A stretch of DNA of 64,000 nt, taken from the NCBI RefSeq assembly GCF_009912395.1, contig NZ_WNDO01000021.1, forward strand, positions 1 to 64,000. The letters run 5' to 3'. Below are positions 1 to 64,000 of this stretch, piece by piece. Numbering within the stretch: position 1 is the stretch's first letter; each line of letters starts with the position of its first letter. The position numbers and the translations under genes are program-made. The stretch is from Luteibacter sp. GTDB taxonomy: Bacteria; Pseudomonadota; Gammaproteobacteria; Xanthomonadales; Rhodanobacteraceae. The notes under the pieces were generated by a model. That model saw nothing but the letters and a program-made list of their open reading frames with translations, was not told where the DNA came from and made no database searches.

Positions 1-63
1 TGCCTGCTGCCTGAACTCCAGGCTGAACTCCTGCCCCTTTCTGCCTGCCTTGCTCTTGGTCAT
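1..63 (-). CDS. IS3-family transposase OrfA, N-terminal fragment
   Basis: The frame starts with ATG at 63 and runs off the left edge, giving 21 residues that begin MTKSKAGRKGQEFSLEFRQQ. The pattern of a basic start followed by a phenylalanine, serine, glutamate, phenylalanine, arginine cluster is the beginning of the helix-turn-helix DNA-binding domain of IS3-type OrfA proteins (HTH_Tnp_1). The start is well supported by AGGAGG about 7 bases upstream. OrfA normally acts with a frameshifted OrfB integrase, which would lie further left. Family membership rests on a short stretch and on the adjacent terminal repeat. Confidence 0.65.
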   Translation of the reverse strand, partial: MTKSKAGRKGQEFSLEFRQQA

Positions 64-127
64 CGTCCACCTCCTATTGCGATAGTTAATCGCTTATAGG
101 GGTGTCCGTGAAACGGGGGCAAGATCA
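1..127 (-). mobile_element. End of an IS3-family insertion sequence
   Basis: Read on the minus strand, position 127 begins TGATCTTGCCCCC and continues to a CACGGACACC stretch. This matches the usual style of an IS3-family terminal repeat, which starts TGA and contains a GGACA block. About 64 bases inside this end comes a strong Shine-Dalgarno (AGGAGG) and the start of a transposase-like frame running off the left edge. The host gene on the right resumes in an open frame at 128. The other terminus and any target duplication lie outside the window, so the exact boundary is inferred. Confidence 0.7.
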
Positions 128-505
128 CCTGTCCCGGGCAAACAAGTGACGGCAACCGTGGTGGTAACCGGTAAGCATCTCGTCGATGGACCACCACACA
201 CCGTCAATGGTGGCGATGTCCAGCTCATGCTTAACGGGAAACTCGTGGCCCAGGTTCGCGCTTCGTTTGCGAACTCAGACGTCTACGATTCTGGCTGCGT
301 CGACCTGGCCTGCGGTCTTTACATATACAGGTCTCGTAACACGACTGTGACATTCCGGGTAACGCTGCCGAAAGGCACGATGTCGTATCAATTCTCCGGT
401 GCCTATACCGGAGATACAGACTCGCACGCGTCCACGTCGTCGGTAGTAACCGTGAAACCCGTTTTCGGAGGGGCATCAGCGGCAATCGACCTACTGTTCG
501 ACTAG
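128..505 (+). pseudogene. 3' remnant of an Ig-like-domain protein cut by the IS
   Basis: The frame is open across the IS boundary side from 128 without a credible start; the first GTG is at 146 and has no ribosome-binding site. The residual 120 or so residues are beta-rich, with a late FSGAYTGDTDSHASTSS stretch and a VTVKP ending that looks like the last strand of a bacterial Ig-like (Big_3/Big_5) repeat. Two cysteines sit in the middle. I read it as the C-terminal end of a larger surface or secreted protein whose 5' part was separated by the insertion sequence. A short genuine gene starting at GTG 146 is the alternative. Confidence 0.5.
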
Positions 506-564
506 GACCCAAGCGCCCATGGATGGGCGATCCATCTGTTATACCGTCTCTCGGACGTTATCTC

Positions 565-634
565 ACTGTAGGAGCGCGCTTGCGCGCGATGGGGCTGCGG
601 CAATTCCCATCGCGCGCAAGCGCGCTCCTACAGT
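565..634. repeat. REP-like perfect inverted repeat
   Basis: Two perfect 29-base arms (565-593 and 606-634) flank a 12-base loop. The arm contains GTAGGAGCGCGCTTGCGCGC, which is the GTAG-headed palindrome style of REP elements known from Pseudomonas and Xanthomonadales, where they are linked to RAYT (TnpA-REP) transposases. It lies between the Ig-like remnant and the next small gene, so it may also fold in the transcript. No RAYT gene is in the window. Confidence 0.75.
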
Positions 635-649
635 CTTGCGATCTACGAC

Positions 650-973
650 GTGTCTTTTGTCGCCCAGACGGGATTCCACTTGAGTCCGGTGATGTCATTT
701 ACTGCAACGAACCGTGTCGATGGCCAACCAGCTATCGTCAACGTTACGCTTGGGGACCACGTCCTGGCGCCCGGAATTGTTGCAAGAGAGACGGTACCTG
801 CGGCGAAAGGTGGCGTCCTCATTCAGTCCTGGGGCGAGGGCACGGGGGAACTCCAGGCTCCTGGATCGAAGGCTGGCCCACTCATCAACTCGGTTGGGGA
901 TTACGAGACACCCACCAAACCAGCGAGTCCTACTGGCTGTACCGGAGAAGGTGGGAGTACACAATGCCTATGA
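650..973 (+). CDS. Hypothetical small protein, overlapping the next gene
   Basis: This 107-residue frame starts at GTG 650; an internal ATG follows 14 codons later. No signal peptide or membrane segment is visible. It is Gly/Val/Thr-rich, suggesting beta structure, and ends in a Gly/Thr-rich tail with two cysteines. The main support is its ending: the stop at 971-973 overlaps the ATG of the two-helix membrane protein at 964, the usual sign of translational coupling. I do not recognise a family. It could also be a decayed fragment related to the truncated gene upstream. Confidence 0.4.
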   Translation: MSFVAQTGFHLSPVMSFTATNRVDGQPAIVNVTLGDHVLAPGIVARETVPAAKGGVLIQSWGEGTGELQAPGSKAGPLINSVGDYETPTKPASPTGCTGEGGSTQCL

Positions 974-1179
974 TGAAAACCGGAATAGCAAGGCAGATAT
1001 CAGCCTTTGTGGTTACGCCTCTTGTAACACCAGTATTGATGGTTATTGTCTCACTTGCGGGAAAACCAGCAGAGGGAATCTGGGTCGCTCTGTTTGCATT
1101 GCCATTCACCATAGGGACAACGATTCTTCCTGGAGTGCCGCTGTACTTTCTATTCCGGGCCCGACCGGAAAGGCCATAA
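964..1179 (+). CDS. Small membrane protein with two predicted helices
   Basis: The gene encodes 71 residues starting MPMMKTGIARQ. Two hydrophobic segments are clear, roughly residues 11-30 and 38-64, separated by a short polar turn containing GKPAEG, with an Arg-rich C-terminus. This is the composition of a small inner-membrane protein. The ATG overlaps the end of the preceding frame by 10 bases. The same frame is open further upstream, but the hydrophobic, compositionally coherent part begins only here. The function is unknown; a small envelope protein or an immunity-type protein cannot be told apart from sequence alone. Confidence 0.55.
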   Translation: MPMMKTGIARQISAFVVTPLVTPVLMVIVSLAGKPAEGIWVALFALPFTIGTTILPGVPLYFLFRARPERP

Positions 1180-1632
1180 GTTCTCCTGAACAGGAACGCG
1201 ATCGAGGGATTTCAATCGGCAGATCGGACGCCCCGTCGTGAAGACGCTCCCGACTCTGTTCCGTCTTCAGTCGCCACTTGTTAAATGAACGAGTCCGCTC
1301 TTGAGCGGGCTTTCATTTGCGCCATTCTTATGCCAACCGACGCCTTCAGACATGTCCGGCTACCTGTGACTTCGACCGCGAAGCTCACTCACCCTCGGCC
1401 AATAATGATTTTAGCTCCGCAGGATAGATGCAACGTCCGTGCCCTTGCTCACCCGTGCCTGTGAAAGAAGAATCCATCTCCAATTCATGACGTTCTCTGC
1501 GGTCACGCTAGCAACGGTCAATCCGGAAAAAAAGTTGCTCGCTAAAATTGCGCAACCCTGTCTGCCTGATGACGGCTTCGCCATCGGACATCACCTATCC
1601 GCATTCCGTAGCGCTCCTAGAGCCCGAGAAGC
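1180..1632. other. Intergenic stretch, no gene supported
   Basis: No frame here has coding character. A short inverted repeat (CCGCTC, 2-base loop, GAGCGG at 1295-1308) followed by a short T-rich run (GGGCTTTC) could be a weak terminator for the small genes upstream. The promoter of the lipoprotein gene at 1633 presumably lies in the last 200 bases, but I cannot pick out convincing -35/-10 boxes. Confidence 0.5.
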
Positions 1633-3069
1633 ATGGCCCGCCCGAATCCCCTCCTGAACTATCTCGCCGCCGGCGCCCTGCTCTGCCTGACCGGATGCCA
1701 GGCCACGGCCTCTCCCGGCATGGTGGAAACCGCGTGGCCTGCCGATGGCCTGATCGCCGGTCGCATTCATCACTTGAGCGGCGATGGCCTGGTGTTGCAG
1801 GTGGGCAATGAACACGTCGCCATCGCCGCCAACCAGACGCGGTTCTCCGTCGACCCAGGGCGCGGCCCCGCCAGGATCGACGTGGAGAGGCAGCCGGTTG
1901 GCCAGATGTGCGTGGTCGACCGTCTTGGCGGACACGGTGCCGACTACAACGTTTCCATTTATTGCGAAACTTTCGTGACACGGCCAGTCGCCGTCGAGGT
2001 GAGTGCCGCACGCGTCTCCACAAAGACAGACCGCATCTTCGCTCCGATTCGGGTCGGCGACGGCTCACAGGAAGTGCATGGGCTCATCGATACCGGCTCG
2101 GCAGGCGTCGTGCTGAACGCCTTCCAGGTGTTTCCGAGTTCCGTGCTATCGAAGGATGGTTTTCATTTTCCGCAAGGCAGCCATCGCATTGCCTATGACG
2201 GCATGATCGTCACCGATGTGGTGATCGAAAAGAAGTACGGCGGCCGTGGAGACACGGCCCACGCATCCAAGGGCAACCTCGGTTTCGCCCAGATCAGCTT
2301 CGGCACGAACGGCCAGGTCGTCACCGGGCTCGTACCCGTCCTGTTCGCATACGCACGCGGCGATGAGAAGGGCTTCCGCCCCTTCGGCATCAAGGATTCC
2401 AGCGCCAACATCATTGGCATCAATGCCGACGTCAACATGCTGCAGGATCTCGATGACGAGGGCGGTTCGAAGGCCCCGCAGCGGACGCCAGTGGTCTGCG
2501 ATGAGCGGGTGGTGACCGATTGCGGCATGGCCAGCCCCTTGCGCAAGCTGGCCTTCGCCTCCGGTATCGGTCAGGGCTTCCTGCTCGACCGGATGTCGAT
2601 GTCGGACTGTCCGATAACGCAACTGCAGGACTGTCCATTGAACCGAGGACTGACGATCGGGCTCACCGAAGGACTGACACGTGACTTCACCCGAACCTAC
2701 ACGCACTGCCGCAGCGGCATGATCGGCACCACCGGCAGGCTGAACGCATGCAGCCAGGTCATCGACAACATCACCATCGCGGCCAACGGCTATGCATTCC
2801 GCGGCAGCTCCATCTTCGACTCGGGCAACCCGAAGACGATCATCAACGTACCCGCCGGCGCACGGTTTGGTAACGCCCTGCCCTATGATGCGGTGCTTCG
2901 CGTCAGCATCGGTTCCGATGTCGTCTACGGCACGCGTGTCTCCGAGATGAGCCCGGATAAGCTCACCATCAACCAGAACATGAACATCCGTAGCTGCGTC
3001 GGCATCTTGTTCTTCGAGAAGCATGCCTACTTCATGGACTACGACAACGGCATGGTCGGGCTGCGCTGA
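1633..3069 (+). CDS. Lipoprotein with two pepsin-type active-site motifs
   Basis: The 478-residue protein starts with a lipoprotein signal peptide: basic start, hydrophobic core and an LTGC lipobox at residues 19-22, so the mature protein is anchored by Cys22. It carries LIDTGSAGVVL (Asp153-Thr-Gly) and, about 240 residues later, SIFDSGNP (Asp396-Ser-Gly). Two Asp-Thr/Ser-Gly motifs at this distance in one chain, with a hydrophobic-hydrophobic-Gly element (ANIIGI, 259-264) between them, is the bilobal layout of A1 (pepsin) aspartic proteases. Tyr188 in AYDG is a candidate flap residue. Several cysteines in the second half could form disulfides. It is monocistronic and followed, 380 bases on, by an omptin gene. 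The protease function is an inference; a catalytically dead homologue is possible. Confidence 0.6.
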   Translation: MARPNPLLNYLAAGALLCLTGCQATASPGMVETAWPADGLIAGRIHHLSGDGLVLQVGNEHVAIAANQTRFSVDPGRGPARIDVERQPVGQMCVVDRLGGHGADYNVSIYCETFVTRPVAVEVSAARVSTKTDRIFAPIRVGDGSQEVHGLIDTGSAGVVLNAFQVFPSSVLSKDGFHFPQGSHRIAYDGMIVTDVVIEKKYGGRGDTAHASKGNLGFAQISFGTNGQVVTGLVPVLFAYARGDEKGFRPFGIKDSSANIIGINADVNMLQDLDDEGGSKAPQRTPVVCDERVVTDCGMASPLRKLAFASGIGQGFLLDRMSMSDCPITQLQDCPLNRGLTIGLTEGLTRDFTRTYTHCRSGMIGTTGRLNACSQVIDNITIAANGYAFRGSSIFDSGNPKTIINVPAGARFGNALPYDAVLRVSIGSDVVYGTRVSEMSPDKLTINQNMNIRSCVGILFFEKHAYFMDYDNGMVGLR

Positions 3070-3451
3070 GCCAGAGGGCGTACTCCGTGATCCCCGGGTT
3101 GCTGCCTGGTCCACGCAGGCGCCCCTCCCGCTCCACCTGAGCCATCCCCGGCTCCGGGTTTGCGCGCGACTTCACAACTCGAACTACCCGGACACGGTAT
3201 TATCTTGCGCTGCCCCGCATGCCGGGGCCGGGCGCGTTGTCGTCCGCAGATCAAGGATGATCGACAAGGGGACATCATGAGGTATGAGTACGCGGTGGCC
3301 GGACGATTGCCGTCCCGACCCGTGCTTATCTCTGCATGGTCGATCCTTTCGGGCAATAGCCCTACATACCTGCACCGGTAGCCGCGATAGCTTCCGGGAC
3401 CCGGCGCGTCATGGCGATGCGCTGTAACGATCACGGAGCCGAACACCGTTC
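3070..3451. other. Intergenic stretch upstream of the omptin gene
   Basis: No frame in either direction looks coding, and no strong hairpin or recognisable regulatory box stands out. It probably holds the 3' end of the lipoprotein transcript and the promoter of the omptin gene. Confidence 0.5.
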
Positions 3452-4423
3452 ATGAACACCACTTTCAAGGCGATCTGCATCGCACTGGCCATCCAGGCCG
3501 TCCCCGCCGCATCGGCCGCCGACTTCGGCATCATCGACCAGTCGACGATCGCGGACAACGACAAGTTCAGCATCAGCATGTTCACCGGCATGCTTCATAA
3601 CACGTCGAAAGAACTGGTGTACTACCCTGACGGGCAACGCCTGAGCCAGCTTGACTGGAAGACGAAGGTGGCGCCCATCATTGGCGGCAGCTTCAATATG
3701 CGACTGAACGAGCGCCTCTCCTGGCGCATCGACGCCTGGACGCGCTTGCTGTCCGGCAACAACGAGATGCACGACACCGACTGGCGCGCACGCGACAACG
3801 CCTACCCCTACTGGACGGATCGCTCCGTTCACCCCGATACGGATCTGAAGCGTGCCTTCGGCTTCGACACGCGTGTCGCCTACCGCTTCGCCACCTACGA
3901 CAGCTTCTCGCTCGAGGCGCTGGCCGGCTATCGCTTCAAGAAGCTGCGCTGGGAGGGACGCAACGGCAGTTTCGTCTATTCAAGCTTCGATCCCGCCGAC
4001 AAGCCCGGCTATGTCTACATTCGCGACCTGCACGGGCGCTTCCAGGGCCTGGGTATCCGCTATGCGCAGTGGTGGCAGACGCCCTATCTTGGCATCAGCG
4101 GCAAGTTCGACATCAAGCGGGTCACGATCACCGCGGAACTCATCGGGTCTGCCTGGGCCACCGGCCGTGCCAACGATACGCATCTGTTCCGGGACTACCA
4201 GTCGAGTGTCCACGGCCCCAGAACGAAGATGGTAGGTGTCTCCATCAGGGCCGACTATCCGATCTACCAGAACTGGAATGTCTTCGCCAAGTTCGATTAC
4301 GAAGCCTACGACGTGGTGAAGGGCACGACCCGGGGCGTCGAGAAGGGTGAATACATCACCAGTGACGCCGGCCTGGCCAACCGTAGCAAGGTGCTCGATA
4401 TCGGTGTCGAGTATCGCTTCTGA
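3452..4423 (+). CDS. Omptin-family outer-membrane protease
   Basis: The protein is 323 residues, close to the 310-320 usual for omptins, with a signal peptide ending near AASA (residues 19-22) and a C-terminal aromatic residue (YRF) as in outer-membrane beta-barrels. The omptin active site is complete: Asp108 and Asp110 in MHDTDW correspond to the first Asp pair of OmpT, and Asp242 with His244 in NDTHLF to the second Asp-His pair. The following WTDRSVHPDTDL stretch is also a family hallmark. Omptins are surface endopeptidases that cut after or between basic residues and usually need lipopolysaccharide. It is transcribed alone and followed by a strong hairpin. Confidence 0.9.
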   Translation: MNTTFKAICIALAIQAVPAASAADFGIIDQSTIADNDKFSISMFTGMLHNTSKELVYYPDGQRLSQLDWKTKVAPIIGGSFNMRLNERLSWRIDAWTRLLSGNNEMHDTDWRARDNAYPYWTDRSVHPDTDLKRAFGFDTRVAYRFATYDSFSLEALAGYRFKKLRWEGRNGSFVYSSFDPADKPGYVYIRDLHGRFQGLGIRYAQWWQTPYLGISGKFDIKRVTITAELIGSAWATGRANDTHLFRDYQSSVHGPRTKMVGVSIRADYPIYQNWNVFAKFDYEAYDVVKGTTRGVEKGEYITSDAGLANRSKVLDIGVEYRF

Positions 4424-4435
4424 CACGGCCAGGGT

Positions 4436-4465
4436 CGAAGCGATACCTTCCGAGGTATCGCTTCG
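4436..4465 (+). terminator. Hairpin after the omptin gene
   Basis: A perfect 13-base stem (4436-4448 with 4453-4465) closes on a TCCG tetraloop, starting 13 bases after the omptin stop. There is no T-run behind it, so it may terminate weakly or serve to protect the 3' end. Confidence 0.55.
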
Positions 4466-4509
4466 CTGTACAGTGGCGCCACCTGACTGACACCTCCGGA
4501 TGCCCCGCC

Positions 4510-5160
4510 ATGTTCGGTATTCACGACCTGCCCTTGTTCATCCTTTCGGGTTTGCTCCTGAACATGGCGCCCGGCCCCGACTCCCTGCTCATCGCATCGC
4601 ACTCCGCTAGATGGGGCTGGCGTGCCGGCTCCATGGCCGCCCTGGGCATCGGCGCGGGCACCTGCATCCATATCGCGGCCGCGGCGTTCGGCATCGCGGC
4701 GCTGCTGGCGGCCTCCGCCGAGGCCTTCAGTGCCGTCAAGGCCATCGGCGCGGCGTACCTGGTCTACATCGGCGTGAAGACCCTGATCGCCACTCGGGGG
4801 ACGCAGGCCGTCGGCACCGAGCCCTCGGCTTCGACAAGCGTGCGTCCGAGCCGGCGCAGGATCTTCATGCAGGGCTTCGTCAGCAACGTGTTCAACCCGA
4901 AGATCGCCCTGTTCTTCCTGGCCTTCATGCCGCAGTTCATCGATGCCACGAAAGGACACACCACCGAAGCCTTCCTCGTGCTCGGCGCCGTGTTCAACAT
5001 TAACGGCATGCTCTGGTGCCACGCGCTGGCCCTGACGGCCGGCTTCGCCGGGCGCAGGCTGCGCCCGGGCCCATCGTTCGCCCGCTGGATCAACCGGACG
5101 GTCGGGGCGCTGTTCGTTATGCTGGGCCTGCGCCTGGCGTTCTCGGCCAGGCAGTCATAG
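4510..5160 (+). CDS. LysE/RhtB-family amino-acid exporter
   Basis: The 216-residue protein is almost entirely hydrophobic with about six membrane segments. The N-terminal NMAPGPDSLLI stretch and the following GWRAG glycine turn are the LysE/RhtB family signature, and the cytoplasmic loop (about residues 95-120) leads into FMQGFVSNVFNPK, another conserved block. Members export amino acids or their derivatives from the cytoplasm by proton exchange. The substrate cannot be read from the sequence. The gene converges on the DUF4189 gene with only 7 bases between their stops. Confidence 0.85.
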   Translation: MFGIHDLPLFILSGLLLNMAPGPDSLLIASHSARWGWRAGSMAALGIGAGTCIHIAAAAFGIAALLAASAEAFSAVKAIGAAYLVYIGVKTLIATRGTQAVGTEPSASTSVRPSRRRIFMQGFVSNVFNPKIALFFLAFMPQFIDATKGHTTEAFLVLGAVFNINGMLWCHALALTAGFAGRRLRPGPSFARWINRTVGALFVMLGLRLAFSARQS

Positions 5161-5167
5161 CCCGGTA

Positions 5168-6448
5168 TCAGAGATCCAGCAGCGACCCTTTGTTCTTCTT
5201 TGCCAGGTCCGCGATCGGTCCTGTCGGGCACGTCAGATGTTTTTCATCACACCACTGTGTGAGGTGGTTGCGTGCATCGTCGGCCGAAGTGCCAAGGAAC
5301 ATCCTCACGTCGCCACTGGATGCGCGGGTGAGGAGTACGAACTGGTCGACGCCGTCATCCCCATCCTTGGGGGCCGCTTCGCACTTGCCGCGGCTTTCTT
5401 TCTCGCACAACGCCACCGCCGCACTCTGAGCAGCCTCCAGGCTCGACTGCCCCGTGACGATGGCGCGCTTGTTCCAGCTCTTCTCGAGCGAGTCGTCCAC
5501 GGGCCTGGCCATGGCGAAGAATCCGCGTGCAGGTGCCTTTGATACGCTGATTTCGAGGGTTGAGAGCCCCTTGGGGCGCACATCGAAGGTGTCCACCAAC
5601 CTGCACGTCTCGCCCTTTCCGCAGTTGTTGCGGATGCCCTTGTCGAGCATGTCCAGCGTCGGGGCGTTGAACCACTCCACAGCGCCCTTGTTGTTCACCA
5701 TGCGGGCGATATAACCGCCACCCGCACTGATCCGTACCTGGCATTCGAGCTTCGTCGCCTGTTCACATGCTTTGACAGCGGCATCTTCGGCGGCCTTGAA
5801 GCCGTCACCGCCCGTCGCAAGCCATGCCGTGTCGTCGAGCGGTTCGGGTGCCTTGGTCTTCGGTCTGGCGACGGCGCCCCAGGGACGACGCGCACCGTCG
5901 CTCTTGGAGGCGATCACCATGCCGCCGCCCAGCGCATTCTGCAGGGTCTCGATCTTGTGGCAGCCGGATGAGTATTTGTCGCACTCGTCGCGCGAGGCCA
6001 TCCAGGCCTTGAAGAAGCTCGGGCCACCCTTGGCGAACACATTGCCCACGGCATCCTCGACGACGACGATGCGCGCGTCGTTGGACCAGGTATCGTTGAC
6101 GACGCATCCTTCGCCCATGGCTTGCTTGCACTTTTCAAGTGCTTCCTTCTCGGCCCACTCGGCCGAGCCATAACCACTCGCGAACCAGTACTGGCGGGTG
6201 TCTGGGTGCGTGATCACGGTCATGTAGATATCCGGCATGCGTGCCGCCGGGGCCGTCGGCCCGGTGCTTCCGGGGGCCGGTGCGCAAAGAGGCGTGGGGG
6301 CCACGCCGTTGCTGCCCGGTGCCATGCCGACCATGATTTCACCGGGGCCGGGGCCATTGCAGGGATAGGCCTGGGCGTGCGCCCGTGAGGCCGCGAATGC
6401 GAGAGGAACGGCAAGAACGACAGCCACCAGGCTACGACGAAGGATCAT
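5168..6448 (-). CDS. Secreted DUF4189-type repeat protein
   Basis: This 426-residue protein has a clear signal peptide (MILRRSLVAVVLAVP, cleavage near AHAQA). The mature N-terminus starts with a Cys-Asn-Gly-Pro-Gly motif common in Xanthomonadales DUF4189 proteins. Three degenerate repeats follow, at about residues 80-140, 205-270 and 330-385. Each has an AE/A-A-x-x-A-A-x-x-x-C-E/K helix followed by x-x-C and a beta pair, the DUF4189 pattern. The function of the domain is not established. The repeats with paired cysteines suggest a disulfide-stabilised periplasmic protein. It sits between a convergent exporter gene and a same-strand propeller gene 175 bases upstream. Confidence 0.75.
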   Translation of the reverse strand: MILRRSLVAVVLAVPLAFAASRAHAQAYPCNGPGPGEIMVGMAPGSNGVAPTPLCAPAPGSTGPTAPAARMPDIYMTVITHPDTRQYWFASGYGSAEWAEKEALEKCKQAMGEGCVVNDTWSNDARIVVVEDAVGNVFAKGGPSFFKAWMASRDECDKYSSGCHKIETLQNALGGGMVIASKSDGARRPWGAVARPKTKAPEPLDDTAWLATGGDGFKAAEDAAVKACEQATKLECQVRISAGGGYIARMVNNKGAVEWFNAPTLDMLDKGIRNNCGKGETCRLVDTFDVRPKGLSTLEISVSKAPARGFFAMARPVDDSLEKSWNKRAIVTGQSSLEAAQSAAVALCEKESRGKCEAAPKDGDDGVDQFVLLTRASSGDVRMFLGTSADDARNHLTQWCDEKHLTCPTGPIADLAKKNKGSLLDL

Positions 6449-6623
6449 ATCTACTTTCCCTGAGATGTTTACTTTCCTGACAGAGTCCGCGAACCGCGCC
6501 GGCCAGGCACGACCGGGAATACTCAGGATAACAGGACGTACACCCTATCCAAGAAGATACCGACTTTGCGATCGGCCGCGGGACCACGGCCTGCGACTGG
6601 CGTATCCGGCACGCCATTCATCC

Positions 6624-7859
6624 TCATGGCTTCCAGGACAGCAGAAGCGGCCGCATGCTCAACGACGCGCTGTTCTTTTCAGGTACCGCTCGGGCTCCCG
6701 TACCCGCCGCCCAGTACATCCCGTTAGCGAAGGCCAGTCCCCAGAGTTCGACATCGTGGAGCTTGCCGTCGGCCGTCACGTTGAGCCAAGGTGCCCATGT
6801 CGTACCACCGTCCTTGCTGCTGAATATCCAGCCGTCCCGGGTCACGAACCATCCCTGGCGGTCGTCGCGCATATCGATGCGGGTGATGCCGATATCGGGT
6901 CGCGCATCCATGCCCTTGGGCAGCACGACCCTGGAGGCCCTCCACGTCGTGCCGCCGTCCACGGTGCACCACACCTTGAGGTCACCGCCCATGCATCCGT
7001 GCGTGGGGCTGGCGAAACTCAGGCCCATGAGATGGACGCCCGCGTCGCCAAGGCTGACCGGCGTCCAATGCGCGCCGGCATCCGTGGTGTGCAACACCGT
7101 GCCTTGCGTACCGACGGCCCAGCCATGCGCCGGGTCCACAAAGCGGACCTGTTGCAACGCGATGCCCGTTCCCGGAAACGGTACGCGTGTCCAGGTCTGC
7201 CCGCCATCCGCGGTACGCAGCAGGCGCCCTTCGCCAACAGCGACGCCGTGTGCGGTATCCGCGAAAGCCACGCCATACCCCGAGCCATCGTAGTGAAGGT
7301 CGCCGTAGAGCGCATCATCGCCTTCGAGACGGAGTACGCGATTGACACTCTCCCAGTATTCGCCGCCATCCTGTGAGCGCAACATCCGCCCGTCCGATCC
7401 GATCGCGAACCATCGTCGATCGTCGGCAAAAGCGACGTCCCTCGCCCACTCTCCCGCACCCTCGAAATGGTCGACGATGTGCCAGGCGTGGCCGTTCTTC
7501 GTAATGCGGACGATACGATAGCCCGGTCCGCCCAGGCCGATCAGGTCACCGTTGGCCACTACCTTGAGGTTGGCCAGGCCGGTGTTCGTTCCCGGGACCG
7601 TATAGGCCGTGACCGTATGCCCACGATCTCCGATCGTCGCCGTATCGGCGACCAGATCCTTGACCGTGCGCTCGTTGGGGTCGAGCGGGGTGAACAGGTT
7701 CTTGCAGAGTTCGCCGGATCCATTGGGCATACGAACGCCCTTGCAGTGCGGATAAGGCGGCTGCGCCGAGGCTGCCGGCACTTTCGCCGTAAACGTTACC
7801 AGCAGGATTGACAGCCCCGCGCAAAGCATCCATCCCATGCCGTGCTTCATCCGTCCCAT
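6624..7859 (-). CDS. Secreted YCF48/BNR-like beta-propeller protein
   Basis: The 411-residue protein begins with a signal peptide (hydrophobic core at about residues 10-28, ending AASAQ). The rest is a series of blades with BNR/YCF48-type sequences such as LRSQDGGEYWESV, LRTADGGQTWTRV, LHTTDAGAHWTPV, CTVDGGTTWRAS and FSSKDGGTTWAPW, interleaved with GWAVG/GWFVT strands. YCF48 homologues in photosynthetic organisms help photosystem II assembly, but bacterial exported relatives are mostly of unknown role. A second Met at residue 4 is an equally possible start. It shares strand with the DUF4189 gene downstream and may be co-transcribed. Confidence 0.75.
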   Translation of the reverse strand: MGRMKHGMGWMLCAGLSILLVTFTAKVPAASAQPPYPHCKGVRMPNGSGELCKNLFTPLDPNERTVKDLVADTATIGDRGHTVTAYTVPGTNTGLANLKVVANGDLIGLGGPGYRIVRITKNGHAWHIVDHFEGAGEWARDVAFADDRRWFAIGSDGRMLRSQDGGEYWESVNRVLRLEGDDALYGDLHYDGSGYGVAFADTAHGVAVGEGRLLRTADGGQTWTRVPFPGTGIALQQVRFVDPAHGWAVGTQGTVLHTTDAGAHWTPVSLGDAGVHLMGLSFASPTHGCMGGDLKVWCTVDGGTTWRASRVVLPKGMDARPDIGITRIDMRDDRQGWFVTRDGWIFSSKDGGTTWAPWLNVTADGKLHDVELWGLAFANGMYWAAGTGARAVPEKNSASLSMRPLLLSWKP

Positions 7860-8082
7860 CTCCCTGAGCGCATGCGTGCGTCGCGTCGAAGTATTGCGTT
7901 ACGCGAAGCATCCGGCAATGTGCCAGGGACGGCACGTCTGCCAAGCGACGAATGAATTCGCCGTAAACGAAATGCGAAAACGACGATCCAGCCGGCATTC
8001 GTTCATCCGAAAACTTTTGCGTTGTGACTAAGATCGTCTCGCCCCGTCCCCAGGGGCATCAACCAAAAGGAACAGGGATCAC

Positions 8083-8703
8083 ATGGCTATAAAGTGCTTT
8101 GCAAGTGCTGTCGTCCTCGCTACGGCACTGGCGGCGTCGGCCGCGCATGCGCAAACCGGCGGAGCCTTCGGCAGGGTAGGCATCGGCAGCGCATCGAACG
8201 ATCTGTCGAGCCAGGGCTCGTACAACCTGTATGGCGGCTATCGCTGGGCGATGGGTCGCAACTTCGCACTGGGTCTCGAAGCGGGTTACAACGACCTGGG
8301 CAGCAAGAAGGAGCGTTACATCAACGATTATGGCTGGCCTTACGTTACCAGCGAGGAACGCACCGACCGAGGCGTGAAATCGGTTTCGCTCGGCATCAAT
8401 GCGCGATGGGATATCTCCGACAAGTTCTATCTCGAAGCGCATGGCGGCTACGCGCGGTATCGCTATCGCTCGCAGGGACGCAGCGAGTACTACACGCCCT
8501 ACACCACATACAGGGACAAGTGGCGTGACACTTTGTACAGCACGGGTTACTACGCCGGCCTCGGCGTGGGTTACAACATCACCCCGCAGATCGGGGTCCT
8601 GCTGACCTACGACCACTTCAATCCGAAATACTGGAACAACGATTACACCGTAGTTCGGTTGAACACCGACGTATGGGGCGCGGCCATGGAATTCCGCTTC
8701 TGA
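8083..8703 (+). CDS. Small outer-membrane beta-barrel protein
   Basis: The protein has 206 residues with a signal peptide cut near AHAQ (residues 21-24). The mature part alternates hydrophobic and polar residues in strands rich in Tyr and Gly (YNLYGGYRWAMG, LGLEAGYNDLG, GYYAGLGVGYNI) and ends AMEFRF, the typical outer-membrane C-terminal signature. This is an eight-stranded OMP_b-brl or OmpA-barrel type protein. A good ribosome site (AAAGGAACAGG) precedes the ATG. The role is unknown. It is followed by a bidirectional terminator that separates it from the convergent synthetase gene. Confidence 0.8.
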   Translation: MAIKCFASAVVLATALAASAAHAQTGGAFGRVGIGSASNDLSSQGSYNLYGGYRWAMGRNFALGLEAGYNDLGSKKERYINDYGWPYVTSEERTDRGVKSVSLGINARWDISDKFYLEAHGGYARYRYRSQGRSEYYTPYTTYRDKWRDTLYSTGYYAGLGVGYNITPQIGVLLTYDHFNPKYWNNDYTVVRLNTDVWGAAMEFRF

Positions 8704-8709
8704 TCCGCG

Positions 8710-8745
8710 GCGTGCCGGACGATGGCGCCCCATCGTCCGGCACGC
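8710..8745. terminator. Bidirectional hairpin between barrel gene and synthetase gene
   Basis: A perfect 16-base stem (8710-8725 with 8730-8745) and a 4-base loop lies between two convergent genes, 7 bases after one stop and 7 bases before the other. The symmetry and position fit a shared terminator, although neither side has a long T-run. Confidence 0.7.
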
Positions 8746-8751
8746 CAGCCG

Positions 8752-9560
8752 TCACTCTTCGTCAACCACCAGATCGCTCAGGCGACGCGCGGCGTCTGAC
8801 ACCGGCCCACGACGATCCGCTGCCGTCAGGGCATGCTCCAGCACCGGACCGATATGCCTGAGCGCGGGTCGCTGCATCATCTGGTGATGCTCGCAGGCGA
8901 CCTCGTGCACCTCGATGTCGCCGGTGATCACCCGCCCCCACACGCGAGGCGGAGGCGCCTTGCCCGCGTTGACCGTCGCCCGGAAGAACAGCATGTCGCC
9001 TTCGAAGGTTCGATGCCTGAAATCCAGGAGCAACCGTGGTGCAAGCTCGAACTGGGCGATGAATCGTTCGAAGAACGACTCGTCCAGGCTATCCCTGACC
9101 TGGTACATGCCGAAGTCTTCAAGATACTTCACCACCAGTGCCCGCATGTCGTCGTTCGTCGCTTCGGACGGTCCCTGCGCGATCGCCTTGCGAACGTCCG
9201 CTTCGTCGACGGGGTGGCTGTCCAGCATGGTCAGCAGCCCCACTTCCTCGCCTTCGTCCTGGAGTCGGGTCGCCATCGCATGGACAATGTGGCAGCCGAG
9301 GGACCAACCCAGCAGATAGTACGGTCCTTCCGATTGCACGCTGCGTATCTGCGCGAGGTAATCCTCCGCCATGGCCTCGATCGTCCCGGCCGCCCGCTCC
9401 GGCTCGCTCAGGGCACGCGCCTGCAACGCGTAGAGCGGACGATCCCGTAGGTGCGCCAGCAAGCTGGCGTACATCCATCCTGAGCCGCCGCCAGGGTGTA
9501 CGCAGAAGAGCGGACGACCACGCCCTGTCGAGCGCAATGGCAGGAGGACATCCAGCGCGC
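8752..9560 (-). other. NRPS thioesterase domain
   Basis: About 270 residues close the synthetase. The start [14 protein letters not shown], the nucleophile motif GWSLGC (Ser codon at 9301-9303), an acidic LDSHP and a late CEHHQ histidine make up a type I thioesterase catalytic set. It should release the peptide by hydrolysis or macrocyclisation. The Ser2 side chain would be one possible cyclisation nucleophile, but nothing in the sequence proves a ring. Only one thioesterase is present, unlike the tandem pairs of many pseudomonad lipopeptide synthetases. Confidence 0.9.
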
Positions 9561-12500
9561 CCCCACCCTCGATACGGTCGCCGCCCAGGTCGATGCGGGC
9601 GGCCATCGAGGCGAGCGTCGGTGCCTCGTACAACGACGCCAGGCTCAGGTTGCAGCGCAGTTCGTCGCGCACGAGGCTGAGCAGGCGTGTGGCCGACAAC
9701 GAATGCCCTCCCAGGGCGAAGAAGTCGTCGTGACGTCCTACCTGCTCTACACCGAGCAACGCCTGCCAGATCCCGGCCAATATCTCTTCCACGCCCTCCC
9801 GTGGCGCTTCGTAGCGCTCGCGGGCGTAGGCCTCGTCGTCCGGAACCGGCAACGCGCGATGGTCCACCTTGCCGTTCATCGTGAGCGGCAAGGCGTCCAG
9901 TACGACAAAGGCCGAAGGCAGCATGTAGTCGGGTAGCTCCTGCGCAAGCCGCGCACGCAGTGCCGCGACGGCGTCCGCCTGCCCCCAGGACCGCTCCAGC
10001 GTCACATAGGCCACCAGCCGCTTGATCCCTGCGCCATCCGGTATGGCGACGACGAAGGCATCCTTCACGGCCTCTTGCTCCAGCAGGCGCGACTGGACTT
10101 CTCCCAGTTCGATGCGGAAACCACGGATCTTCACCTGGCCATCGTTGCGTCCCAGGAAGACGAGGTTGCCGTCGGGCAGGTAACGCGCGAGGTCGCCCGT
10201 GCGATACATCCGCGCCCCCGGCGCATCGCTGAACGGATCGGACAGGAAGCGCTCCGCCGTCAATTCCGGACGGTTCCAATAGCCGATGGCCACGCCATCG
10301 CCGCCGATGAAGAGCTCGCCCACCGCGCCCGGTGGCACCAACTGGCCACGCTTATCCAGCAGGTAGGCCGTGGTGTTGGCGATGGGTCGACCGATCGGCA
10401 CGTTGTCCACGTCGTCCGCCACATGCCGCACGGTGTACGTCGTAGCATAGGTCGTGGTTTCGGTCGGGCCGTAGCAATGCACCAGTTGCAGATCCTTCGC
10501 CCCCGCGAGCAGATGGCGGAACGCCGAAGGCTCGGCACGTTCACCGCCGCACATGAGTACCCGCAGGTTCGCCAGCGCACGAGGTATCTCGCGCACGTAC
10601 TGATTGAAGATCGCCGTGGTGACAAACAGCACCGTGATTCCGGTTACCTCGATCGTCTTCGCCACACGGACCGGATCCAACAGCACATCGCGCGGAACGA
10701 CGACGAGGCAGGCGCCATGGAGCAAGGCGCCCCACACTTCCACGGTGCTCGCGTCGAAGGCCGGATTCGCGGCCAGGGCAAACCTGTCACTGGACGCGAA
10801 CTCCGCGTATCCGTTGTTGAGCACCAGCCGACTGATGCCACGCTGCGGCACGACCACGCCCTTGGGCGTACCGGTCGACCCCGAGGTGTACATGAGATAA
10901 GCAGGTGATGCCCCCGTCGTGGAATGGTCCACCAGCGCACCGTGGTCACCCGGAAACGCGTGTTGGTGAATGTCCAGGCTGGGCACCGATTGCCCATCCG
11001 GAGCAACATCGCCTTCGTCCACGAGAACCAGGCGCACCTCGCCATCGGCGATCATCCACAATTGCCGATCCGCTGGCGTTTCCGGGACGATCGGGAGGTA
11101 GGCAGCGCCACAGCGAAGTACGGCCAGCTCGGCGACGACCAGGGCGATACCCCGGCCTGCGCGGATCGCGATGACATCGCCAGGACCGGCACCATGATCG
11201 TGCAGGGCATGGGCCAGCACGTTCGAACGCCGGTCCAGTTCCGCATAGCTCAGCTGGATATCGCCTTCGACGATGGCCGGTGCGTCCGGTGCGCGGGCGA
11301 CCTGCCGGGCGAACAGCGCATAGAGGCCCTCATTCGCCGGATACGCGCGTCGGGTGGCGTTCCAGGTGTCCAGCAGGAGATCACGTTCTTTCTGCGGAAG
11401 AATCGCCAAGGTCCCAACAGGTTCGACCGACGCCACTTCCAGCGCCTCGGCCAGCGACTCCAGCGCGCAGCGCATGTAGCCACATATCGCCTGCGGACGT
11501 ACCGCCGATATCGCCTGTGCGGTGAGCCCCAGCGCATTCCCGTGATCCTCCACCGAAAGCACCAGCGGATAGTTCGTACGCTCTTCCGCGCTGAGCATTC
11601 GGATATCTGGGCCAGTTTCCTCGATCGACGGCGCCACGAATGGCGTGTTATGCCGGTAGTTCAGCAAGGTATTGAACAGCGGTGTCGGAGATCTCACCCC
11701 GCTGCAACGCTGTGCGAGGGCCAATGGCGCATGTTCGTGCTGCAGCAAGTCGGCGAGCTTGCGGTGGGCGAGCTTCACGCTATCCAGCACGGGCGTATCG
11801 TCCAGGTCGAGACGGATGGGCAGCGTATTGATGAACAGGCCCATCGCGCGGTCGGCACCGGCGCCGCCATGCATGCGCCCGAACAGCACCGTGCCGAACA
11901 CCGCCGTATCCTGCCCGCTCGTGCGTGCCACCACCTGGCCCCAGGCCAGGTGGCAAAGGCTGGCGAGGCTTACGCCATGGCGACGGGCCTGTTCGCGCAG
12001 GCGGCGGTTCAACTCGGGCGACAGTGGCTCGTGCCACTCCTCTACCGGCTCGCCTGGCGCGACCGTGCCGTCCAGTCCGAACGCCAGGCTGGCCGTGTCG
12101 ATGTCGCCCAGTTGCTCACGGAAATATGTCTCGTGGGCCGCCTCGCCAAGACCGAGCCTGGCTTGCGCCACGAGACCACGGAACGGCTGGGCCATCCCCA
12201 GCGTTTCCGCCTGGCCGGCGAGGATCGCCCTGATCTCCTTGAAGAGCACCTCCAGGCCCGAGTGATCCATGATCAGATGGTGCATGCTCTGCGCCACGAG
12301 CCAACGCCCCTGTTCCGCATCGTGAGCGACGTCGTAGCGAAGCAACGGTGCCTGGGTCAGGTCGATGCGATGGCGCGCAGGATCCACGGCCGCCATCAGC
12401 TGATCCATGACCGAACCATGCGCCGGGTCGAACGACCGCTCCGCCACCGGCAGCGTGGCTTTGCGCCACACCACCTGGGCCGGTTCGGGTAGGCGATCCC

Positions 12501-15500
12501 AGGCAAAGGCCGTACGCAGGATGTCGTGGCGGTCCACGACCTGCTGCACGGCAGACAGGAAACGATCCAACTCGGCACGGTCGCCAAACGACAGCAAGAC
12601 ACGTTGCAGGTAGGGATCGCCCTGCCCCGCCAGCTGATGGTGGAAAAGGATGCCATCCTGCAAGGGCGACAGGCCGTAGATATCCTGGATGTTGGCGACA
12701 CCTCCCGGCACCTTCGCCACGATTCGGTCGATATCCGCCTGGCCGAGGTCGATCAGCGGAAGCATCGCCGGCGTGATGGCATGAACGCCCTCGACGATGA
12801 GGTTGTCCGGCACCATCACCTCATGATGGCCGCCCAGCATGGCCGCCAGCTCGCGCAGGTTCGGGGCGGCGAACAACGCGCGCACCTCCATGGAAAGACC
12901 GACGCGACGCAGTTGCTCCATATGCTGCACCGCCAACAGCGAATGCCCGCCCAGAGCGAAGAAGTTATCGTTGCGGCCGACCTTCTCCACCTTCAGCAAG
13001 CCCTGCCAGATGCGGGCGAGTGCCTGCTCCACGGCCCCTTGCGGCGCTTCGAAGCGTTCGCGGACAAAGGCATCGCCATCCGGCACGGGCAACGCACGAC
13101 GGTCGAGCTTGCCGTTGGGCATCAAGGGCAAGGCATCCAGCACCACGTAGGCCGCCGGCACCATGTAGTCCGGTAGCGCGCGGCTGGCCGCCGTGCGCAG
13201 CGCGGCGACGAGGTCCTCACGCTGCGCTGCGGCCCGCGGTACGACATAGGCCACCAGGCGCTTTTCGCCCGCATCCTCACGGGCGAGCACGACCACGTCG
13301 CTCACCTCGGAATGTTCGGCTAGTCGTGCCTCGACTTCACCCAGTTCGATCCGATAGCCACGGATCTTCACCTGGTCGTCATTACGCCCCAGGAACTCGA
13401 GATTGCCGTCAGGCAGGTAGCGCGCGATATCGCCCGTCCGGTACATGCGCGAACCGGGTTCGCCATGGAACGGATCGACGAGGAACCGCTCGGCAGTCAA
13501 CGCCTGCCGGTTAAGGTAACCGCGCGCCACGCCATCGCCGCCGATGTACAGCTCACCTGCCGCTCCGCGCGGTACCGGCTGACCGAACCCATCCAGCAGG
13601 TAGATCCGGGTATTCGCCACCGGGCGGCCGATGGGGGCGATCGCCGTCGTCACGTCTGCGGCATGGCTCCACGAGGTGGCGTCGATGGTGGTCTCGGTCG
13701 GACCGTACAGATTGACCACCTTGTCCCACATCGCATTCGCACGATGTGCGTGTGCATCGAGCTTCAGCGGTTCACCACCGCAGAACAGCAAGCGCACACC
13801 ATCGATATCGCCGCACTGGAAGAACAGAGGCAGCATCGAGGGAATGAGCTGCACGATGGATATCGTGTGCTCGATCACATGCCGGTGCATCGCCGCCACG
13901 TCGCGCATCGCTTCGCGTGGCAATACCACGGCGGTCGCACCCACGAGCAGCGGTGTCCACAGCTCCCATACCGAGGCATCGAAGGCGATGGACGTACGCA
14001 GCAGGAAGACGTCGTGGGAGGTGAAGCCGAACCGACCCACCTGCCAGTACAGGTGATTGATGAAGTTACGATGCTCGACCATCACCCCCTTGGGCGTACC
14101 CGTGGAGCCGGAGGTATAGATCACATAGGCCAGATGATCGGCGCGCAACCCTTCGATGACTGGGTCATGGTCAGGTTGGCGATCCTTTTCGGACAACAGC
14201 GTATCGAGATCGAGATGCATGATATCCGCGAGCACCTCGTCGCCCAACGCTCGGCGCCCTTCATCGTCAGCGACGAGCAGGCGGGGGCCCGCATCGCGCA
14301 GGATCCGTCCCAGGCGATCCGCGGGATAGGCCGGATCGAGCGGCACGTAGGCTCCTCCGGCCTTGAGGATCGCGAGCAGTCCCACCAGCATGCCGGCACC
14401 ACGCTCCATGCACAGCGCCACGCGGTCATCCGGAACGACGCCCATGGCGATCAGTGTGTGAGCGACGCGATTGGCCGACGCGTTGAGCGTGGCGTACGTC
14501 ATCCGCGTATCGCCCGAGATCACCGCGACGGCATCCGGTGTACGGGCGGCCTGGGCCTCGAACATCTGGTGAATGCATTGGTCGCTCGGATAGTCGCTCC
14601 TCGTGGTATTCCAGTCTTCCAGGAGCAACCGCCGTTCGGCATCACCGAGCACATCGATGCGCCCAAGGGGCTGTTTGGCATCGGCGGCCATGGCGGTGAG
14701 CACGCGTAGCAGAGCCTCGCGATGGCGTTCCATCGTCCCCGCATCGAACAGTGCCGTCGCATAGCGCAACTCGCCCTGGAGCTGGCCGTCGCGCTCACCG
14801 ATGTTCAGCTCCACGTCGTACTTCGCCGGATTCCACGATGCCGTCAGGCTTTCGCGGGTGACACCGGGGAGCACGTCCTGCCCTTGATCGCCCGATTCCC
14901 AGGTCAGCATCACCTGGAAGATCGGGGTGTGGTCGAGATGACGCGGCGGTTGCACCACGTCCACCACCTGTTCGAAAGGCAGATCCTGGTGAGCCTGTGC
15001 CTGCAAGGCCACCTGCTTCACCTGTTCCAGCACGTCGGACACGCTGGGCGAGCCCGCCAGGTCGATCCGTAGCGCCAGGCTGTTGACGAAGAAGCCGATC
15101 AGGCCTTCGATCTGTGCATGACCGCGGTTGGCCGTGGGAATACCGATCACCAGATCGTCCTGCCCCGACAGCCGGCCCAGGACACTCGCCCAGGCCGTCA
15201 ACACGACCATGAACGGTGTAGCGCCATGGTCGTACGCGAGAGTTTTCAGGCGCGCGCTGGTAGAGGCATCCAAGCACACCGGCAAGCTCGCGCCGTCGAA
15301 GCTCTGCTGCGGCGGACGCGGCCGGTCGGTCGGCAGGGCCAGCAATACGGGAGCTTCGGCCAGCTGACGCTTCCAGTAGGCACGTTGCATCGCAAGCCGC
15401 TCACCCTGCAACCAACTCCGCTGCCACGCTGCGTAGTCCGGATATTGGATATCCATCGTCGGCAACGGATCATCGGCACCCTGCGTGAACGCCCGATAGA

Positions 15501-18500
15501 GCGAGGTAAGCTCCTGCGCGAGTACGCCCATCGACCAGCCGTCGGACACGATGTGGTGCTGCACGAGCACGAAGGCCTGGTCGTTCGCGCCCAGGGATAT
15601 CCAGTGGGCACGAATCAACGGTCCACCGGCGAGGTCGAACGGCGTGTCGATATCCTCGACGAACAGGCGTTGCAACGTGGATACCTGATCCGCGTCGCCC
15701 GTGAGATCGTCCTCGCGCCACGGCATGCCGCGCCCCGCATCGAGCAAGCGGACCTGGGGCTGGCCCTCGACGCTCACGAAGCGACTGCGCAAGGCTTCGT
15801 GGCGCGACCAGATGCGGTCCAGACTGCGACGCCATGCCGTTTTGTCCACCTGCCCACGCAGGCGAAGACCCAGCACCACATGATATGAGGCGCCGATATC
15901 GTCCATCTGCGACAGGAACCACAGACGCTGCTGGGCAAAAGACAAGGGAAGCGCGCCGTCGCGCGATATCGCCTCGATACGTGTCTGCACCCCGGATGCG
16001 GCACCCAGATGGCTCGCGATGGCGTCGGCAAGCTGTACCAGCGTCGGCGCGGTGAACAGCACGGGCAGCGGCAGTTCAATGCCGAACTGGGCCGGCAGAC
16101 GACCGAGCAGGCGAACGGCCAGCAACGAATGACCGCCGAGGATGAAGAAATTGTCGTGGCGACCGATCTTCTCCAGGCCCAGCAGATCCCGCCAGATCGC
16201 GGCCAGGGTCTCTTCGATCTGACCCTGAGGAGGCTCGTAGGCTTCCCGCGGGAAAGCCGAGTCGTCCGGCAACGGCAAGGCCTTGCGATCCAGCTTGCCG
16301 TTTGCCGTTAGCGGTAGCACATCAAGCGCCACGAAGGCCGACGGCACCATGTAATCGGGTAGCTGCTGACCGAGGTGTTTGCGCAAGGTCGGAATCAGCG
16401 CTTCGGCATCGCCCCCGTCCTGTGGCACCACATAAGCCACCAGACGCTTCTCGCCCGCACCGAACGCCCGTGCCACCACGGCTACGTCGCGTACATCGTC
16501 CCGTTCGCGCAAGCGGGCCTCGATTTCGCCCGGCTCGATGCGGTAGCCACGGATCTTCACCTGCTCGTCGTTGCGGCCCAGGTACATCAACTGGCCGTCG
16601 TGCAGGTAGCGCACAAGATCACCCGTGCGGTACATGCGTGCCCCGGCTACAGGGCTAAAGGGATCGGTCAGGAAGCGCTCGGCCGTCAGCTCCGGACGAT
16701 TCCAGTAGCCACGAGCCACCCCGATACCGCCGACATAGAGCTCACCCACGGCCCCCAACGGCACCGGTTGCTGGTGTGCGTCGAGCACGTACAAGCGCGT
16801 GTTCGCAATCGGTCGGCCAATGGATGGATTCGTGTCGCCCGGACGCACCGCGCCCGAGGTCGCCACCACCGTCGTCTCGGTCGGACCGTAATTGTTGGTG
16901 ACCTTCAGCGACGCTGGCAGCGATGCAGGCAAGGCATTCAAGCGATCGCCGCCGACCAGCAGGTGACGCAGGCCGGTCGGTAACCGGTCCTCCATCGCCA
17001 ATTGAGCCAACGGCGTCACAAGAAACGCGCTGTCCGTCGCCTGCGCGCTCCACCATGGCAACAGCAAGGCATGGTCGCGATTCGCCGCCCTGGGCGGCAA
17101 TTGCAGGGTCGCGCCACTGGCCAGCGCAGGCCAGATTTCCCACGCGCTAGCGTCGAAGGCCATGCCGGCCGTCGCCGTCGTACGCTGGCCGGGAACCAGA
17201 TCGAAGGTCCGCGCGTGCCAATCGATCAGGTTGGCGAACGAACGGTGTTCGACCATCACGCCCTTCGGCGTGCCGGTCGAACCCGAGGTATAGATCAGGT
17301 AGGCCAAGTGGCGGGACGTCAGCCCGTCCACCCGCGGATTCGTCGACGGTTGGGTGGACCATGCCTCCGGCGCATCCAACGCCAGGCAAGCGACATCGCC
17401 CAAGGCCTCGCGACCCGCCGCATCGGCCAGCAACAACGCCGGCTGCGCGTCGTTCAGCACGTAGTTCAGGCGCTCGCTCGCGTACGCGGGGTCCAGCGGC
17501 ACATAAGCACCGCCGGCCTTGAGGATCGCCAACAGTCCCACGACCAAGTCCACACTGCGTTCGGCGCAAAGTGCCACGCGAGCATCCGGCACCACGCCCA
17601 GCGTGATCAGCCGGTGCGCAAGACGGTTCGCCTTGGCATTGAGCTCCGAGTAACTGACCCACTCGTCGTCCAGTACCAACGCGAGCGCATCGGGATGACG
17701 CAGGGCCTGGGCTTCGACCAGCGCGTGGATGCACACGTCCTGCGCGAACACACGTTCCGTGGCGTTCCAGGTGTCCAGCAACAGGCGGCGTTCGGCAGCA
17801 GGGAGGATCGACAACTCCCTCGCCGGCTTGCCTGGGTTCTGTTCCAGCGCCTCGGCTAGGCTCTCCAGCGCCGTATGCATGTAAGCGCCGATAGCGGCAG
17901 GTTCGAGGGGATGGGCCGCCTGTACCGTGAGGCCCAGGGCATCGCCATGGTCTTCGACCGAGAGCACCAGCGGATAGTTGGTGCGCTCTTCCGCCGAAAC
18001 CACCCGGATATCCAGGCCATCGTCCACGGTGGCCTCTGCCGCCAGCTCGCGATTGTGCCGATAGTTGAGCAGTGCGCTGAACAGTGGCGCCGGCGCCTCC
18101 ACGCCACTGCAACGCTGGGCGAGCGCCAGTGGCGCATGTTCGTGCAGGAGCAGGTCGGCCAGCTTGCGATGGGCGTGTTTCAGGGCATCCGTCACCGACG
18201 TGCCATCCATGTCCAAACGGATCGGCAAGGTATTGATGAACAGGCCCATGGTGCGGTCGGCGCCTTCGCCGCCGTGCATACGCCCGAACAACACTGTGCC
18301 GAACACCGCGGTCTCCTGCCCGCTCGTGCGTGCCACGACCTGGCCCCAGGCCAGGTGGCAAAGGCTCGCCAGGCTCACGCCGTGACGGCGGGCCTGCGTA
18401 CGCAGGCGCTCGTTGAGCGACGCGGGCAGGCCCTCATGCCATTCCGCGACCCGCTGGCCTTCGCCGTGCACCTCCACCATGCCGAACGGAAGGCTCGGTG

Positions 18501-21500
18501 TATCGACATCGCCCAACTGTTCACGGAAGTGGTTTTCGTGGTCCCGCTCGCTCAGGCCAAGGCGCGCCTGGGCGATGAGGTTGCGGAATGGCAAGGCCGC
18601 GCCCAAGCGTTCCGCGTGACCGGCAAGGATCGCCTTCACCTCGCCCAGCAAGACCTCCAGGCCCGAATGGTCCACGATCAGGTGATGCATCCGCTGCACG
18701 ACGTACCAGCGATCGTCGCCGGCATCTTGGGCGATGTCATAGCGCAGCAGGGGTGCACGGGAGAGATCGACGCGATGATGCGTCGGGTCGACACTGGCCA
18801 TCAATTGGGCGGCGACAGGACCCGTCGCCGGGTCGAACGCCCGCTCCGTCACCTGGAGCGTGGCCTTGCGCAGCACGACCTGGGCCGGCTCTGGCAAACG
18901 GTCCCAGAGGAAGGCCGTACGCAGGATGTCATGGCGGTCCACCACCTGCTGCACGGCAACGAGGAAGCGGTTCAACGCCTCGCGCTCACCAAACGAAAAC
19001 AGCACGCGTTGCAGGTACGGATCGCCCTGTTCCGCCAGAAGGTGGTGGAACAGGATGCCGTCCTGTAACGGCGACAAGCCATAGATGTCCTGGATGTTCG
19101 CCACGCCGCCGGGCACCTGCTCGACGATCCGGTCGATGTCCGGTTGCGACAATCCGATCAGCGGAAGCATGGCAGGTGTGATCGCCCGCGTATCCCTGTC
19201 GATCCGGTTGGACGGTACCGCTACTTCGTGGTTGTCGCCCAGCATGGCCGCCAGCGCGCGCAGGCTCGGCGCGGCGAACAGCGCACGCACCTCCAGCGAC
19301 AGTCCTTCGCGGCGTAGCCATTCCATATGTTGCACGGCAAGCAACGAATGGCCGCCCAGCGCGAAGAAGTTATCGTTGCGACCCACGCTCTCCACGCCGA
19401 GCAGTTCCTGCCAGATGCGCGCCAACGTTGCCTCGATCTCGCCGTCGGGAGCTTCGTAACGCTCGCGCACGAAGGCCTCATAGTCCGGCGCGGGCAAGGC
19501 CTTGCGATCCAGCTTGCCGTTGGGCGTCAGGGGTAGCGCGTCGACGGGCACGAAGGCCGACGGCAGCATGTAATCGGGAAGCGCATGACCAGCATGGGTA
19601 CGCAGGTCGGCGGCGAGGTCGCCGCGATTCGCTCCGTCACGTGGCACGACGTAGGCCACCAGGCGCTTGCCGCCGTGGCGATCGTCCAGGGCGACCACCG
19701 CGACATCGCGCACGTCCGCATGCTCCAGCAGACGCGCCTCGATTTCGCCCGGCTCGATACGATAGCCGCGGATCTTCACCTGCTCATCGTTGCGGCCCAG
19801 GTAGACCAGGTTACCGTCCGGCAGGTACCGCGCCAGATCGCCCGTGCGGTACATCCTCGCGCCCGGCACCGTGCTGAACGGATCGACCAGGAAGCGCTCC
19901 GCCGTCAGTTCCGAGCGATTCCAGTAACCCCGCGCCACGCCATCGCCACCGATATACAGCTCGCCCACCGCGCCCAAGGGCACTGGCTGCCGATAGGCGT
20001 CGAGCAGGTAGAGACGTGTATTGGCGATCGGCCGGCCGATCGGCACCACCTCCGTTTCCTCGCCGGTGGCCTCGTAGATCGCGCAACCGACCACGGTCTC
20101 GGTCGGGCCGTATTCGTTGACCATGCGGATGCCGGGTTGCAGGCGTTTCCAGTCAGCCACTACCGATGGCGGCAGCGCTTCGCCACCGATCACCAGCAGA
20201 TCAATACGGCTGGACGCACCGCGTGCACGCAGACCTTTGCCAAGCAGGTCGAGATGGCTCGGTGTGATCTTGACCAGGCCACCCTGCGCCTGCACCTGCG
20301 TTTCCAGTTCGTCGATCTCCCGTCCCGAACCGAGCAGCAGGACTTCGCCGCCACTGACCAGCGGCACGATCAGGCTGGTGACGGTCGCGTCGAAGGCCAG
20401 CGACGACGATACGGTCGCCCTGCCCGGCGCGTACGTCTCGATGGCCCAGTACAGGTAGTTCACCGCGCCGCGATGCTCGATCATCACGCCCTTGGGCGTG
20501 CCGGTCGAACCCGAGGTGTAGATCATGTAGGCCAGGTTCCGCGAGGTGAGGCCCAACACGACCGGGTCCGTCTTCGGGTGCTCGTGCCATGAGGCTTCAT
20601 CCTCCAGCGCCACGTGCGACAATGTCGACGGCACCGGATCGAGCACATCGCGCCCCTTCCCGTCGCAGAGCAACAAGGCAGGCTCGGCATCACGCAACAT
20701 TTGCGCGAGACGATCGCCTGCATATGTCGGATCGAGCGGCACGTAGGCGCCACCAGCCTTCATGATCGCCAGCAGGCCCAGCACCATGCCGACGCCACGC
20801 TCGGCGCACAGCGCCACGCGGTCGTCGGGGTGGATGCCTCGTTCGATCAGTGCGTGGGCCAGCCGGTTGGCGCGGGTGTTGAGTTCGGCATAGCTCAACC
20901 GCTCTCCTCCCGCGATCAACGCCAACGCGTCCGGCGTACGGGATACCTGGTCCTCGAACAATTGATGGACGCAGGTGTCTTGGGGATAGGCGCGCGCCGT
21001 CGTATTCCAGGTATCGAGCAACAAGTGCCGCTCATCGGCAGGCAGGATCGACAGTTCACCGACCGGCCTATCCGGCGTGGTATCAAGCGCCATCGCCAGG
21101 CTTTCCAGCGCCACCTGCATGTATCCGCAGATCGCTTCGGGGCGCAGAGGCGATACGACCTGCGCCGTGAGGCCCAAGGCATCGCCATGGTCTTCCACCG
21201 ACAAGGTCAGCGGATAGTTCGTGCGTTCCTCGCCGCCGATGACTTCGATGCCGAGATCGTCATGCTCGACCGCGTCACCGTCGATGGGACGGTTATGCCG
21301 GTAGTTCAGCAACGCGCTGAACAACGGAGCGGGAGCCTGCACACCGCTGCACCGCTGGGCCAGGGCCAACGACGCATGCTCGTGCTGCAACAGGTCGGCC
21401 AGCTTGCGATGGGTACGTTTCACGCTCTCCAGCAGCGGCGTGGCGTCGAGGTCCAGGCGGATCGGCAAGGTATTGATGAACAGGCCCATGGCCCGATCCG

Positions 21501-24500
21501 CACCCTCGCCGCCATGCATGCGACCGAACAACACCGTACCGAACACGGCGGTGTCCTGGCCGCTGGCACGCGCCACCACCTGGCCCCAGGCCAGGTGGCA
21601 CAGGCTTGCCAAACTGACGCCGTGGCGTCGTGCCTGTTCGCGCAAGCGGGTATGGAGAGCGTCCGGAAGCAGCGCATGCGCCTCGCCCACCTGCTGCCCG
21701 TCGCGATGCACTTCGGCAAGGCCGAACGGGAGGCTGGGTGTATCGACGTCGCTCAGCTGCCCACTGAAATACGCTTCGTGCGCGGCGTCCTGCATACCCA
21801 GTCGCGCCTGGGCTACCAGGTGGTGGAACGGCTGCGCCGGCTTCAGGCCCGCGCCCTGTCCGAGCAACAAGGCACGCACTTCACCGTAGAGTATCTCCAG
21901 GCCCGAGTGATCGCCCACCAGGTGATGCAGACGCTGCACGGCGTGCCAACGGCCGTCTTGCGGATCCTGCGCGATGTCGTAGCGAAGCAGGGATGCCTCG
22001 CCGAGATCGATGCGGTGATGGCGCGGGTCCACGGCGGTGCGCAACTGATCCGCGACGGTGCCGTTCGCCGGATCGATGTCCCAATGGGTCACCGCGACGC
22101 TCGCCTTCCGCCAGACCACCTGGGCCGGCCGGGAGAGCTGGTCCCAGACGAAACCCGTACGCAGGATGTCGTGCCGGTCCACCACGTGTTGCACGGCGAC
22201 CAGGAAGCGATCCAGCAGGCCACGGTCCGGGAACACGAGCTGGGCGATCAGCAGGTACGGATCGCCCTGCTCCGCCAGCAGATGGTGGAACAGGATGCCG
22301 TCCTGCAAGGGCGACAAGGCGTAGATGTCCTGCACGTTCGCCACGCCCCCCGGGACGCGGGCCACGATGCGGTCGATGTCCGCCTGGGTCAGTTCGATCA
22401 GCGGCAGCATGGCCGGCGTGATGAACGAGGTATCCCGCAGGATACGGTTCTCGGGTACCACCACTTCGCGATGCTCGCCGAGCGAGGCGGCGAGTTCGCA
22501 CAACGTGGGCGTGGAGAACAGCGCGCGCACTTCCACGGAGAGTCCTTCGCGACGCAGGCGCTCCATATGCTGGACCGCGAGCAGCGAATGGCCGCCGAGG
22601 GTGAAGAAGTTATCGTGCCGGCCGATCGTCTCCAGGCCCAGCAGCTCCCGCCAGATCGCCGCCAGGGTCTCCTCGATCGGGCCCTGCGGCGCTTCATACG
22701 TTTCCCGCGCGAAGGCCGAGTCGTCCGGTAGCGGCAACGCCTTGCGATCCAGCTTGCCGTTCGGGGTCAGGGGCAGCGCGTCCAGCGCCACGAAGGCGGA
22801 AGGAACCATGTAGTCGGGCAATTGTTGGCCCAGCTGCGTGCGCAAGGTCGGGATCGCCGACTCCGCGTCGCTACCTTCGTGCAACACCACATAAGCCACA
22901 AGGCGCTTCTCGCCCGCGCCTACCGCGCGCGCCACCACGGCCACATCGCGCACCTGCGCGCGCTCGCGCAGGCGAGCTTCGATCTCGCCCGGTTCGATGC
23001 GGTAGCCGCGGATCTTCACCTGCTCGTCGTTGCGGCCCAGGTACATCAATTGGCCATCGGGCAGGTAACGCACCAGGTCACCCGTACGGTACATGCGCGC
23101 TTCGGGCACCGAGCTGAACGGATCGGCAAGGAAACGCTCCGCCGTCAGCTCCGGACGGTTCCAGTAACCGCGCGCCACACCGACACCGCCGACGTACAGC
23201 TCACCGGCCGCGCCCAGCGGCACCGGTTGCTGCTGAGCGTCGAGCACATACAGGCGCGTGTTCGCGATCGGTCGGCCGATGGACGGGTTCGTGTCGCCCG
23301 GACGCACCACGCCCGAGGTCGCCACCACGGTTGTCTCCGTCGGTCCGTAGTTGTTGGTCACCGTCAGCGAGGCGGGCAGCGACGCCGGCAACGCGCTCAG
23401 GCGATCGCCGCCGACCAGCAGGTGACGTAGGCTGCCCGGCAGCGTGTCTTCCATCGCCAACTGAGCCAGCGGCGTCACCAGGAACGCGCTGTCCATCGCC
23501 TGCTCGCGCCACCATGGCAACAGCAAGGCGTGATCGCGGTTCGCCGCCGACGGCGGCAGGTGCAGGGTCACGCCGCTGGCCAGGGCCGGCCAGATCTCCC
23601 ACGCGCTCGCGTCGAAGGCCATGCCCGCCGTCGCTGTCGTGCACTGGCCCGGGGCCAGGTCGAAGGTCCGCGCATGCCAGTCGATGAGGTTGGCGAGCGA
23701 GCGGTGCTCGACCATCACGCCCTTGGGCGTGCCGGTCGAACCGGAGGTGTAGATCAGGTAGGCCAGATGACGCGAGGTCAGGCCTTCGATCTGCGGATTC
23801 GTCGAGGGCTGGGTGGCCCAGGCTTCCGACGCATCCAGCGCCACGCAAACCACCTCACCCAACGCCTCGCGACCGGCCGCATCGGCCAGCAACAACACCG
23901 GCTGCGCGTCGTCCAGTACCTGGCCCAATCGCTCGCTCGCGTAGGTCGGGTCCAGCGGCACATAGGCGCCACCGGCCTTCAGCACCGCCAGCAAGCCCAC
24001 CACCAGGTCCACGCCGCGCTCCGCACACACAGCCACACGACGGTCCGGCGATACACCCCACGCTACGAGCTGATGCGCCAGTCGATTGGCCCGCGTGTTG
24101 AGTTCCGCGTAGCTGACCGCGTCGTCCACCGCGACAAGGGCGAGGGCATCCGGATGATGGATTGCCTGCGTCTCAACCCGTTGGTGAACGCAGGCGTCTT
24201 CCGCGAACGCATGTTCCGTCGCGTTCCAGGTATCCAGCACGAGCGTGCGTTCATCGTCGAGCAACAGGGCGACATCCGGCACCCGCGCATGGATATCCGC
24301 GCTGACCTGGGCCAGGAAATGCAGGAGGCGATCCGCGTGACGCGCGATCGTCGCATCGTCGAACAGGGCACGATTGAAGCGCAGCTCCAGGTCCATCGAG
24401 GCTTGTCGCCCGAACTGCGTATAGAGGAAGGACAAGCCGCCTTCCGGACCGCTCAGCCATTGGATATGGCTGGACTCGCCTTCCAGCTCGACGCCACGCT

Positions 24501-27500
24501 TGAGGAAGAGCGTGTTCACGCTCACCTCCGTATGCCTGGCATCGAGCCCCAGGCGACGCACGATCTCGCCGAAGGGGTAGCGGCCATGCTTCAGCACGTC
24601 GCGGAAGGCTTCCGCGACGCGCGCGATGCCTTCGCCTACCGTGCCCGCCTGCGTGTCCAGTGAAAGGCCCAGCGGTAACGCCTTCGCGAACTGCCCCGGA
24701 ATATCCAGCGCGTCTCGCGTACGGTTCAGGAAGGCTACGCCGAAAGCGAGATCGCCTTCGCCGCTCACCCGGGACAGATACAGGGTGGTCAACGCCGTGA
24801 CGCATTCGGCGAGCGATACCGACGCCTCGTCGGCCAGCCTGTTCAGGGCGTCCTGCAATCCCCTCGACAAGGCCCGCGTCACCGAGGCGACACGCTGGGC
24901 CTCGTCTTCGGCATGGGGATGGTCGGCCAGCGTCGAAAGCAACGTCGTCTCGGGCCAGCGCGCGCTGGCCGCCTGCCAGAAGACGGCATCTTCCGCGTAC
25001 GCCGACGAATCCAGATAGGCCTGGTCCGACTTCAATGTGTCGATGAAGAGGCGATCCATCGCGAAGACAGGGTCGGGCGTCTTTTCGAGCAAGGCATAGT
25101 TTTTCGCCAGGCGCTCGTAGTAGCGAATGACCGACCAGCCGTCGTACACCATGTGATGGAATCGCAAGGCCACGCAGGCATTGTCCGGCCAGTGGAACAC
25201 GGCGACCACGCCTTGCCGGTCGTCCGCCGAGGCCATCAGCGCGCGGTGCCAGTCGCGAACCGTCCGCTCCTGTTCCTCGTGCGATGCCGGGGTATCGATG
25301 ACGATGCGCTCGAAGCGCGTCGTCGGTACCAGCGACTCGTGCTGGCTTCCCGCACGATTCCACTCCAGCCAGCAGGACTGGTGCTGCGCGATCAATCCGC
25401 GTGCGGCATCGTCCAGGCGGGCACGATCCGACGACGGCGCGCGGCGCATGATCGCCACCGCCTGGTGCGAACTACCCGCCGGCGCGGCCTGCTCTTGCAG
25501 CCACACCGTTTCCTGAGCCAGCGAAAGCGGATACCAGGCGCCCGTGGCAGGTGCCGGGCGGTGGAGCATGCGGTCGAGCGCCGCTTGCTGTCCCGATGAC
25601 AGCAAGCGCGTCACGCTCTCTTGCCATACCTCGTCCACGGAGGCCTGAGGCATGCGGACCGAGTCTGCAAGGAAGCTCATGTACAACGACAGGATCGCTT
25701 CCATGGACGCGGCGTCGAACAGGTCGGCGCTGTAGCTGACGTCCGCGACGAGGCTGTCCTGGCCGTGGCGGAAGATGATCGCGATATCGGCGCCGCGACC
25801 GCTCAACCCCCTCGATACGGGAGCCACCGCCAGTTCGCCGAACGAGATATCCGTATCGGGCACCGCCTGCTGCAACTGGCAGAACACCTGGAAAATCGGA
25901 TCATGCGAGGCGCTGCGCTGCGGGTTGACGGCGGCGACGATCTCGGCGAACGGCAGGTCGCCGTGTTCCAACCCCCACATCAGTGTGTCGATACCCCGCG
26001 CCCAGTGATCCTGCACGCTGGTAGACGGCTCGACCCGATGCGGCAGCGCGATGCTGTTGACGAACATGCCGACCATCGATTCGGTACCCGGCAGGCGGCG
26101 CCCTTCGGCCACGGTGCCCAGCACGACATCGTGACTACGGGCCAACCGGCCGAGCACGATGGCAAGCGTGGTCTCCAGCAGAACGAACGGCGTGATGCGG
26201 TGACTTGCCGCGGCACGCTGGATATCCCTGGCCAGCGCCGCCGGATAGGCGACGTCCAGATGCCCCGTCTCATCGGTCATCACCATGGGGCGCGGACGAT
26301 CGAACGGCAGGTTGAGACAGGACGGAAGACCGGCCAGTCGCGCGCGCCACGCATGGCGCAGTTCGTCGAGGCGACGGCCATCCAGGTGACGGCGTTGCCA
26401 CGCGGCGTAGTCGCGGTACTGAAGCGCGGGCACGGTCAGCGATGCACCGTCCCGCACATAGGCCTCGCGGATGTCGCGCCAGATCGCCTGGGACGACACG
26501 CCGTCCGTCACCGCGTGATGAATATTCAGCACCAGCCACGCCTGTGTCGGCGACGCCACGAACAGCGTCGCGGCGAACACGGGCCCGTCGAAGCAATCCG
26601 GTAGCTCGGCCGCCTGCTCCCTCGCCTGCGTCACGCCATCCTCGGCGACCGGTCGGATCGACAGGCGGAATTCGCCTGCGGCCGCGATCACCGGGACGAA
26701 ACGCCCCTCCTGCCCCATCGCGTATCGGGTGCGGAGGATCTCGTGCCTGGCGACCGTGGCCTGCAAGGCACGCTCAAGCCTCTCGGGTGCAAGCTCCCCC
26801 GTCAGTTGCAGGATCATCGACGAATTCAGCATGCCGCCATGCGTGGCGGCCAGGTGCGTCGCCAGCATGCGCTCTTCCGCGAACGACAACGGCATCGCCC
26901 CGCCGCGATCCACTACCGCGAAGACACCGTCCTCGCGCTGTAGCGGCGCATCTTCGATGAGGGCAGCCACACCCGCGACCGTCGGCGTGGCGAAGAGCGC
27001 GCGCATGGACAACGACCGGCCGAAGACCTGCTGCAAACGCCCCAGGATGCGTATCGCCAACAGCGAATGACCGCCAAGCGCGAAGAAATCGTCGTGCCGG
27101 CCGACTCGCCCCAGGCCGAGAAGATCCTGCCAGATACTCGCCAGCGCCTCTTCCGTGGCGCCCTGCGGTGCCTCGTAGTCGCCATGGGCGAAGGCATCTT
27201 CGTCCGGCTCGGGCAAGGCGCGGCGATCGAGCTTGCCGTTGGCCGTCAAGGGCAACGTACCCACGACCACGAAGGCCGCCGGCAGCATGTACGCCGGCAG
27301 CCGTTGTTCCAGATGGGAGCGAAGCACCGGCACAATGCCGTCGGCACCGATACCCTCGTGCAGCACCACGTAAGCCACGAGACGCTTTTCGCCGTTCGCG
27401 GCGCCACGCGCCACCACGGCCGCGTCCCGGATGCTCTCCAGCTCCAGCAGTCTCGCCTGGATCTCGCCCGGCTCGATACGGAAGCCGCGAATCTTCACCT

Positions 27501-30500
27501 GCTCGTCGTTGCGTCCCAGGTAGACCAGGTCGCCATCCGGCAAATAGCGCACCAGATCGCCCGTGCGATACATGCGCGCACCCGGGATATCGCTGAACGG
27601 ATCGGGCAGGAAACGCTCCGCGGTCAATTCGGGACGATTCCAGTAACCCTTGGCGACACCGTCGCCACCGAGGTGCAATTCACCCGGCGCGCCCGCCGGC
27701 AGCAACTGTCCCCGCGCATCCAGCACATAGACTCGCGTATTGGCGATGGGACGGCCAATCGGAATATCGGTCGCGTCGTCCGCGACATGGGTCACCGTCG
27801 CCGTCGTCGCGTACGTGGTGCTTTCCGTCGGGCCGTAGACGTTAAGAAGCAACGGTGCCACCGGTTGCGCGAGGATATGCCGATACGATGCGGGCTCGGC
27901 ACGTTCGCCGCCGCTCATCAGCACGCGCAGGCGAGCCAGCACATGCGGGATTTCCCTGGCGTATTGGTTGAAGATCGATGTCGTCGCGAAGAGGACGGTG
28001 ATCCCCGCCGACTCGATGGCAGCGCTGAGTGCCGCGGGATCCAGCAGGACTTGCCGTTCCACCACGACCAGGGTGCCGCCGTTGAGCAAGGCGCCCCACA
28101 CCTCCATCGTGCTCGCGTCAAAGGCGGGATTGGCCGCCAGCGCGATGCGGTCCGTCGGACCGAACTCCGCATAGCCGTTGTTGAGGACAAGGCGATTCAC
28201 GCCGCGATGCGTGATGAGCACGCCCTTGGGCGTGCCAGTCGAGCCGGAGGTGTAGAGCAGGTTGGCGAGGGCATCGCCCGACAGCGACAGCACGGGATTC
28301 GCATCCTTCGCCGACGCGGAGGAAGCGGTACCGATGGAAAGTACCGGGATGCCTGCCATATTGCCGGCAACGGAGCCATCGTCGAGCACGCAGCGGACCT
28401 CCGCGTCCGCAAGCATCCAGGCCTGACGGTCTTCGGGCGTCTCCGGATCGATGGGGACGTAGATCGCTCCGCACTTGAGGACGGCCAACTCGGCCACGAC
28501 CAGCCCGATGCCGCGACCCGCACGGATCGCGACGTGTTGCCCGGCCTGGATGCCAAGGTCGACCAGGGCATGCGCCAGGACATTCGCGCGACGATTGAGT
28601 TCGTCGTACGTCAGACGGAGATCGCCCGCGACGATGGCGATGGCATCGGGCGTTTCCGCTACCTGATCCTCGAAGATCTCATGGATGCGGCGATCGGCAG
28701 GATAAGGACGGGCCGTGGCGTTGCGGGTCTCCAGCAACAAGGTGCGCTCGTCGTCCGGCAGGATCGCCAGCTCGCCTACGGGCATGTCCGGCGCGTGATC
28801 GAGCGCGGCGGCCAGGCTTTCCAGTGCGACGCGCATATAGGCGCAGATCGATCGTGGATTAAGCGGCGCCGTGGTCTGGGCCGTCAGGCCGAGGGAATCG
28901 CCACCGTCTTCCACCGACAGCGTCAGGGGGTAGTTCGTCCGCTCCTCGCCATGCAATACATCCAGGCCCAGGCCGCTGTCCGCCCCCGAACGGGACGTGT
29001 CGATCCGGTTGTGCCGGTAGTTGAGCAACGCGGCGAACAGCGGTGCCGGCGCTTCCACGCCGCTGCACCGCTGGGCGAGTGCCAGCGACGCATGTTCGTG
29101 CCGGAGCAGTTCGGCCAGCTTGCGATGCGCCACGCGCACGCTCTCGCGCACGGACGTGCCGTCCATATCCAGGCGCAGGGGCAAGGTATTGATGAACAGG
29201 CCCATCGCACGATCGGCACCCTCGCCGGCATGCATGCGCCCAAACAGCACCGTGCCGAACACGGCCGTGTCCTGGCCGCTGCTGCGGGCCACCACCTGGC
29301 CCCAGGCCAGGTGGCAGAGACTCGCCAGGCTCACCCCGTGGCGACGCGCCTGCGCACGTAGCCGCTCGTTGAGCTCGCTCGGCAGGACCTCCTGCCACTC
29401 CTCGACATCGTAGTCCTCGGCCTGTGTCTCACCCACCCCGAACGGTAGGCAGGAGGTTTCCACGTCTCCCAGCTGGGCACGGAAATACGCCTCATGCTCG
29501 GCCTCGCCGATACCGAGGCGGGCCTGCGCCACCAGGCGACGGAACGGCTCCGCAGGCGGCAGGCTTTCACCCTGCCCGGCCAGGATCGTCTTCACCTCGT
29601 CGAGCAGGATGTCCAGGCCGGCGTGATCGATGATCAGGTGATGCAGGCGCAACGCCACATACCAGCGATCCGTTGATGCATCCCTGGCGATATCGAAGCG
29701 GAGCAAGGGCGCGCGCCCCAGGTCGATACGATGATCGCGCGGATCCACTCGCGCCATGAGCTGGTCCGCCACGGAACCATCCGCGGCGTCCAGCGTCCAC
29801 GACGTGACCTCGATCTCGGCATGGCGCAGGACGACCTGCGCCGGACGCGACAGGCGGTCCCAGAAGAAGGCGGTGCGCAGAATGTCGTGACGATCGACGA
29901 CCTGTTGCACGGCGTCGAGGAAACGATCGACCGAGCCACGCTCATGCGCACAGAGCAGCGCCCGCTGGAGATAGGGATCGCCCTTCTCCGCCATCATGTG
30001 ATGGAACAGGATGCCGTCCTGCAAGGGCGACAGGGCGTAGATGTCCTGGATCTGGGACACGCCGCCGGGCACCTGGGCTGCGATATGGTCGATGTCCGCC
30101 TGGGTCAGTTCGATCAGCGGCAGCATCGACGGCTGGATCGACGCGGTACCCGGCACGATGAGGTTCTCCGGCACCGCAACCTCGTGCGTGCCACCCAGCA
30201 TGCCCGCCAGTTCGCGCAAGGTCGGCGAGGCGAACAGCGCGCGCACTTCCAGCGAGAGTCCGTGGCGACGTAGCCGCTCCATGTGCTGGATCGCCAGCAG
30301 CGAATGGCCGCCCAGCGCGAAGAAGTTGTCGTTGCGACCGACCTGCTCCACGTGCAGCAGTTCCTGCCAGATGCGCGCCAGCGTCTCCTCGACTTCGCCC
30401 AGCGGCGCCTCGTAAAGCTCGCGAACGAAGGCTGCTTCGTCCGGTGCCGGCAAGGCCTTGCGATCCAGCTTGCCGTTGGGGGTCAGCGGCAACGCGCCGA

Positions 30501-33500
30501 TCGGCACGAAGGCCGACGGCAGCATGTAATCAGGGAGCGCCTGGCTCAGACGGGCACGCGCATCGGCGACGACGTCGTCCGCATCGCCGCCGTCGCGCGG
30601 CACGATATAGGCCACGAGCCGTTTGCCGCCCGCACCGTCGCCAAGGGCGATCACCGCTGCATCCCGCACGGTCTCCTGTGCCAGCAGGTGCGCCTCGATC
30701 TCGCCCGGCTCGATGCGGAAACCGCGGATCTTCACCTGCTCGTCGTTACGACCCAGATAGACCAGGTGGCCGTCCGGCAGGTAGCGCGCCAGGTCGCCCG
30801 TGCGGTACATCCTTGCGTCGGGCGTCGTGCTGAACGGGTCGCGCAGGAATCGCTCCGCCGTCAGTTCGGGACGGTTCCAGTAGCCACGCGCGACGCCGGC
30901 ACCACCGATGAACAGCTCGCCCACGGCGCCCAGCGGTACGGGCTGCTGGTGGTCGTCGAGCAGGTACAGGCGCGTGTTCGCGATCGGCCGACCGATCGGC
31001 ACCGTCGCCGTCTCCTCGCCCGTGGCTTCGTAGATCGCACAACCGACCACGGTCTCCGTCGGGCCGTATTCGTTGACCATGCGGATGCCGGGTTGCAGGT
31101 GCTTCCAGTCGCCGACCACCTGCGGTGGCAACGCTTCGCCGCCGATCACCAGAAGGTCCACGTTCGACCGCGCGCCGCGTGCCCGCAATCCCTTTCCCAG
31201 CAGGTCCAGATGGCTCGGCGTGATCTTCAGCAAACCGGCGTCGTCGCCGACCAGGGCATCCAACTCGTCGATCTCGCGTCCCGATCCCAGCAGCACCACT
31301 TCCGCGCCGCACAGCAAGGGCACGATGAGACTGGTCACCGTCGCGTCAAAGGCCAGCGAGGACGATACGGTGGCCCGTCGCGGCGCATACGCCTGAACAG
31401 CCCAATGCAGGTAGTTCACGGCCGCCCGGTGCTCGATCATCACGCCCTTGGGCGTACCGGTGGAACCCGAGGTGTAGATCATGTACGCCAGGTGATGCGA
31501 CGCCAGGCCGTGGACCTGCGGGCGGTCTCCGGAAAGCGCCGACCAAGGCGTATCGTCGTCCAGGTCAACCACACCGAGGCCCTCGGGCAAGGCGCCGAGG
31601 CTCGCGCGCCCTTCCCTGTCGTGAACGAGCAGGACAGGTTGTGCGTCGACGAGCACCTGCGCCAAGCGCTCGCCCGCATACGTGGGGTCCAATGGCACGT
31701 AGGCGCCGCCGGCCTTCAGGATCGCCAGCAGGCCCACCACCATGTCCACGCCGCGCGCCACGCACAAGGCCACGCGGTCGTCCGGACGTATGCCGCGATC
31801 GACCAGGTGATGCGCGAGGCGGTTCGCGCGAGCGTCGAGGTCCGCGTAGCCAACCCGCTCCTCGCCAGCGATCAGGGCGATGGCGTCGGGTGTTCGCGTC
31901 ACCTGCGCCTCGAACATCCGATGGACGCAGGTGTCCTGCGGATAGTTCCTGTCCGTCGCGTTCCAGGTGTCCAGGAGCAGTGTGCGTTCCTCGTCCGGAA
32001 TGATCGCAAGATCGCGCACGGGAACGGTCGGCGCCGTCTCGAGCGCCGTTGCCAGGCTCGTCAATGCGCGGTGCATATAGGACGCGACCGCACGTGCATC
32101 GAGCGGCCGCACCACCTGTACCGTCAGGCCCAGGCTGTCGCCGCCATCTTCCACCGATAGCGTAAGGGGATAGCTGGTACGTTCTTCCGCACTCAGCAAC
32201 TCGATACCCAACTGGCGAATCGCGTCCAGCCCGGCACCCAGGTCGCGGTTATGGCGATAGTTAAGCAAGGCGCCGAACAACGGCGCCGGGGCCTGCACGC
32301 CACTGCAACGCTGGGCCAGGGCCAGCGAGGCATGTTCGTGCTGCAACAGGTCGGCCAGCTTGCGGTGCGTGAGCTTCACGCTATCCAGCACCGGCGTATC
32401 GTCCAGGTCCAGCCGCAGGGGCAAGGTGTTGATGAACAGGCCCATCGCACGATCGGCGCCTTCACCGCCGTCCATGCGCCCGAACAGCACCGTGCCGAAC
32501 ACGGCGATGTCCTGTCCGCTGGTCCGCGCCACGACCTGGCCCCAGGCCAGGTGGCACAGGCTCGCCAGGCTGACGCCATGACGCCGGGCCTGCTCGCGCA
32601 GGCGCGCGTTAAGCGACGCCGACAGCGTTTCGCGGAACTCGTCCACGCCCTCGCCATCGCCATGCACCTCGCCAAACCCGAAGGGTAGGCTCGGCGTATC
32701 CACGTCGGCCAATTGTGTACGGAAGTACGTCGCATGAACGTCTTCCGAGGTACCCAGGCGCGCCTGTGCGATCAGCTGCCGGAACGGCAGGGCCGGTGCG
32801 AGAACTCCCTCACCACCGGAGAGGATCGTCCGCACTTCGTCGAAAAGGATTTCGAGCCCCGAATGATCGCTCGCCAGATGATGCAGGCGAAGCGCGACAT
32901 GCCAGCGATCATTCTCGGCATCGTGGGCGACGTCGAAACGTAGCAAGGGTGCGCGTTCAAGGTCGACCCGGTGATGGCGCGGATCGACACGCGAGACCAG
33001 CTGCGCACCGATCGAACCGTTCGCGGGATCGAGCTGCCATGTCGTCACCTCGACCGTGGCGTGACGCCACACGACCTGGGCCGGCTGCGGCAGTTGGTCC
33101 CAGACAAACGACGTGCGCAGGATGTCGTGCCGATCGACGACCGTTTGCACGGCAGCCAGGAAGCGATTCAGCAGATCCTCGTCCGCCATGGCCAGTTCGA
33201 CCAGGAGCATGTACGGATCGCCCTGCTTCGCGATCAGATGGTGGAAGAGGATGCCATCCTGCAACGGCGACAGCGCGTAGATATCCTGGATATTGGAGAC
33301 GCCGCCAGGCACTTTCGCGACGATACGATCGATGTCCTCTTGCGCAAGGTCGATCAACGGAAGCATCGAAGGCACGATAGCCGCGGCATTTGGTCCGATA
33401 CCGTTCACAGGCACGGCGATTTCATGACCCTGCCTGAGCATGGCAGCGACTTCGCGCAGGTTCGGCGCGGCGAAAAGCGCCCGCACTTCCAGCGACAATC

Positions 33501-36500
33501 CTTCGTCTCGAAGCCGTTCCATGTGCTTCACGGCAAGCAGTGAGTGGCCACCCAAGGCAAAGAAATTGTCGTTACGCCCTACCCGCTCGACACCCAAAAG
33601 CTCTTGCCACAGTGTCGCGAGAAGCTCTTCCATAGGACCCGTAGGCGCTTCATAGACTTCTCGCGCATAGGCACTGTCGTCCGGTGCGGGAAGCGACTTG
33701 CGATCCAACTTGCCGTTCGGCGTCAGCGGTAGCACGTCCAGAATGACGAAGGCCGATGGCACCATGTAATCGGGAAGTCGCTGTGCGAGCTGCGCGCGTA
33801 TCGCCTCAAGAGTAGCGTCACGATGCATGTCCTTGTGCAGCACGATATAGGCGACGAGGAACTTTCCGCCCGAAGCATCTCTTGCGACCACCGCCGCATC
33901 GCGAATGCTGCCGTGCTCAAGCAATCGACCTTCTATTTCACCCAGTTCGATGCGAAAACCACGGATTTTTACCTGGTCGTCGTTGCGTCCCAGATAGACG
34001 ATGGTACCGTCCGGAAGATGCCTTGCGAGGTCGCCCGTGCGATACATCCGCGCGCCCGGCACGTTACTGAATCGATCGGACACGAATCGTTCCGCGGTGA
34101 GGTCCGGTCGATTGAGGTACCCTCGCGCCACCTGAACGCCGCCAATGTACAGCTCGCCTACCGCACCCTGAGGTACCGGCTGGGCAAAGGCATCCAACAG
34201 GTAGATCGATGTATTGGCGATGGGCTTCCCGATGGGGATATTGTCCGGTAGCTCGCTTCCTTCGCATGGCCACGCCGTGACGTCGACGGCGGCCTCCGTG
34301 GGACCATAGAGATTATGCAGCGCGACCGAAGGCAGCGCCTGGCGGAACTTCCTCGCGAGCGCGCCCGGGAGCGCCTCGCCACTGCACATGACATGGCGCA
34401 GGGTTGGCAGACCATCCGCCTTGCCGCTATCGACGAAGAGCTGAAGCATCGACGGAACGAAATGCAGGATGGTGATGCCATGCCTGCGAATCGCCTCGGC
34501 CAGGTAAGACGGATCCTTGTGCCCTTGCGGACGCGCCATCACCAGGCGAGCGCCATGCAGCAATGGCCAGAAGAACTCCCACACGGACACGTCGAAGCCG
34601 AACGGTGTCTTCTGCAGTACCGCATCCGCCTCGGTGAGCCCATAGGCTTCCTGCATCCAGAGAAGCCGATTCACCACACCACGGTGTTCGTTCATCACCC
34701 CTTTGGGGCGCCCTGTCGATCCGGAGGTATAGATCACATAAGCGAGCGCGGAGGGATCGAAACCCGGGACGACGGGGTTAAGTGGCGAGCGGTGCCCCCA
34801 CGGCCTTGAAGGATCGTCCAGTTCGAGCACCGCCACCTGGGGAGACAACGACAACGTGCCATGCAGGGCGGCTGTCGTAAGCAGCACCTGCGGGGCGCTG
34901 TCCTCCAGCATCCATTCAAGGCGATCCACCGGATAGGACGGGTCTAGCGGCACGTAGCCGGCACCCGCCTTCAGCACGGCCAGCAGACCCACCACCATAC
35001 CTACACTGCGCTCCGCGTACACGGCGACGCGGGCGTCAGGACCCACGCCTTTGCTCGCAAGCTCATGCGCAAGACGATTCGCTTCCGCATTGAGCCACGC
35101 ATACGTCACCTGCTCATCGTCCGCGACGACGGCGACGATATCCGGCGTACGTTCGGCCTGCGCCTCGAACCGCTGGTGGATGCCGAGATCGGTCGGGTAC
35201 GTACGCTCCGTTGCATTCCACGCGGTCAACAGGCGCGCGCGTTCTTCCCTCTCCAGGATATCGATGCCACCTACCGCCTGAAGCGGGTCAACCGACATCG
35301 TGTTGAGCACGCAGAGCAAGGCATGGCGATGTCGTTCCATCGTCTCGGCATCGAACAAGGCCGTGGCGTAACGCAGGTTGCCTTCCAACCTCCCCTCACG
35401 CTCACCGAGGTTCAGCTCAATGTCGTACTTCACCGGCATCCATGGCACGTCCATGGCCTGGCCTTGAACACCCTGGACATCCCATTGACCGATCACATCG
35501 TCATCCCAGGCCAGTAGCACCTGGAAGATCGGCGTATGTTCAAGGTGGCGCGGCGGCTTCACCGCTTCCACCACCTGCTCGAAAGGCAGGTCCTGATGAA
35601 CCTGCGCGTCCGCCGTTACCCGACGCACGCGATTCAGCAACGTGGCGACGTCTGGACGTTCCGACAGGTCGATTCGCAGGGCAAGGCTGTTGACGAAAAA
35701 GCCGACCAGAGATTCGGTCTGGACATGACCTCGGTTGGCACCGGCAATACCGATGACCAGATCCTCCTGGCCCGAGAGCCTGGCCAGTACGGAAGCCCAC
35801 GCGGCCAGCACGCCCATGAACAGGGTGGCGCCGTGGTCCTGCGCGAACGTTTTCAGACGCCGAGTGGCCGCCTCGTCCAGCGACACCGGTACGCTGGCAC
35901 CGTCGAAGCTCTGTAGCGGCGGGCGCGCCCTGTCCGTGGGCAATGCCAGCAGGACGGGAGCATCGGCCAATTGTCGTTTCCAATAAGCCGACTGCTCCGC
36001 CAGACGCTCGCCGTGCATCCATGCACGTTGCCATGCCGCGTAGTCGGGATACTGAATATCCAGCGAAGGCAGCGGGTCGCCCCGGTCTTCCCGGAAGGCG
36101 GCATATAGGGCAGACAACTCCCTCAGCAACACGCCCACCGACCAACCATCGGAAACGATGTGATGCTGGGTCAGCAGGAACGCATGGTCGTCGTCTGCCA
36201 GTTCGATCCAGCGCGCACGCACGAGCGGACCTACCGCCAGATCGAAGGTCGCGCTCCCTTCTTCCTGGTGCAACCGACTCAGCGCAGCGGACGGGTCTTG
36301 CTCGCCACGCAGATCGTCTTCGCGCCACGGCATGCCCTGTCCAGCAGGAAGAAGGCGCACCTGGGGCGTGCCACCCACGCTGACGAAATGGCTGCGCAGG
36401 GCTTCGTGGCGTGCCCATACCGTATCCAGCGCGCGACGCCACGCCGCCTTGTCCAGCGATCCGCGAAGCCGCAGGCCGAGGGGGATGTGATAACTCTCGT

Positions 36501-39500
36501 TATGCTCGTCGAGTTGCGCGAGGAACCACAGGCGCTGTTGGGCGAACGACAAGGGCAGCACGGCGTCGCGCGACACGCTCTCGATCGTCGTCGAGTCGTA
36601 TCGTGCCCCGGCAAGACGCTGCGACACGGTTTCGCCCAGCCCGGCCAGCGTGGGTGCGGCAAACAGGGCGGACAGCGGAAGCTCGATCTGGAACAGGGAC
36701 GGTAGACGACTCAGCAGCCTGACGGCCAGCAATGAATGGCCGCCCAGTGCGAAGAAATCGTCATGCCGCCCGACCCGATCGACGCCCAGCAATGCCTGCC
36801 ATGTCGCGGCCAGCGCTTCTTCGACGTCACCTGACGGCGCTTCGTAACGCTCACGGGAAAAGGCATCGTCGTCGAGAGCGGGCAACGCGCGACGATCCAG
36901 CTTGCCGTTGGTCGTGAGCGGCAGCGCGGCCAAGCGAACGAACGCGGACGGGACCATGTAGTCCGGCACGTGTCGACCCATGCGCGTACGCAGCGTAGGC
37001 ATCGTGGCATCGGCGTCGATACCGTCTCCCAACACCACGTAAGCGACAAGTCGCTTCTCGCCCGCCGTCGGCACGTGCGCGACGACGACGGCGTCGTTTA
37101 CCTCGTCCAACCCTCGCAGCGTCGCTTCTACGTCGCCCAGTTCGATGCGGAACCCGCGGATCTTCACCTGCTCGTCGTTGCGTCCCAGGTAGGCCAGCCT
37201 GCCGTCTGGCAGGAAGCGCACCACGTCGCCCGTGCGATACATCCGTGCCCCCGGAACCCGGCTGAACGGATCGGCGAGAAAGCGTTCGGCCGTCAGTTCC
37301 GGTCGCCGCCAGTAGCCACGCGCCACGCCTGCGCCACCCACGTAGAGCTCGCCCGTGGCACCCGGCGGTACGAGCCGCCGCTGGGCATCAAGCACGTATA
37401 CGCGTGTATTGGCGATGGGACGGCCGATGGACGGCTGTATGTCGCCCGCCTCGACGACACCGGAGGTCGCCACCACCGTCGTTTCCGTGGGGCCATAGTT
37501 GTTGGTCAGTCGTATATGCGCCGGCAACGAGGCAGGCACGTCGGCGAGACGATCGCCACCCACCAGCAGATGGTTCAGGCTCGACGGCAACGTACCGTCC
37601 ATCGCGAGCTGGGCCAGCGGCGTGACAAGGAAAGCGCTGTCCACCGGCTGCTCACGCCACCAGGGCAACAGCATGGCGGGATCGCGGCTGATCCGCGACG
37701 GTGGCAGGTGCAGCGTGACGCCGCTGGCCAGCGCTGGCCAGAGTTCCCACGCGCTGGCGTCGAAGGCGACACCCGCGGTGGCCGTGCTGTGCTGGCCCGC
37801 CGCGAGGCCGAAAGTCTCCGCGTGCCAGGCAATGAGGTTGACGAACGTACGATGCTCGACCATCACGCCCTTGGGCGTGCCGGTCGAACCGGACGTGTAG
37901 ATCAGGTACGCGAGATCGCCCGGAACCAGGCCAGGCACCTGCGGATCGCTCGCCGGCCATGCGGAGCCGAGTGTGACGTCATCCAGGGCGAGGCTGCCCG
38001 CACCCGCGGCGCCCATGGCCTGTCGGCCTGCGACGTCGGCCAGTATCGCGGCAGGCTCGACATCGGCGAGGGTCTGTTCGAGGCGATCGGCAGGATAGGC
38101 GGGGTCCAGGGGAACGTAAGCGGCGCCGGCCTTCAGTACGGCGAGCAGCCCGGTCACCAGGGCCACACTGCGTTCCGCGCAGACGGCTACGCGATCGTCC
38201 CGCCCTACGCCCAGATCGATGAGATGGTGCGCAAGGCGGTTGGCCTGCGCGTTCAATGCCGCATAGCTGACCTGCTCGTCGCCCCGGACAAGCGCGAGCG
38301 CATCCGGATTCCGTGCCACCTGCTCCTCGAACAAGGCGTGGATGCAGCGAGCGGTGTCGTATGCCCGCTCCGTGGCGTTCCAGGTATCGAGCAAGAGGTG
38401 TCGCTCTTCGGGCGACAGCAGCGTCACCTCGTTTGCAGGCGCGTGCAGATCGGTCGATGCGCTGGCAAGGTAATCCAGCAGCCGATCGGCATGGCGCGCT
38501 ACCGATACGTCGTTGAAGACGGATTGGTTGAAGCGAAGCTCCAATCCCATCGGCGCGTTTCGACCGAACTGCGTGAAAAGGAAAGACAGACCTGCCTGCG
38601 GGCCGCTCAACCATTTCAGGTGGGCTGGCTCGCCGCCGAGTTCCAGGCTGCGCTTCAGGAAAAGCGTGTTGACGCTGACATCGACGTGGCGCGGATCGAG
38701 TCCATGGTGACGGACCAGCTCACTGAACGGATAGCGCCCGTGAGCCATCACGTCACGGAACATGCTGGCCGACGCGCCGATGCGCGCGCCGATCGTATCG
38801 CCACCGGCGGAGGACAAACGCAGCGGAAGCACTTTCGCGAACTGCCCGAGGGTATCGAGCATGTCGCGTGTACGGTTGAGGTAAGCCACGCCGATGACGA
38901 TCTCGTCTTCACCGGCCATGCGTGCCAGGTACATGGCCGTGAGCGCGGTCAGGCACTCCGAAGGCGTAACCGACGCCTCGTCGGCGAGCCGCTGGATGGC
39001 GGCCTGCAACTCGGGCGACAAAGTACGCGTGACCGACGCGACACGGAACGGCGTACCGATGGCGTGCGGGCGATCGGCCAGCACCGCGAGAAGCGACGTC
39101 TCCGGAAGCCCCGCCAGGTCGTGGTGCCAGAAAGCGCCGTCCTCCGTATAGGTCGCGGAATCCTCATAAGCCAGGTCCAACGCCAGGCTGTCGAGATAAT
39201 GGCGGTCCAACGTGAAACGATGGGATGGATCGCGCGCCAGCAGGGCGTAGTTCTTTGCCAGGTTCTCGGCCGTGCGCAGGGTCGTCCAGCCATCGGTCAC
39301 CAGGTGATGCAGGCGCCAGACGACCCACGACGTGTCCGCCCAGTGGAACACGGCCGCGATGCCCTGCATGTCGATGTCGGCGATGAGGTCGCGATGCCAC
39401 TGGCGAACGATCTCGGTACGTGCATGTTCGTCGGCAATCGATTCATTGACGAAATTCGCCCGCGTCGTCATTGGCGCTGTCGACTGACGTTGCCAGCCGG

Positions 39501-40437
39501 CATCGTTCCATTGGAGCCAGAATGCCTGGTTCTGCGCGATCACCGCGTCGACGGCCGCTTCCAGCCATCCGCGATTCACCGATGGCCCACAACGCAACAC
39601 CGATATCGTCTGGTAAGAGCTTCCCGGCGTCGCCTGTTCTTCGATCCAGATGGCCTTTTGTGCGGTCGAAAGCGGGTACCAGGCGCCCGGATCGCTCCGG
39701 CCAGGCAAGCGATGCCCGACACCGGGCTGATCGGCGGCTGTCCACGTTTCGTTGCTCAGCCGCCATAGGTCCTCGACGCGGGTGTCGGGGGCATCCAACG
39801 CCGCCATCGCGAACGAAACGTACAAAGCCCCCAGGCTCTTCGCCGATGCCTCGTCGAAGAGACGTCCGTCGTAAACCACCTCGAAAGACAAGCCGTCGTC
39901 GCCCTGCTGCACGCAGATGGCGAAATCGACGCCGGTTGGGATCACCGCGCCGCCGTCCGTCGACCACGAAAAGAACACCTGGAAGATGGGATGATGCGAG
40001 GTCTCCGTATCCAGCCCCATGGCGGCAACTTTGTCCTCGAAAGGCAGGCCGGCGTGATCGCGAGCCCACCGCGAGGCCTGCTCCGACTGTTCCCAGCATG
40101 CGCGTAGGGATGACGATCTCTCGACACGGTAAGGCAACACATCGATCTCGTCGCCTCCGTTGCCATCCGCACCGATCACGATGTCCCTGCTCGCCGCCAG
40201 TGTCGCGCAAAGCGCGGCGAAGCTGCCCGCCATGATCGCGAAGGGCGCCACCGCGCCGGACGTCGAAACATGGGTCAGCGCGTCCAGAAGGCCCGATGGG
40301 CAGGCTATCGCGCAACGCGACAGGCCGGTGCCGGCGCGCAGGGAGCGCGGACGGTCGAACGGAAGGTCGATGCGTACCGGCTGGCCGGCAAGATGCGCGC
40401 GCCAGGCGCGACGAAGCTCAACGAGACTGTCGTTCAT
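8752..40437 (-). CDS. Nine-module non-ribosomal peptide synthetase with terminal thioesterase
   Basis: One gene of 10,561 codons assembles a peptide on carrier arms in the cytoplasm. Nine adenylation (A) domains each carry a YTSGSTG core, nine carrier (T) domains a GGHSL site. Condensation types are: half C plus C* (module 1), C (2, 8), dual E/C (3, 4, 6, 7, 9) and tandem C-C* (5). The end is a type I thioesterase with GWSLG; its Ser is residue 10,379. Codes read by aligning to GrsA suggest Leu, Ser, Asn, Ile-like, Leu, Asn, Leu, Gln, Ile-like. Residues 2, 3, 5, 6 and 8 should be D because a dual E/C follows them. I chose ATG 40437 because GGAG lies 10 bases upstream; a TTG at 40527 in frame adds 30 residues without homology. 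The window shows no MbtH, exporter or regulator. The product is not recognised. Confidence 0.97.
9561..12765 (-). other. NRPS module 9: dual E/C, A (branched-chain, uncertain), T
   Basis: HHQLAGQGD and HHLIMDH mark a dual E/C domain acting on residue 8. The A domain is a sister of that in module 4, with code D-A-V-F-M-G-C-T-Y, closest to branched-chain codes but not matching a reference exactly. The carrier domain has its own ending ([13 protein letters not shown]) and leads into the thioesterase. Confidence 0.75.
12766..15953 (-). other. NRPS module 8: C (LCL), A (Gln), T
   Basis: The C domain starts [12 protein letters not shown] and contains HHIVSDGWS, closely resembling module 2. The A domain code reads D-A-W-Q-F-G-L-I-D, which matches the Gln-type code used in pseudomonad lipopeptide synthetases; Glu cannot be fully excluded. 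The carrier is of the pre-E/C type. Confidence 0.8.
15954..19170 (-). other. NRPS module 7: dual E/C, A (Leu), T
   Basis: HHLLAEQGD and HHLIVDH mark a dual E/C domain acting on residue 6. The A domain has the same Leu code as modules 1 and 5 and is almost identical to that of module 5 up to the carrier serine. After GGHSLLAV the carrier switches to the RLLGRLP type that precedes ordinary C domains, so Leu7 should stay L. Confidence 0.85.
19171..22410 (-). other. NRPS module 6: dual E/C, A (Asn-like), T
   Basis: HHLLAEQGD and HHLVGDH mark a dual E/C domain acting on residue 5. The A domain repeats the module 3 code D-A-T-K-V-G-E-V-G and is nearly identical to it over long stretches, including [18 protein letters not shown]. 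The prediction is Asn, with Asp less likely. The carrier is of the pre-E/C type. Confidence 0.8.
22411..26899 (-). other. NRPS module 5: tandem C-C*, A (Leu), T
   Basis: This is the longest module. A complete C domain starting [10 protein letters not shown] with HHAVTDGV (near 26510) is followed directly, with no carrier between them, by a second C-like domain starting [10 protein letters not shown] with HHMVYDGW (near 25150), and then by a Leu-type A domain (D-A-W-F-L-G-N-V-V). The second domain is closely similar to C* of module 1. The carrier domain is of the pre-E/C type, so Leu5 is expected to become D. Confidence 0.85.
26900..30126 (-). other. NRPS module 4: dual E/C, A (branched-chain, uncertain), T
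   Basis: The first motif is HHMMAEKGD and the second HHLIIDH, so this is a dual E/C acting on residue 3. The A domain belongs to the [12 protein letters not shown] type, with code D-A-M-F-M-G-V-T-Y. The closest known codes are Ile types such as D-A-F-F-L-G-V-T-F, but two or three positions differ. Its carrier domain has a third style ([11 protein letters not shown]) and leads into the tandem-C module. Confidence 0.75.
30127..33365 (-). other. NRPS module 3: dual E/C, A (Asn-like), T
   Basis: The condensation domain has the extra N-terminal motif HHLIAKQGD, the HH[I/L]x4GD hallmark of dual epimerisation/condensation domains, and HHLASDH at the main active site. It should epimerise residue 2 and condense it. 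The A domain code reads D-A-T-K-V-G-E-V-G, nearest the Asn code D-L-T-K-L-G-E-V-G; Asp codes usually have His at the seventh place. It is nearly the same as module 6. Confidence 0.8.
33366..36561 (-). other. NRPS module 2: C (LCL), A (Ser), T
   Basis: The C domain starts [12 protein letters not shown] and carries HHIVSDGWS, the ordinary L-to-L condensation signature. The A domain code reads D-V-W-H-M-S-L-V-D, one or two conservative changes from the known Ser code D-V-W-H-L-S-L-I-D. The carrier domain has the HMERLR continuation that precedes dual E/C domains, so Ser2 is expected to be epimerised. Confidence 0.85.
36562..40437 (-). other. NRPS module 1: half C, C*, A (Leu), T
   Basis: Residues 1-250 match only the C-terminal lobe of a condensation domain: the DLPFDRPR and HPIFQVFF landmarks are present, and the HHxxxDG lobe is absent. 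A complete C-like domain (C*) follows, from [10 protein letters not shown], with an intact HHLVTDGW near 39300. The A domain code reads D-A-W-F-L-G-N-V-V, the classic Leu code. T1 ends in the RLLSRLP type that precedes ordinary C domains. Confidence 0.8.
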
Positions 40438-41226
40438 AGGAAACGCACTCCAATAACCATCCTGATTAATGGCGGACTTCAGCCATAAGAACTTCTTTCC
40501 ATCGTTCCTCGCGAATCCAACGCACAAGGGGACTCACCGCACTAAGCTCAGTTAGCGCGTCGATCCGACGAAACGATGTCATGGGGACCCGAACATATAT
40601 CGCGTTGCATGGCGCCTTTATGACCACAAGGTCACCACGCATACAACGATTCACGCGTTGCCGGTCAACACCATCCGGCCTGCCATTCGCGCATGGGCAT
40701 ACACCTTCGGCACGGTGCGCCATGGCACCGCGCCAGGACCTTGTCGGCTCGTATCAATCCCACGTTGCCAGTCCTTATTTCCGGTTTGATCGACGCGCCC
40801 TCTTCTTCGCGGCGACCGTGTTCATCTTCATTACAGATTCCGAAAGTAACGCTTTTACGCATTTTTCTTCGATACCTATCAGGGCGTGTTTTCGGCCACA
40901 AACAGGAAAGGCAACGTGCGCGAAGCGTTAGCTGTGACGTTCGTCGCAATACGCAGCCAAAAAAATAGGGCCCGCAATCCTTGCATGCGCAAGGTATGCA
41001 CGGAAAAGTGCGCCTTGAGATGGCGCGCCAAAGGGTTCATGCCGATATTGTTCCTTTGCATGAGATGTTTCGACATGCATGCGTCGATAGCGTCTTGCTG
41101 CCATACGCCAAAGCATGGAAGCGCGACGATACATCCTGACTCGGCACTGTCGTGTCGGCGTCACCTTTGTCGGGGAGCATGCCCGGCAAAGAGGAGCCGA
41201 GGCGGGTGAGGTATCCTTTGCCCCCC
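40438..41226. other. AT-richer divergent promoter region of the NRPS gene
   Basis: This gap of nearly 790 bases between the divergent synthetase and acetyltransferase genes is visibly richer in A and T than its surroundings, with no coherent frame. It contains a short inverted repeat (CCTTGC, 4 bases, GCAAGG at 40979-40994) and several small palindromes. The synthetase promoter must lie here. I see no clear lux-type or other named operator. Confidence 0.5.
40446..40452 (-). promoter_or_regulatory. Ribosome-binding site choosing the NRPS start
   Basis: TGGAGTG on the minus strand lies 8 bases before ATG 40437. The in-frame TTG at 40527 has no such site, and the 30 extra residues it would add do not resemble a condensation domain. 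Confidence 0.55.
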
Positions 41227-41811
41227 ATGAGCACTCCCCTTCCCTCGAACTACACCATCGCCCCTGCCAGCACCGCCATCGACTTCGATGCCCTGGATTT
41301 TTCATCCGATATCGATGAAGTGGCCGCTCCGCCCTACGACAAGGGTCGCATCGTCGCCACGAATCCGGTGAAGTCACGGATCCGACGTCATCTGACTGGC
41401 CACTACGACCACTATCGCTCCACGGCCCTCGCGGAGCTGTTCGTGCTGCGCGATGGCGATACGCCCATAGGCTTCGCGGCGTGCTCCACGTACCTGCATG
41501 GGTACGCCGCGCTGGACGAGGTCTCGGTGGACCGGGCCCATCGTGAAAAAGGCCTGGGCGCGGCGCTTGTCGATCGCGTCGTCCAGTGGGCACGCGACAA
41601 CGACTATGAGGGCGTGAGGGGAGAGACCCAGCACGACAATCTCCGCGCATGCGCTCTTTGCGAGCGCAAAGGTTTCACCCTGGGTGGATTCGATCAGCTG
41701 GTGTACGCCACCCACGGCATACATGCCGGCAAGGTGGCGCTGTACTGGTACCTTCGCTTCGGGAGCAGCCGCGCGATGGACGAACTCAGTGGTGGGCCGG
41801 AGGCGGCCTGA
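41227..41811 (+). CDS. GNAT acetyltransferase, streptothricin-acetyltransferase-like
   Basis: The protein is 194 residues from ATG 41227; an in-frame GTG at 41152 gives a longer but less convincing start. The acetyl-CoA site reads HREKGLGAALVDRVVQWA, followed by GETQHDNLRACALCERKGF and LGGFDQLVY. The ETQ-x-x-N-x-x-AC...GF-x-x-GG-x-D block is the pattern of streptothricin acetyltransferases (Sat) and their relatives. These acetylate amino groups of small molecules. The gene is divergent from the peptide synthetase, so a self-protection role is conceivable. It could equally be an unrelated housekeeping acetyltransferase. Its 3' end overlaps the convergent RidA-like gene by 26 bases. Confidence 0.75.
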   Translation: MSTPLPSNYTIAPASTAIDFDALDFSSDIDEVAAPPYDKGRIVATNPVKSRIRRHLTGHYDHYRSTALAELFVLRDGDTPIGFAACSTYLHGYAALDEVSVDRAHREKGLGAALVDRVVQWARDNDYEGVRGETQHDNLRACALCERKGFTLGGFDQLVYATHGIHAGKVALYWYLRFGSSRAMDELSGGPEAA

Positions 41812-42295
41812 CTGCCGTCACTTCTACCTCGACGAGGTAACCTGGATTCACGAGGCCAGCCGCCTGCAATGAGGAGCGCGCTGGCAGGTTCGGCTGCCCT
41901 GACGTACCGAAGTACTGTCGATAGGCCGCGGTGAAACCTTCCAGGTCCATGCGCCCACCAAGACGAGGGTCACCGACCAGGAACACCTGCATCTTCACCA
42001 CGTCCCCCATGCCCAATCCCATCTCCTTCAACTGACGCTCAATCGATGCGAACACGCCCTGGGCCTGGGTTTTCGTGTCGCCATAGGCATCTACCGAATC
42101 AACGGGCGCGCTGGCGGAGATGCGTGGGGGCACGACGCCGCTGACGAACACGAGCGAAGCGTCGGCCGGTACTTCCACCGCCGCCGAGATCGGCAGGGTG
42201 TTCCCGCGATTGGGGTGACGGACCACGCCAGCGCTGGCGGCAGCGGCGGATAGCAGGAGAAGACCGGCGATGCCGGCATGAAGGAACGTACGCAT
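41786..42295 (-). CDS. Exported RidA-family protein
   Basis: From ATG 42295 the protein has 169 residues: a signal peptide (MRTFLHAGIAGLLLLSAAAASA) followed by a RidA/YjgF/UK114 domain. Family features include VFVSGVVP near the start, TKTQAQGVFASIERQLKEMG in the middle, the VVKMQVFLVGD strand, and an arginine in LPARSSLQAAGL near the end that corresponds to the substrate-binding Arg. Cytoplasmic RidA deaminates reactive enamines. An exported member must act in the periplasm on something else, and its role is unknown. Upstream in-frame Mets would hide the signal peptide and are rejected. Confidence 0.85.
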   Translation of the reverse strand: MRTFLHAGIAGLLLLSAAAASAGVVRHPNRGNTLPISAAVEVPADASLVFVSGVVPPRISASAPVDSVDAYGDTKTQAQGVFASIERQLKEMGLGMGDVVKMQVFLVGDPRLGGRMDLEGFTAAYRQYFGTSGQPNLPARSSLQAAGLVNPGYLVEVEVTAVRPPPAHH

Positions 42296-42391
42296 GTCAT
42301 GGCCTCGACGGGGAATGTTTCGCCAGTCTGCGGTGGCCATGTGTCCGGGGCATGTGCGCCGGCGGTGCCGATTGTCACGAAGTGTAGCCTT

Positions 42392-42423
42392 GCCCAAGAA
42401 GAAGGCCGGCATCCTTGCCGGCC
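42392..42423 (-). terminator. Terminator of the TonB-receptor operon
   Basis: On the minus strand GGCCGGC, a 6-base loop and GCCGGCC (42404-42423) are followed by CTTCTTCTT, a plausible rho-independent terminator. It begins about 95 bases after the receptor stop and lies upstream of the RidA-like gene on the same strand. Confidence 0.55.
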
Positions 42424-42517
42424 CCCGGGGGGCACCACGTGTACGCAGGAACGCGGATGTAGCCTGCGCACACTTCCTATAACGCGATGGCGCTTCTCCC
42501 CCCTACCCCTGATGCGA

Positions 42518-45399
42518 TCAATGGGGATGCCAGGTGAAGCTCAGCTGGTAGGCGCGCCCCACGACATCGTCGAAGAGCGGGTTGTAGGCCGTGCCGGGCG
42601 AGCCGTAATAGGCCGGCGAATGGTCGAAGAGGTTGTGCACGTTCAGGGCGACGGTCCAGTCGCGGATGCCGGCGTAGGCCAGGTTGAGGTCGACCAGCAC
42701 GAACGCCGGCGTGGTGCACTTGCCCACGGTCGCCAGGTAGTCGGGACAGGTCTGGAAGCTGGCCGAGGAGGTCGGGTAGCGGTAGGCGCCGGTGTAGCGC
42801 ACGTTGGCGGTGGTGGTCCAGTCGCGATACCGCCAATCGATGCCGAGCAACGCGGTCCAGCGCGGCTGAGAGGCATAGCCCGCATAGTGATCCACCGGCA
42901 TGCCGGACACGATCGTCCGATCGAGCCGCTTCAGGTAGTTCACGTCGAAGCGGATATCGAAGCGCCCCACCCGGCCGGGCTCGAAACGGTAGCGGCTTTC
43001 CAGGTCGATCACTCGGGCGTCGGTCTTGCCCAGGTTGGTGAGTTGCTGGTTCAGCGCCACGAGTTCGTGGTTGGCGTTTCGCTCGAAAAGGCGCGGATAC
43101 CGTTCCGGATTCGTGAGGACATAGGGAATGGGCAGCGCATTGATGTCGTTGTCGCGACGAATGCGAAAGTAGTCCAGTGCCACGCTCGCCGTGTCGCTCG
43201 GCGCCCAGACCAGTCCCAGCGTGTAGCTGCTGGAGGTCTCCGCCTTCAACTGGGGATTACTGATCGAGTTGAGCCGCAGCTCGCAATAGCTGCTGTACCG
43301 ATCGATGAGCACACCCTCCGCGCACGGCAGTACGTTGTTCGGCACCTGCGTGAGGAAACCGACCGAGGCCAGGGTCGCCGGATGGTTCAGCTGCAACAAC
43401 GTCGGCGCGCGATATCCCCGGGCCCAGGTGCCGCGGATGCTGAGACCGTCCATGGCCTTCCAGTTCAGGCCGACCTTGGGCGACCACGCATGGCCATACC
43501 CCTTGCTGCGATCGAATCGCCAGGCGACGTCGACGTCGAAGCGATGCATGACCGGAAGGAGGGATTCGATATACGCCGCCGAGCTCCATCGGTCCTCGCT
43601 CCGGATCGACGGCGTCTGGAACTGAAAGACGCGACTGGTGAGGATCAATGGATCGGGCGCGTCGTGCAGCCGGTCGCGATAGGCTTCCACGCCGATGGCC
43701 ACCGTGGCTGCACCGCCGGGCAACTCGGCCACGGGCCGTGACACGTGCCCGCTGATGCCGCTCTGCGTGGTTTCCGCACGGCGGTGAAGCACCGGCGAGA
43801 TGGCGGAACGCACTGCCTCCGCGTTGACCGTGTCGATATGGAACGCCCCCTTGCGCACAGCCTCGGCGAACGTGTCCTCCCGAAGCAGTCCCATCAACTC
43901 GTCCGAGCTGTCGTTGTGCTGGTCGTTGACGTGGATATCCCATTCGCCATCGCCCCACGCCCCGCGCAAGCCAAGGGTAAGGAAACGGCTGATCGACACC
44001 GTGGTATCGCGCACGGGACCGAGATCGGCGAAGGTGTAGTCGTAGATGGTCATGATGCCGGGCCCCCGGTTGTCCGGGTGGCCTACGGGAAGCTGCAGGC
44101 TGTCCTTGACCGGTGCCGACTGCTGACCCTGTTCGACACGGGTCCAGCGTGCATCCGCATAGGCCTCCACGTCACCGAAACTGCGATCGATCCGGGCCAT
44201 CAACGAACGGCTGTTCAGCGAGCCCTGCAAGCTGGTGACGCCAGCGCCATCATCGAGGCAGACCCCCAGGCGACTACGTTTCGATGGAGCGCAGTCGGCC
44301 GGGCGGAAGCGGACCTGGGACCGATCCAGCACGAAATCGTCATCCGAAGGCGTACTGCGCCCCCCAGGGTCGGCTGATCCGTCAGCGCCGCCCAGGAGCG
44401 ATCGCGTCCAAGCAATGGATCGCGCTTCAAGTAGTCGATACTGAACATGGCGTGCCCGTTCTGGCCGAACGAGCCGCCGAAGCTTGCCGTGGCCCGACGC
44501 TGCCCTGCGTCGCCACGGTCTGACCAGCCATAGCTTCCATCGAGCGTCACGCCAGTGGCGTTCTTGCGCAACACCACGTTGATGACGCCCGCCATCGCAT
44601 CGGAGCCGTAGATCGCCGATGCACCGTCGCGCAGGATGTCCACGCGCTCGACCAGCGCGAGGGGAATGCTGTTGAGGTCGTTGATGACACTGAAATCGTC
44701 CTGCGCAAGGCCGTAGCCCGCCATGCGCTGGCCGTCGATCAGGAACAACGTCGCCGCCGAACCCAGGCCTCGCAGGTCCACGGCCGCAGCGCCGCTGGCT
44801 CCGGAAAGACCGTTGTTCTGGTAGACCGCCCCATCGGTGGTGCTCACGGGCGAATTGCTCACGCGAATGCCCGGGCGCGCGCGCAGCAGGTCGTAGAGTG
44901 TCTGGTAGCCGCTGTGTTCGATCTCGTCGCGCGTGATCACGGTCATCGGCGACGCGGTTTCGACGTCGGTGCGCCGGATGTGCGATCCGGTGACCTCCAC
45001 CGGTAGCAACCGCGTGGCCAGCGGCAGTTCCTCGATACGCGGCAAGGGCTTTTCGATCGGCGGTGGCGGCGGTGGCAGCCTGCGCAGCACGAAGATCTTG
45101 CCATCCACCTGCACCGCCTTCAGGCCACTTCCCTTGAGCGCGTCGTTCAACGCACCGCTGGCGTCGCGCTGCCCCTTCACGCCAGCGCTGCGCTTGTCGT
45201 GGGTGAGCGCGGGGTCGTAGATGAACTGCACGTCACCCTGGTGGGCGAGCGCGCGCAGCACATCGTCGAGCGAACCCGAAGCGATCTGGTAATCCGTCGG
45301 CGTCAGGGGGGCGGCGGCACCGCGGGCGCAGCAAAGCGCCACGAGCAGGCCAAGCGCCGCCCTTCCATATCTACCGATTCGAGGCCCCCCGGCGCGCAT
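42518..45399 (-). pseudogene. TonB-dependent receptor with STN domain, frameshifted
   Basis: Two overlapping frames make one receptor. The first (from 45399) holds a signal peptide, an STN signalling domain (about residues 37-105), a Pro-rich linker and the plug domain (ITRDEIEHSGYQTLYDLL to INVVLRKN). The second, ending at 42518, holds the beta-barrel with a C-terminal aromatic/His ending. They are out of phase at a run of six C on the plus strand (44360-44365). Adding one G on the coding strand there joins LTDQPTLGG to RSTPSDDDFVLDR in one 960-residue product. The stop of the first frame lies at 44215. Such receptors import ligands across the outer membrane and, through the STN domain, signal to FecR. 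Either the gene is broken or the homopolymer was misread. Confidence 0.85.
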
Positions 45400-45447
45400 A
45401 CGGCTAGTTCGTGCCTTTCGGCGGCGAAGCGTTCAGTGCAGGCTTCC

Positions 45448-46455
45448 TCAGTGCGTTTTCACCGTGCCGTTGTCCGGATACAACACGAGTTCGTCGGTCC
45501 CCCGTCGCTCGACCCTGAGCGACCATCCCGCCTCCAGCGCCCGGACCAGCGCCTGCTGGTCGCCCGCATGGAAGCTACCACTGACCTCGACGGCACCGAG
45601 GCTGCGATCCCCCAGGCGAATCTTGGTTTCGGAATAGCGATTCATTTCCGTCAGCAGGTCGTCCAGGCGATGCTGCCTGAAGAACAACTCGCCGCGTGTC
45701 CAGCCTCGCGCGGAATCGACATCCAGCGGCGTGACGCCGTCGGTGCTGCCGTCGGCGGCGAAGCGGATCTGCTGGTTCGGCGTGAGCGCCCGGGTACCAC
45801 TCCACGAGGCCCGGTCGATCGACACCGCGCCTTCGAGCAGGCCAACCGTCACCGCGCCCTCGATATCGCTGACCTGGAACGTGGTGCCGATGTCGTGGAT
45901 CACGTGACTGCCCGCACGCACCTCGAAAGGCACGCCGGTATGGGCGACGACGAACTCGACCCGCCCCCGCTCCATCGTGACGATACGGCGGTCGTCGTCG
46001 AAGCGAAGCGACATCGCCGCACCGGCGTCGAGCACCACCTTCGTGCCATCAGGCAGCGTGGAGGCGAAGATGCGATCCGGCGCGCCCAGCACGTGTTGCT
46101 CCTGGGCGACGGGCGCCGCGGCATGGCGCGTGTATACGCCGGAGACGCCAAGCCAGATCAGCAGGCTCGCAGCCAGCGCCGTCGGCAACACGAAGCGGAA
46201 GATCTGGCGGCGACGGCGTCCCCGCCCGGTGCGTTCGCGGCCCTGGCGGGTGGATGCGCGCAGCATGGCATCCTGGCGCAATGACAGCACGGCGTCGTGC
46301 AGGCGCGACGCTTCGACAAAAGCCGCGTCGCGACCGGGCTCTTCCTGCAACCAGCGGGAAAAGGCCTCGCGGTCCTTCACGCTACATCGGGGCGAGGCAA
46401 GCCGGGCCACCCAGGCCTCGGCCGTCCTCGGCAGGGATTCAAAATCGTGCGTCAT
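45448..46455 (-). CDS. FecR-family transmembrane sigma regulator
   Basis: The 335-residue protein has the FecR plan: a cytoplasmic DUF4880 segment (AEAWVARLAS to FSRWL, about residues 12-48), a basic stretch, one membrane helix (about residues 86-106), a periplasmic FecR domain with LPDGTKVVLDAGA and GRVEFVVA, and a C-terminal DUF4974 region with DLLTEMNRYSETKI. It passes the signal from the STN domain of the receptor to the sigma factor. It starts 2 bases after the sigma-factor stop and the receptor gene follows 48 bases later, so the three form one operon. Confidence 0.92.
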   Translation of the reverse strand: MTHDFESLPRTAEAWVARLASPRCSVKDREAFSRWLQEEPGRDAAFVEASRLHDAVLSLRQDAMLRASTRQGRERTGRGRRRRQIFRFVLPTALAASLLIWLGVSGVYTRHAAAPVAQEQHVLGAPDRIFASTLPDGTKVVLDAGAAMSLRFDDDRRIVTMERGRVEFVVAHTGVPFEVRAGSHVIHDIGTTFQVSDIEGAVTVGLLEGAVSIDRASWSGTRALTPNQQIRFAADGSTDGVTPLDVDSARGWTRGELFFRQHRLDDLLTEMNRYSETKIRLGDRSLGAVEVSGSFHAGDQQALVRALEAGWSLRVERRGTDELVLYPDNGTVKTH

Positions 46456-46457
46456 GC

Positions 46458-47021
46458 TCAGTTCCTTCCGGCGTCCAGTTCACCCAGCTGCTTTCGCAGC
46501 AGGGCGAGTGCCTTGCCAATCTGCTTCTCCACCGCCTTCACGGAGATACCGCAGTGCGTCGCAATCTCCGGATAGCTCATGCCATCGATGCGGTTGAGAA
46601 GATAGATATCGCGGCACCGCGGCGGAAGGCGTAGTAGCGCCTGTTGCACGCGTGCCAGTTCCTGGTGGGTGTCGAGGCGCTGTTCGTGCGCCTGCTCGGA
46701 CGACGCCAGCGCATGCACGTTTTCGTCGAGACTGACGTGGTCGGTCACGTGATGTGTTTGCGCACGGCGCGCGCGATCGTTCAGCGCGTTGATGGCGATG
46801 CGGTAGAGCAACGCGCTCCAGGTTTCCGGCGCGTGGTCACGATAACGGATGAGCCGGGCGAGGCTCTCCTGCGCGATGTCCTGCGCGTCTTCCTCCGACG
46901 ATACGCGTCGGCGCAGGAAGCCGAGCAAAGGATTGCGTTGCTCGCGTACGAAACGTTCGAAACTGATCGTTTCGGGCGAGGTTTCTATTGGCTGATCGCC
47001 ATCGACCGAACTGCGTCCCAT
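46458..47021 (-). CDS. ECF sigma factor, FecI type
   Basis: From ATG 47021 the protein has 187 residues. Sigma region 2 is seen in NPLLGFLRRRVSSEEDAQDI with the following ARLIRYRD. Region 4 is LRLPPRCRDIYLLNRIDGMS and the recognition helix VKAVEKQIGKALALLR. The longer frame starting at 47126 adds residues without sigma-factor character. FecI-type sigmas are released by FecR when the receptor binds its ligand, and turn on the receptor operon. No iron box was recognised upstream, so the ligand is open. Confidence 0.92.
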   Translation of the reverse strand: MGRSSVDGDQPIETSPETISFERFVREQRNPLLGFLRRRVSSEEDAQDIAQESLARLIRYRDHAPETWSALLYRIAINALNDRARRAQTHHVTDHVSLDENVHALASSEQAHEQRLDTHQELARVQQALLRLPPRCRDIYLLNRIDGMSYPEIATHCGISVKAVEKQIGKALALLRKQLGELDAGRN

Positions 47022-47183
47022 GCTGCGATACCGTGCCCCCGAAAGCCGCTTTCCAGCGAGAGTACCCCACTTTCGGTGTGTGTGCGGAATCGGCAATGTG
47101 GCTTGCGAAACCATCCTCGCTCCCATCGGGTCGACGGGCTTGCTCGCCCTCGACCGATATAACGCGAATGGACGGCTTTCCCC

Positions 47184-48026
47184 CTACACGCGGGGCAGCG
47201 CCACATGCCCCTCGATGGCCGTGACGGTCTGGCCACCCAGCCAGATATCGGCGCCGTCGCGAAGGATGTGAAGACGGGCGTCGCGCCCCAGGGCCATGCC
47301 CTGGGCGACCACGTAGGAGGCCGGGGCCAGGCCCTCTCGCGCGAACCAGGTCGCGATGCCGGCATTGAGGCTGCCCGTGGCCGGGTCCTCGAGCAACCCG
47401 CCCGCGAAGACGAAGGCCCTGACTTCGAAGAGCGCGTCGGCGTGGTCGCCGGACAGCGCGATGACCCCCAGCTTCATGCCGGCTAGAACGGACGGATCGG
47501 GCGTCAGGCGACGCAGGTCGACGCCCTCGCGCAACAGGACGGCCCGCCAGCCACCCCCGTTGTCCACCCAGCGGGCGCCCAGGATGTCGTGCCGGGACAC
47601 CCCCAGGCCGTAGGCGATGCGCAGGCTCTCCCCTTCGTCGAACGCGTCGTCGCGCAGCAGCGGCGGCGCCAGGAACGACAGCCGTCCTCCGCCACGGCGC
47701 ACCCGGACCAGGCCGACGCCGCACTCCTGCATCACGTCCTCTCCGTGCGGACGGCCGCCCGCCTCCAGCCAGGCATGACAACCACCGAGCGTGGGGTGCC
47801 CGGCAAAGGCCATCTCACCACGGGCGCCAAAGATCCGCAGACGGTAATCGGCCCGGGGATCCTTGGGCGATTGCAGGAACACGGCCTCGCTCAGGTTGGT
47901 CCAGCGGGTGAACGCGAGCATCGTGGCATCGTCGAGGCCGTCGGCGTCGAAGACCACGGCCAGTGGGTTGCCCAGCAGGGGCCGATCGCTGAACACGTCG
48001 ACCTGGCGGAAGGGGTGGTTGCGCAT
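47184..48026 (-). CDS. PhzF-family protein
   Basis: The protein has 280 residues with the PhzF fold landmarks: VDVFSDRPLLGNPLAVV at the start, the catalytic-type Glu47 in NLSEAVF, FAGHPTLG (74-81) and LLEDPATGS in the second half. PhzF of phenazine producers isomerises dihydro-3-hydroxyanthranilate, but most relatives outside such clusters have unknown substrates, and no phenazine genes are present here. Only 4 bases separate it from the small membrane-protein gene upstream, so they form an operon. Confidence 0.9.
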   Translation of the reverse strand: MRNHPFRQVDVFSDRPLLGNPLAVVFDADGLDDATMLAFTRWTNLSEAVFLQSPKDPRADYRLRIFGARGEMAFAGHPTLGGCHAWLEAGGRPHGEDVMQECGVGLVRVRRGGGRLSFLAPPLLRDDAFDEGESLRIAYGLGVSRHDILGARWVDNGGGWRAVLLREGVDLRRLTPDPSVLAGMKLGVIALSGDHADALFEVRAFVFAGGLLEDPATGSLNAGIATWFAREGLAPASYVVAQGMALGRDARLHILRDGADIWLGGQTVTAIEGHVALPRV

Positions 48027-48030
48027 GGGA

Positions 48031-48471
48031 TCAGATGTTCACGTCGCGTCCCCGCGACGCTTCGCATTCCTGCAGTGACTTCTCGAGGGCCGCCCTGAGA
48101 TCGACGGGACTGGAATGATCAGTGTCATTCACAAATCGCGCCATGTCTTGCTTCATCGCCTCGCCGAGATGATTGCGCGCCTGGGCGCCGCACGGCGTCC
48201 GCGGCTTCCACGCCGACAGGGCGGCAAGTCGGGTGCCTAGGGCTGTCTTGTCGACGGCACCGTCGCGCTGGAGGTGCCAGTCGGCGATCACGCTGTGCAG
48301 GTCCGTCGAATCGGCGGCCAGGTTGGCCGCGTCGGCCTTCTGTGCGCGATGGGAGGCGGTGAAGGCGAGGATGGCCGTGGTGGCGGAGGCGATGAAGGCC
48401 AGCGCCACGATGGCCATCGCGGTGCGGCGGCCATTGTCGCGTCGCGTGGGGGCGACGTCACGATCGGTCAT
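48031..48471 (-). CDS. Hypothetical single-pass membrane protein
   Basis: The 146 residues begin with a basic cytoplasmic stretch, then one membrane helix (about residues 19-38), and a soluble, mostly helical domain with two cysteines (CGAQ and LQECEAS). I do not recognise a family. The layout is an anchored periplasmic domain. It is the first gene of a two-gene operon with the PhzF-family protein and diverges from the endonuclease/phosphatase gene. Confidence 0.65.
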   Translation of the reverse strand: MTDRDVAPTRRDNGRRTAMAIVALAFIASATTAILAFTASHRAQKADAANLAADSTDLHSVIADWHLQRDGAVDKTALGTRLAALSAWKPRTPCGAQARNHLGEAMKQDMARFVNDTDHSSPVDLRAALEKSLQECEASRGRDVNI

Positions 48472-48593
48472 GGAGGCTCCGGGGAAAGCGCGGGAAACGG
48501 CCTATTCTGCCCCAATCGTCCCAAGGGGGAGCTGCGGCGATGTAACGCGGTTACGGGGCTATAGTCAGAGGCTGCCTATCCGGGAGACCCGCC

Positions 48594-49421
48594 ATGATCC
48601 GACTCCGTACCCTGGCCTTCGCCGCCATGGCCGCCTTCGCGCTTCCTGCCGCCTCGGCCGACCTGAAAGTGCTGAGCTTCAACGTCCGCACGATCACCGG
48701 CCCGGACGGCCCGAATCGCTGGGAGATGCGTCGCGACCTGTTCGCCGAGACGATCCGCCGTATCGACCCCGACGTGATCGGCACCCAGGAGCTGGGCCAG
48801 GCCCAGGGCGACGATACCGTGGCCCGTTTGCCGGGCTACACCTGGTTCGGCCGTGACCGCTACGGCGGCCACAAGGACGAGCACATGGGCATCTTCTACC
48901 GCAAGGACCGCCTGAAGCTCGTCGAATCCGGCGATTTCTGGCTGTCGGACACTCCGGACAAGGTCGCCAGCATCACCTGGGGCAACATCTTCCCGCGCAT
49001 GGTGAACTGGGCGCTGTTCGAGCGGGTGTCCGACCACAAGCGCTTTTACCTGCTCGATACGCACTTCCCGTATCGCGACCAGGACGAGGATGCCCGCACG
49101 CGCAGCGCGCGCGAGATCGCCACCTGGATCGGCAAGCTGCCGCAGGGCGTGCCCGTCGTGCTCACCGGCGACTTCAACACCGGGCCCGACAGCGAGGCGC
49201 ATGCCCTGCTGACGAAGACCCTCAAGGACGCCTGGACCGCCGCACCGATCCACGAAGGACCGGACGCGACCTTCCACAACTTCACCGGCAAGGCCGACAA
49301 ACGCATCGACTGGGTGCTCTACCGCGGCGTGGAGGCGAAATCCGCCACCACGGTGACCACGTCGAAGGACGGCCGTTATCCGTCCGACCACTTCCCTGTG
49401 GCCGTCGACTTCACGCTCTGA
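48594..49421 (+). CDS. Secreted endonuclease/exonuclease/phosphatase-family protein
   Basis: The protein has 275 residues with a signal peptide (cleavage near AASA, residues 19-22). The EEP fold motifs are complete: LSFNVRT (Asn30), GTQEL (Glu66), DTHFPYRD, LTGDFNTGPDS and the final SDHFPVAVDF with the catalytic Asp-His. The family includes DNases, sphingomyelinases and inositol phosphatases that use a divalent metal. Export to the periplasm argues for a phosphatase or nuclease acting outside the cytoplasm; the substrate is not evident. It converges on the acyltransferase gene with 3 bases between stops. Confidence 0.88.
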   Translation: MIRLRTLAFAAMAAFALPAASADLKVLSFNVRTITGPDGPNRWEMRRDLFAETIRRIDPDVIGTQELGQAQGDDTVARLPGYTWFGRDRYGGHKDEHMGIFYRKDRLKLVESGDFWLSDTPDKVASITWGNIFPRMVNWALFERVSDHKRFYLLDTHFPYRDQDEDARTRSAREIATWIGKLPQGVPVVLTGDFNTGPDSEAHALLTKTLKDAWTAAPIHEGPDATFHNFTGKADKRIDWVLYRGVEAKSATTVTTSKDGRYPSDHFPVAVDFTL

Positions 49422-49424
49422 ACC

Positions 49425-50702
49425 CTAGCCCGGACCGGACTCGGTCGAATGGGCTATCCGCCTCGCAGGCTCCGCCGCGCGCCGCCTGCGATAGCGCAAA
49501 CGGCGCCGAAGCCCGCCCGCTCCCGCGACGGCCGCCGTGGGAATCCGCCGGGAAACTGCCGGAAATACCGCCTGCGACAGGCGGATGCCCCAGCGATCGA
49601 AGGTCCGGTCGAAGGCCACGGCCGCGACGATCACTACCAGGAAGGTCGCCGGTACGGTGAGCAGCGCCGCGGCGACGGGATCCAGGCGCATGCCGCCTGC
49701 CAGGGCGACGAAGAACCAGGCCGAAAAGCTCAACAGGATCGGCAGGTGGACGAGGTAGAAGGCGTAGGAGATGCGCCCCATGAACTGAGCCGGACGACTC
49801 TGCAATACGCGATCGAGTACGCCGCAGCGTACGGCGTAGAGCATGAGTACGCCCCCGACGACGTTGAAGAACGCCTTGCGCTCGTTGTCGGCCAGCGGCA
49901 GCACGCGCGTCCAGTCGTACCAGGGCGAGACATCAAAGCCACCGCAGACCACCGCACCGACCAGGATCGCCGCCAGCAAAGGCCGCGAACGGGTGAGTCG
50001 GGCCTCGCCAACATGGCTGCCCGCCAGGAACGCCGTGTAGTACGGCCAGTCGTGCGGGAAGAACCAGGTCAGTACGGCCACCGCGAAAGCGAAGTTCAGC
50101 ACGCCGGAGCGTCCTGGCAAGGTCAATGACCGATACGCGAAGACGAACAGCGAACCCAGCAGCTCGATCTTCATCGTCCAAAGTGTGGGATTGAAACGCG
50201 ACCACCCGCCGAAGAGGGTGCCGTAGACACCGTCGCGCAGCGCTTGCACGACATCCGCCGGCTGCTTCCAGAAATCGGCCAACCAATAGGAACCCGACAG
50301 CGCGCCCGCCTCCCTCGCGTGGCTCCAACCCATGCGCATGACGAACCACGCGAACATCACGGAGCCGAAGATTGGCACGCACAGGCGCAGGTAACGACGG
50401 GAGGCCCGCGTACGGAAGATCCCGGCATCGCCGGTGTCGAGCCAGGCCTTCGTGAGCACATAGCCGCTCAGCACGAAGAAGATGCACACGGCGAACTGGC
50501 CGTTCCACAGCACCGCCAGCGGGGGCAAGGCAATCAGGTGGTCTACGACGCCATGCATGGCGTCGGGTGTGGTGGTGTCGGGGTAGATCCAGGCGAAACC
50601 GCCCGGGATGAAGGCCAGGAACAGGTGGCACAGCAGCACATTGGCCGCGGCCAGGCCACGCAGGCCGTCTGCCGAGAGGTCTTTGCGCATCAACTCGCCC
50701 AT
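49425..50702 (-). CDS. Acyltransferase-3 family membrane protein
   Basis: The 425-residue protein has about ten hydrophobic segments. It starts with the family pattern DGLRGLAAANVLLCHLF, including the His that acts in acyl transfer, then FVLSGYVLTKAWL and a basic RTRASRRYLRL stretch after it. Acyltransferase-3 proteins O-acylate sugars of lipopolysaccharide, exopolysaccharide or other molecules at the inner membrane. The target cannot be told. A second Met five codons in is an equally good start. The C-terminus is an Arg-rich tail. Confidence 0.88.
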   Translation of the reverse strand: MGELMRKDLSADGLRGLAAANVLLCHLFLAFIPGGFAWIYPDTTTPDAMHGVVDHLIALPPLAVLWNGQFAVCIFFVLSGYVLTKAWLDTGDAGIFRTRASRRYLRLCVPIFGSVMFAWFVMRMGWSHAREAGALSGSYWLADFWKQPADVVQALRDGVYGTLFGGWSRFNPTLWTMKIELLGSLFVFAYRSLTLPGRSGVLNFAFAVAVLTWFFPHDWPYYTAFLAGSHVGEARLTRSRPLLAAILVGAVVCGGFDVSPWYDWTRVLPLADNERKAFFNVVGGVLMLYAVRCGVLDRVLQSRPAQFMGRISYAFYLVHLPILLSFSAWFFVALAGGMRLDPVAAALLTVPATFLVVIVAAVAFDRTFDRWGIRLSQAVFPAVSRRIPTAAVAGAGGLRRRLRYRRRRAAEPARRIAHSTESGPG

Positions 50703-50899
50703 GGGAAAAACCCCATGGAACCCATCCGGGTTTTGACCTCGGGTGAACGCAGGGTTTTGCGTTACGCGCCGGTTCCACTAGGTCAAGACGCCGTGACGGT
50801 GAACCGTTTCGCATTCCGGTCTACACCCCTGAGACGGCTTTCTGGCACCATCCTCCGGCTAACGACGCGCCATGGCGCGCCAGAAGGACAGCTAACCCG

Positions 50900-53140
50900 A
50901 TGAATCTGCAAGCCAATTACGAACAGATCCCGCTCAAGGACTACGCCGAGCGGGCCTATCTCGACTATTCCATGTACGTGGTGCTCGACCGCGCCCTGCC
51001 CTTCGTGGGCGATGGCCTCAAGCCGGTCCAGCGCCGCATCGTCTACGCCATGAGCGAGCTGAGCCTCGCCGCCACGGCCAAGCCGAAGAAATCCGCCCGC
51101 ACCATCGGCGACGTCATCGGCAAGTTCCATCCGCACGGTGACTCGGCCTGCTACGAAGCCATGGTGCTCATGGCCCAGCCGTTCTCGTACCGCTATCCGC
51201 TGGTCGACGGCCACGGCAACTTCGGTTCGCCCGACGATCCGAAGAGCTTCGCGGCCATGCGCTACACGGAGTCACGCCTGACTCCGATCGCCGAGTTGCT
51301 GCTCTCCGAACTGGGCCACGGCACCACCGACTGGGTACCGAACTTCGACGGCACCCTGGAAGAACCCTCGTGGCTGCCCTCCCGCGTGCCTCACGTGCTG
51401 CTGAACGGCTCGATGGGCATCGCGGTGGGCATGGCCACCGACATCCCGCCGCACAACCTGCGCGAGGTCGCCAGCGCCTGCATCCGCCTGCTCGACGACC
51501 CGGATGCCACGATCGCCGACCTGTGCGAGCACGTGCAGGGCCCGGACTACCCGACCAAGGCCGAGATCATCACGCCGCGCCGCGAACTGGCCACGATGTA
51601 CCAGAACGGCACCGGCTCGGTGCGCGCTCGCGCCATCTACGAGCGCGACGACAGCAACATCGTCATCACCGCGCTGCCGCACCAGGTCTCGCCCTCCAAG
51701 ATCCTCGAGCAGATCGCCGCGCAGATGCGCGCGAAGAAGCTGCCGATGATCGAGGACCTGCGCGACGAGTCCGACCACGAGAACCCGATCCGCCTCGTGC
51801 TGGTACCGCGCTCCAACCGCGTGGACGTCGAGGAGATGATGCAGCACCTCTTCGCCACCACCGACCTGGAGAAGAGCTTCCGCGTCAACCTCAACATGAT
51901 CGGCCTGGATGGTCGCCCGCAGGTCAAGGACCTGAAGACCATCCTCAGCGAATGGCTGCGCTTCCGCACTGACACCGTCACGCGTCGCCTCAACCACCGC
52001 CTTGGCCGAGTCGAGCGCCGCCTGCACCTGCTCGAAGCGCTGCGCATCGCCTACCTCAACCTGGACGAAGTGATCCGCATCGTCCGCACCGAGGACGAAC
52101 CGAAGCCGGTGCTCATCGCCCGCTTCCGTCTCGACGAGGAACAGGCCGACTACATCCTCGAGACCAAGCTGCGCCAGCTGGCCCGCCTCGAAGAGATGAA
52201 GATCACCGAAGAGCGCGACAAGCTCGAGGAAGAACGCGCGCGCATCAACGTGCTGCTGAAGTCCCCGGCCAAGCTCAAGGGCCTGATCAAGGAAGAACTG
52301 CGCGCCGACGCCGAGAAGTTCGGTGATGAGCGCCGTTCGCCGCTGATCGAGCGCAGCGCCGCCCAGGCACTGGACGAGAGCGCGCTGGTCGCCTCCGAGC
52401 CGGTCACCGTGGTGCTCTCGCAGAAGGGCTGGGTCCGCGCCGGCAAGGGCCACGAGATCGACGGCGAGGCACTGTCCTACCGCGACGGCGACAGCCTGCT
52501 GGCGATCGCCCGTGCCCGCACGACGCAGCAGGTGGCATTCATCGACTCCACCGGTCGCGCCTATGCGACGGCGGCGCATACGCTGCCCTCGGCGCGCGGT
52601 AACGGCGAACCGCTCACGGGCCGCTTCAGCCCGCCGGCCGGCGCACGCTTCGACGCCGTGGTGGCCGCCGAGAACGACACCCGCATCATTCTTGCCACCG
52701 ACTTCGGTTATGGCTTCGTGACCCGCTTCGAGGCCCTTACGGGTCGCCAGAAGGCCGGCAAGCAGATCATCACGCTCAGTGACGGTGCACGTGTGCTGGC
52801 ACCGGCGGTCACACCCGATCCGTCGCGTGACCGTATCGTCGTGGTTACGGGCGAAGGCCACCTGCTGATGTTCTCGGTGGCCGAACTGCCGGAACTCGAC
52901 AAGGGCAAGGGCAACAAGCTCATCGAGATTCCCAAGACCAAGCTGGCCTCGGGCGAGGAGCGCGTCGTCGGCGTCGCCGTGGTCACCGAGGGCAAGGGCG
53001 AGGTCACGCTCTACGCGGGTCAGCGCAAGCTCACGCTGAAGTGGGCCGACCTCGTGGAGTACGGCGGCAGCCGTGCCACGCGTGGCGGCGTGCTGCCGCG
53101 CAGCCTACGCCGTGTGGAACGCATCGAGACCACCGGCTGA
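50900..53140 (+). CDS. parC: DNA topoisomerase IV subunit A
   Basis: The 746-residue protein matches ParC in length and plan: the winged-helix/tower region, the catalytic tyrosine Tyr122 in [10 protein letters not shown], and a short C-terminal beta-pinwheel with weak blades, rather than the longer GyrA tail with its GyrA box. With ParE it decatenates daughter chromosomes. The quinolone-determining stretch [10 protein letters not shown] shows Ser82 and Glu86, which correspond to Ser80 and Glu84 of the E. coli protein, so it looks wild type. The start is supported by AAGGACAG upstream. parE is not in the window. Confidence 0.97.
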
Positions 53141-53155
53141 TCGGCTCTCGTTGAA

Positions 53156-53230
53156 TCGCGGATACGATCCGCTCCCACCCCTCTGGTAGCAACGTCGCTG
53201 ACAGAAGGTGGGAGCGGATCGTATCCGCGA
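53156..53230. repeat. REP-like inverted repeat after parC
   Basis: Perfect 24-base arms (53156-53179 and 53207-53230) enclose a 27-base loop. The right arm reads GGTGGGAGCGGATCGTATCC, with the GTGGGAGC head seen in REP elements and comparable to the GTAGGAGC head of the repeat at 565. It sits between the convergent parC and NUDIX genes and may also help terminate both. Confidence 0.7.
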
Positions 53231-53252
53231 TGATGACTGCGACAAGCCTGAT

Positions 53253-53741
53253 TCAGAGGCGGGTGTAGTTCCAGGACACCATGTGGCCGTCCTGGTACGG
53301 CATCACGCCATGGAACGGCCGCGGATCCTCGTCGAACACCAACGGCAGGAAGTTTTTATCGCCTTCCCACATGGGCAGGTCGTCCAGCCCCTCGATCGGC
53401 ACCCACTCCAGCGAACCCTCGGCGTTCGTGGCAGGCGGCTCACCCTCGAAACGGGTCACCACGAAGATAAAACTCAGCCAGTCCTCACCGTTCTTGCCGA
53501 AGCCCGGCCAGTTCAGCGTGCCGCGCAGGCTCATTTCCAGGCATTCGATGCCTGCCTCCTCGCGGATCTCCCGGCGCATGCAGGCGGCAATATCCTCGCC
53601 CGGCTCCATCTTGCCGCCCAGGCCGTTGTACTTGCCCAGGTGCTGGTCGTCCTGGCGGGCATTGCGATGGATCATCAGGACGCTCCGGCCGTCCGGGGAC
53701 AGCACGTAGCCGAGCGTGGCGACGATGGGCGTATAAGGCAT
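53253..53741 (-). CDS. NUDIX hydrolase (MutT-like)
   Basis: The protein has 162 residues with a perfect Nudix box, GX5EX7REUXEEXGU, from Gly43 to Ile65, including Arg57-Glu58 and Glu61-Glu62 for metal binding. The N-terminal strand with MIHRNARQDDQHLGKYNG is typical of 8-oxo-dGTP diphosphatase-type members. It likely hydrolyses an oxidised or surplus nucleotide; the exact substrate is unknown. It is divergent from the glycosidase-acylase pair. Confidence 0.9.
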   Translation of the reverse strand: MPYTPIVATLGYVLSPDGRSVLMIHRNARQDDQHLGKYNGLGGKMEPGEDIAACMRREIREEAGIECLEMSLRGTLNWPGFGKNGEDWLSFIFVVTRFEGEPPATNAEGSLEWVPIEGLDDLPMWEGDKNFLPLVFDEDPRPFHGVMPYQDGHMVSWNYTRL

Positions 53742-53868
53742 GGCGATGGCGAAGTCGGGGAAAAACCCCGGAGTTTACGCCCATCCCCGCTACCGGACGC
53801 GTTCAGCCCTTGCATGCCCCCGCCAGCCCGGCGAACATCCCCGGATGCACCACCGGCACTTCCCTCGC

Positions 53869-54654
53869 ATGGCCCGTTTTCTCGCCCGCCTTTCCTCGGC
53901 CTCCGCGCTCGCCGTGCTGGCCACCGCCTGCTCCGGCCCGGCCGACGCCGTGGAAGGACGCGATGTCGTGTTCGACAGCCAGTCGTACTTCACTGTCACG
54001 GTCGACACCCGTCGCGAAGACATCGAGCTCTACTGGCGCAACCCCGACAACGACCAGCCGTTCGGCGGCATCGAAGCGCTCAAGACCTGGACCCAGGGCA
54101 AGGGTCGCCCGCTGGCCTTCGCCACCAACGCGGGCATCTACGATCGCGAGTTCCGGCCGCTGGGTCTGTATGTCGAGAACGGCAAAACCCTCGTTCCGCT
54201 CAATCTCGCCCACGGCAATCCGAGATCGGGCAATTTCTCGCTGCTACCCAATGGCGTGTTCGCCGTCTACGACGACGGCAGCGCCGAGGTACGCACCAGC
54301 GAGGTGTTCCGCGCCGCCGCACGCAAGCCTCGCTGGGCGACCCAATCCGGACCGATGCTGGTCGTCGACGGCGAGATCAACACCCAGTTCGACGATGGCT
54401 CGGACAGCATGAAATGGCGTAGCGGCGTGTGTGCCCGTAGCGCCCACGAAGTGGTGTTCGCCGTGAGCCGCGCTCCAGTCAACTTCCATGCGTTCGCCCG
54501 GTTGTTCCGCGACCAGATCGGTTGCCGCGACGCCCTCTTCCTCGACGGCACGATTTCCCAAGCCTTCACGCCCGCGTCCGGCTACGCTGGCGCCCCAGCC
54601 TTCATGACCAAGCCCTACGCGGGCATCATCGCCGTCTTTCCAAAGAAACCATGA
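53869..54654 (+). CDS. Exported phosphodiester glycosidase-family protein
   Basis: I start at ATG 53869, which opens a hydrophobic signal (MARFLARLSSASALAVLATA) followed by CSG. The cysteine is a possible lipid site, though the lipobox is imperfect. ATG 53845 is an alternative, and the open frame further upstream overlaps the NUDIX start and is unlikely. The 261-residue product has the NAGPA domain pattern: AFATNAGIYDREFRPLGLYV, TQSGPMLVVDGEI, CARSAHEVVFAVS and RDALFLDGTISQAF. Relatives remove sugar groups from phosphodiesters. Its stop overlaps the acylase ATG in an ATGA. Confidence 0.82.
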   Translation: MARFLARLSSASALAVLATACSGPADAVEGRDVVFDSQSYFTVTVDTRREDIELYWRNPDNDQPFGGIEALKTWTQGKGRPLAFATNAGIYDREFRPLGLYVENGKTLVPLNLAHGNPRSGNFSLLPNGVFAVYDDGSAEVRTSEVFRAAARKPRWATQSGPMLVVDGEINTQFDDGSDSMKWRSGVCARSAHEVVFAVSRAPVNFHAFARLFRDQIGCRDALFLDGTISQAFTPASGYAGAPAFMTKPYAGIIAVFPKKP

Positions 54655-56993
54655 AAACACGCCGCGTCCTCGCCCGCCTGCTGATCCTGTTTATCGTGTT
54701 GATCGGCCTGGCGGGAGGGACCGGCTGGTATTTCCTGTCGGGCAGCCTGGCGCGACTGGATGGCGATGTCACCGTCCACGGCTTGTCGGCCCCGGTGACC
54801 TTGGAGCGTGACGCACGCGGCACGCTCACGGTGGAAGGTCGCGATCGGCGCGATGTCGCCTGGGCGCTGGGTTACGCGCACGGACAGGATCGCTTCTTCC
54901 AGATGGACCTCATGCGTCGCCTGTCCGCCGGCGAACTGGCCGCCCTGGTCGGCAGCAAGGCCGTCGATGTCGATATGGGTCATCGCGTACATCGCATGCG
55001 CGATGTGGCACACCGGGCCTACGAGGCATTGCCGGGCGATCAGCGTGCCCTGATCAACGCCTACCGCGACGGCGTGAACGCCGGGCTAGGTGCCCTGCGC
55101 GTGCGACCCTGGGAGTACCTGTTGCTGCGCCAGTCGCCGCAACCATGGACGGGCGAGGACACCCTGCTCGTGCTCGGCGCGATGTACCTCGACCTCAACG
55201 AGGACGGCACCAATCGTCGCGAACGCGACATCTCCCGACTGCGCGCCGCCCTGCCCCCTGCGCTGGCCGACGCGCTGCTCGCACCGGACCCGCTTTGGGA
55301 GGCGCCCCTGGATGGCAGCCGCTCGCCGGACGTGCCGCTGCCCGATGCCAGCACCATCGACCTGCGCGCCACCACGACCGTGGCGGCTCTTTCACCGGCA
55401 CCGCTGCCCGAGTTCCCCGGGAGCAACAGCTTCGCCGTGGGTGGCTCGCTCACGACCGACGGCCATGCGCTCGTGGCGAACGACATGCACCTTGGCCTGC
55501 GCGTGCCGGATATCTGGTATCGCGCCCGGCTGCGGTATCCCGACCCGACCGCTCCCGGCGGCACGCGCGACCTCAACGGCGTGACGTTACCCGGCACGCC
55601 GGTCCTCGTCGCCGGCTCCAACGGACAGGTCGCCTGGGCGTTCACCAACAGCTTCGGCGACTGGATGGACTTCGTCCGCGTGCATCGCGACGCCGCCGAT
55701 CCGACCCGCTACGACTCGCCGGATGGCCCGGAGCGGTTCAAGGTGCACGACGAGGTGATCGAGGTCGCCGGTGGCGAGTCACGACACCTCAAGGTGGAGG
55801 AGACCCGCTGGGGACCGCTGGTCGAGCCCGATACCGACGGTACGCCGCTGGCACTTTCATGGATCGCCCACGATCCGCGTGCCTTCAACCTCAACCTGAT
55901 GCGCATGGAACACGTGACCGACGTGTCGCAGGCGCTGGATGTGGGCCCCACGGCCGGCATGCCGCCGCAGAACCTGCTCGCGGGCGACAGCCAGGGCCAC
56001 GTCGGCTGGACGATCATCGGCAACGCGATTCCGCTGCGTGACGGTCCCGATGGCACATGGCGCGGCATTGCCTCGCCGGACCGCTATCCGCGGCTTGTCG
56101 ATCCCGCCGACGGCCGGCTGTGGACCGCCAACAATCGCACCGTCGGCGGCGACGCACTCGCCCTGCTGGGCAACGGTGGCCATGACCTCGGCGCCCGCGC
56201 CCGGCAGATTCGCGACGACCTGCGCGCACGCGACCGTTTCGCGCCTGCCGACATGCTCGCCATCCAGACCGACGATCGTGCGGTGTTCCTCACGCGCTGG
56301 CAGGGCCTGCTGCAGGAGACGCTGGCTAAAGACACCAGCGGTTCGCTTGCCACGCTGCGTCGCCTGACGGCCACCTGGGGAGGTCGCGCCGATCCTTCCA
56401 GCGTCGATTACCGCCTCGTCCGCACGTTCCGCCAGAACGTACGCGAGGCGGTGCTCGCGCCGTTCATCGCGCGCACGAAGGCGCGCTTCCCGGCGTTCGA
56501 ATGGCCTCGTGCCGCGCTGGCCGAGGCCGCCATCTGGCGCATGCTGCACGAGCGCCCGATGAACCTCCTCGACCCGCGCTGGAAGGACTGGGACGATCTC
56601 CTGCTGGGCGCCGCGCGCAAGACAGCTGACGACCTCGGCAAGCTGCCCGGTGGCCTTGAAGCGCGATCATGGGGCGAGGTGAACACGGCACATATCGCCC
56701 ATCCGCTATCGGCCGCGCTGCCCGGCTGGCTTGCCCATTACCTGGACATGCCCGCCGAACCCTTACCCGGCGATACCGATATGCCCCGCGTGCAGGCGCC
56801 ATCCTTCGGTGCATCGGAACGCTTCGGCATTTCGCCCGGCCACGAGGATCGCAGCTACCTGGAACTGCCTGGCGGACAGAGCGGCCATCCGTTGTCGCCC
56901 TTCCATGGCGCGGGGCACGACGATTGGGTGCATGGCCGTGCCACGCCGCTCCTTCCCGGCGCTACGGAACATCGCCTGCGCCTGACGCCGTAA
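54651..56993 (+). CDS. Penicillin acylase family Ntn-hydrolase
   Basis: From ATG 54651 the protein has 780 residues: an N-terminal membrane or signal segment (about 8-28), the alpha-chain region with WALGYAHGQDRFFQMDLMRR, and the self-cleavage site PGSNSFAVGG, where Ser258 would become the N-terminal nucleophile. Later ANDMHL, TNSFGDWMDF and TANNRTVGGD are conserved blocks. These enzymes hydrolyse amide bonds of acylated molecules, among them beta-lactams or acyl-homoserine lactones, in the periplasm. The ATG overlaps the preceding stop (ATGA), so the two are translationally coupled. The 3' end overlaps the convergent amidohydrolase by 32 bases. Confidence 0.9.
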   Translation: MKTRRVLARLLILFIVLIGLAGGTGWYFLSGSLARLDGDVTVHGLSAPVTLERDARGTLTVEGRDRRDVAWALGYAHGQDRFFQMDLMRRLSAGELAALVGSKAVDVDMGHRVHRMRDVAHRAYEALPGDQRALINAYRDGVNAGLGALRVRPWEYLLLRQSPQPWTGEDTLLVLGAMYLDLNEDGTNRRERDISRLRAALPPALADALLAPDPLWEAPLDGSRSPDVPLPDASTIDLRATTTVAALSPAPLPEFPGSNSFAVGGSLTTDGHALVANDMHLGLRVPDIWYRARLRYPDPTAPGGTRDLNGVTLPGTPVLVAGSNGQVAWAFTNSFGDWMDFVRVHRDAADPTRYDSPDGPERFKVHDEVIEVAGGESRHLKVEETRWGPLVEPDTDGTPLALSWIAHDPRAFNLNLMRMEHVTDVSQALDVGPTAGMPPQNLLAGDSQGHVGWTIIGNAIPLRDGPDGTWRGIASPDRYPRLVDPADGRLWTANNRTVGGDALALLGNGGHDLGARARQIRDDLRARDRFAPADMLAIQTDDRAVFLTRWQGLLQETLAKDTSGSLATLRRLTATWGGRADPSSVDYRLVRTFRQNVREAVLAPFIARTKARFPAFEWPRAALAEAAIWRMLHERPMNLLDPRWKDWDDLLLGAARKTADDLGKLPGGLEARSWGEVNTAHIAHPLSAALPGWLAHYLDMPAEPLPGDTDMPRVQAPSFGASERFGISPGHEDRSYLELPGGQSGHPLSPFHGAGHDDWVHGRATPLLPGATEHRLRLTP

Positions 56994-58752
56994 GCCACCT
57001 GGCAGGAATCTGCGCACGGGCCTCGTGGATCGTGCGCCCCTCCTTTACGGTTTCCAGCACGCGGATATCGGCGATCTTCGACGCATCGACCGTCAGCGGG
57101 TTGTCGGACAGTATCATCAGGTCGGCCAGCTTTCCCGGCGCCAGCGAGCCCTTGCTCGCGCCTTCGAAATGCTGGTCCGCCGCCCACGACGTGATGGTTT
57201 TCAATGCCGTCCAGCGGTCGATGCGGTGGTGCGCACCCAGGACATACCCTGACCGCGTGCTGCGATTCACCGCGCTGGCGACCACGCGCATGGCATCCGG
57301 AAACGCCACCGGCGCGTCGTGGTGCGTCGTGAACGGCATGCCCCTACGCACGAGCCACCCGGTCGGCGAGATATTCTCCGCGCGCTCCGGGCCAAGCACC
57401 GACGTGCGATGCCAATCGCCCCAGTAGAACGTGTGCATGGGAAACAACGACGGAAAAATACCCAGCGTCTGGAGGCGATCGACCTGGTCTTCGCGCAGGG
57501 TCTGGCCGTGGATGAGCACGGGTTTCACGTCGACGCCCGGCACGTCCTCCTTCGCCAGGGCGAACTGCGCCAGCATCTGGTCGATGGCGCGATCGCCATT
57601 GGCATGGACGAGGAACTGCCAGTGGTTACGCAAGGCCTGGGTGAACACCGCGCGCACGACCGCGTCGTCAACGACGCCATAGCCGGCGTAATCCGGGGCG
57701 CGTCCCGCCGGTGGTTCGGCATACGGCTGGGTCAGCCAGGCCGTCTTCCCCTGCGGCGAGCCGTCGAGCGTGAGCTTGATGCCCCCTATGCGGAAACGAT
57801 TCCTGTACGACGGCGTGACGCGTACATCGTGGAACCAGGGTGGTGCCATCAGCGATAGGTTGCCAGCATCCAGCACATCCGGATACGCCACGATGTCGGC
57901 TTTGAGCAAGCCCCTTTCCGCGGCCAGCATGCCAACCTGCGTCTGCGCCGCGCTCGTGCGGCCATCCTGGATGGTGGTGTATCCGTAGCGCAGGTACATC
58001 GCCTGTCCCGCCAGCAACATATCGACCGCCAGTTGCGCGTCGTTGGCCGGGAACATCTTGCCGAGCGAATCGAAGAAGGCGACTTCCTCCAATACGCCAT
58101 CCGGCTCGTTCGATCCTGGACGACGCCGGATCACGCCTCCCGGCGGATCCGGCGTATCCGCCGTGATACCCGCCATCGCCAGAGCCTTGCTGTTGAACGC
58201 ACCGAAGTGGCTCGACTGGTGGATGAGGACGATAGGAACCTCGGACGACACCGCGTCGAGATCGTCGCGCGTGGGATGACGTTTTTCGTCCAGCAGGGAA
58301 TCGTCGTAACCGAAGCCCAACACCAGGCCGTTCAGCCGGTCCGGATAAGGCGACGTTCGGATGTGCTCGCGAAGCGCCTGCAGCACGCTGGCAACGCTGC
58401 CACCGGGACCATCCGGCGCAGGCAGGATGTTGGCCGACATGGCCTGCATCCCGACCATGCTGGCATGGCCGTGGGCGTCGATGAATCCCGGAAGAAGCGC
58501 ATGTCCTTTCAGGTCGACGACCCGTGTGCAACCGCGTCGGTATCGCGAGACCGTTTTCAGGTCACCGACGGCGACGATCCGTCCGGCCTTGACGGCCAAT
58601 GCCTCTGCTGAGGGATTGTCGTCGACCATGGTGACGATCGGACCACCGTGGTAGATGGTATCGGCCGACCATCCCATCGATGACGATCCCTTCGCCGCTG
58701 CGGCAACCGCCAGTAGAGCCGACACTCCCAAACCCATGCTTATCGCTTTCAC
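56962..58752 (-). CDS. Exported YtcJ-type amidohydrolase
   Basis: I start at GTG 58752, which has GGGAGG about 10 bases upstream and opens a hydrophobic signal segment (KAISMGLGVSALLAVAAAA). The longer frame begins inside the neighbouring gene. The 596-residue product shows the amidohydrolase-3 pattern: LPGFIDAHGHASM with the metal-binding HxH, GGIKLTLDGSPQGKTAWL, LVHANGDRAID, THHDAPVAFPD and the final PGKLADLMILSDNPL. Such enzymes hydrolyse cyclic or linear amides. The physiological substrate is unknown. It lies 106 bases downstream of the tandem secreted-protein genes on the same strand. Confidence 0.88.
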   Translation of the reverse strand: MKAISMGLGVSALLAVAAAAKGSSSMGWSADTIYHGGPIVTMVDDNPSAEALAVKAGRIVAVGDLKTVSRYRRGCTRVVDLKGHALLPGFIDAHGHASMVGMQAMSANILPAPDGPGGSVASVLQALREHIRTSPYPDRLNGLVLGFGYDDSLLDEKRHPTRDDLDAVSSEVPIVLIHQSSHFGAFNSKALAMAGITADTPDPPGGVIRRRPGSNEPDGVLEEVAFFDSLGKMFPANDAQLAVDMLLAGQAMYLRYGYTTIQDGRTSAAQTQVGMLAAERGLLKADIVAYPDVLDAGNLSLMAPPWFHDVRVTPSYRNRFRIGGIKLTLDGSPQGKTAWLTQPYAEPPAGRAPDYAGYGVVDDAVVRAVFTQALRNHWQFLVHANGDRAIDQMLAQFALAKEDVPGVDVKPVLIHGQTLREDQVDRLQTLGIFPSLFPMHTFYWGDWHRTSVLGPERAENISPTGWLVRRGMPFTTHHDAPVAFPDAMRVVASAVNRSTRSGYVLGAHHRIDRWTALKTITSWAADQHFEGASKGSLAPGKLADLMILSDNPLTVDASKIADIRVLETVKEGRTIHEARAQIPARWLTASGAGDVP

Positions 58753-58858
58753 GTGCCCTTCGCCTCCCGGCGGCTGGATGAAAACCACGCATACTGACAG
58801 TCGCAGACACGAAGAACCCTCACGGAAACGGCCAATCGCTCCATATGCATGGACATCG

Positions 58859-60379
58859 TCAGTCCCACGGCAGATTGATGACGATGCCATCGGACCAGCC
58901 GACTCGTCCCTTGGTGGGAAGATTCAATCCGGTTTGCCGCCGATGATCGGCACAATGCGTTCCGTTCGAGCAGGTGTTCCATCCCGCCTCGTAGACGACG
59001 TGATACGGCAAGGGGCGATTTTCGTTGCCGCTGAGTGGAATCTCCCAGAGAATTTCGTGATGGGGATTCAGCGTGGCAGCCAGATGCGTCGCCTTCGCCA
59101 GGCTTCCCGCATGATGGCGTGCCGCGATCCAGCGCTGGATCGCCGGCACGTCAGGCAACCACCATGTGCTTCGATAGAACACGGTGTCGGCATTGCTTCG
59201 TACATGCGTCAGTGACAGATCGGCCTGGGTTTCCACCGTCGTCGTGCGAAGCATGTTAAGGCCGAACGTGATTCCCACCGAGTTCTTCCCTTCCGTGTCG
59301 ATCGACCGCGAGACCTTGACGTCACCGCCGACAGCAATGTCTTCGCCGCTGGACACCTGGACACGGCCATCCACGGCATCGGCAGGAAACAGTTTTCGTA
59401 GGATTGGGCGTACCGGACAGTCCACAGGACGGAACGCCTCCGCTCCGTCGCAACGAAATACATGGACATTGCCGATCTGGGGGAACGTGGAGTTCAACGG
59501 CCACGCCGTCACCACGCCGGGCTGTTCGATGCTTCCCCAGCCCGAATGGATTGCCGCGTCCATGAGACCGTGAACAAGTCCAGAGGCCGGGTCATACCAC
59601 GCGTCGCTACCATGATCCCGCGCAAAGCCTGTCCCGGCACCCTCGCCCATGGTCCGGGTCCAGAACAGATAGCTCACACTACCGGCGTCGAGACGATCTT
59701 CCGTGCGGATCAGGCCCCATTCGTTGACAAGCGAAAGCCGCAGATGATTCGCCGGAAGAAAGGGTTCAATGGTGAACTGGGCCGGTTCCGCCGTATGCAC
59801 CGATAGATTGCCGTACTGGCACCAGCGTCGGGCCTCTCGTCGAAAGGCCAGACGCTGGGCCGTACCGGGCATCCGGTCGCCATACATCGTCGTCGCCATC
59901 TGGCGGCTGAAATCCCGACACACCTGTGACGGCGACGATACAAGCACCTTGAAATCGACCATGTGCCGACGTCCCGAGGGTGGCGTCGCACGCGTAGACC
60001 GCGAACTTCCCGAGGCGAATGGATCCTTGCTCCAGCTCCAACGGGACAGTGTCTGCCGTCGTGCCGCATCGTCTTCCGCGTCGAAACCGAAAACACCCAG
60101 ACCGGCCCCGGGATCGAGTACGACCGTATTCGCCATGGGCCATGCATGCACGAACGCCGGACGCACGAGCGTGAGCACATCCGTCCGACCGGCAATGGCT
60201 ACGCGTCGGCCGCTATCGACGAGGTCCTTGATCCGTTGCTTCACATCCGCGGGATCGTCGACGTCGTCCACCGTAAGCAACGTGACCCGTGGGGCCTGGA
60301 GTTCATCGACGGATAATGCGAGGACCTCGCCTCCTGGAAGCAGACTCAACGCCAACGGGATGATGAATGACTTTCGCAT
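58859..60379 (-). CDS. Secreted protein of unknown family, paralogue 1
   Basis: The 506 residues start with a signal peptide (MRKSFIIPLALSLLPGG). The protein shares with the next gene upstream a series of blocks: SPSQVCRDFSRQM, RRWCQYGNLS, EWGLIRTED, AAIHSGWG, TAWPLNSTFP, RCDG, RSNADTVFYRSTWWLP, TLNPHHEILWEIPLSGNENR and VYEAGWNTC. Conserved cysteines fit disulfides. Beta-rich alternating stretches around residues 350-410 recall pore-forming or lectin-like beta structure, but I recognise no family. AGGA about 10 bases before the ATG supports the start. Confidence 0.75.
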   Translation of the reverse strand: MRKSFIIPLALSLLPGGEVLALSVDELQAPRVTLLTVDDVDDPADVKQRIKDLVDSGRRVAIAGRTDVLTLVRPAFVHAWPMANTVVLDPGAGLGVFGFDAEDDAARRQTLSRWSWSKDPFASGSSRSTRATPPSGRRHMVDFKVLVSSPSQVCRDFSRQMATTMYGDRMPGTAQRLAFRREARRWCQYGNLSVHTAEPAQFTIEPFLPANHLRLSLVNEWGLIRTEDRLDAGSVSYLFWTRTMGEGAGTGFARDHGSDAWYDPASGLVHGLMDAAIHSGWGSIEQPGVVTAWPLNSTFPQIGNVHVFRCDGAEAFRPVDCPVRPILRKLFPADAVDGRVQVSSGEDIAVGGDVKVSRSIDTEGKNSVGITFGLNMLRTTTVETQADLSLTHVRSNADTVFYRSTWWLPDVPAIQRWIAARHHAGSLAKATHLAATLNPHHEILWEIPLSGNENRPLPYHVVYEAGWNTCSNGTHCADHRRQTGLNLPTKGRVGWSDGIVINLPWD

Positions 60380-60502
60380 GATCGATGTTCCTGACTGTGG
60401 GTCGCCAAGATTCGCAACCTCGCCCAGCGCTGAACATGCGCTTCATCCATGACGTGCGGTGAGTCTTTCGACGCATCGCATGCCAGCGTTCACTGGCACG
60501 CC

Positions 60503-61993
60503 CTAGCGATTCGGAAAGCGCAGCATCACGGCATCGAACCAGGCCACCCGTGCCTTTCCAGGGAGCGTACCGATCTGCCGGTCCTTCCAGCCCGAACAGT
60601 TCGCGCTTGCATTGCATTGATTCATGCCTGCCTCGTAGATCATGTAGTAGGGAACGACCCTTCCTTCGTTTCCCATGAGGGGCACTTCCCAGAGGATTTC
60701 GTAGTGCGGGTTGAGCGTGGTGGCCAACGGCGTCGCCCAGGCCAGACCACCGAAATCGTATGTGGCGAACCAGCGCGATATCGCCGATAGATTCGGCATC
60801 CATCGCGTGGTCCGGTGGTTCACGGTATCCGCGTTCGAATGGATACGAACCATCGACATCGTGGTTTCGGTGGTCTTGGTTTCACCATAGGTCAGATCGA
60901 TGCCGAAGGTCACCTTGCGTGTCGGGCTGGTGGTGAGCCGGGCATTTCCTACGACGTCCATGCGGGTGCTGTTCGTCACGGCCACCGAGCCATCGTGGGT
61001 GTCCTGGGGATAGAGCCTGCGTACCCTGGGCATGAACGGACAGTCGAAACGTAGATGGGCATCGAGGCCATCGCATTCGTAGACGAGGGTATTTCCATCG
61101 AAAGGAAACGTGGAATTCAGCGGCCACGCCGTGATCGTCTCGCGGTCAGCCAGTCCACCCCAACCGGAATGGATCGCAACATCCATCAGATTGCGAACGT
61201 TTCCATGCTTGTCGATGTAGCCTTCCGTACCCGAGCGATGGGTAAAACCGAAGCCACCTCCGTCACCCACCGTCTTCGCCCACATGGAGTACGTGACCCG
61301 GGCGGGCTGGGCACTGTCCTCGCTGCGGATAAAGGCCCACTCGGTGGTGAGTGTCAGTAGTACGTCGCGGGTATCGTGGAAGGGCTCGATAACGAACGAT
61401 CGCGGCGCAGCGGCATAGTAGGAAAGATCACCGTACTGGCACCAGCGCCGGACCTCCGCATAGAACGCCCGGCGGTCTTCCGCGTCGGGCGACGTGTTGC
61501 CGAATAACGTGTCATACATCTGCCGGCTGAACGCGCGACACACGGCACCGGGAGAGCTGACATCAAAAGTCAGCGCCACGTCGCGCTGCCCGACGAAATT
61601 GAAGCGGACGCGACCCGTGCGGCCCCGTGGCTCGGGATCCGCTCCCTTATCCTCTTGCCAGCGAGAGAAGGCATCCGTGCGCGTGTCGGCGTCGATCGTG
61701 ACAATGCCGTGGATGCCCAGACCATCACGTGGATCGATCACCCACGCGCCGGTTTCGGGCCAGGCGTTCACTTCACCGGCCATCGCCTCGCTGACAAGAG
61801 CCGTGTCGCCGATGAGCGCGAAAGGCCGGCCGGCGTCGAGCATACGGGTCAGGGAACGATGAACGACCGCCCGGGTATCGCCAGCCTCCACCTGGAACAC
61901 CGGCAAACCCGGCACCAGCTCGTTGTATCGGGTGATCGCACCGGCTTCGGGGATCACCGACAGAAGGGCGAGACACAAGAGATTCCTTTTCAT
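60503..61993 (-). CDS. Secreted protein of unknown family, paralogue 2
   Basis: From ATG 61993, with AGGA seven bases upstream, the protein has 496 residues and a signal peptide ending near EAGA. It matches paralogue 1 in the same order of blocks: SPGAVCRAFSRQM, RRWCQYGDLS, EWAFIRSED, AIHSGWG, TAWPLNSTFP, ECDG, HSNADTVNHRTTRWMP, TLNPHYEILWEVPLMGNEGR and IYEAGMNQC. The N-terminal 130 residues are the most diverged. The two genes are 123 bases apart on one strand, a tandem duplication. The role is unknown. Confidence 0.75.
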   Translation of the reverse strand: MKRNLLCLALLSVIPEAGAITRYNELVPGLPVFQVEAGDTRAVVHRSLTRMLDAGRPFALIGDTALVSEAMAGEVNAWPETGAWVIDPRDGLGIHGIVTIDADTRTDAFSRWQEDKGADPEPRGRTGRVRFNFVGQRDVALTFDVSSPGAVCRAFSRQMYDTLFGNTSPDAEDRRAFYAEVRRWCQYGDLSYYAAAPRSFVIEPFHDTRDVLLTLTTEWAFIRSEDSAQPARVTYSMWAKTVGDGGGFGFTHRSGTEGYIDKHGNVRNLMDVAIHSGWGGLADRETITAWPLNSTFPFDGNTLVYECDGLDAHLRFDCPFMPRVRRLYPQDTHDGSVAVTNSTRMDVVGNARLTTSPTRKVTFGIDLTYGETKTTETTMSMVRIHSNADTVNHRTTRWMPNLSAISRWFATYDFGGLAWATPLATTLNPHYEILWEVPLMGNEGRVVPYYMIYEAGMNQCNASANCSGWKDRQIGTLPGKARVAWFDAVMLRFPNR

Positions 61994-62060
61994 GACGTTC
62001 CTGATGGAGTTGGGCCGCACAGGCTCGCAACTCCATCGGTTCGCCACTACGCGCCTGGAC

Positions 62061-62083
62061 CCTCCCTGCTTGTCGGAGGGAGG
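62061..62083 (-). terminator. Hairpin downstream of dapE
   Basis: CCTCCCT and AGGGAGG pair across a 9-base loop, 8 bases after the dapE stop. No T-run follows on the minus strand, so termination here is only possible. Confidence 0.35.
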
Positions 62084-62090
62084 CGTGCGA

Positions 62091-63221
62091 TCAGGCCAGC
62101 ATGCGCTCGCAGATCGCCTCGTAGAGATCGGGCAACCGCTCCAGGTCCATGATGGAAACGCATTCGTCGACCTTGTGGATCGTCGCGTTCACCGGGCCCA
62201 GTTCGATCACCTCGGCCCCCATAGGCGCGATGAAGCGACCGTCGCTCGTGCCGCCACCCGTGCTCTGCTCGGGGTCGATGCCGCACAGATCGCGGCATAC
62301 GCCGACCACCGTATCGCGCAGGCGACCGCCCGGCGTCGCCAGGAAGGGATGACCCGAAAGATGCCAGTCGATGGCGTAGTCGACGCCATGCGCACGCAGG
62401 ATCGCCTCGGCACGCTCACGCAGCCCGTCGGCTGTGCTCGCGGTGGAGAAACGGAAATTGATCAGTGCGACGAGTTCGCCGGGGATGACGTTGTTCGCCC
62501 CTGTGCCGGCGTTGATGTTGGACACCTGGAAGGAGGTTGGCGGAAAGTCCGCGTTGCCTTCGTCCCAGCGCTCGGCAGCCAGCGCGGCAAGGGCAGGCGC
62601 GAAAACGTGGATGGGATTCTTCGCTTTCTCCGGATAGGCGACATGCCCCTGCACGCCACGCACCGTCAGCGTGCCGGACAGCGATCCGCGACGACCGACG
62701 CGGATCAGGTCACCCAGCGCCGCCTTTGCCGACGGTTCGCCTACCACGCAGTAGTCGATACGTTGGCCCGCCGTGTGGAAATGCTCGACCACTTCGCGGA
62801 CGCCATGCAGGGCCACACCCTCCTCGTCGCTGGTGAGCAGAAGACCCACGGTACCCGGATGCCCCGGATGTGCCGTAACGAAACGCTCCAGCGCCACCAC
62901 CATCGCGGCGACGGAACCTTTCATGTCCGCCGCACCACGCCCGTACAGCAGGCCATCGCGCTCGGTCGGCACGAACGGCGGGGATGCCCATTGCTCCTCC
63001 GGGCCACTGGGAACGACATCGGTATGCCCCAGGAAGGCCAATACCGGCCCCGCCTTGCCATGGGTCACCCACAGGTTGTCGACATCGCCGAAACGCAGGT
63101 GCTCGGCGTGGAAACCGGCCTGCTCCAGCCGGGACGCGATGAGGGGGAGACAGCCGGCATCCTCGGGCGTGACGGAACGGCGGGCGATGAGGTCGCGGGT
63201 GAGATCAAGTACGGCGGACAT
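62091..63221 (-). CDS. dapE: Succinyl-diaminopimelate desuccinylase
   Basis: From ATG 63221 the protein has 376 residues, the usual DapE length. Metal and active-site motifs are intact: [10 protein letters not shown] (His66, Asp68), [11 protein letters not shown] (Asp99), TSDEEG (Glu133-134), VGEPS and the late GGTSDGRF. It removes succinate from N-succinyl-LL-diaminopimelate on the way to lysine and the peptidoglycan cross-link. The longer upstream frame has no homology. It is divergent from the small gene at 63322; no other dap gene is present. Confidence 0.96.
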
Positions 63222-63321
63222 GGGGATGGAATTGGCGGATCGGACGATGAGCATACCGCTCCGCCCCCACGCAGGCACTGGACAAGCCCCGCGCGGTGGC
63301 GCAGTATGCAATCGTATACAC

Positions 63322-63840
63322 ATGAATACGGATGCAGACATGGCCGTTTCGATCCCGCTTTCCGTCCGCGTACCCCAGGACGACTTCGAATGGCTGAGCG
63401 CCCTGACCGTCGACGGCGCCACCACGCCATCCGACAAGCTACGGGCGATCATCCAGAGCCACCGACGCGAGCTGGAAGGCACCGCCTCCTACGAAGCCGC
63501 GCTGGGTTGGTTGCGCCAGCGCGTGCAACCTCTCGCCCAGGAGGTGGCCTCCTATGAGCACCGATCCGGCGATCGTTCCGAAGCCATCGCGGCCGCGATG
63601 GAATGGGTACCCCAGCTCATGGCGCTACTGGTCTCCAGCCACGTGCCGGCCCTTGTGGAGAACGATGGCGAGCCGCGCCAGCTCGAAGAGCTCGTCCTCC
63701 AGAAATCGGCCGCCCTACTCGGCGCCCTGCTCCGCCTGGGCATCGGTGCCCCGCCGCCAACCTACTCGCCCGATGCCATCGATCGTCACGTATTTCCCCT
63801 CGGTCGCCTGATCGACGCGGTACGCGTCGCCCGCGGTTGA
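63322..63840 (+). CDS. Conserved hypothetical protein upstream of pspA-like gene
   Basis: The 172-residue protein starts at ATG 63322, with a second Met seven codons in. It begins with a short strand ([10 protein letters not shown]) and continues with long amphipathic helices: [33 protein letters not shown] and [20 protein letters not shown]. The start resembles a short ribbon-helix-helix-like regulator entry, but that is a weak impression. No ribosome site is visible and a TATACA box lies directly before the ATG, so the message may be leaderless. The next gene, PspA-like, starts 31 bases after its stop, suggesting a shared operon. Confidence 0.7.
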
Positions 63841-63871
63841 GCACCTGCGATAAACCGGTAAGGAGAAGCAC

Positions 63872-64000
63872 ATGGCTGACAGCCTGCAAGACCGTGTCGC
63901 AAGACTGGTAATGGGCGGGGCGCATGCCCTGATCGACAAGGTGGAAGGCCTCGCTCCCGAAGCGACGATGGCCCAGGCCATCCGCGAGATCGACGAGGTA
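63872..64000 (+). CDS. PspA/IM30-like protein, N-terminal part
   Basis: ATG 63872 follows AAGGAGAAGCAC, a strong ribosome site. The 43 residues before the window ends read MADSLQDRVARLVMGGAHAL and continue with IDKVEGLAPEATMAQAIREI. The pattern of an amphipathic first helix, a short break and QAIREIDE matches the start of PspA/IM30 proteins, which line the inner membrane under stress. The assignment depends on a short stretch, and the gene runs off the right edge. Confidence 0.6.
   Translation, partial: MADSLQDRVARLVMGGAHALIDKVEGLAPEATMAQAIREIDEV

Follow-up and report, generated by a model that had tools for sequence, protein, structure and literature searches.

A 64,000-nucleotide stretch of Luteibacter sp. 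DNA, hereafter the window, contains a 31.7-kb minus-strand gene that reads as one non-ribosomal peptide synthetase (NRPS) frame. Does this gene direct the synthesis of a strictly collinear nonapeptide, as a first-pass annotation had proposed, or of another kind of product? We consider it quite likely that it encodes a double chain-initiating synthetase, whose product would be a lipodepsipeptide with two acyl tails, a prediction to which domain order, adenylation codes, catalytic motifs, phylogeny and conservation in a second species all contribute.

Gene structure and predicted residues

The frame (8752-40527, minus strand) would encode 10,591 residues if begun at a TTG. A GGAG is found 10 bases upstream of the ATG at 40437, and GGAG, ATG and first codons are all kept in L. 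anthropi, so that this ATG is the likelier start, in agreement with the first-pass annotation, which had placed it there in one gene of more than 31 kb. From this start (8752..40437) the protein comprises nine adenylation (A) and nine thiolation (T) domains, ten full and one half condensation (C) domains and a single thioesterase (8755..9549; GWSLG; Pfam Thioesterase, 4.9e-34), all on the minus strand. Consistently, the adenylation motifs A3, A6, A7 and A10 and the T motif were counted nine times each.

Substrate codes were read by eye from a nine-row alignment of the A domains of the window, at positions taken to match the corresponding GrsA residues, with substrates assigned from the usual meanings of such codes and with K assumed throughout as the tenth letter. 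One code, DAWFLGNVVK, is shared by A1 (36865..38400), A5 (22717..24243) and A7 (16258..17784) and indicates Leu; another, DATKVGEVGK, is shared by A3 (30436..31983) and A6 (19477..21027) and indicates Asn. A2 (33673..35232; DVWHMSLVDK) is predicted to activate Ser and A8 (13072..14628; DAWQFGLIDK) Gln, while A4 (27196..28743; DAMFMGVTYK) and A9 (9832..11379; DAVFMGCTYK) carry codes for a branched aliphatic, Ile/Val-like residue. In a larger, many-row code alignment, the A3 and A6 domains of the two Luteibacter genes were displaced by one column, giving L or V at a position where the nine-row alignment has K.

The C domains of modules 3 (31990..33420; HHLIAKQGD), 4 (28750..30180; HHMMAEKGD), 6 (21034..22464), 7 (17797..19224) and 9 (11392..12819) display the dual epimerisation/condensation (E/C) motif HHxxxxxGD, and residues 2, 3, 5, 6 and 8 are therefore predicted to be D. 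C2 (35233..36609) and C8 (14629..16002), which are 66% identical, are LCL-like elongation domains. The order Leu-Ser-Asn-Ile/Val-like-Leu-Asn-Leu-Gln-Ile/Val-like and the D positions, both advanced in the first-pass annotation, thus hold as predictions from the codes of one gene and from the dual E/C motifs. The portions of the literature consulted, by topic and genus rather than by residue order, named no such compound.

The tandem condensation domains of module 5

The stretch separating a T domain from the next A domain measures 460-481 residues in modules 2, 3, 4, 6, 7, 8 and 9, but 897 residues between T4 and A5, this length being due to the presence of two condensation domains. The first, C5a (25597..26937; HHAVTDG), is of the elongation type, and directly behind it lies an internal starter domain, C5b (24283..25596; HHMVYDG), forming a C-C-A-T module. 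With the module-1 starter C1s (38428..39747), to which C5b is 55% identical, this makes two starter-type domains on one line. Since the C5a-C5b arrangement would be expected to place another fatty acid between residue 4 and residue 5, a strictly collinear nonapeptide is not supported. Both this tandem and a truncated C domain ahead of the module-1 starter had been overlooked in the first-pass annotation.

For comparison, 11 icosalide-type loci were read outside Luteibacter. Eight of them (L011, L012, L036, L051, L054, L055, L056 and L057) are complete four-module lines in a single frame, and all eight read Leu-Ser-Ser-Leu; this count excludes L010, truncated by the ends of its contigs, L052, which lies in two frames, and L053, which has two modules. 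Passages of PMC9581180 assign Leu-Ser-Ser-Leu to icosalide, describe its line with a C-C-A-T module and report the cluster also in B. stagnalis. The internal starter of icosalide is reported, in a passage of PMC8949500, to acylate the next Ser in vitro.

In a tree of 10 lines, C5a grouped with the first-of-tandem domains of the icosalide-type lines of Burkholderia and Paraburkholderia (100/100), and C5b and C1s grouped with their internal starters, C3b (100/99). The three domains likewise fell beside the matching tandem domains in a smaller tree of 5 lines. The 10-line tree was built without 14 rows of the 5-line tree (11 dual domains and three icosalide-type C4) and without any domain of L010, L056 and L057. 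Long-branch warnings concerned the dual and first-of-tandem domains in the 5-line tree and the N-terminal and internal starters in the 10-line tree; our conclusions rest on the groups themselves, the deeper joins being unused. The domain models derive from domains of the window, and labels in the relatives are relative to it; the icosalide-type N-terminal starters, which are weak matches to the "LCL" model, were placed by the trees.

We considered the possibility that C5b is a silent leftover and that C5a makes an ordinary amide, yielding a plain acyl-nonapeptide. C5a has the canonical HHxxxDG motif (HHAVTDG in both Luteibacter species), where 11 out of 11 icosalide-type loci have HHxxxDA in their first tandem domain, and its reaction may therefore differ from theirs; furthermore, the half domain at the N terminus of this protein indicates that non-catalytic condensation parts can persist. 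Yet C5b clusters with the internal starters of icosalide-type lines, its catalytic motif is kept in both species, and its identity between them (84.7%) and dN/dS (0.13) resemble those of other domains, which makes this explanation unlikely. HHxxxDG is complete in C1s and C5a of both species as well, and the dN/dS of C5a (0.16) similarly indicates purifying selection, as for the other domains computed. The motif can change within the icosalide-type family, since the internal starter of L051 has no HHxxxD[GA] by pattern. HHxxxDA is a correlate in the loci read and is not known to define the double chain-initiating class.

Another possibility was that C5b opens a separate chain, each half of the line having its own starter, so that a lipotetrapeptide and a lipopentapeptide would be made unjoined. 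This is very improbable, as C5a is intact, conserved and grouped in the tree with its counterparts from icosalide-type lines, and a release domain is absent after T4. An assembly artefact or chimeric join as the origin of the tandem (the draft genome has 56 contigs, and the nearby TonB gene is split between two frames) has a negligible probability, because the diverged L. anthropi gene has the same 30-domain order, including half domain and tandem, and codes identical except for one residue in A4.

The best solved matches of C5b were VibH and, second, the RzmA starter C. A role of C5b as the beta-hydroxylase interface domain of siderophore NRPSs was set aside in view of these starter-type matches, the kept HHxxxDG and the lack of a visible hydroxylase partner; no Pfam match to an alpha-ketoglutarate hydroxylase was obtained in the 31 window frames scanned. 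The predicted fold of C5a-C5b (mean confidence 48.8) was too poor and was not used. When plasmids were searched with the tandem, B. arboris (48.7% over 98%) was the only close match among the best 15 of 570 records, and none of the 40 stretches of viral contigs that fitted the pattern was a relative.

The module-1 starter and the neighbouring genes

C1s is thus of the internal (tandem) type, and the solved chains nearest to it are those of the RzmA starter C. It is preceded, at the N terminus of the protein, by an orphan C-terminal half condensation domain of about 230 residues (39748..40428), the whole module-1 stretch amounting to 679 residues. The half domain is devoid of HHxxxDG and of the MVGxFVN stretch that C5a has in the alignment; its best matches are C5a and then the icosalide-type C3a. 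Its start is conserved in L. anthropi and its dN/dS (0.27 against that species) indicates purifying selection. In a fold model of half domain plus C1s, 17 of the 23 ten-residue blocks of the half domain reached a confidence of at least 60; the model as a whole had a low mean confidence (57.7), and the PDB search made with it served only to name entries. Seven tblastn queries over about 1.9 kb upstream in each of the two species, looking for traces of an N-lobe or a preceding module that might have been lost, returned only matches with E values of 0.1 or more. The line as a whole suggests that a tandem C-starter module may be a unit able to turn into a new N-terminal start through loss of half a domain.

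The assembly line was found in 2 of 23 Luteibacter genomes, and these are the only ones with close TonB, FecR and LysE neighbours. A TonB-dependent transducer split over two frames (42518..45399, minus strand; Pfam plug, STN and barrel), a FecR anti-sigma factor (45448..46455, minus strand; Pfam) and an ECF sigma factor (46458..47126, minus strand; Pfam, compared in L. anthropi only) are probable cluster members. Of the 23 Luteibacter genomes, three have the TonB barrel at E 1e-80 (that of the window, L. anthropi at 80% and one at 44%) and four have FecR at E 1e-60 (that of the window, L. anthropi at 86% and two at 43-46%). A LysE-type transporter (4510..5160, plus strand), present in 2 of 23 genomes, both with the NRPS, may export the product. 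Among 31 window frames outside the NRPS, Pfam recognised no gene for fatty-acid activation, for an acyl carrier or for polyketide synthesis, a point that speaks against the two-tailed reading.

A broader reading, which we regard as doubtful, would combine these elements: the halved condensation domain would be kept as a non-catalytic cap needed by C1s, both initiation sites would have arisen by copying from one internal tandem module, and the peptide with its two tails would be sensed or recovered via its own TonB-FecR-ECF system, switching the synthetase on.

Predicted product and comparison with known systems

Our best reading of the product of a double chain-initiating line is 3-hydroxyacyl-Leu-Ser-Asn-Ile joined through an ester to 3-hydroxyacyl-Leu-Asn-Leu-Gln-Ile; the sequence itself specifies neither the acyl chains nor the hydroxyl groups on them. 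C1s would put a 3-hydroxy fatty acid on Leu1, and modules 1-4 would assemble acyl-Leu-Ser-Asn-Ile on T4. By analogy with icosalide, C5b would independently attach another 3-hydroxy fatty acid to the T5-bound Leu5, and C5a would transfer the tetrapeptide to the 3-hydroxyl of this second chain, forming an ester. Modules 6-9 would then lengthen the chain as far as Gln8 and the Ile-like residue 9. In icosalide, the thioesterase reportedly closes the ring at the first fatty acid, using its 3-hydroxyl; on this analogy only, release would most likely occur in the same manner, giving a large macrodiolide.

Viscosin/massetolide-type synthetases of Pseudomonas also assemble nine residues with a Leu start, a starter C and several dual E/C domains, but they are divided among several genes and contain a single starter domain. 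More generally, two starters and a tandem C set the Luteibacter line apart from conventional cyclic lipopeptide synthetases with one starter, and the starter of RzmA occurs at the N terminus only. The Luteibacter line also ends in a single thioesterase, whereas most Pseudomonas lines end in a tandem one, according to a passage of PMC8949500. As for the starters, passages of PMC7804268 report that RzmA-Cs acylates a Leu mimic and that replacing Arg148 by Ala opens its acyl pocket; counted from HHxxxDG, this position is Thr in C1s and Val in C5b.

Initiation with two fatty acids is already known from icosalide, a small Burkholderia antibiotic, and the design is rare. The icosalide synthetase (IcoA/IcoS, in Burkholderia gladioli and relatives) is likewise a single gene with an N-terminal starter C, an internal tandem C-Cstarter whose two domains fall in the same tree groups as C5a and C5b, dual E/C domains and one thioesterase. 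It has four modules against nine in Luteibacter, a first tandem domain with HHxxxDA instead of HHxxxDG, and an N-terminal starter that is not, as in Luteibacter, an internal-type domain following a half C. Module number and codes (Leu-Ser-Asn-Ile/Leu-Asn-Leu-Gln-Ile versus Leu-Ser-Ser-Leu) rule out icosalide itself as the product, and a literature search pairing Luteibacter with icosalide found nothing. The Luteibacter line would thus take the double-initiation design beyond Burkholderiales and raise its amino acids from four to nine; the predicted compound is a concrete target of predictable mass. With residues 4 and 9 counted as Ile/Leu, the calculated [M+H]+ of a cyclic two-tailed product is about 1293.80 (C8/C8), 1321.83 (C8/C10), 1349.87 (C10/C10) or 1405.93 (C12/C12), the linear forms being heavier by 18.01, while a cyclic product with one tail of C8-C12 would fall at 1151.70-1207.77; each Val lowers these values by about 14.02. 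Together, the two-, four- and nine-module lines form a natural comparison set for adding a second lipid tail to engineered peptides.

Module order and the tandem condensation domains of module 5

The synthetase is encoded by a single open frame on the minus strand (8752-40527; 10,591 aa counted from a TTG), for which translation more probably begins at an ATG at 40437. It contains nine A and nine T domains by motif counts and one thioesterase. A nine-row alignment of the A domains gave codes for Leu, Ser, Asn, Ile/Val-like, Leu, Asn, Leu, Gln and Ile/Val-like in module order, using a mapping of code residues and substrate meanings that we take to be valid. Modules 3, 4, 6, 7 and 9 carry dual epimerization/condensation motifs. 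The frame, the nine A and T domains, the codes and the dual motifs thus confirmed the observation of the first-pass annotation that nine modules reside in one gene, and the code alignment upheld its residue order. The strictly collinear nonapeptide that it predicted as the product was not upheld, as the line has the hallmarks of a synthetase with double chain initiation. Other condensation-domain frames (6028, 2432, 2468, 2185 aa and others) are present on contigs C2, C54 and C55 of the same genome.

T4 and A5 are separated by 897 aa, as compared with 460-481 aa in modules 2, 3, 4, 6, 7, 8 and 9, and this stretch comprises two condensation domains, C5a and C5b. The closest solved relatives of C5a are domains of Txo1, Txo2 and DhbF, and it was taken as an elongation type. 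Those of C5b, of the internal starter type, are VibH, the rhizomide starter C, EntF and CDA-C1. C5b shares 55% identity with C1s, the starter condensation domain of module 1, versus 24-27%, over partial length, with the remaining condensation domains of the window. The catalytic motif HHxxxDG is unbroken in C1s, C5a and C5b of both Luteibacter species. The rhizomide starter is described as having its acyl pocket opened by replacement of R148 with Ala (PMC7804268). By residue count, position 148 is occupied by Thr in C1s and by Val in C5b, which, by analogy, may leave room for a medium acyl chain.

Distribution and neighboring genes

Scanning genome contigs by pattern, with C5b and C1s as queries, identified four loci, in Luteibacter anthropi (85%) and in Burkholderia arboris, Burkholderia stagnalis and a Paraburkholderia (49-53%). 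The gene of L. anthropi, which belongs to the same genus as the window, encodes 10,573 aa with an identical order of 30 domains, including the orphan half condensation domain that precedes C1s. The nine-residue line is real and conserved, with the marks of double chain initiation. A model of the tandem-type starter matched 2 of 23 Luteibacter genomes at E 1e-40 and, at E 1e-60, 4 of 65 Burkholderia genomes and 9 of 398 in a Burkholderia-family sample (three common to the Burkholderia set). At E 1e-60, only the window's own genome was retrieved from the order (299), class (369) and phylum (398) samples; these were drawn, can miss carriers, and did not have L. anthropi among their matches. The top 4-6 candidates were scored per genome in the family, order, class and phylum samples, and 27 in Burkholderia. 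Viral contigs yielded no confirmed relative.

L. anthropi retains the gene order PhzF, ECF sigma, FecR, TonB transducer, NRPS, LysE. The TonB-NRPS interval of the window contains a RidA-like gene and a GNAT gene (41152-41811), and the NRPS-LysE interval contains frames 8059-8733, 6624-7859 and 5168-6448; no match to any of them was present in the 53 kb of L. anthropi compared. Among the 23 Luteibacter genomes, LysE was found in two, both NRPS carriers, the TonB barrel in the two NRPS-carrying genomes and one more (44%), and FecR in the same two and two more (43-46%). The neighboring genes probably travel with the NRPS line, and a guess at their role would be uptake, sensing or export of the product. 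The TonB transducer gene of the window (42518-45399, minus strand) consists of two overlapping frames, plug (44215-45399) and barrel (42518-44332), which form a single frame in L. anthropi; the split may reflect either a genuine mutation or an error in the draft assembly. The region upstream of the NRPS (40438-41040) is conserved with L. anthropi, at 74% across an 810-base match spanning the gene start. Also near the cluster is an Omptin-family outer-membrane protease (3452-4423, plus strand), unmatched in the L. anthropi stretch compared. A penicillin-amidase family acylase (54522-56993, plus strand) is encoded some 14 kb away from the NRPS and might act in the deacylation of lipopeptides or of signals.

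The half domain ahead of C1s and the origin of the starters

About 230 aa ahead of C1s show similarity to the C-terminal half, and no other part, of a condensation domain, their best match within the window being that half of C5a (35% identity, 127 bits). The layout of module 1 is thus C-Cstarter, as in module 5, except that only half of the first C is present. In both species, the half domain is most similar to Luteibacter C5a (31.6-38.1%), followed by C3a, the first tandem domain of icosalide-type lines (30-32%). By alignment, it is devoid of the N-lobe bearing HHxxxDG and of the stretch that has MVGxFVN in C5a; a search of the upstream sequence revealed no trace of the missing part. Identity between the window and L. 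anthropi is 59.0% for the half domain versus 76.2-94.9% for the other 29 domains, and dN/dS is 0.27 versus 0.08-0.16 for the ten other domains computed. These sequence comparisons indicate faster evolution, yet under constraint. In an AlphaFold model (six rows), poor as a whole (57.7), confidence in the half domain was at least 60 in 17 of 23 ten-residue blocks. We infer a non-catalytic structural role, though the half domain might also be a leftover in slow decay.

Trees were built from 35 condensation domains of five lines and from 37 of ten lines. In the former, C1s and C5b of both Luteibacter grouped with second-of-tandem domains (100/100) and C5a with first-of-tandem domains (100/99). In the latter, the second-of-tandem domains and both C1s formed one group (100/99), the first-of-tandem domains a separate one (100/100), and a third (100/100) comprised the eight N-terminal starters from lines outside Luteibacter. 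C1s paired with C5b in the best 37-domain tree at just 80/66, which suggests a possible duplication within Luteibacter. A1 shares 70% identity with both A5 and A7, and A5 and A7 share 85%; with A5 nearer A7 than A1, the A domains alone do not pair module 1 with module 5.

Comparison with icosalide synthetases

The B. stagnalis, B. arboris (plasmid) and Paraburkholderia genes read C-A-T-dual-A-T-C-Cstarter-A-T-C-A-T-TE, the architecture described for icosalide (PMC9581180). Eight of the eleven icosalide-type loci outside Luteibacter are complete four-module single-frame lines, all eight coding Leu-Ser-Ser-Leu; outside this count are L010 (contig ends cut), L052 (two frames) and L053 (two modules). 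L053, with C-A-T-C-Cstarter-A-T-TE in 2828 aa and two modules coding Leu, Leu, appears from its sequence to be a smaller double chain-initiating synthetase. The internal starter has HHxxxDG in 10 of the 11 loci; in contrast, no HHxxxD[GA] was found by pattern search in that of L051. The first tandem domain has HHAVTDG in the window, as opposed to HHxxxDA, which is possibly linked to ester formation, in all 11 (L010-L012, L036, L051-L057). This difference argues against a fully identical mechanism.

In icosalide synthesis, the internal starter is described as acylating its own aminoacyl carrier, resulting in two chain-initiation events on one protein (PMC8949500). By analogy, the Luteibacter line probably has two chain starts joined by C5a. 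C1s would start an acyl-Leu-Ser-Asn-Ile chain and C5b acyl-Leu5; the tetrapeptide would be linked by C5a to the 3-hydroxyl of the acyl group on Leu5, and modules 6-9, then the TE, would complete the product. Compared with the icosalide synthetase, the Luteibacter line is much larger and comes from another bacterial family; it represents a new variation on the icosalide design.
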